A stretch of 30,053 bases of DNA from Physcia stellaris (lineage: Eukaryota > Ascomycota > Lecanoromycetes > Caliciales > Physciaceae): assembly GCA_018902385.1 (NCBI GenBank), contig JABSSW010000100.1, positions 1 through 30,053 on the forward strand. The letters run 5' to 3'. Below the pieces are notes generated by a model that searched no databases, was not told the DNA's origin, and worked only from the letters and a program-made list of their open reading frames with translations. This document shows, piece by piece, positions 1 through 30,053 of this stretch (its first letter is position 1; the number at the start of each line of letters is the position of its first letter). A program made the translations under genes and the position numbers.

Positions 1-760
1 TAAATTTTGCAATTTTTATCGACGTTTTTATCAAAACATTTTCGAAATTCGTCAAATTTTTAATTCGAATGATCAAAAAAATTGATTTCGAATAAATCGA
101 TTTGATCGATGAAACGTTCGAAATTTTGAAAAAACAAATGATCGAAATTTCAATTTTTCGATATTACGATCGCAATCGTAAAACGATTTTGAAAATCGAT
201 TTTTCGAATTGATATTAAAGTTTTTTTTCAATACGACGACGACGAAATTTTTCATTCGATAATTTTTTTTAACAAAAAAATGATTTTTGTCGAATGCAAT
301 TACGAAATATATAACAAAAATTTTTTAATCATTATTCGATGTTTAAAATATTGAAAATTCGAATTCGAAAATATCGACGAATTCGTCGAAATTTATATCG
401 ATCACAAAATTTTGAAAATTTTTATAACAAACAAAAAATTCATTTTTCGTCAAATACGTTGAATCGAAATTTTGATTGATTACAACATCAAAATTCAATA
501 TTAATTCGACGTCAAAAACGTTAAAATTGATGTTTTGATTCGAATGTTTGAATTTCGTTCAACGAAAAACGACGAGAAATTTTTTTATATAAAAAACAAT
601 TTTTTTTTTCGATTACAATTATGTTCAATAAACGCGATGAATGATTTGTACGAACACGTCATGCAAATCAATCGCGAAAACGAAAATTGTATTAATTATC
701 GTCAAATTTTGATCGATAATTAAATTATCAACGAAAAAATAAATTTGCGAAATTGTTCGA
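1..760 (+). pseudogene. RT-connection / RNase H remnant of chromovirus pol
   Basis: One frame can be followed with TGA or TAA at positions where Trp is expected. It begins in the RT-RNase H connection (NFYRRFIKTFSKFVKF-like), reaches the RNase H signature IYIDHKILKIF at about 391-425, where IDH at 397-405 corresponds to the family's TDH, and ends in a tether KNVKIDVLIRMFEFR at about 505-555. The tether matches the Ty3 consensus around RPGxxNVxADALTRM after loss of Gly and Pro codons. RNase H would degrade the RNA strand during reverse transcription. The same order occurs on the minus strand at 14030-14800. It is broken by stops and is not functional. Confidence 0.8.
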
Positions 761-779
761 ATCGAAACGAAATTTTATT

Positions 780-1716
780 TAAAAACGAAAATTTATGAAT
801 GTCAAATCGATTAAATTTCATGATTGAAATAATTCGTGACGTTCACGATTAATTTTTTTGTGTTTATTCGAACATGAATCGTATTGAAAAATTCATTAAA
901 CGTTATTATTATTGATTTAATATGAAATTATTTATTAAACGTTATATTCGAAATTGTCACAAATATCAACGATCGAAATTTTCACACGATAATCGTCACG
1001 AATTGTTAATTTCATTGTCGATTTTTAATTAACGATAAATTGATATATCGATGAATTTCATAATTGAATTATTTGATTTCAAAAACAACAATATCATTTG
1101 TATTATTATCGATCGTTTAATCAAAAAACGTTATTACGTTTTTTGCGTGATCGATGACGATAATTTAACAATGCAAATTTGTGTCAAAATATTAATACAT
1201 TACGTATTTCGTATTCATGAATTATTTTTTTTCATCATTTCAAATCGAAATGATCAATTTGTAAATCGCGTTTGAAAAATTTTTTGTAAACGATTAAAAA
1301 TCAAATGTAAATTATTCATCGTTTTTCAATCAAAAATCGATAATCAAATCGAACGAACGAATCAAAATATCGAAATTCGATTGCGTTTGTATTGCAATTA
1401 TTGTCAAAACGATTGAATTGATTGAATAAATATTATGAAATTCGTTGACAATAACGATGTTTTAACGATTATCGAATTCATTTTTTTTTTCATTAATAAA
1501 AATTATCATTTTCGAATGATTTTTGAATCGAATTTAAATAATTACGAAATCATTAAAAAACGTTTGTTAATCAAACAAAACGAATTTATTGTCGAAAAAA
1601 TGAATCGTATTATCGAATACGTCAAAATCAATGTTGTCGACGCGAAACAAAAAATGATTGTTCGAATCAACAAATTTCGCTTGTTTATAAATTTTGAAAT
1701 AAAAAATTATTTTTGA
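780..1716 (+). pseudogene. Ty3/gypsy integrase remnant
   Basis: The N-terminal zinc-binding region is visible as IKRYIRNCHKYQRSKFS near 935-990; the second Cys of the expected C-x2-C is Tyr here. The catalytic core starts at about 1051 with MNFIIELFDFKNNN, corresponding to MDFITGLPxSxxxN, followed by IIIDRLIKKRYYV, ISNRNDQFV and IDNQIERTNQNIEIRLR. Both catalytic Asp positions (MDF and SDR) read as Asn, while the Glu of the QxERTNQ block remains. A C-terminal stretch at 1435-1716 (NKNYHFRM, MNRIIEYV, RINKFRL) matches the usual post-core region. Two TGA codons near 1414-1424 stand where Trp-x-x-Trp is expected. It would have inserted the cDNA into the genome; it is now inactive. Confidence 0.88.
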
Positions 1717-1929
1717 TTAAATCGTCGTTATATAAAAATGATTCGTTCATCAAACAAATTCGATGACAAAAAATTAAATTCATACAAAATAATCAAAAAA
1801 AAAATTTCGTTTATGAATTGAAATTGTTCGACGACATGCACATTCATTCAATTTTTCATTTTTGATTGTTGAAAAAAATTTTAAAATTCGTTGAAAAAAC
1901 AACATAACGATTTTTCAAAATCAATTATT

Positions 1930-2145
1930 GCAAATGAAATGTTTGAATGAAAATTCGATAATATATTAAAATTTCGATATCATTATCATCGATTACAATA
2001 TCGTTGCAATTGATTCGAATGAAAATTTCACGATCGAACATAATATTACGTCGACGACGACGAATTTCAAAATGTTCAAAACATCGTGAATGTTTTTCAC
2101 GAAATTAATTCAAAAACAACAAAATTTGTTTTGCGAAATGATTAA
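1930..2145 (+). pseudogene. Chromodomain remnant at integrase C-terminus
   Basis: Downstream of the integrase, one frame reads through TGA stops as a chromodomain: FRYHYHRLQYRCN, then an acidic and aromatic stretch HDRT-x-YYVDDDEFQN, then IVNVFHEIN. This fits the chromodomain pattern YxVKWxGxxxxxxTWExxENLxxAxxxxxxF when TGA is taken as former Trp. A stop at 2143-2145 follows LRND. The minus-strand copy at 12650-12920 has the same structure. In chromoviruses this domain is thought to steer integration toward particular chromatin. Identification rests on residue pattern and position. Confidence 0.72.
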
Positions 2146-2158
2146 ATCGTGAATTTTA

Positions 2159-2356
2159 TTGTTTATAATCGATCAAAAAATTGTCATCGAATTCGTTACA
2201 ATTTATTTTCAAATTGACGTCAATAATTTTTTCATTGTCATTCGTTTCGTTGTCATTTTGCGTTATTTACAATCAAAATTTACATCGCATAAAAAATTGA
2301 ATCGTGTCAAAAACATTTTCAAAAATTGTCGTCAAATTTTATTGAACAATGAATAA
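2159..2356 (+). repeat. Conserved post-chromodomain block
   Basis: This stretch follows the chromodomain and is nearly identical to 12421-12618 on the minus strand, with one differing residue in 65 when translated. A core encoding SKFTSHKKLNRVKNIFKNC recurs at about 28260-28340 and 29530-29610. Whether it is coding or a 3' untranslated cis element is unclear, because the opposite strand is also open in some copies. No known domain is recognised. Confidence 0.6.
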
Positions 2357-2429
2357 TAATGTAAAATGTCATGCAATGAAATGAATAAACGCAAATTGTC
2401 AAAAAAATTTTAACATTTACGAATTAATT

Positions 2430-2900
2430 AACAAGATTTTCAATTGTTTATTAATGACACGCGAAATTATTTGTAAAATTTGTTTAAAATATTTGCTTTT
2501 CAAAAAATTTAATACATGCATATTTCGCTGAATGCAATGTACGAATCAAACGTCGTATATGCGATAACATCAACGCGTTAATCGTGATGATAAAAATTTT
2601 ATCGATTTGTTCAAATTGTTCGTTTCGTAATATCAATTTGATGTTGCAAAAATTCTCAAAATCGTTAACGCGTTCAATTGTTTGTTTATTAACGTTCGTG
2701 AAAATTATTTTTGACGAATTGTATGAATTGATTATTTTTCACGACATTCATTACATTCACATTTTGTCGCATGCAATGTACACATCAATTTTCACATACG
2801 CGAAAATATCAAAATTTTAAACATTGTTACGACGATTTTATTAACATGATCAAATTGTTCATTTCATCGTAAATCGATTTGATGTTTTCACGATTTTGAC
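2430..2900 (+). repeat. Subterminal tandem repeats, copy 1
   Basis: There are two diverged units of about 230 bp, each holding the reverse complement of a shared order of motifs: TAGTAAGC-like start, TGATCAATTCATAC-like block, GTGTACATTGCATTC, CGCATAT, and TCGTGAAACGAGCAATTTG. The same tandem pair lies at about 11890-12360 in the outer element and at 17514-17945 in the nested element. Tandem repeats just inside the 3' LTR occur in several LTR retroelements; no function is shown here. Confidence 0.65.
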
Positions 2901-3057
2901 AAATCGATTTCGCGAACGAAATCGATTTCACAACATTTCGAATTTATTTGTTCATTTTATCAATTATTTAATTTAACGTCATTCAACAACGCATCTAAAT
3001 CGCGCAAAACGTTCATTATTAAAAAACAAAAAAATTCAATTGATCGCTTCGAAACGA

Positions 3058-3081
3058 AATTGAAAAAAAAACGAAAAATAA
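3058..3081 (+). promoter_or_regulatory. Polypurine tract, copy 1
   Basis: A run made only of A and G apart from one C and a T near the end lies immediately before the LTR start at 3082. It corresponds to the purine-rich tract on the minus strand next to the other 3' LTRs (11702-11722 and 16181-16200). In LTR elements this tract primes plus-strand DNA synthesis. Its position fixes the direction of copy 1 as left to right. Confidence 0.65.
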
Positions 3082-3295
3082 TGTGACGAACGTACATTGA
3101 ATTCAACATTTGACAAAATTAACATCGAATTAACATCGTTATTTTATCACATCGAATGTTAAAATCGAAATTCGTTTTGACGCATTCAAAAATCAAATTT
3201 TTACATATGTTTTTGCAAATTTCATGTATTTGCTTTTCATTTCGATATTTTCGTGTAATTATGTAATAATATCATATTTTGCATAACATTTCACA
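3082..3295 (+). repeat. 3' LTR of chromovirus copy 1
   Basis: This starts TGTGACGAACG and ends ATTTCACA, the reverse orientation of the LTRs at 11476, 15985, 22092 and 25197. The shared order is recognisable: the CAACATTTGA block, TTATCACATCGAATG (the GATAAGATAA site after mutation), ACATATG, CATGTATTTGC and ATTTCGATATTTTCGTG. Its ends form the same 5-bp inverted repeat TGTGA/TCACA as the others. Length is 214 bp, between the 195-bp nested type and the 228-bp outer type. Confidence 0.85.
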
Positions 3296-5339
3296 AATGT
3301 TAAATAAACGCAAAAAAAAAAATCAATTTGAATATTTTATTGCATGAATAAATTCATCGTCATACGAAAATTCGTGAAAAAATCAAATCAATTTGATTTG
3401 AAAACATTTCGAAAATACGAAAAACGCAATTGTCACATTCGAAAATGCGCGCGAATTACGCAAATTTGAAAAAATTGCGAAACGTCGAAAAACAAACAAA
3501 TTCAAAACGAAATCGAACGAGAAATTTTCAACAAAAAAACAAACACGTCAATTTTTAAAATTGAAAAAACGTGAACGATTCAAAAAACAAAAATAACAAT
3601 AATTGCGACGCAAAAACACAAACAATAAAATGATATTGTGAATTATTTTTGATTACATGCGCAATTTGCATACATTTCGATGTTATAAAAATGTATTGAA
3701 ATTCGTAAATTTCAATAAACAAATCACAAAACAACGCATCACAACAAAAACAACAAAAATTAACATTTCAACGAAAACAAACACAAAAACAAACAAAATC
3801 ATGCGATCATTAAATTCAAAAAAACATCGCAATGTAAATCAACGCGTCGATAAATTCATCAATCAAAATTCAAATCACAACAATCAAATCGATTTCGATT
3901 ACGTCATGTTAATTGTCGTCGCGTTTAATTGAAACGTTGTTTATTATATATTACGCGATTTTGTTACGCGAAAACAAACGCAAAAATAAACGCGACAACA
4001 AACGAATTTGTTTGCGACGCAAACGAAACGAAATCGAAAACAAACGCAAACGAATCGAAAACGAAAAAAATCGAAAAAAAAAACAACGCGAAACGAATCA
4101 AAATCAAAAAACGAATCAAAATCAAAAAGCGAAACAAAAAAAATTCGAGTTTTTTGACGAATTAACGCGAAAACAGACGAAAAAACAACAACGACAAGCA
4201 AAAAATCGTTTTTTTCAACGAGTTTTAATGTAATTATCAACGCAATCTTGCGAGAAGAAATTTTAATAAAAAACAACGAATTTTTGCGATTGATTTTTGT
4301 ATCGTATTAATCATGTTACGCATTAAAAATTGTATGTTATTATTTTTTCAATATTTCAAAATCAATTTTAACATTTTTTTGTTGTTATTTTTGACAACGA
4401 AAATGTGAACATTGTTTTGCAATTTCATTGAAATCATGTTTTTTTCACAATAATGAAAATTTTTATTGCAAAATTCGCATTTGTTGCGTTTGTTCGAATA
4501 AAAAAAAACGCAAACATGTTTCGAATCGAAACGAAATTTTCGAACGCAACGTTGACATTACAAATAAATTAATTTTGTTAAACATTAATATTGATTTGAA
4601 ACAATTGTGCGTACACGTTTATTGAATTTGATTACAATGCGATCGCGAACATCGCGATCAAAATACATTTTTGTCGTATTGAATGCGTTCAACGATTCAA
4701 ACGAAAAAAATTTATCAATTTAACACGCGTCAACAACGTCATCGCTATTTATAATACATTTATAACAAAAACAACAAATTGCGTGTTTTTGCGAAATGTA
4801 ACAAACAACGAAAAAAAAATGAAATTATGATTTATCGCATCGTTAACACACGTATTGTATTGTCGATATTCGAAAATCAATTTCGTCGTCATTGAAACGT
4901 CATTGCGACAACATTATCATTTGTAAAAACGATGTAATAATTGTACAAACAACGATATATCATGTTGACATCATTGTTGCAATAATTATTGTTATCGCAA
5001 TAACGAAAAAAATCAAATGAAATATTTATTATGTTGTAAAATAAAAATGTTAAAAAAAGAAAATTCAAAAAATGAATTCGAAATTTGAAATAAACAATTT
5101 TCAACACATGACGCGATTCATTTCGATTCGATTTCACAACACGAACGTAATATTTGAAATTGCATTACATTGTTATTGTTATTTCTATTTATTGAATTAC
5201 AATGTTTCAAAATTACATATTGAAAACACAATATTGTATACAAAACAACGTTGTTGCGATACATTCATGATATGTTATAAAAACATTGATAATTGACGCG
5301 AAAAATCGATCATTCAGAAAAAACAATTATAATAAGACG
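3296..5339. other. Degraded AT-rich tract, unassigned
   Basis: I recognise no domain here. It includes a lysine, arginine and asparagine-rich open stretch on + at about 3657-4233, where frames on both strands stay open because of A-rich CAAACGAAAACG-like low complexity, and a cysteine-containing stretch (FYCKIRICCVCSNKKK) near 4455-4505 that reads onward through two TGA codons. These may be remnants of gag or another mobile element; the composition is the same mutated type as its neighbours. There is no LTR boundary on the left beyond 3295. Confidence 0.4.
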
Positions 5340-5537
5340 AAATCGATCAAACGAACGTTAAAACGTTGCGAGTCTAATTGTCGTATTTCGTGCTTATATA
5401 TTCGAATTTTTACGAATTTTTTTTTGTTTTTTTAGCAATTAGTTTTACTATGTGTCTAGCATTTATTATAGCAATTTATATTATTATTCGCACATTTTAA
5501 TCACGCAATGTTTACATTTTTACACATGTTCGTAACA
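5340..5537 (-). repeat. LTR-like end, GTAACA family
   Basis: The right edge ends CATGTTCGTAACA at 5537, followed by TTATTTTTTATCTTTTC and the TTTCGTTTCGAAACGA palindrome. The LTR at 8618-8794 has the same ending and the same adjoining motifs, so this is probably the 3' LTR of a minus-strand element lying to the right. The start is not resolved. A patch at about 5370-5470 is unusually rich in AG and CT (TCTAGC, TTAGCAATTAG), that is, little mutated compared with its surroundings. Confidence 0.5.
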
Positions 5538-5990
5538 TTATTTTTTATCTTTTCAAATTTCGTTTCGAAACGAATAAATCATTTCTTTTATCGATTGAAA
5601 TTGCGAAAAAATTCATTGATTGTAATTCAAATATCAATTTGATCATGACAAAAACAAAAAAATTCAAACAAATGCGATAAACGTGAAAAAATAAATGCGA
5701 AAACAAAAAAATATGCGAAAAAAAAAAATATATGCGACGACGAAAATGAAAATCTTGTTGAAAATTTTGATTGAGAATTTTGTTGAATTGATGCGAAAAA
5801 TATTTGCAAATTAGTATGATAAAACGATCGATTTCTCAAAACAAACAGAAACAGAAACAAAAACAGCAAAACGATATCGATTTCGCGAACGTACGTTGTT
5901 TCAAACTTTTCGAATTTGAATTTTTCGAATTTTTATTAATCGACGCGTTCTGATTAATTGCAAATTTTGAAACAAAACAAAATGTTGACG
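5538..5990 (-). pseudogene. Zinc-finger ORF C-terminal module, copy a
   Basis: This is the most diverged of four related modules (also 8795-9230, 16181-16620 and 17950-18400). Shared landmarks in + order are the palindrome TCGTTTCGAAACGA, a stretch encoding on minus SFYHTNLQIFFASIQQNSQ-like sequence, GATTTCGCGAACGTACGTTG, TTTTCGAATTTGAATTTTTCG, and TTAATCGACG followed by TGATTAATTGCA. In the other copies these encode SEKS, NSKxFQQHT and VNQKTSINQ. The function of this region is unknown; the zinc fingers themselves lie further upstream on minus in the better copies and are not seen here. Confidence 0.55.
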
Positions 5991-6429
5991 CATTGAAAAC
6001 GAACAAACGATTACGAAAAAAACGAAAAGTTGAATTGATTGCATAACAAATTCACATTGATTTTTGTTTTTCAATTTTTCATGTCATTTGTTTTTTTATC
6101 GCTGTATGTAATAAATTTATTTCTTGATATTGATTAAATAAATATGTAAAAATTGAACGCATGCATATTGAAATCGTTTTAGTCGATTCATTAAAAATTT
6201 CATTGAAACAAATTCATTAATCGTTGTAACGAGTTCATTTTGAATGTTTTGACGCAAACAAATTGTCGAAACTAACGAAACGAAACGATAAATCGAAATT
6301 TTTTGATTTGATGTTTTGAATGTTGATTTGTTGATTTGATGTGAAATTTGATAAATATGTAATTTTTTTTTTTCTTTATCAAACGATGTTTCAACGTTTC
6401 AAAAAAAATGAATATTGTAAAAATCATTT
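5991..6429. other. No recognisable feature
   Basis: This is AT-rich sequence with scattered AG and CT dinucleotides, so slightly less mutated than 1-3300. I see no domain, LTR boundary or long repeat here. Confidence 0.5.
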
Positions 6430-6665
6430 CGATATCGACGAACAAAAAAAAATGAATTATTGACTAAATGTCCAAAATTCGAAAAAAAAAAAATCGACAA
6501 TTGATTGATTGATTGATTCGAAAAACAAAAAAATCGATTATTGATTGAATGTCGACTAGTTTCGACGAACAAAGAAATCGATTATTGATTGTCGTTGTAA
6601 CAAACTCATTGATTGATCGATTTTCAAAACAAGAAAATCAACAATTGATTGTCATTATCGTTGAT
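6430..6665 (+). repeat. Degenerate short tandem repeat
   Basis: About five or six units of roughly 40-60 bp share a core like GAACAAAAAAATCGATTATTGATTG (given here only as a pattern), at about 6438, 6484, 6524, 6568 and 6630. Between them lies a TTGATTGATTGATTGATTCG run. On + the units encode variations of EQRNRLLIV and KQENQQLIV, so they may be repeats inside a former low-complexity protein. Confidence 0.55.
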
Positions 6666-7084
6666 TCACGATCATTTTCGCAAATTCACGATGCGTTAAA
6701 TGAAAATGAAATTCAATCATCGTTTTCAAAGAAAAATTTTTTTCATTAACGCAAATTCACGATCATTTTCGCTGATTCACGTTGTTGACGATTTTCTTTT
6801 GACTCGCGTATTTTTACGAATGATTTGAAAATTTCAGATCGACGATTTTTTTAATTATTCGCGTATTTCTACGAACATATTTGACGATCATATTTAACTA
6901 TTCGCGTATTTCGACGAACAATCTTTGCAAAAAATTTGATCGAATGTCAATTAATTTCGCAAAATTCAAAGCGAGAAATCGCGTGTTAAAAACGAAAAAT
7001 GAATCATTGTCATTGCTGTTTGAAAAATTGATGTTGAAAATGTGCGATCGTCACGAATTGATCGATTTTTTTTTTATTCGTTAA
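6549..7084 (+). pseudogene. Possible gag-like coiled-coil remnant
   Basis: The + strand encodes first the short repeats above and then, at 6881-7084, a stretch (KKFDRMSINFAKFKARNRVLKTKNESLSLLFEKL is its character: heptad-spaced Leu, Ile and Phe with charged residues) that resembles a coiled coil. The outer element's gag region has a similar coiled-coil stretch at 23910-24134 on minus. Between the two parts, an ATTCGCGTATTTNTACGAAC phrase occurs three times (6802, 6856, 6896). No capsid or zinc knuckle is seen, so assignment to gag is a guess by analogy. Confidence 0.3.
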
Positions 7085-7117
7085 TCGTTTCGTAACGAAT
7101 GTGAAATTTACATCGTT

Positions 7118-7326
7118 CGTCACGATAAAAATCAAATATAATGTAAAACGCGTATTTAAAAAACAAATAACATAACGAAAATATTTGATTTAAAAAACAA
7201 ATATGTACAAAAAATCGAATGTCAAAAATAAATTGTGAACGTTAAATTTTAAATCGCGTTAATTTTCATATGAACTTTCGTTGATAAAATAAAATTTCAA
7301 TCGAAATTTCAAACATGTTCGTAACA
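7118..7326. repeat. LTR-like end, related to LTR at 28980
   Basis: The right end CAAACATGTTCGTAACA and about 70 bp around ACAAATATGTAC and AAATCGCGTTAATTTT match the LTR at 28980-29376. The left edge near 7118 (GTCACGATAAA versus GTCACGAATAAA) is tentative. The sequence to the right switches directly into the middle of an RT domain, so this end appears to be inserted in that pol. A target-site duplication was not found. Confidence 0.45.
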
Positions 7327-8617
7327 CGTGCAACGTCAAATTAATCGATTGTTTCGCGAATATCGTCATTTTGTAAAAATTTATGTTAACGATATAATGA
7401 TATTTTTTCGTACAAAAATCGAACACGAAATTCATTTGCGCAAAATATTTTCAATATTAAACAAAAACAACATATCGATCAAATTCATCAAAATCTTTTT
7501 GAATTATTCATCGTTTCAATTTCATTTTTTCAACAAAAGATTGACTCATTCGATCTAATCACGTTCGAAAAAACTCAAAACAATTGTCAAATTTCGATTT
7601 TCTCGTATTTTTCGACAATTCGAAACGTATTTTGATTTAATTGATTAATTACGTGATTACATCGTTCATTATGTTGACATTTTCAAATCATTACAAAACA
7701 AAAAGACAAAAATTTTGCGTAACGAATTTATTGCAAAAAACGTTAAACGCGTTTATTTTTCGAAAACACGCGTGCAACATTTTACGACAAAAAAATTGAT
7801 TTCGAAAATTCGATATTTTGCAAATCGTTTTAACAAAATTTTTCTATTTGATACATTCGAATTTCAAACATCAATTATTTATTGAGTTTTTGTTAACAAA
7901 AAATTCGATTTCGATGTCATGTTATATTATGTCGAAAAATCTTTTTCGAATCAAACAAATATTTTTTTCGTCATGTTATAAAGTCGAAATTTTTTTAATC
8001 GATTATTCATCGATGTCGAAACAAAATATTGATTCATTGAATTGAAAATAACAAACATTGTGTGAATGTTCAAAAAAACGAAACATATTGTCGAAATTTC
8101 GTCGAACAAAACAATCGTTTATATTGATTATGAATTTGCATTCGACATTGTTAATCAAATAACGATGACAACAATTTCGATCGACAAATTCAATTTACGT
8201 TTTGTTCGCGTTTCAAATTACATTCAACGTTTCAATTTCGATATTCGACATAAATCAAACAAACAACACATTGTTTTTGACGTTTTGTCACGTTTAATCA
8301 ATGACAATATCAACGCGTCAATGATCAAAAATTTTGATGAAAATGAATTTGATGTTTTGTTCACAATTTCATTAATCGAAATGAAAAAAGATTTTCGCAA
8401 TCGAATATTCGATGATTACAAAATTGATTTGAATTGACAAAAAATCAATCAAATATTGAACGTTGACGACGAAAACGTCGCAAAATTGTTTTTTTATAAA
8501 AAAAAATGATTTGATTTTTCGTTCAAATGATTTTATCATTGATAATTATGTTTACGAATTTCGTCGATTTTGCATTTTTCATTTCGTTGTATCAAACATT
8601 TTACGATTAATTCATGA
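7327..8617 (+). pseudogene. Ty3/gypsy pol fragment (RT, RNase H, start of integrase)
   Basis: The fragment opens inside RT at QRQINRLFREYRHFVKIYVNDIMIF; the catalytic box is YVND at 7382-7393, one Asp changed to Asn. Next come KIFSILNKNNISIK and a connection with FETYFDLID, matching fungal elements that read YLGLTGWLRxY. RNase H follows, with IVYIDYEFAFDI at about 8111-8150 and the closing tether RHKSNKQHIVFDVLSRL at 8246-8296. The start of integrase (FCIFHFVVSNILRLIHD) is at about 8565-8617. Frame changes and TGA or TAA codons interrupt it. The sequence differs clearly from the chromovirus pol at 14823-15737, so this is a second lineage. It is truncated at both ends by LTR boundaries. Confidence 0.85.
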
Positions 8618-8794
8618 TGTTACAATCGATCGCATGATAATCGATATTCATTAAACGAAATTTCTAAAATTAAAAAGAAAATATATACAGATGAAAATCG
8701 AAATTGATGTGTAAAATTTGCGAAAATCAAAATCTAATCACGTGTTTTTTTTCAATTTTACAACAAACAATGTTTTCGAAACACGTTCGTAACA
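8618..8794 (-). repeat. LTR of GTAACA family, left copy
   Basis: It starts TGTTACAATCG and ends GTTCGTAACA, giving a 6-bp inverted terminal repeat TGTTAC/GTAACA. It aligns along its length with 25437-25610, sharing ATATTCATTAAACGAAA, TACAGATGAAA, ATCACGTGTTTTTTT (AGTCACGTG there) and CAATGTTTTCGAAACACG. The motif to its right (T-rich tract then TTTCGTCTCGAAACGA) is the arrangement found beside 3' LTRs of minus-strand elements. It cuts the pol fragment just inside the integrase zinc-binding region. Confidence 0.8.
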
Positions 8795-9975
8795 TTATTT
8801 TTTTTTTTGCAAATTTCGTCTCGAAACGATTATTTTTTTCATATTTTTTTCATCGATCGACGATTTCAAAAATATCGTTGATTGAAACGTCAATAATTGA
8901 ACAAATCATTGTTAAAATTGAAATGATCGAAACAAATGCAACAAACATGAAAATTTGAAAGCGAAAATCGAAAAAACGACGAAAATGTAAACGAAAATCA
9001 TGAAAATGAAAATCTTGATCGCAAAATTGAAAATTTTGATAAAAATCTTGACTGCAACGAAATGTAAAAAATGTTTGTTTTTTTGTATGATGAAAGAATC
9101 GATTTCTCTGATAAAACAAAACGACAAAACGAAATCGATTTCGCAAACGTATGTTGTTGAAAATTTTTCGAATTCGAGTTTTTCAAATTTTGATTAATCG
9201 ATGTTTTTTGATTGATTGCAGACAGAAAATATGCGATGATTCGTGATTGATAAATGATAAATAAACGAGATTGACGAACGTTTGAATTTTGCGAAAAAGA
9301 ACGACGTTTTTGATGCAACGACAAGTCAAATAATTTCGATTTTTCAACAAACATGCGATGAAGATCATGAATTGTAAAATAGAATTTCGAAATCGATTTT
9401 CGAAACATTGATGAAAAAGTTGCGAACGAAATAAATAAAAAACATGTTGTTGATGCAATTTTCACACGTTTTGATATACGTTTGAATATAAATATCGAAA
9501 AAACGTGAACGTTTCGATAATGTTGTTGATACAATAAATGCAAAAATGACGAACGAAATAAATGAATTTCTCGTTTGTTTTGAAAATGTGATTGATTTAA
9601 ATATCGAAAATTTTGATATTGTTTTTGATGAAATTGTTATTGAAATTGTTTGTGAAATTGTTGAAATTTTATTTTTTTTTATTGAAATTTCGTTTCGAAA
9701 CGTTAATTATTTTTTTCGTGTGATGTTGACGAATGTGTTCGTGAAATTTATTTTTTGATTCGAAAATCTCGTCGCATTGTTTGCAAACGATTTTTTAACA
9801 AACGATTTGAATATGTTGTAACAAACGTGTCAACGACGAAAAAAATGCGAAACAATTGAGACAAAAATGATATTGCGACGAAAAAGAAACAGAAACAAAA
9901 ATATCGAATTTCGAAAAAGAAAAATTTGCAAAAAATTTCGTAAAAAATGCAATAATCAAAATTTTTAATCATTCG
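8795..9975 (-). pseudogene. C2H2 zinc-finger ORF, heavily mutated copy b
   Basis: This is the heavily mutated homologue of the nested element's ORF at 16240-17383. Frames at 9543-8998 and 9146-8850 carry HDLHRMFVEKSKLFDLSLHQ, QSRIIAYFLSAINQKTSINQ, NSKNFQQHTFAKSI and FVLSEKSILSSYKK, matching the other copy closely. A complete C2H2 finger survives at 9723-9785 (CKQC...FHEHIRQH; C-x2-C-x12-H-x3-H), preceded by LTRLLQHIQ from a first finger. In both copies two overlapping frames stay open near the C-terminus, so which one is coding there is undecided. Zinc fingers suggest nucleic-acid binding, perhaps as part of a gag-like protein. The two copies retain the same metal ligands. Confidence 0.75.
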
Positions 9976-10899
9976 CTTAAATTTTTTTTGACGATTTCGA
10001 TTTCAATTTCGCTTTGTTGTTTGTATCAAAATAATGCAAAATCACGTAAACAAACGTAAAACAATCAATTAAATCGATTTCGCGATAAACGATTTGATTT
10101 CGAATGTTTTGTCAATATTGACAAAAAATAATCGTTTCATGATATAAATCGAATTTCTGAATATCGCACAGAAACGTTGAGTCGAAATAATCGAAATTTG
10201 CAACAATTGAAATAAATTTCGAAAATTTTAAAATTTTCAATTTCGTTGATTTGATAATTTTTGAAATTTCGAATTTCGTTATTTCGAATTGTAAAACGAA
10301 CGAACAATTAAATAATTTTTGAAAATGTTTTTGAACGATTCAAAAATTCGATTATTTGTTATTGTTGACGAACAATGTATACATTTTGCTTTGTATTCAT
10401 CGTGAATGTTTTTGAATTTAACGATTGTCATTGTTTTTTTATTTATCGAATCGAATCAAATTCAATTCGTTAAAATTGTCAATTTCTTTTCGTATGTGTT
10501 CAGAAATTTGACGAACGAAACAGAAAAAAATTCGATTTTCGATTTTTCAACGACATTTTTCGATTCGACTTTTTGTTGAAATTGTATAACGAACGAACAA
10601 TGTGATGCATTTTAAAAATGCTTTTTTAACGATTCGAATGTGAAATATTCATTGTATATTAACAACGAACAAATGATGCATTGCATGACGTTGACATTTG
10701 AATCGTTTTCATTTTTTGAAAAGTCGACGACGATCATGATTGCTTTGAAATGACGAAATGTTTTCAAAAACTTTCGACAAAATTTTAGATTCGCTAATCG
10801 CTTTTCATATGTGAATAACGATTTCAAAAAAAAAAAATTCGAAATTTTATTGTCACAAAAAAACAAAAAAATAAAATTCATGACGAACGAATTGAAATC
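9976..10899. other. AT-rich tract without recognisable gene
   Basis: This stretch between the mutated zinc-finger ORF and the tandem repeat shows open minus frames rich in Phe, Ser, Lys and Ile but no domain I recognise. If LTRs 8618-8794 and 25437-25610 bound one element, this would be its interior. Confidence 0.45.
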
Positions 10900-11250
10900 G
10901 AATTGAGAAATCTTTTGAACGAAAAAGAAAAAACGCGTCGATTTGATTTGCAAACGCGTATATTTTCGTCAAATATTTCGAATTGTGATAAAAATGCTCG
11001 AACAAATTCTGAAAAAATTGTCGAACAGATAAAATAAATGAAATGTTGACGAACGAATCGAAAAATTGTTTCGAACGAAATTGAAAAAAACACGTCGATT
11101 TGATTTGCAAACGCGTGTATTTCAAAATCTTTTTCGAACTGTAATGAACAAAATATTCGTGCAATTGTTGAAAAAGTTGTCGAACAAATAAGTAAATAAA
11201 TGTTGATTCGTGCAATTATCGAAAAAATATGTCGAGCAAATGATAGAAAA
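10900..11250. repeat. 157-bp tandem repeat, two units
   Basis: CGTCGATTTGATTTGCAAACGCGT occurs at about 10934 and again 157 bp later at about 11091; the flanking text is also similar (CGAACGAAATTGAAAAA or CGAAAAAGAAAAA before, TATTT and a CGAACTGTAATGA or CGAATTGTGATAA block after). On minus the units encode FANQIDVFF-like peptides. No function is recognised. Confidence 0.6.
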
Positions 11251-11470
11251 ACGATCAATGAAATTGTACGATTTGTTGAATAAAATCGTATTGATTAACA
11301 GTTGATTTTGCAATTGATAAATCAAATATTTGAATTTTGATTGATTGATTCGATAACATTGTTGTTGATGTGTTATTCAATTCGTTTTTTTTTTTTTACG
11401 ATCATTGATGATTTGTTAAAAAAAAACGCATACAAATACATGTACACGTTTTTCATTGAATAAAAATGAA

Positions 11471-11475
11471 CTTTT
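11471..11475. repeat. Target-site duplication CTTTT, left copy
   Basis: CTTTT directly precedes the LTR start at 11476 and is repeated exactly at 25425-25429, directly after the LTR end at 25424. A 5-bp duplication is normal for Ty3/gypsy integration, and the match shows these distant LTRs bound a single insertion. Confidence 0.88.
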
Positions 11476-11701
11476 TGTGAGACGTATGCAATGATTGATA
11501 TGATATTAATACATAATTACACGAGAATTTTAAGTGAAAAACAAATACATGAAAGTTTGTAAAAACATATGTAGAAAATTAAATCGTTAAAATGTGTCAA
11601 AACGAATTTCGACTTTAACATTCGATGTGATAAAATAAAAATGTTAATTTTAATTCGATCAAATGTTTTTCAAATGTTGAATTCGATGCACGTTCGTCAC
11701 A
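11476..11701 (-). repeat. 3' LTR of outer chromovirus
   Basis: It starts TGTGAGACG and ends CGTTCGTCACA, with TGTGA/TCACA ends. It pairs with 25197-25424 by shared features absent from the nested LTRs: the stretch GTGTCAAAACGAATTTCGA and the extra CAAATGTTTTTCAAATGTTG duplication. It has lost nearly all AG and CT dinucleotides that its partner retains, so it is the more mutated of the pair. Confidence 0.9.
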
Positions 11702-11742
11702 TTATTTTTCGTTCTTTTTCAATTTCGTTTCGAAACGATTAA
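11702..11742 (-). promoter_or_regulatory. Polypurine tract and palindrome beside outer 3' LTR
   Basis: On minus, the bases before the LTR are mostly purine (GAAAAAGAACGAAAAATAA), fitting the plus-strand primer tract. Just inside is the palindrome TCGTTTCGAAACGA, the mutated form of TCGTCTCGAAGCGA seen in the nested element. The same pair adjoins 16180 and 3082, and the palindrome also recurs beside 5537, 8794 and 17975. Confidence 0.6.
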
Positions 11743-11889
11743 TTGATTTTTTTTTTGAACGTTTTGCGCGATGTAAATATGTCGTTGAATGACGTTGAAT
11801 TGATTTGTCGTCGAGACAAAATGATAAACGCGAAGCGTCGCGAAATAGATTTCGTCAACGAAATAAATTCGTCGAAATTTTGAAAACAC

Positions 11890-12360
11890 TCACATGATCA
11901 TATCTTGAGATAAGCAATTCGAACATGTTAATAGAATCGTCGTTACAATTTTTAATGCGTTGAAATTTTCGAATGTGCGAAAATCGATGTGTACATTGCA
12001 TGCGTCAAAACGTGAAAACAATGAATGTTTTGAAAAATGATCAATTCATACAATTCGTAAAAAATAATTTCGACGAACATTAGTAATTGATGATTCGATT
12101 TCGCGTATCGACAAACATGAAAATTTTTGCAACATCAAATTGATATCATGAAACGAGCAATTTGATCACGTCGATAAAATTTTTGTCATCATGATTAACA
12201 CGTCGACGTTATCGCATATAAAACAATTGATTCGTACAATGCATTCAACGAAATATGCATGTATTAAATTTTTTTGAAAAGCAAGTATTTTGTACGAATT
12301 TTACAAATAATTTCGCGTGTCATTAGTAAGCAATTGAGAATTTTGTTGACGAATTTGTAA
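11890..12360 (-). repeat. Subterminal tandem repeats, outer element
   Basis: Two units of about 235 bp share TGTGTACATTGCATGC or GTACAATGCATTC, TGATCAATTCATAC, CATTAGTAA and GCAACATCAAATTGATATCATG-type blocks. They match 2430-2900 (opposite strand) and 17514-17945. They lie between the conserved block and the 3' LTR. Confidence 0.65.
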
Positions 12361-12420
12361 ATGTTCGAATTTTTTAACATTTTGTTGTTTATTCATATCA
12401 TTGTATGACATTTTACATTA

Positions 12421-12618
12421 TCATTCATTGTTCAGTAAGATTTGACGACAATTTTTGAAAATGTTTTTGACACGATTCAGTTTTTCATGCGACGTAAATT
12501 TTGATTGTAAATAACGCAAAATGACAACGAAACGAATGACAATGAAAAAATTATTGACGTCAATTTGAAAATAAATTGTAACGAATTCGATGACAATTTT
12601 TTGATCGATTATAAACAA
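12421..12618 (-). repeat. Conserved post-chromodomain block, outer copy
   Basis: Translated on minus this gives 65 residues nearly identical to those at 2159-2356. Its core also appears at about 28260-28340 and 29530-29610. Conservation among copies of one family shows shared descent but does not prove coding. Confidence 0.6.
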
Positions 12619-12649
12619 TAAAATTCACGATTTAATCATTTCGCAAAAC

Positions 12650-12920
12650 AAATTTTGTTGTTTTTGAATTAATTTCGTGAAAAACATCGACGATATTTTA
12701 AACATTTTGAAATTCATCGTCGTCGACATAATATCAAATGCGATCGTGAAAATTTCAATTCGATCATTTACAACGATATTGAAAACGATAATAATGATAT
12801 CGAAATTGCAATATATCGTCGAATTTTTATTCGAACGTTTCATTTGCGATAACGAATTTCGAAAAATCGTTGTGTTGTTTTTTCAACGAATCGTGATTTT
12901 TTTAACAATCAAAATGAAAA
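12650..12920 (-). pseudogene. Chromodomain remnant, outer element
   Basis: One minus frame reads NETFE-x-KFDDILQFRYHYR, then FQYRCK-x-SN, then NFHDRI-x-YYVDDDEFQNV and IVDVFHEIN, with TGA in place of expected Trp at each x. The aromatic and acidic positions match the chromodomain at 1930-2145. The domain follows integrase directly, as in chromoviruses. Confidence 0.72.
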
Positions 12921-13069
12921 ATTGAATAAATGTGCATGTCGTCGAACAATTTCAATTCGCAAACAATGTTTCGTTTTTTGACAACGAAATAAAAGTTCAA
13001 TTTTTTGTCATTCAATTTGTTAAATGAACGAATTGTTTTGATGTGACGACAATTTAATCATACATAATT

Positions 13070-14000
13070 TTTTGTTTCAAAATTGATCGAAAAACGAAAT
13101 TTGTTGATTCGAACAATTATTTTTTGTTTAACATCAACAATATTGATTTTGATTTATTCGATAATGCGATTCATTTTTTCGACGATAAATTCGTTTTGTT
13201 TGATTAATAAACGTTTTTTAATGATTTCGTAATTATTCAAATTCGAATCAAAAATCATTCGAAAATGATAATTTTTATTGATGAAAAACGAAATGAAATT
13301 TGTGATTGCGAAAACGTTATTGTTGTCAACGAATTTCATGATGTCGATTCAATCAATTCAATCGTTTTGACGATAATTGCAATACAAACGTAAACGAATT
13401 TCAATGTTTTGATTAATTCGTTCGATTTGATCATCGATTTGAAATTGAAACGTCGTGAACAATTTACATTTGATTTTTAAACGTTTGCAAAAATTTTTCA
13501 AACGCGATTCACAAATTGATCATTTCGATTCGAAACGATTAAAAAAAATAAATCATGCGTGCGAAATACGTAATGAAACAATATTTTGACGCAAATTTCG
13601 ATTGTCAATTCGTCATCATCGATCACGCAAAAAACATAATGTCGTTTTTTGATTAATCGATCGATAATAATGCAAATAACGTTGTTTTTTTTGAATTCAA
13701 ATAATTCGATTATGAAATTTATCGAAATATTTATTTATCGTTAATTAAATATTGACAATGATGTTAACAATTCATGACGATCATCGTGTGAAAATTTAAA
13801 TCGTTGACATTTGTGACAATTACGAATGTAACGTTTGATAAATAATCGCATATTAAATCAATAATAATAACGTTTAATGAATTTTTCAATGCGATTCATG
13901 TTTGAATGAACACAAAAAAATTAATCGTGAATATCGCGAATTATTTCAATCATAAAATTTAAACGATTTGACATTCATAAATTTTCGTTTTTGAAAAAAA
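13070..14000 (-). pseudogene. Integrase remnant, outer element
   Basis: Going down in coordinate, the minus strand shows the zinc-binding end KRYIRNCHKCQ (both Cys kept, near 13790-13830), the core start INFIIELFEFK near 13690-13730, IIIDRSIKKRHYV, then ISNRNDQFVNRV near 13500-13540, and the post-core NKNYHFRMIFDSNLNNYEI at about 13210-13290. As in copy 1, Asp residues of the DDE triad read Asn. GAT after G or A becoming AAT is what CpC or CpT mutation on the opposite strand would give. Inactive. Confidence 0.85.
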
Positions 14001-14029
14001 CGTCATTTCGATCGAAACATTTTTGCAAA

Positions 14030-14810
14030 TTTATTTTTCGTTGATGATTTGTTCATCGATCAAAATTTGACGATGATTAATGCAATTTTCATTTTTTCGA
14101 TTGATTTGCATAATTCGTTCGTACAAATCGTTTTGAACGTCAATCGAACACAATTGCAATCGAAAAAACGACAACAAAATTTGTTTTTTATAAAATTTTC
14201 GTTCGTCGTCATCGACAAAACGAAATTCAAACATTCGAATCAAAACGTTTGTTTTAACATTTTTGATTTCGAATTGATATTGAATTTTGATGTTGTAATC
14301 GATCAAAATTTCGATTCAACGCATTTGACGAAAAATGAATTTTTTGTTCGTCATGAAAATTTTCAAATTTTTATGATCGATGTAAATTTCGACGAATTCA
14401 TCGATATTTTCAAATTTTGATTTTCAATGTTTTAAACATCGTATAATGATCAAAAATTTTTTGTTATATATTTCGTAATTGCATTCGACAAAAATCATTT
14501 TTTTGTTGAAAAAAATCATCGAATGAAACATTTCGTCGTCGTCGTATTGAAATAAAATTTCATTTAAACATCAATTCGAAAAATTTGTTTTTAAAATTGT
14601 TTTACGATTGCGATCGTAATGTCGAAAAATTGAAATTTCGATCATTTGTTTTTTCAAAATTTCGAACGTTTTATTAGCGAAATCAATTCATTCGAAATCA
14701 ATTTTTTTTTTGATCATTCGAATCAAAAACTTGACGAATTTCGAAAATGTTTTGATGAAACGTCGATAAAAATTGCAAAAATTTACAAATGTTTGCATTT
14801 TTTTGATGCA
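14030..14810 (-). pseudogene. RNase H and tether remnant, outer element
   Basis: Minus frames contain NFYRRFIKTFSK-like connection near 14720-14780, a central RNase H stretch, and DYNIKIQYQFEIKNVKTNVLIRMFEFR at about 14220-14306, matching the tether of copy 1. After the tether comes DLYERIMQINRKNENCINHRQILID, also shared with copy 1 at 535-723. A frame change lies close to 14780-14800 next to a T-rich run, in addition to substituted stops. An open + frame across 14049-14420 is antisense and not considered coding. Confidence 0.78.
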
Positions 14811-14822
14811 CGTTGAACGAAT

Positions 14823-15737
14823 TCAATCGACAATGTTTTGTATTTTTTTAAAATTCATGCGTAAATTTTTCGTTGATAATATGATTTTTAAAAATGAAAT
14901 TTTCGTTTTAAAGAATTCGCATTTTTTGATATCGATTTGAAATTCGACTTTTTTTAATTTTTGAAACATTTGAATGAAATGTCGTTCGTGTTTTTTTCGA
15001 ATTTTATTATAAATGAAAATATCATTCAAATATATTTGACAAAAATGATTAATGTATTCGAACAACAAATCGTTCATGTAATGTTGTCAATTGATCGAAT
15101 TATTGATTAATTCGAAAAACAATACGTGATATTTGTAAATGTTCAATGAACATATAAAAATTGTAAAATTTTCGTTTTGTGAATTCATTCGAAATTTGTT
15201 GAAAATCGATATAATATTTAATTTGAACAAAAATTTACAATCGATAATTTTAACGAGAATTTTTTCGATTAATGAAATAAAATAATTATTGCGTTTGATT
15301 ATGACGTTCAATTTTCGATAATTCACACACAAACGAAATTGATCGTTTGATTTGACAACGAACAAAATGAACGAAACATATGATGTTTTGCTTGAATTGA
15401 TAAATTTTTTTTGAAAATTTTCATGAAGATATTTCTGTAAAATCTCGAATTTTTTAAACGATAAAGAATAAATTCGATTTCGAAACAATTGAATCGATTT
15501 TTCAATCAATTCGATTTTGTGATCGTAAAATTTGTGAAAAAATAATTTATCGATTTTTTTGAAATTGAATACGTTTTCGAATCGTTTAAAAAAATCAAAA
15601 ATTTTACGTTTCAATTTTTCAATGATTGTTTTCATAATTTTAAACGTTTTTTTTGAATTCATATCGAGATCGAATTTCGTTTGAATTAAATTTTTTTTAA
15701 CGTTGTCAATAATTTCATTTAGTTTTTTCATGATCAA
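14823..15737 (-). pseudogene. Reverse transcriptase, outer chromovirus
   Basis: This is the best preserved catalytic domain in the window. From the start of the stretch it shows YDHKIELIEKS, RNRIYSLSFKKFEILQKYL, FINSSKTSYVSFILFVVKS, FRLCVNYRKLN, KLNIISIFNKFRM, then MNDLLFEYI and the catalytic box YLND at 15021-15032 (family YLDD), followed by IFIYNKIRKKHERH and IDIKKCEF. These blocks are in the Ty3 order. The frame stays open over about 300 codons with a single TGA at 15084-15086, where related elements have an aromatic residue before Gln. There is no Gly, Pro or Trp anywhere in its first 216 residues. It copies element RNA into cDNA in the virus-like particle; it is inactivated. Confidence 0.92.
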
Positions 15738-15984
15738 CGAAAACGTTTTGATTTTTTTTTTTTTTTTTAAATTCGATCAGAAATTGAAAAACGATCGCGT
15801 CGATAAAAAAAACATTTAAAAATGTATCGAAATTTAAATCGTTTTCATATTTTTCGTTGTCGAAAATCGTGATTTTAAATCGTCGATTAAATCGTCGAGT
15901 GAATTTTTTGATTAAATTCGATTTTCGAATAAAAATTTCATGAATGTAAATTGTTGAAATTTTCGTATGATTTTAATACGTCGT
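15738..15984 (-). pseudogene. Protease-RT linker, downstream part of split frame
   Basis: This is the region between the nested element and RT. Reading minus from 15984, the frame continues the one that ends at 22287, once one copy of the GTCGT duplication is removed. It is interrupted by TGA and TAA codons consistent with former Trp. No catalytic motif is expected in this linker. Confidence 0.6.
15980..15984. repeat. Target-site duplication GTCGT, left copy
   Basis: GTCGT directly precedes the LTR at 15985 and is repeated exactly at 22287-22291, directly after the LTR end at 22286. It marks a single clean integration of the nested element into the outer pol gene. Confidence 0.92.
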
Positions 15985-16180
15985 TGTGAGGTGTCATGCA
16001 TTGATATGATACTAATACATAATTACACGAGAATATCGAAGTGGGGAGGCAAATACATGGAAGCCTGACAGAACATATGTAGAAAATTTGATCATAAGCG
16101 AAGTCCGAATCTGTCACTCGATGTGATAAGATAAGAATGTTAACTCTGTCAAATGTTGAATTCGATGCACGCTCGTCACA
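15985..16180 (-). repeat. 3' LTR of nested element
   Basis: It starts TGTGAGGTGTC and ends GCTCGTCACA. Compared with 22092-22286, I count 31 substitutions and one single-base indel; every substitution is a transition. In 28 of the 31 this copy carries the mutated base. Confidence 0.94.
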
Positions 16181-16225
16181 TTACTTCTCGTTCTTTTTCA
16201 ATTTCGTCTCGAAGCGACTAATCAT
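16181..16225 (-). promoter_or_regulatory. Polypurine tract and palindrome beside nested 3' LTR
   Basis: On minus the bases before the LTR read GAAAAAGAACGAGAAGTAA, purine except for one C and one T. Inside lies TCGTCTCGAAGCGA, the least mutated form of the palindrome. The tract sets the element's direction as minus, in agreement with gag and the PBS. Confidence 0.65.
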
Positions 16226-16239
16226 CTCTCTCACTTTTT

Positions 16240-17383
16240 TTATCGGCCGACGATTCGAGAAATATCGTTGACTAAAACGTGAATAATTGAACGAGTCATT
16301 GCGAAAACTGAAATGATCGAAGCAGATGCAACAAACGTAATCTGAAGTTCGAGATCGAAAGAATGGCGAAGACGTAGACGAAAACGTAGACGAAAACGTA
16401 AATCATGCGAATGAGAATCTTGATGAGAATTTTGATCGCAGCGAGATGTAAAAAATGTCTGACTTTTTGTATGACGAAAAGATCGATTTTTCTGACAGAG
16501 CAGAAGCAAAACGAATCGGTTTCGCAGACGTATGTTGCTGAAAACTTTTCGAATTCGAACTTTTTGAGATTTGATTAATTGATGTCTTCTGATTGACTGC
16601 AGGCATGAAGTAGGCAGTGATTCGTGACTGATAGAGAAAACGTGATTGACTAGATGAACGAGTGTCGAAACGCTGCGAAGAAGCAGAGCATTTTCGATGC
16701 GAATGTAAATCAAATGACTTAGATTTTTCATGAAATTTGCGAATCAGATCATCGATGATGAGATAAGATTTCTGAATGTGAAATTCTTGATGTTTTCGTA
16801 CAAATGTTCGAGAAGGTGAAATCGTAAATGTAAATGAATTGACTGATAGTTTTTTCATCGATTTCGATGTGATATTGAATGTCGCAATAAAAAGATGTGA
16901 ACACTTTGATGATATTGATTCAAATATCGATGTAGATGTTGCAGCGAAAGTCGACGAAACAAACGAAATAAACGAGCAAGCGACTGCTGACTTCTTCATG
17001 ATTTTGTACGTGAATTTTGATGTGAAAACTCGAAGATTCGAATTCTTTGATTTGACAATCGAAATGACAAAATTCTGAACATGATGCTCGCGTATGTGCT
17101 CGTGAAGCTTGTTTTTGAAATTGAAATCTGCATCGCAATGCTTGCAAATAACTTGCGAGTTCGTACAATGAAATTGAATATGTTGTAACAGACGACTCAT
17201 TGACGAGAAATGAGCGAAACATTCAACGCACGAGTGATATTGCGGCGAAAAATTTGAAATAAAAGTAAATGTAATAGATGAATGATTTAGTGTTTTCGAT
17301 GCGAATTCAATGAAGATAGAAAATGCACATCTGCTAAGTCTTTGCCGAAGTTCTGTATGATGATGAAACTTGACTGACTATTG
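16240..17383 (-). pseudogene. C2H2 zinc-finger ORF 2 of nested element
   Basis: The frame is open from about 17383 to 16403 with no clear ATG at its start. Two classic fingers lie in tandem: CVEC...HIQFH at 17168-17230 and CKHC...HIREH at 17084-17146, both C-x2-C-x12-H-x3-H. Next come a KSAVACSFISFVS block, then FHIQKSYLIIDDLIRKFHEKSKSFDLHSHRK, YQSRITAYFMPAVNQKTSINQ, NSKSFQQHTSAKPIR and ALSEKSIFSSYKK. A second frame overlaps and runs to 16240 ending VNDISRIVGR. The mutated homologue at 8795-9975 keeps the same two-frame layout. Probable role: nucleic-acid binding, perhaps as a gag-like or accessory protein; no experiment is implied. Whether it is intact is uncertain because the start and the frame switch are unresolved. 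Confidence 0.72.
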
Positions 17384-17513
17384 AATCATGCGAAAGCAGA
17401 ATTTCGAAGACATTTGAACAATAGATCGAGCACATCTGACTTTCGATATTGATGTTGAATTTGCTGAAGATGTTAATGTAAATGTTTCGCATTAATGTAG
17501 ATGTTGAATTCTT

Positions 17514-17945
17514 GCAACATCAAACCGGTTATACGATGAGACGAGCAATTTCGTCATGTTGATAAAATTTTCGCAACAACGTTTAACGATTGATACTTAC
17601 GCATATGCGAGAGTTGATGTGTACATTGCATTCAACAAAGCGTGAGTGTAATGAATCTTCTGAAAGATGATCAATTCATACAATCTTTTACGAATAGTTC
17701 CGACGACAGTTAGTAAGCAAACAATGAAAATCTTCGAAAACTCCAGATCGATTATATCGTGAAACAAGCAGTTTCATCACATTAATAAAATCAGCGTAAC
17801 AACGATTAACGCATCGATACTTGAATGCATGCGATAGTCGATGTGTACGATTCATTTAATAGAACGTGTATGAAATAAATCTTCTGAAAGATAAATAGTT
17901 CTTGCGAATCTTATAGATAGTTTCGATGAGATAATAAGACATTAA
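17514..17945 (-). repeat. Internal tandem repeats of nested element
   Basis: Two units of about 220 bp share AGACGAGCAATTTCGTCA or AAACAAGCAGTTTCATCA, TTGATAAAAT or TTAATAAAAT, TTAACG, GATGTGTAC and GAATCTTCTGAAAGAT. They are the little-mutated form of the subterminal repeats of the chromoviruses at 11890-12360 and 2430-2900. Here they lie between two zinc-finger ORFs rather than beside the LTR, which suggests past rearrangement. Confidence 0.68.
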
Positions 17946-20157
17946 TGTAGGCGTTTATTTTTCGTCTTTTTTCAGTTTCGTCTCGAAGCGACAAATTCAT
18001 TACTCTTATCGAATGACACGATCAATGATCGAAACGGCTTGTTCGTAAGCGTTAATGCAGCCCGTTTTTGTAGCTGAAATGGCCGAAACGAATGCGAGAG
18101 CAAGGAGGAAGGCCGGGAGAAGGCGAAGAAGTACGAGAATTAAGGAAGGAGTTTCTACAGGAGTACGAGGCTTCGAAGACCCCGATTTGTAAGAGTCTAA
18201 GGCTTGCAAAGGTCTGTTCCTGACGCAGGAGACATCTGCCGATTTGTACGGTAAATTGGCCAATTTCTCAGGCAAGCTTCTGCTGAAAGCTAATGCGGAT
18301 TGATTCCGCAGACATGTGCTGGTCCAAACTCTTCGATTTTGAGCTTTTCGAGCCCTGACTAATCGACGGCTTTTGAGTGACTGTAAACTTGAAGTAGATC
18401 GTCATTTGCGACTGTTCTGAAAAAATTTTCGGAAAGAAACGTTATTTTGACCTGAAAAAAAGCTTTTTCTCCTGAATTTTCCATCGAACATCTCGGACAG
18501 ATTTTCGATCGTGAGATAAGGTTTCTTTGAAAAAGTTGAGCGTGATCGATCGGATTGAGAAGATCAAAGTTCTGCGGAGAGCGACAACGATTTTGATGCT
18601 GTTGCAAATCAAATGATGTAAATTTCTCAGCAAACATACGCGATGCAAATCATTCATAATCAGATAAGATTTCTGAATGTGAAATTTTGATGTTTTCGAA
18701 CTGATGTATACGATGAAATAAATGAAAAAGTGAGTGAGCAATTGGCGACTGCGCTCTTCACCGATTTTGAGCTGATTTTGTATGATGCAATCGGGAGATC
18801 CGAACGCGTCGATGCGATGATTGATTCGGAAATTGTTGAAAGTCAGAATTTTGACTTCTTGATGTTGCAGAAGGAATAGGTGATTTTTGCGAAATAAACG
18901 AAGCAGACAGACGAATGTCTGCTGATTTTTCAATGATTTTGTATGTGAGTTCTGGTGTGAGGGCTCGAGAATTCAAGTTCTTGACGAGCTTTCGAGCATA
19001 ATGTTCGCGTACACGCATGTGAAGCTTGTTATTGAAATTGAATATTTTGTTGCAACGTCGGCATGTTGCTGATTTCTTCGTTGATTTCGACTTGATTTCA
19101 GATGTCGCAATCGGGAAATTCAAACAAACTGATAAAATTGATCGACTAATAGCTTTTTCAATTTCTGTTTGCTTCTGAATCTTTTGCTTTTGTTGATGTG
19201 CACGGCGAGCGAGTTGTTGTTCTAATCGATGACGTAATGTTTCATCAAACGAATGAGATTGAAAGTAATGTTCTTGAACTGACAGAATATTGATTCGACA
19301 TCTGTAACAATGCTTCTTGAAAGTTGAAGAAAAAGTAGATGATATCTGCGAAACAAGCGAAACAAATGAGCAAGTAACAGCTGAATTCTTTTTGCTTTCA
19401 CATATTGACTTGACTATATCGATTGAGAGAGGTGAACAGAATTCTGAAAGCTTTCAAACAGAGATTTCTTGAGATTTTGATTCGACCGTTTGAAAAGACG
19501 ATGATTTCGGCGAAATAAGTGAACACTGAGTTGACGTGTTTTCTGTCGAATCTGATACAGTTTCGAATGCAATGAATGAAAGAAATGAGCCCTTTGATGC
19601 AATGATGGCCTCGAAGATCACATGGAGATCCGGATTTTTGCTTTGATGTTGCAATAGAGATATCGAGTTTTTGCGAAACAAGCGGACATGCAACTATCGA
19701 CATCTTCATTGCTTCACATACTAAATTGATTGCATTGATCGAGAGATGAGAGTTCTTGACGGGCTTCGGAATTTGAATTTTCTGATCTTCTGACTCGAGT
19801 GTTGGGGATGAAATCCGCGAAGCAGAAGAAGCATCAATTGACTCGTTCTTCATCGATTGTAGTGCATTATTGATTGTCGCAATCGGGAGAATCGAACTCG
19901 TTGGTGAGATAATCGTTTCGGAAATCATCTCAGATTCCGATACGCTTTCGTGGTGTTGCAGGGAGGCAAGCGATTCTTGCAGAGCAGGCGAATCGAGCAG
20001 ATCGATAATCGCTGATTTCTCGACGGCTTCGCATGCTGATTTGGTTGCATTGATCATGAGATTCGAATTGCTGGTTCGCTTTTTCGCATGCTGGTTACGT
20101 ACATGTTGGCGAAGCCTTTCTTGGAGTCGAAGTTTGAATCGCAACGCATGCGGGTGA
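17946..20157 (-). pseudogene. Zinc-finger ORF 1 region with repeated modules
   Basis: Broken frames on minus carry repeated modules with the pattern NSxLxxxxxxxYxxxEKSAxxC..S.VS, at about 20060, 19740, 19400, 18950 and (in ORF 2) 17020. Finger-like sites accompany them: CRRCNKIFNFNNKLHMRVREH at 19001-19063, where Arg replaces the first expected His; HCYRCRINILSVQEHYFQSH near 19245-19305, with an atypical loop; and RFKLRLQERLRQHVRNQH near 20090-20144, lacking the Cys pair. The C-terminal module at 18400-18006 repeats the landmarks of 16240-16620 and ends IIDRVIR, next to a palindrome at 17970-17990. Frameshifts and stops indicate a decayed gene. The modules look like tandem duplications of a finger plus a linker. 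Confidence 0.62.
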
Positions 20158-20247
20158 TTTTGAACTCTTGCAAATGAGACATTCGCGAAATCGACTCGTA
20201 AGATTTCAATTCACTCACTTAATGATGTTGATCTCATGATTGTTTGT

Positions 20248-20788
20248 TTAACAAATCAAATATCGAAAGCAGGATCTCAAAGGCAAATGAACAACAGTAC
20301 GAGCAGATCTGATTCTCGATACGAGCTTTGACATTGCTGAAGATGTTGCAAGAACTTCACGGGTTCTGAATTGTCGATCTTCACATGTAAGAGTTGAATC
20401 GAAGATATCGATATCTTGAAGTGTTGATGTTGATTTTGCAGCTTCTTCTGCTTTCAAAGCTTTTGATTTGGCTCGTTTAGCATTCTTGACTGCGTTGAAC
20501 TTAGTCTTCTTCGCGATCTTCAGAGCATTTAGTTTCTGTTGAGCAAGCGAAGTAGGCGAAGTAGTCAAAGCAAAAGCTGCTAAACTCTCGGAAGTTTCGC
20601 AGATCTTCTCTTCAAGAAATTGCAAAGCTGATTCGTATGCTTGCTGATTTCGAGCATTACATGAAGAATATTGAAGACGATGCGAGTAATAATTCTCGTA
20701 ATCTGACTGACATCATTGACAGCACTTTGAAACTGAGATTTCCAACTTCTGTTGTTCCTTTGACGAAGTAGACGGAGCAGCCGAAACG
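20248..20788 (-). pseudogene. Gag-like C-terminal region of nested element
   Basis: The minus frame reads KCCQ-x-CQSDYENYYSHRLQYSSC, with TGA at 20713-20715 in place of a likely Trp, then NARNQQAYESALQFLEEKICETSES and a lysine and alanine-rich stretch KLNALKIAKKTKFNAVKNAKR. Cys pairs followed by His suggest a metal-binding segment. It ends at 20248. It follows the capsid-like stretch after a frame change. I infer gag from position and from the neighbouring capsid similarity. Confidence 0.5.
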
Positions 20789-20789
20789 A

Positions 20790-21131
20790 TCAAAGTAGAA
20801 TCTGCTGAGCTCTCGGAAGTTCCGCACGTTGACTTGAGTGCAAGAATTGAGAAAGATGAGCTATTGTCTTGTTTGGAGGAAATGCATTCGCCAGAGCTAT
20901 ATCGAATTCATACAAGGAAGTAAATTCCGGTTGATCGTTAAACCATTCGAGAGCAGGCCCTTCGAGACATGTTGATAACCATTCGAGCATATCTGACTCC
21001 GAATATTGGTTTCGACATTGTTGAAGATGTTGCAGGAAGTCCACGGCTTCATTGAACAGTCCAGCATTCAAGCCTGCAAGAATGAGTCCTGGATAGAAGA
21101 TACCGATATGTTGAACCATTGAAGCCATCAT
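20790..21131 (-). pseudogene. Gag capsid-like region of nested element
   Basis: The encoded 113 residues include AGLNAGLFNEAVDFLQHLQQC, SDMLEWLSTCLEGPALEWFNDQPEF and SLYEFDIALANAFPP. The pattern LxxxLxGxAxxWFxxQP...F...FxxAFP is that of Ty3-type retrotransposon capsid, which assembles the particle shell. The frame is open upstream of the Met at 21131. Trp, Gly and Pro codons persist here, in contrast to the outer element. Confidence 0.7.
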
Positions 21132-21911
21132 GGAAACTGGAGGGGGACAGTCGATTGGTAAGGGAATAAATACGTTTTCGAACTGGTTCTCGAGCGAACG
21201 AGATGATGAGGATACTGGGTATTGAAAAAGATTCTAGGAATCGATATGAGTTTTCTGGATTGAAGTGATATTGACTTTCTGACTGGAATCGGTCTACCAC
21301 CGAAATAGGAGAGTGACACTGAATTGGTAGGCTGATAGGTATGTTTTCGAGCTGGCTCTCAAGGTAATAGGATAGCTTCGATGCCGGGGGTTCGACAAAG
21401 TGTTTCGGAGCTTCCTATTTGAGTATTGAAGCTATCGAGCAGCAAGGAGAGGATGGTCGATTTGCTAGTAAAATATGTAGGATTTTGAAAGGTTCTCGAA
21501 GAAGGTAGATGATCCGAATTCGATCGAGGGTTTCTGATGCCGTAGTCTTCGATGAGAGGTTCTGAAGGACTGATATTGGACTCACCGCAGAGGCTGGAGA
21601 GGGAGGTCGTTTTACTAAGGATGTAGATAGGATTTTCGAAAGGTTCTCGGGGGAGGAGGGTGTTTCGAGTATTGGTGGTCAAGGACCTGGTTCCTGACTC
21701 AACGGCGGAGTTACTGGTCCGGCCACTGCTCAGGTATTTCTGGTATGGTGTTTTCTTGACGTAAGGAGGTTTGTTGACTTAATGGCCTAGACCTGCTTTC
21801 TGATACTGATAAATTTGTTTGACGGCTACCTTTGCAACCCGTCCTTCGGTGAGTCCTGCTTGATACACCGGCTTCCGCGATAGGCACTTCCTTGAAAGTC
21901 CTGTACAGCAC
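21132..21911 (-). pseudogene. Gag N-terminal, Pro/Ser-rich region of nested element
   Basis: Several minus frames (21911-21711, 21682-21359, 21319-21049) encode Ser, Pro, Thr and Glu-rich sequence with repeated phrases such as PREPFENPIYILSK and SRTFQNPTYFTSKST, which look like internal repeats of about 40 residues. No single frame spans the region. It is upstream of the capsid-like stretch, so it is probably the disordered gag N-terminus. Confidence 0.45.
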
Positions 21912-22026
21912 TAGAGCGAGCTATGCTCTCTACCTCTCTTTGCTGACCCGCTGGATAGAGTCGAGCCTCGTTGTCCAGCCTGGCTTTGGGGGGGGTGACG
22001 TCTTAGGTCTTCGCATTGGGTTTGAG

Positions 22027-22091
22027 GTCTTGTTTATTGAATAGGCTGTCGTACCTCGAGCAGCCTGAAGGGATGGGTGACTTCGATATAA
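22027..22091 (-). repeat. Leader segment shared with outer element
   Basis: TTGTTTATTGAATA...CTGTCGTA...TCGAGCA lies just inside the 5' LTR and matches 25129-25196, just inside the outer 5' LTR. The shared leader shows that the two elements are related beyond their LTRs. Confidence 0.75.
22080..22089 (-). promoter_or_regulatory. Putative self-primed PBS, nested element
   Basis: ACTTCGATAT on + is the exact reverse complement of ATATCGAAGT at 22140-22149 inside the 5' LTR. It lies two bases from the LTR. No tRNA-type site beginning TGG is seen next to the LTR. In Tf1/sushi-group elements the 5' end of the RNA folds back to prime at such a site. Confidence 0.6.
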
Positions 22092-22286
22092 TGTGAGGTG
22101 CCATGCATTGGTATGGTGCTAATACATAACTACACGAGGATATCGAAGTGGGGAGCAAATACATGGAGGCCTGACAGGGCATATGTAGAAGGTTTGGTCA
22201 TAGGCGGGGTTCGGGCCTGCCACTCGATGTGATAAGATAAGGGTGTTAGTCTTGCCAGATGTTGGATCCGGTGCACGCTCGTCACA
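22092..22286 (-). repeat. 5' LTR of nested element
   Basis: It starts TGTGAGGTGCC and ends GCTCGTCACA. This is the least mutated LTR in the window and the best guide to the family's original sequence. It contains two adjacent GATA motifs (GATAAGATAA, 22231-22240) and the ATATCGAAGT site that pairs with the PBS. If transcription begins at that site on minus, as in Tf1, U3 would be 22286-22150 and R-U5 22149-22092. Confidence 0.94.
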
Positions 22287-22661
22287 GTCGTTTCTTTTTA
22301 AAGAATTTGACGAAAAATATTTTTTATCAATTTTTTCAATGATATATCGAGAATTGAAATTTAACACGATCGTCGAAAAAAATTCATTTTTCTCATCGTA
22401 ATTTTCGATTGTAAAACGAAATAAATGAATTTTAATCGTTTTCGACGATGAACGTTTTTGCAAAATCGTATATTTCTGCGAATTTATCGATATTGAAAAT
22501 TTTTCGAACGATGTGAAAAATGATAAATAAATATTCGTTGATGAATGTCGATGTTCAAAAAACGTTTTCAAATTTTTAAACGTTTCGAAATGAATACAAC
22601 GATTTGATTTAAAAATAATTTTATCGATTTGCATGTTTAGCATCACGTCGTGCGTGTTCAT
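22287..22661 (-). pseudogene. Protease C-terminus and linker, upstream part of split frame
   Basis: The frame starts with NTHDVMLNMQIDKIIF; just upstream, in the same frame and across a TGA at 22662-22664, lies SFLILNKF, which matches the conserved LILGxPW of Ty3 proteases with Trp lost. The remainder is a linker toward RT. At 22287 the reading enters the nested LTR, so the apparent 180-residue frame ending at 22119 is chimeric. The original frame resumes at 15979. Confidence 0.65.
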
Positions 22662-22664
22662 TCA

Positions 22665-23050
22665 AAATTTATTCAAAATCAAAAATGAACGTTTATTTTC
22701 GTAATGAACATGAAAATAAATAATTCAAAATGATTTTGCATTGTGAATGTGAAATAAATAACATGAATAATAAATTTAATCAAACGATCGTCAAATTCGT
22801 TGACGTACTTGAATCAAAAAAAAATTACAAAATTTATTTGAAATTTTTCACAAATCAATTGCGTAATTTTTTCATCAATGAAAGCAAATTCAATGACATT
22901 TGTATTCATTAATGTTTGCACGTTGTGTTCGTATTTATCGAAAATTAATGTACATTGAATGATTAATGAATTGTTTGTGAATTTATGAACGTGTTAAATG
23001 CTTTGAACATTGTTGAAATCGACAGCATTTTTTTCGCGATTTTGAAAAAA
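22665..23050 (-). pseudogene. Protease region remnant, outer element
   Basis: Minus frames carry YVNEFDDRLIKF, HFWIIYFHVHYENKRS (with TGA as Trp) and then the LILNKF block. An alternative frame reads FDSSTSTN, resembling an active site DSGAS that has lost Gly, but frame and position are not certain. Aspartic protease would process Gag-Pol. An open + frame at 22730-22912 is antisense. Confidence 0.45.
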
Positions 23051-23051
23051 T

Positions 23052-24134
23052 TTAAACGTTTTTCGATTCATGTTCGAATGAGAATTCGTCGCTAATTTCG
23101 TTGATTTCATCGTTCGTGATAGTTTGATTTAATTGAGTCGAATTTTTAAACAGAAAATCGATTATGTTGTGAATTTTCAAAACGTTTTTTTTTTTTACGT
23201 AATATTTTTGAATATAAAAACAATCGATTTTGATTTTGAACAATTTTTCGATCAATGATTCAACGTTTCGCATTTGTAACAATTTGTTAACGTTTTATTT
23301 TTTTGTTTAAAAACTTTTAAGCGCGATCAATTTTGAAATCGAAAATTTTTTGAAAATTGACGAAATGAAAACGCGAATAAAAAATTTGACGTTAATTTTT
23401 CTATTAATTGATTGATCAATTCGAATGAATATTTCAAATTTGACGATTTGATAATTTTTTAAATTGTGAAATTTTTGATTTATTTTTTCAATTAATTTTT
23501 TCAAGTTTTCGATCGTGTTAAATTTGTCGTTGTTAACAATGATTCGTTGAAAAAAAATGAATTTTTCGCGAAATTCATCTGTCAAATTCTGTTGCGAATA
23601 ATGAAACAATTGATTGAACAATAACAAAAATTTCGAAAAAAATTTCGAAAAACGTTGATTGATACGCATGATAAAAGTTTTGAATTTATTTCGTATGTTT
23701 CGTTTCTTGTTCTTTTTTGCGTAAATTAGAAATAAAACATAAAAAAATCATTTGAAAAGTTTTGAAAAAAATCATATCGAATTACGTTTAGCGAAAACAT
23801 GTTTTCGAATTTTGTTTTCAATTCAATGACAATGAAACGTCGTTGTTTTGATTTATTCGTCGACGAAATGATCGACGTTGACAACGAATTTATTTTTGAC
23901 GAATTGCTTTCAAATTTCATAAAAGAAATTTGAGATATTTTCATTGAAAATTTGAAAGAATTCGACATTTTGACATTCTTTTTTTTTTTTTATCGATTGA
24001 GCAATCTGAAATTGATTGACGATGTCAATTTTTAATGAATTTATTTCGTTTTGTAATTTTATATTACGATTGATTAATTTAACGTTGTCGATTTTGAATT
24101 TAATGTCATTTTGAAATGTAAACGTTGATTGCAA
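23052..24134 (-). pseudogene. Gag of outer chromovirus with CCHC zinc knuckle
   Basis: From the 5' side: a coiled-coil-like stretch at 24134-23910 (NDIKFKIDNVKLINRNIKLQ), a Ser-rich part, a capsid-like stretch at 23669-23307 (FFSKFLLLFNQLFHYSQQNLTDEFREKF, with the pattern of the Ty3 capsid C-terminal half), and a zinc knuckle at 23240-23281 reading CYKCETLNHxSKNC, where x is TGA: C-x2-C-x4-H-x4-C. An acidic tail (NDEINEISDEFSFEHES) follows. The knuckle binds element RNA during packaging. Frames change between parts and stops are present. Confidence 0.75.
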
Positions 24135-25184
24135 AATTCAAACGAAAAATGTTTATTTCGTCGTGTAAATTTTGTTTTTTTCGATTGAACTTTTCAATTT
24201 GAATATTGAGTTTGTTTATGATTTTATTTTCGCGTTTGAAGTATGCTAACGATCTTTCGATTGATTCGTTTGTTCTTTTCAATTTTTTCGAAATCTTTGA
24301 GCAACGAATTATAGTTTTTTACATGAAAATTTCAATCGAAAATGATTTGAATTTCAACGTCACGATCAATTTTGAATTGATTTAGCATTTGAATTATTGT
24401 GACGAAATCTTTGCGAATTCACATTTGAAATTGTTTGATGCAAATGTTCACGACGAATTTAACATCGTTCGAATTGTAATTTGTATTCTCCGAAAAAACG
24501 TAATTTAAAAAAATGTTTTTTATCAATCTGAATTAATCAACGATAGTTTGATCGTTCTTCGAAAAAACGATTAATTGTTGAATTTGATTGAAAATCTTGC
24601 GCTTAAATTTAGAAAAATGATCACAAAAGAAATGTTGATAAAAAAAATTTGACTTGCAAAAAAAAAAAAATCGAAATCGAAAAACGTTTGCAATAAAAAA
24701 TAAAAAAAATCATTATCGATTGCGAAAAGCAACGAATGATATGTAACGTGTTTTTTAAAAATGTAATAAATAAAATGAATAATCGATGTTTGATTTTTGA
24801 TGTTCGTTTTGATGAAAATTTTTGATGAAAACGAACGTCGTTTACACAATTTGTCGTTTTCGTTTATTGATCGAAAATGATGTCAATTCGTCGTTTTGAT
24901 TTGTAACGTACGATCTCGTCGTCGTTTTGCTAAAATATCGAAATGATTTTTTCGTGAAAGTTCACATTCGAAATCGCTGTTTTCTAGAAAATGATTTGCG
25001 TGAAATAGAATTTCGATGTTTTCATTCGAATCGTTTGAGTTTTTGATTTCACGTGAACAAAACTTTTTCGTTCTCGCTGCACGTTTAGAATTTGATTGTT
25101 GACGTTTTAGATTTTCGCGTTTGATTGAAATTTTGTTTATTGAATAAACTGTCGTATTTCGAGCAACTTGAAAAAATTAAAATG
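24135..25184 (-). other. Leader and gag N-terminal region, outer element
   Basis: This lies between the PBS and recognisable gag. Minus frames (for example 24849-24571) are open but match nothing I recognise. The part at about 24900-25184 keeps more AG, CT and GC (TCTAGAAAATG, CTCGCTGCACG) than the rest of the element. Confidence 0.5.
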
Positions 25185-25194
25185 ACTTAGAAAT
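25185..25194 (-). promoter_or_regulatory. Putative self-primed PBS, outer element
   Basis: ACTTAGAAAT on + pairs with ATTTCTAAAT at 25245-25254 inside the 5' LTR at nine of ten positions. The one mismatch fits a CpT mutation on the LTR copy. Compared with the nested element, both partners have changed (TATCG to TTTCT and CGATA to AGAAA), so complementarity is kept. Confidence 0.6.
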
Positions 25195-25196
25195 AA

Positions 25197-25424
25197 TGTG
25201 AGATGTCATGCATTGATATGATACTAATATATAATTATACGAGAATTTCTAAATGAGAAGCAAATACATGAAAGTCTGTAAAAACATATGTAGAAAATTA
25301 GATCGTTAAAATGTGTCAAAACGAATTTCGATTTTAACATTCGATGTGATAAGATAAGAATGTTAGTTCTAATGACTGATCAGATGTTGATTTCAGATGT
25401 TGAATTCGATGCACGTTCGTCACA
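25197..25424 (-). repeat. 5' LTR of outer chromovirus
   Basis: It starts TGTGAGATGTC and ends GTTCGTCACA. It keeps many AG and CT dinucleotides that its partner at 11476-11701 has lost. It contains GATAAGATAA and an 8-bp inverted repeat TAACATTC (25335-25342) / GAATGTTA (25358-25365) around the GATA motifs. An internal duplication of CAGATGTTG distinguishes it from the nested LTRs. Confidence 0.92.
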
Positions 25425-25429
25425 CTTTT
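25425..25429. repeat. Target-site duplication CTTTT, right copy
   Basis: Exact repeat of 11471-11475, directly after the outer 5' LTR. Confidence 0.88.
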
Positions 25430-25436
25430 AAAATAA

Positions 25437-25610
25437 TGTTACAATCGTGCGTGATAGTCGGTATTCATTAAACGAAAATTCTAAAACTAGAAGGAAATAT
25501 GTACAGATGAAAGTCGAAAGTTGATATGTAAAATCTGCGAAAGTCAAGTTCTAGTCACGTGTTTTTTTCAGTTTTGCGACAAACAATGTTTTCGAAACAC
25601 GTTCGTAACA
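25437..25610 (-). repeat. LTR of GTAACA family, right copy
   Basis: It starts TGTTACAATCG and ends GTTCGTAACA and aligns with 8618-8794. It is much less mutated (CTAGAAGG, CTAGTCACG). It begins only seven bases after the outer element's CTTTT duplication. Joining across the outer element would give a leader beginning TTATTTTAAAAAG on minus, similar in start to the other two leaders (TTATATCG and TTATTTCT). Flanking 5-mers of the two copies (CATGA on the left, ACACG on the right) do not match. Confidence 0.8.
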
Positions 25611-26126
25611 ACACGTACGTCGATGAATTTTTGTAATTCATAATAATTACGTTAAAACTTTTTTGATTTTTTGATTGACGACAGTAAATTTGTGTCGATC
25701 ATTTAAATGAATTTGTCATTGATAAAAAAATTAAACAATCAATGATTGATGTGTAATCGCAATTTCGTATTGCGATTATAATTTTTGTTTGCAATGATAA
25801 CGAATATGCGTCAAATTGTGTTATGATATTGAAATTTTTAATGTTTATAATTACACGATTTTTTTCTCGTCGTCAACGTTTTTTCAAACACAAAAACAAA
25901 AATAAAAAACGACGTTGATTGATTAATTCAGAACATTCGATTAATTCAATGCAAATCGTCGAAAATTTTGTCAATCAATTTTTGTTTTTTGCATTCAAAA
26001 ATACATTTTTGTTTTTGCATTCAAAAAATACATTTTTGTTTTTTTTGATACACGTTTTTTTTAATCATTTTTCAATGATATTTTTATTCAATTCTTTTTC
26101 GACATTTCGACAAAGTCGATATTTTG
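25611..26126. other. AT-rich tract with short tandem repeat
   Basis: No gene recognised. At about 25978-26045 a phrase TTTTTGTTTTTGCATTCAAAAAA recurs about three times. On minus it continues the frame of the neighbouring pol-like remnant through a TGA but shows no motif. Confidence 0.4.
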
Positions 26127-27000
26127 TCAAAACGTCGAATTTTTTTTAACAATTTTGACGAATGAATTTAATTCGTCGAAATTGTAAACTGTAACGTCGT
26201 TAAACAAAACGATTTCGATCAACGAAATAAAAACGTTTGTAAAAGATTTTTCGAAATCGCTATCATTGATTTTGATTGTAAAAATTTTTCGCAATTCAGC
26301 AATTGACATCGAAATTTGTGACAAAATGACAAACGATATTGATGTTTGTGACGAAATAATTAACGACGATGAAATAATTGACGTAATCGAAAAATTATTA
26401 TCGATTGCAACAACGACGACGTAAATCACGACGCAAACGAAAATGAATTTTTTTGAATCAATCATTTTGTGAATAAATTTTGATTTTTTGACGACGAAAT
26501 ATTTAACATTTTCGTCGTCGATATCGATATAAAAATCATTGAAAAAATCAATTTCAAATATTTTGTTTAGTCGAAAATTTCTAAAAATCATGATTGAAAA
26601 TTTTTTATCGTTGCGTACAACAATAAACTTAATAAACGCGTCAACGAAATGAACATACAAAATGAAATTGAAATTGTCATTCGATTCAAACAGAATTTTT
26701 TTGTAATTGACAATTCAACATAATAAACGACGATGATCATTTCGATATGTGACGAAATGATTGTAATTTTTTGAAATGAACAAATCGTTCAATCGTCAAT
26801 TTGAAAAAGCGTATTTTCAATGATATAATTATGTCGATATTATTTATCATTGCGTGTTTTTTAATCATGTCGATAACGAAATTTTCGAATTCAATAATGT
26901 CATTGTTTAAAACATGTTGATTTTCAAATTGTCAACGAAATAAAATTTCGCGTTCAACAACAACGTGATTTTTTGATCATTTTTTGTGTCAAACATGTAA
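26127..27000 (-). pseudogene. Probable Ty3-type pre-RT remnant
   Basis: A minus frame of 177 residues at 26660-26127 ends with VTVYNFDELNSFVKIVKKNSTF. That resembles the segment DVTVYGxxExxxxxxxVVEEYPxLW that precedes RT in one group of fungal Ty3 elements, after loss of Gly, Pro and Trp. Upstream, a frame reads through TGA as HVxHKKxSKNHVVVEREILFR and onward. RT itself is not seen. Assignment rests on one short motif. Confidence 0.42.
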
Positions 27001-28246
27001 ATATTACATATGACATATTTTCAATTTTTATGTCGATTAATATTTAAATTACGAATTTGAAATGACGAAATCATAATACGAATGAAAATATTGAATGTTT
27101 GTGTTTTAAAAAAATTTCGATTCATAAATGAAACGTTAATATCGATGTTCAAACACACGTTTTTTAACACGACGATTACGACAAATAAAATTTTGATTTT
27201 GACGTAATTTCAATCACGAAATTCGTATTCGATGTCAATATTTGTTGACGAATCGACGTTAAAACGAATAATGATTAATTCAAACGAAATAAATGAATTC
27301 GTAAATTCAGCAAACGTGATCGTATTCGATTGATCGAATTCGTTAATTTTTTTGTAACATCGATTGTAAATGAATTGACATTTTTGACAAAATAAATTTC
27401 GACGTCGTTAAAAAATTTCGATTTTTTTGAAAAATCAAATTACAATCAACACGAAAATTGTAAAATTCGTACTAGAAATAATATAATTTAATGAATTATT
27501 GACATCAGAAATGTATAATTTGAAATGTAATATATTGATTTATTAATCGTTACAAAACAAATTACGTTTTGTAATTGTTTTTTATTTACATTTTATTTGT
27601 TCAATCGTACGAATTCGATCGATTTCGACTAAAAATATGAATTTGTTGAATTTATCGTTGATCGAATTGTAAAATGATTAAAATTGATTTTTTTCGAAAT
27701 TATTCGAATTTCGATAATCGAATTGTTTAACGAAATACGAATCGCATTTTCGAAAATTTTGAATTTTTATCTTTTACATACGTTTTTTTTTAACATCGAA
27801 TTTTTTTGAAATCAACATGTTAACAGAAATTTTGATGTATTTTGTTTGTTTTGTTTTTGCATCGATTTGAAAAATCATTATGATCGTGATTTTCGCATTT
27901 CGAAATATTTTGTTTCGAATTCGATAATCAATTTGCGTTAAAAATTTGAAAGAACATTTTTTTGAATGATTCAAAAAAAGTATAATTTAATGAATTAACT
28001 GTTTGCTATTTTCATGATCGAATGTTTGATTTCGTACAATTCACAATTTTCGATATAATGATTGACAATTGATTTGTTGACAGAAAATTCTGAATTCGAA
28101 CATTTTTTTATTTTTTCATTTTTTTATTTCGAATATCAACATCGATATTATGAAAAAATGTGTAAACGCGATAGACGTTTATTAATCGCGATCGCATTGA
28201 TATTCAAATTTCGAAATTTTTTTTTTATTTCATTTCACATTTTTAT
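27001..28246. other. AT-rich tract, nothing recognised
   Basis: Heavily mutated sequence of the same composition. Short open frames on both strands (for example 27774-27974 minus and 28062-28340 plus) are Phe, Ile, Lys and Asn-rich and show no domain. Confidence 0.5.
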
Positions 28247-28516
28247 TCAACGATTTATCGTTCGATTAAATCGAACAGCAATTTTTGAAAATATTTTAAC
28301 ACAATTCAACTTTTCATGCGTCGTAAATTTTAAACAATAAATAATACACAAAATTTTTGAAAACGAAAATATGTTAACATGTAATAAATATTTCAATTCA
28401 TTTTTTCGTGATTTTCGATGATTTGTTTTTTTATTGATATTAAATTTTTTGAATTTTCGTTGTGAAATTGTCGCAAAGTTTTTCGAAAATGTTTGACAAA
28501 CGATGCAAATTTTCAA
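28247..28516 (-). repeat. Third copy of the post-chromodomain block
   Basis: A minus frame ends YCLKFTTHEKLNCVKIFSKIAVRF, matching SKFTSHEKLNRVKNIFKNCRQ at 12421-12618. Here the block lies in a frame that upstream has CIVCQTFSKNF. No chromodomain adjoins it, so it is an isolated or rearranged fragment. Confidence 0.5.
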
Positions 28517-28979
28517 ATCGCGTTTTCATAATTTTTTCATTTTATTAAATAATAAAAATCGAATTCGTTGTAAAATTTGTGTTTGAAATTTCATTTGTTT
28601 TGAAAATTTTGTTGTTTTTAATGATTTCGATTTCATAGAATTTTTCGTGATTTTCATTTTCATGTTTTCGTTTAATTCGATATTTTCAACTTGATACGAA
28701 AATTCAGAAAATTGTGACGTTTGCGCGTTTTTTTTTTCAAAATGAATTTTTTCAAAAAAAAACATGAAAAACGTTATGAATACGTCAACGTTTGAATAAA
28801 TTTAAACGATAAATTTGATTTTTTATAATTTTTAAAATTTTGAATAATTTGAAAAATTTTCATTTTAGTTTTTTGTTTCGTTTAATTTTGATGTTTTTTT
28901 CGTTTAAATTCACGTAATTTTCGACGTTATATGGCGTTGATTTTGTGTGTTCGTTTTTGTACATCGTTTGTTGTTGTTA
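28517..28979. other. AT-rich tract, nothing recognised
   Basis: It contains an open minus frame at 28526-28765 rich in Lys, Ser and Phe with no motif I can name. The right edge is set by the LTR start at 28980. Confidence 0.45.
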
Positions 28980-29376
28980 TGTCACGAATAAATTGTTTTC
29001 AATATTCGAAATAATTGATTAAATGTTCAACGTGTTTTTGCGAATTTGAATTTAATTTTTTTGTTTTATGTTTTTTCGAAAAACATGCGAAATGAATATT
29101 CAAACATAATTTCGAAGAAAAAAATGTTTGTTATTATGAATCGTGTTTGTATAATTATATTGATTGATTAATTAAACGAAAACAATAAATTTGCAAAAAC
29201 AAATAAATACAAAATGTTGAAATTGCAAACAATGTGCGACGTCAAATTTCAAATCACGTTAATTTCGACGTAAAATCAAAACATAATTCGTTGTTCGATC
29301 ATATCATATTAATTATTTATTTGTGAAACATTTATTAAACATTTATTTGATTTATTTGTCAAACATGTTCGTAACA
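28980..29376 (-). repeat. LTR, 397 bp, beside chromovirus copy 3
   Basis: It starts TGTCACGAA and ends TTCGTAACA, a 9-bp inverted terminal repeat with one mismatch. Its right third matches 7118-7326. To its right lie the conserved block and a minus-strand chromodomain, so it is the 3' LTR of a minus-strand chromovirus that continues beyond the window. Confidence 0.68.
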
Positions 29377-30053
29377 TTTTGTTTATCGCGAGCGTCGTTT
29401 CGACGATTCGTCGTTGATTCGAAATGAAAACGTTGTTAATTGTTTTGAACGAATTCAAAATTCGAAATTTTCATGATTATCATTTTTTGATTTTTTCAAT
29501 ATGTTGCATTAATTCACAATTCAATAAAATCGAACAACAATTTATGAAAATGTTTTTGACACGATTCAATGTTTCATGCGACGTAAATTTTGATTATAAA
29601 CAACGTCGAAACGATGATAATGATGTTGAAATTGAAAAAAAAAATTGAAACGAACGAATAAAATCAAATGAATTCAAATTCATTCGAAATTTTCAAATTT
29701 TAATCGAATGTAATTTCAATGAATGTCAAAACGACGATTTTTTTTCGAAAACGACGACGATTTGCAAATGAATTTTGATCATCGATTTGAAAAACGAAAA
29801 ATGTAAATTTGAATGATTTCGAATTTGCGACGATGAAATGATTTCGATGATAATCATTTATCGCGTCGCGAACGTTATCGAACTTATCGTTATCGACGTA
29901 ATATCAAATTCGATCATGCGATCAATTTGATCAATTGACGCGATATTGAAAACAATCGTAATGATATCGAAATTTCAAAATATCGTTCATTTTTCATTTC
30001 GAAATTCTCGCTGATTATAACAAAATCGAATGATTACCCGTTGATTTGATTTT
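29377..30053 (-). mobile_element. Chromovirus copy 3, 3' end, cut by window edge
   Basis: On minus, reading from the right edge: a chromodomain region at about 29850-30053 aligns with 12690-12860 of the outer element (shared GATATCGAAATT, GATATTGAAAAC, ACGTAATATCAAA), then the conserved block at about 29530-29610. The tandem subterminal repeats of the outer element are missing, and the tail between block and LTR is only about 150 bp. It thus belongs to a related but distinct subfamily. The open + frame at 29424-29648 is antisense to it. Confidence 0.7.

Follow-up and report, generated by a model that had tools for sequence, protein, structure and literature searches.

What kind of process could remove almost every CpC from a stretch of fungal DNA and yet leave its CpG in place? 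The question is posed by the window, by which we mean the whole stretch of 30,053 nucleotides analysed here, one of the contigs (JABSSW010000100.1) of the 44 Mb Physcia stellaris assembly (GCA_018902385.1). An earlier note had read, across positions 1-30053, a RIP-like C-to-T mutation aimed at CpC and CpT and sparing CpG and nearly all CpA. Such a process is indeed present, in the window as well as in the genome sample; its scope has to be narrowed, in that the flanking islands are saturated but the element nested between them, at 15985-22286, is only partly converted. The features are these:

1..15984, no strand assigned: saturated RIP-like island of retroelement remains (dinucleotide counts)
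75..3186, + strand: left arm of a large inverted repeat (repeat search; partner at about 11638-14708)
11638..14708, - strand: right arm of the large inverted repeat (repeat search and arm alignment)
14889..15353, - strand: relic of a reverse transcriptase (RVT_1), interrupted by a single in-frame TGA (PF00078, E 4.9e-10)
15980..15984, + strand: left target-site duplication, GTCGT
15985..22286, no strand assigned: younger LTR element, nested and only in part converted (CpC+GpG at 48 per kb)
15985..16180, + strand: left LTR (TG...CA termini), more heavily converted than its partner (LTR alignment)
22092..22286, + strand: right LTR, little converted (LTR alignment)
22287..22291, + strand: right target-site duplication, GTCGT
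22287..30053, no strand assigned: saturated RIP-like island (dinucleotide counts)

In the left island, CpC/GpG is nearly absent (0.1 per kb) and CpT/ApG falls to 11 per kb, with CpG at 62 and CpA/TpG at 122. The first 300 bases hold one AG and no CT, CC or GG, exactly as had been reported, together with 24 CpG instead of about 23. Outside the nested element, only six CC or GG are left in 23,751 bases; the density of gene regions, 114 per kb, would predict about 2,700. The nested element itself, further copies of which lie at other loci of the genome, carries 48 CC+GG per kb versus 0.1 and 0.8 in its two flanks; its final 1.3 kb or so is the least converted portion, and its border with the right island is sharp (11 and 0 CC+GG in the 100-base tiles at 22201 and 22301).

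The two LTRs of this element differ by 31 substitutions, all of them transitions, and by one gap column, and our recount by context gave the same 21 CpC, 9 CpT, 1 CpA and 0 CpG that had been counted before. The left LTR holds T or A at 28 of these 31 sites. Calculated per available site, conversion from the right LTR to the left amounts to 20/29 at CpC, 7/19 at CpT, 1/33 at CpA and 0/16 at CpG, and in the opposite direction there are only 3 changes (CpC 1/7, CpT 2/18).

Beyond the window, 10 directed comparisons were made among copies of the nested element's family, omitting alignments shorter than 150 bases and overlapping ones. From the nested element to copy L024, conversion reached 217/292 at CpC and 279/710 at CpT, versus 10/836 at CpA and 10/678 at CpG; from L024 to L025 the respective figures were 89/92, 412/577, 26/871 and 7/694, and CpC conversion climbs as high as 208/211. 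The CpC:CpT hazard ratio lay at 2.4-2.7 in five of the ten comparisons and between 1.3 and 4.5 in the other five. The earlier note had staked its reading on CpA and CpG changes staying below those at CpC, and within this one family they lie far below them in nine comparisons; in the least converted, L028 to the nested element, CpG (10/194) comes near CpC (10/155); the 2,082 columns compared also hold 18 transversions, and these changes are near background. CpA is not wholly spared, since in the one pair L024 to L025 it exceeds CpG (p 0.007). Nevertheless, no canonical CpA preference was found, and the process is therefore not canonical CpA-type RIP, though it works like RIP. The base 5' of the target has little effect on CpC conversion (ACC.97, CCC.92, GCC.95, TCC.96; alignments under 300 bases omitted).

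The tempo and the distribution of the changes also resemble RIP. Between L024 and L025 we counted 501 CpY changes versus 3 transversions in 6,454 columns, which, with the 26 CpA and 7 CpG changes, bespeaks a burst and hardly a slow decay. Strand bias along a single copy, a property expected of RIP, is found in L024 within both contexts (CpC 52/87 vs 165/205; CpT 100/321 vs 179/389), and none was seen when the control pair, L026 to the nested element, was inspected for it. A strand-tract test on adjacent sites gave z from -2.6 to 4.4 over eight directed comparisons. For RIP, an 11-base periodicity of recognition has been reported; here, with 15 periods tried, such a period appeared in one of seven comparisons (p 0.003), at p 0.075 in another and not in the remaining five, a first version of the test having given 0.045 and 0.025 in two comparisons. 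The family's copies show graded levels of conversion within the assembly, and the edges of converted tracts are mostly sharp. Two further families were aligned, namely the window's old inverted repeat and the pair L033/L034. The arms of the former derive from one older element, present in two copies that face in opposite directions; they are 85% identical over 3,338 columns, and their differences (CpA 122, CpG 126, CpT 31, CpC 0, transversions 144) show ordinary decay.

The same contrast extends to the genome sample, in which 14 of 440 tiles (those of GC 0.33-0.42), loci L001-L004 and element copies L024-L028 were omitted from the counts. CpC odds were 0.011 in AT-rich islands versus 0.942 in gene DNA, the comparison of repeats with genes that the earlier note had recommended; per kb, CpC+GpG stood at 0.41 vs 114.4 and CpT+ApG at 25.7 vs 134.5, with CpG (59.6 vs 52.9) and CpA+TpG (126.2 vs 137.5) barely altered. 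A CC or CT depletion in single-copy genes, which would have spoken against a repeat-directed process, is absent from the 304 gene tiles (CC odds 0.942, CT 1.079). Among 20 random 1-kb stretches from 16 contigs, four were islands with 0, 0, 2 and 0 CC+GG, and the other 16 were normal, with 90-133. Hence tiles, random stretches and copy comparisons agree in placing the C:G-to-T:A transitions in repeats and not in single-copy DNA, as in RIP. The share of the P. stellaris genome remade in this way lies perhaps between a fifth and a quarter. The undiminished CpG of the islands also shows that CpG is not the target, as it is in the TpCpG-type RIP of Microbotryum; the contexts thus bear out the proposed misfit with CpA-type RIP, TpCpG-type RIP and decay of methylated CpG alike. 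As foreseen, standard indices misread these regions: the islands give a TpA/ApT of 0.44 and a CpA index of 1.32, against usual cut-offs quoted as >0.89 and <1.03 (PMC3897900), so that the process is missed. Screens built on CpA are likely to miss a CpY process in the same manner.

What remains of the coding sequences carries the same imprint. In-frame stops over 150 RVT_1 matches comprise 250 TGA, 33 TAA and 3 TAG. Conversion at CpA turns Gln and Trp codons into the stops TAA and TAG, and conversion at CpC can make a stop (TGA) at Trp only; the TGA excess is thus the stop type of CpC and not of CpA conversion, and old elements consequently keep long frames. Such TGA-rich relics could, we infer, pass for genes of a TGA-reading code. 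The window's ORF at 15087-15737, overlapping the RVT_1 relic, lacks Pro, Gly and Trp altogether, and a Pfam scan of six window ORFs assigned none of them to a family, their frames having probably changed too far. In all 120 listed of the 153 relatives of the reverse-transcriptase ORF (ena, jgi, ncbi and lgn sources; none marked as the window's own, though some may stem from the same assembly), Pro does not exceed 3.1% or Gly 0.9%, whereas an unmutated element has 7.2% and 4.9%. Some of the listed relatives (P0311, P0319, P0336) carry Trp where others carry Arg, which may reflect another spectrum or TGA read as Trp. Related DNA from other lichens was sought in viral_contigs, which gave 40 pattern matches but no relatives, and in genome_contigs, whose 178 pattern matches included 4 distant relatives, every one of them under the title of a bacterial or archaeal MAG. 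Ten RVT_1 matches were free of stops, and at all four such loci examined, GC and CC counts resemble those of genes. Two of these, L033 and L034, agree at 96% across 5 kb, and their differences favour no sequence context, meaning that not every duplication is struck; they may be new arrivals, escapes, or signs that the process is now weak.

As to the mutator, the search for DNA methyltransferases proposed earlier uncovered three C5-methyltransferase genes, with PPCQ or SPCQ motifs, on contigs C6, C3 and C5: one DIM-2-like (L002, a label taken from its motif alone) and two RID-like. In the RID/Masc1 group, EQT or EET replaces ENV; L003 combines PPCQ with EQT and L001 PPCQ with EET, and both are placed there by a PF00145 match and a tree as well, so that the genome does hold RID homologs. 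One of the two RIDs has a changed catalytic loop. The two RID-like genes are:

Contig C5: RIDa, RID-like
Contig C6: RIDb, RID-like, a divergent paralog

The earlier note had left the choice between a RIP-like enzyme of changed preference and a different deaminase. The presence of RID-family genes and the dependence on the 3' base only favour the former, and the likely mutator, judging from sequence, is a RID-like enzyme whose preference has changed. Reading only the 3' neighbour resembles a C5-methyltransferase and differs from APOBEC/AID enzymes, which select their targets by the 5' neighbour.

Overall, we conclude with good confidence that this is RIP carried out by a RID-family enzyme with a preference for CpY, the enzyme itself being deduced. 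P. stellaris would run, or would have run until recently, a RIP-like defence in which duplicated sequences are detected during the sexual cycle, probably ahead of meiosis, with the pairing of copies as the presumable trigger; its apothecia are abundant (PMC7513301). One of the two RID proteins, RIDa or RIDb, would then turn repeat cytosines into thymine while reading the base 3' of the target, accepting a pyrimidine there, with CpC converted at about 2.5 times the rate of CpT, while refusing G and hardly taking A. Repeated rounds, however many, would bring transposon copies from about 50% GC down to about 26%, with CpC gone, CpT mostly gone, and CpG and CpA left in place.

Other explanations must certainly be weighed. 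DIM-2-type methylation of repeats at CpC and CpT, followed by long-term deamination of 5-methylcytosine with neither burst nor pairing, could draw on L002 and on the observation that in ascomycetes with RID and Dim-2 non-CG methylation is typically similar to or above CG methylation (PMC7862722); the near absence of transversions between L024 and L025, and the CpA, CpG and transversion differences by which the old inverted repeat has ordinarily decayed, make it very unlikely. A cytidine deaminase aimed at repeats, of either the APOBEC/AID or the bacterial-toxin type, in place of a methyltransferase, would account for 31 of 31 LTR changes being C-to-T-kind transitions, and eight genome matches to the general deaminase family PF00383 were recorded. 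Members of that family, however, are normally housekeeping deaminases, and the small effect of the 5' base is at odds with APOBEC/AID selection; a search with PF08210 (APOBEC_N) gave no match in this genome but none in any control genome either, and so does not demonstrate an absence. We regard this explanation as quite improbable.

It might also be imagined that a guanine preceded by a purine (GpG, ApG) is the base first altered within paired repeats, in the manner of O6-methylguanine, inasmuch as static sequence is blind to which strand's base changed first and the context is identical to that of SBS11, C>T at CpC and CpT (PMC12556801). If so, this would be a self-made, targeted SBS11-like signature and a defence chemistry not known to us from any organism. 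But confinement to repeats, mostly sharp edges, RID genes and near-complete CpC conversion with CpA and CpG low are all unlike a diffuse chemical lesion, we know of no guanine-modifying repeat defence, and the idea seems very improbable. Finally, nanopore errors at modified CpC and CpT of methylated repeats deserve mention, the assembly being a nanopore-Illumina hybrid (PMC7513301). The graded levels among copies inside the assembly, and the Pro and Gly depletion in all 120 listed relatives, some of them possibly of the same assembly, render such an artefact scarcely credible.

RIP by a CpY-preferring RID enzyme would carry a more general message. A survey of 1,239 fungi describes RIP-like defences as sharing a CpA preference (PMC12543289), to which P. 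stellaris, with its CpC lead and its spared CpA and CpG, is a counterexample. This suggests that the target base of RIP is evolvable, and RIDa and RIDb offer a natural paralog pair for mapping what sets it.

Among known systems, SBS11 (temozolomide/O6-methylguanine) has the same C>T at CpC and CpT, but as drug damage in tumours that is not directed at repeats (PMC12556801). In the basidiomycete Rhizoctonia solani AG8, likewise a case of C-to-T hypermutation, Table 2 gives CpC as the closest-spaced context (214 bp vs CpG 370, CpA 422 and CpT 491); these are, however, SNPs that distinguish nuclei and fall in genes as well as repeats, labelled CpG-biased by the authors, and CpA and CpG are struck too (PMC4014442). 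Microbotryum, another basidiomycete, shares C-to-T hypermutation, but its TpCpG-type process targets the CpG (PMC4352252) that is untouched here. The lichen fungi Endocarpon pusillum and Cladonia rangiformis, like P. stellaris, have strongly AT-shifted repeats. The former's classical indices are 1.47 and 0.70 (PMC3897900), however, against 0.44 and 1.32 here; the latter has RID, DIM-2 and sharp edges in common with P. stellaris, but its islands peak at about 16% GC instead of about 26%, and its main text contains neither "dinucleotide" nor "CpA" (PMC12542154). In Botrytis, Sclerotinia and Magnaporthe, a CpT signature accompanies RID/Masc1 in a similar way, but in Table 2 CpT is joined by CpA, and CpC is absent from the main text (PMC4352252), whereas in P. 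stellaris CpC leads and CpA is spared. Neurospora crassa, with its RID and DIM-2 pathways, shares repeat C-to-T transitions, AT-rich islands and RID- and DIM-2-like genes, but its order is given as CpA>CpT>CpG>CpC (PMC5496416), opposite CpC>CpT with CpA and CpG near background here. The literature searched, covered in part, yielded no repeat-directed, CpC-led RIP sparing both CpA and CpG. As CpT runs ahead of CpA in N. crassa Tad1 alignments (PMC2621366) and dominates in RIP-capable control fungi (PMC7882544), the CpT share in P. stellaris is not new; it is the lead of CpC, with CpA spared, that is new.

The window corresponds to the complete contig C100 (30,053 bases) in the 43.97-Mb, 147-contig assembly of Physcia stellaris, a lichen-forming ascomycete (Lecanoromycetes, Caliciales, Physciaceae) whose genome paper describes a 46.57-Mb hybrid assembly from nanopore and Illumina data with 43.32% GC and, in its main text, does not use the term "repeat-induced" (PMC7513301). 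The genome was sampled in 19 ten-kb stretches, of which three adjoin methyltransferase genes and one lies on a small contig. Fourteen showed 47-53% GC with ordinary dinucleotides, and five held AT-rich islands. When these stretches and the window were divided into 500-base tiles (122 island, 304 gene; 14 intermediate tiles excluded), the dinucleotide odds in islands versus genes were 0.011 vs 0.942 for CpC, 0.26 vs 1.079 for CpT, 3.23 vs 0.87 for CpG, 1.28 vs 1.10 for CpA and 0.43 vs 0.70 for TpA; the depletion of CC and CT, from which the earlier note expected genes to be free, indeed does not extend to gene tiles. Per kb, CpC/GpG falls from 114 in genes to 0.41 in islands and CpT/ApG from 134 to 26, with CpG (islands 59.6 vs genes 52.9) and CpA/TpG (126 vs 138) nearly constant. 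From the published GC of 43.3% and GC modes near 49% and 26%, we estimate that roughly one quarter of the genome consists of islands; 4 of 20 random one-kb stretches (16 contigs) were islands and 16 were normal. Four of the five island edges inspected switch within about 100-200 bases, and at the fifth (L007) CC+GG falls to zero at 6001 and GC declines across some 600 bases.

Outside the nested retroelement, the window holds 6 CC or GG altogether in 23,751 bases, for which about 2,700 would be expected at gene-DNA density (114.4 per kb). The element itself has TG...CA termini and a 5-base target duplication (GTCGT), and its LTRs differ at 31 sites, all transitions; recounting by the following base reproduced exactly the tally of the earlier note, namely 21 CpC, 9 CpT, 1 CpA and 0 CpG. 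Along the element (window 15985-22286), CC+GG rises from 2-10 per 500 bases in the left 2 kb to 36-59 in the tiles of the final 1.3 kb, as if the process had reached just a part of it. A Pfam scan of two of its ORFs returned 0 families, and one region was observed as follows:

Window 16403-19123, minus strand: open frames with zinc-finger-like CxxC...HxxxxH stretches.

The genome contains at least 141 matches to the nested element (38 of 533 candidates scored), and five places with copies were taken for comparison. From the element to copy L024, per-site conversion was 217/292 at CpC, 279/710 at CpT, 10/836 at CpA and 10/678 at CpG; from L024 to copy L025 it was 89/92, 412/577, 26/871 and 7/694, respectively. 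This second alignment has 6,454 columns and 3 transversions, so that 501 CpY (CpC plus CpT) transitions accrued in the time of 3 transversions. The base on the 5' side matters little (across the four bases, CpC 0.92-0.97 and CpT 0.77-0.85). Of ten directed comparisons, five gave a CpC:CpT hazard ratio of 2.4-2.7; in the remaining five, among them both the least and the most converted pair, it was 1.3-4.5. Such values are compatible with a single agent of fixed preference, though no proof of one. In the almost unconverted comparison from L028 to the element, CpG (10/194) lay near CpC (10/155). Strand bias was seen in L024 at both CpC (52/87 vs 165/205 on opposite strands, p 4e-4) and CpT (100/321 vs 179/389, p 6e-5), and was absent within contexts from the control pair, L026 to the element; a neighbouring-site strand test gave mixed results over eight comparisons (z from -2.6 to 4.4). 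Studies of RIP pairing lead one to expect an 11-base period, which was present in one of seven comparisons and weak in one more.

In the window, the arms of the old, saturated inverted repeat differ at 122 CpA, 126 CpG, 31 CpT and 0 CpC sites with 144 transversions, which is ordinary decay following saturation. Two Ty3-type copies were compared:

C5:1164500-1169500 (L033): unconverted Ty3-type retroelement with long open frames.
C12:58300-63300 (L034): unconverted Ty3-type retroelement with long open frames.

They are 95.9% identical over 5 kb, lie some 17 and 58 kb away from the ends of their contigs, and differ with no strong context preference (CpA.025, CpC.033, CpT.035, CpG.022), with 141 of 204 differences at one codon position and 52 transversions; the pair is a long duplication that conversion has so far passed over.

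Among single within-codon changes, CpA conversion yields TAA and TAG from CAA, CAG and TGG, CpC conversion makes a stop only from TGG (TGA), CpG conversion from CGA (TGA), and CpT conversion makes none. In-frame stops occur in 140 of 150 scored reverse-transcriptase matches (527 candidates), as 250 TGA, 33 TAA and 3 TAG, the copies being related and the events not independent; stop triplets overall in island tiles and element copies are 57% TGA, 38% TAA and 4% TAG. The reverse-transcriptase ORF of the window lacks Pro, Gly and Trp entirely, compared with 7.2% Pro and 4.9% Gly in an unconverted Ty3-type element. Among its 153 relatives in protein collections, the 120 listed each have at most 3.1% Pro and 0.9% Gly; the search favours relatives of this kind and some of them may belong to the same assembly, so the result says nothing of the rule's frequency. 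RIP-altered reverse-transcriptase proteins from ncbi/jgi (P0304-P0347) are almost without Pro and Gly, but their Trp reaches 3.5%, in many cases at positions where relatives carry Arg; a gene caller using code 4 may have read TGA as Trp, or the mutation spectrum may be another one.

A PF00145 search of the genome gave four matches in three genes:

Contig C3 (L002): motifs SPCQGFS and ENV; presumably DIM-2-like, judging by these motifs.
Contig C5 (L003/L004): RIDa, motifs PPCQFFSDAHT and EQT.
Contig C6 (L001): RIDb, motifs PPCQSFSPAQ and EET.

Both RID-like genes are seemingly open as far as an intron whose position they share. In a tree of 70 rows, drawn from 237 proteins plus RIDb, the latter falls in a 15-row clade (support 100/99) that includes the lichen Heterodermia. 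In a 28-row alignment, the loop past the catalytic PPCQ (or variant) reads HT in 21 of 22 other RID-like rows, the exception being a Lecanora helva paralog with HV; in all six RIDb-clade rows Q replaces H, followed by DFE(D/E)KQ. RIDb is the natural candidate for an altered target, but RIDa may also be responsible. Haloplaca and Lecanora proteins (P0171, P0178) fall in a further RID-like clade separate from RIDa and RIDb, and therefore lichens may have several RID paralogs.

In the portions of the literature searched on CpC-targeted RIP and lichen dinucleotides, with preprints and most subscription journals outside the scope, we recognised no CpC-led RIP sparing CpA and CpG. The preference given for N. 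crassa is CpA>CpT>CpG>CpC, with CpC likewise last in T. reesei (PMC5496416), and a survey of 1,239 species concludes that RIP-like defences have a CpA preference in common (PMC12543289). Spectra rich in CpT are already known: CpT exceeds CpA in N. crassa Tad1 (PMC2621366) and dominates in RIP-capable control fungi (PMC7882544), and in the account of three plant pathogens, whose main text does not mention CpC, CpT comes together with CpA (PMC4352252). The lichen fungus Endocarpon pusillum shows the classical RIP indices (PMC3897900). For the basidiomycete R. solani AG8, the most closely spaced class of C/T SNP is reported to be CpC, in a pattern that affects genes and repeats alike and is termed CpG-biased (PMC4014442).
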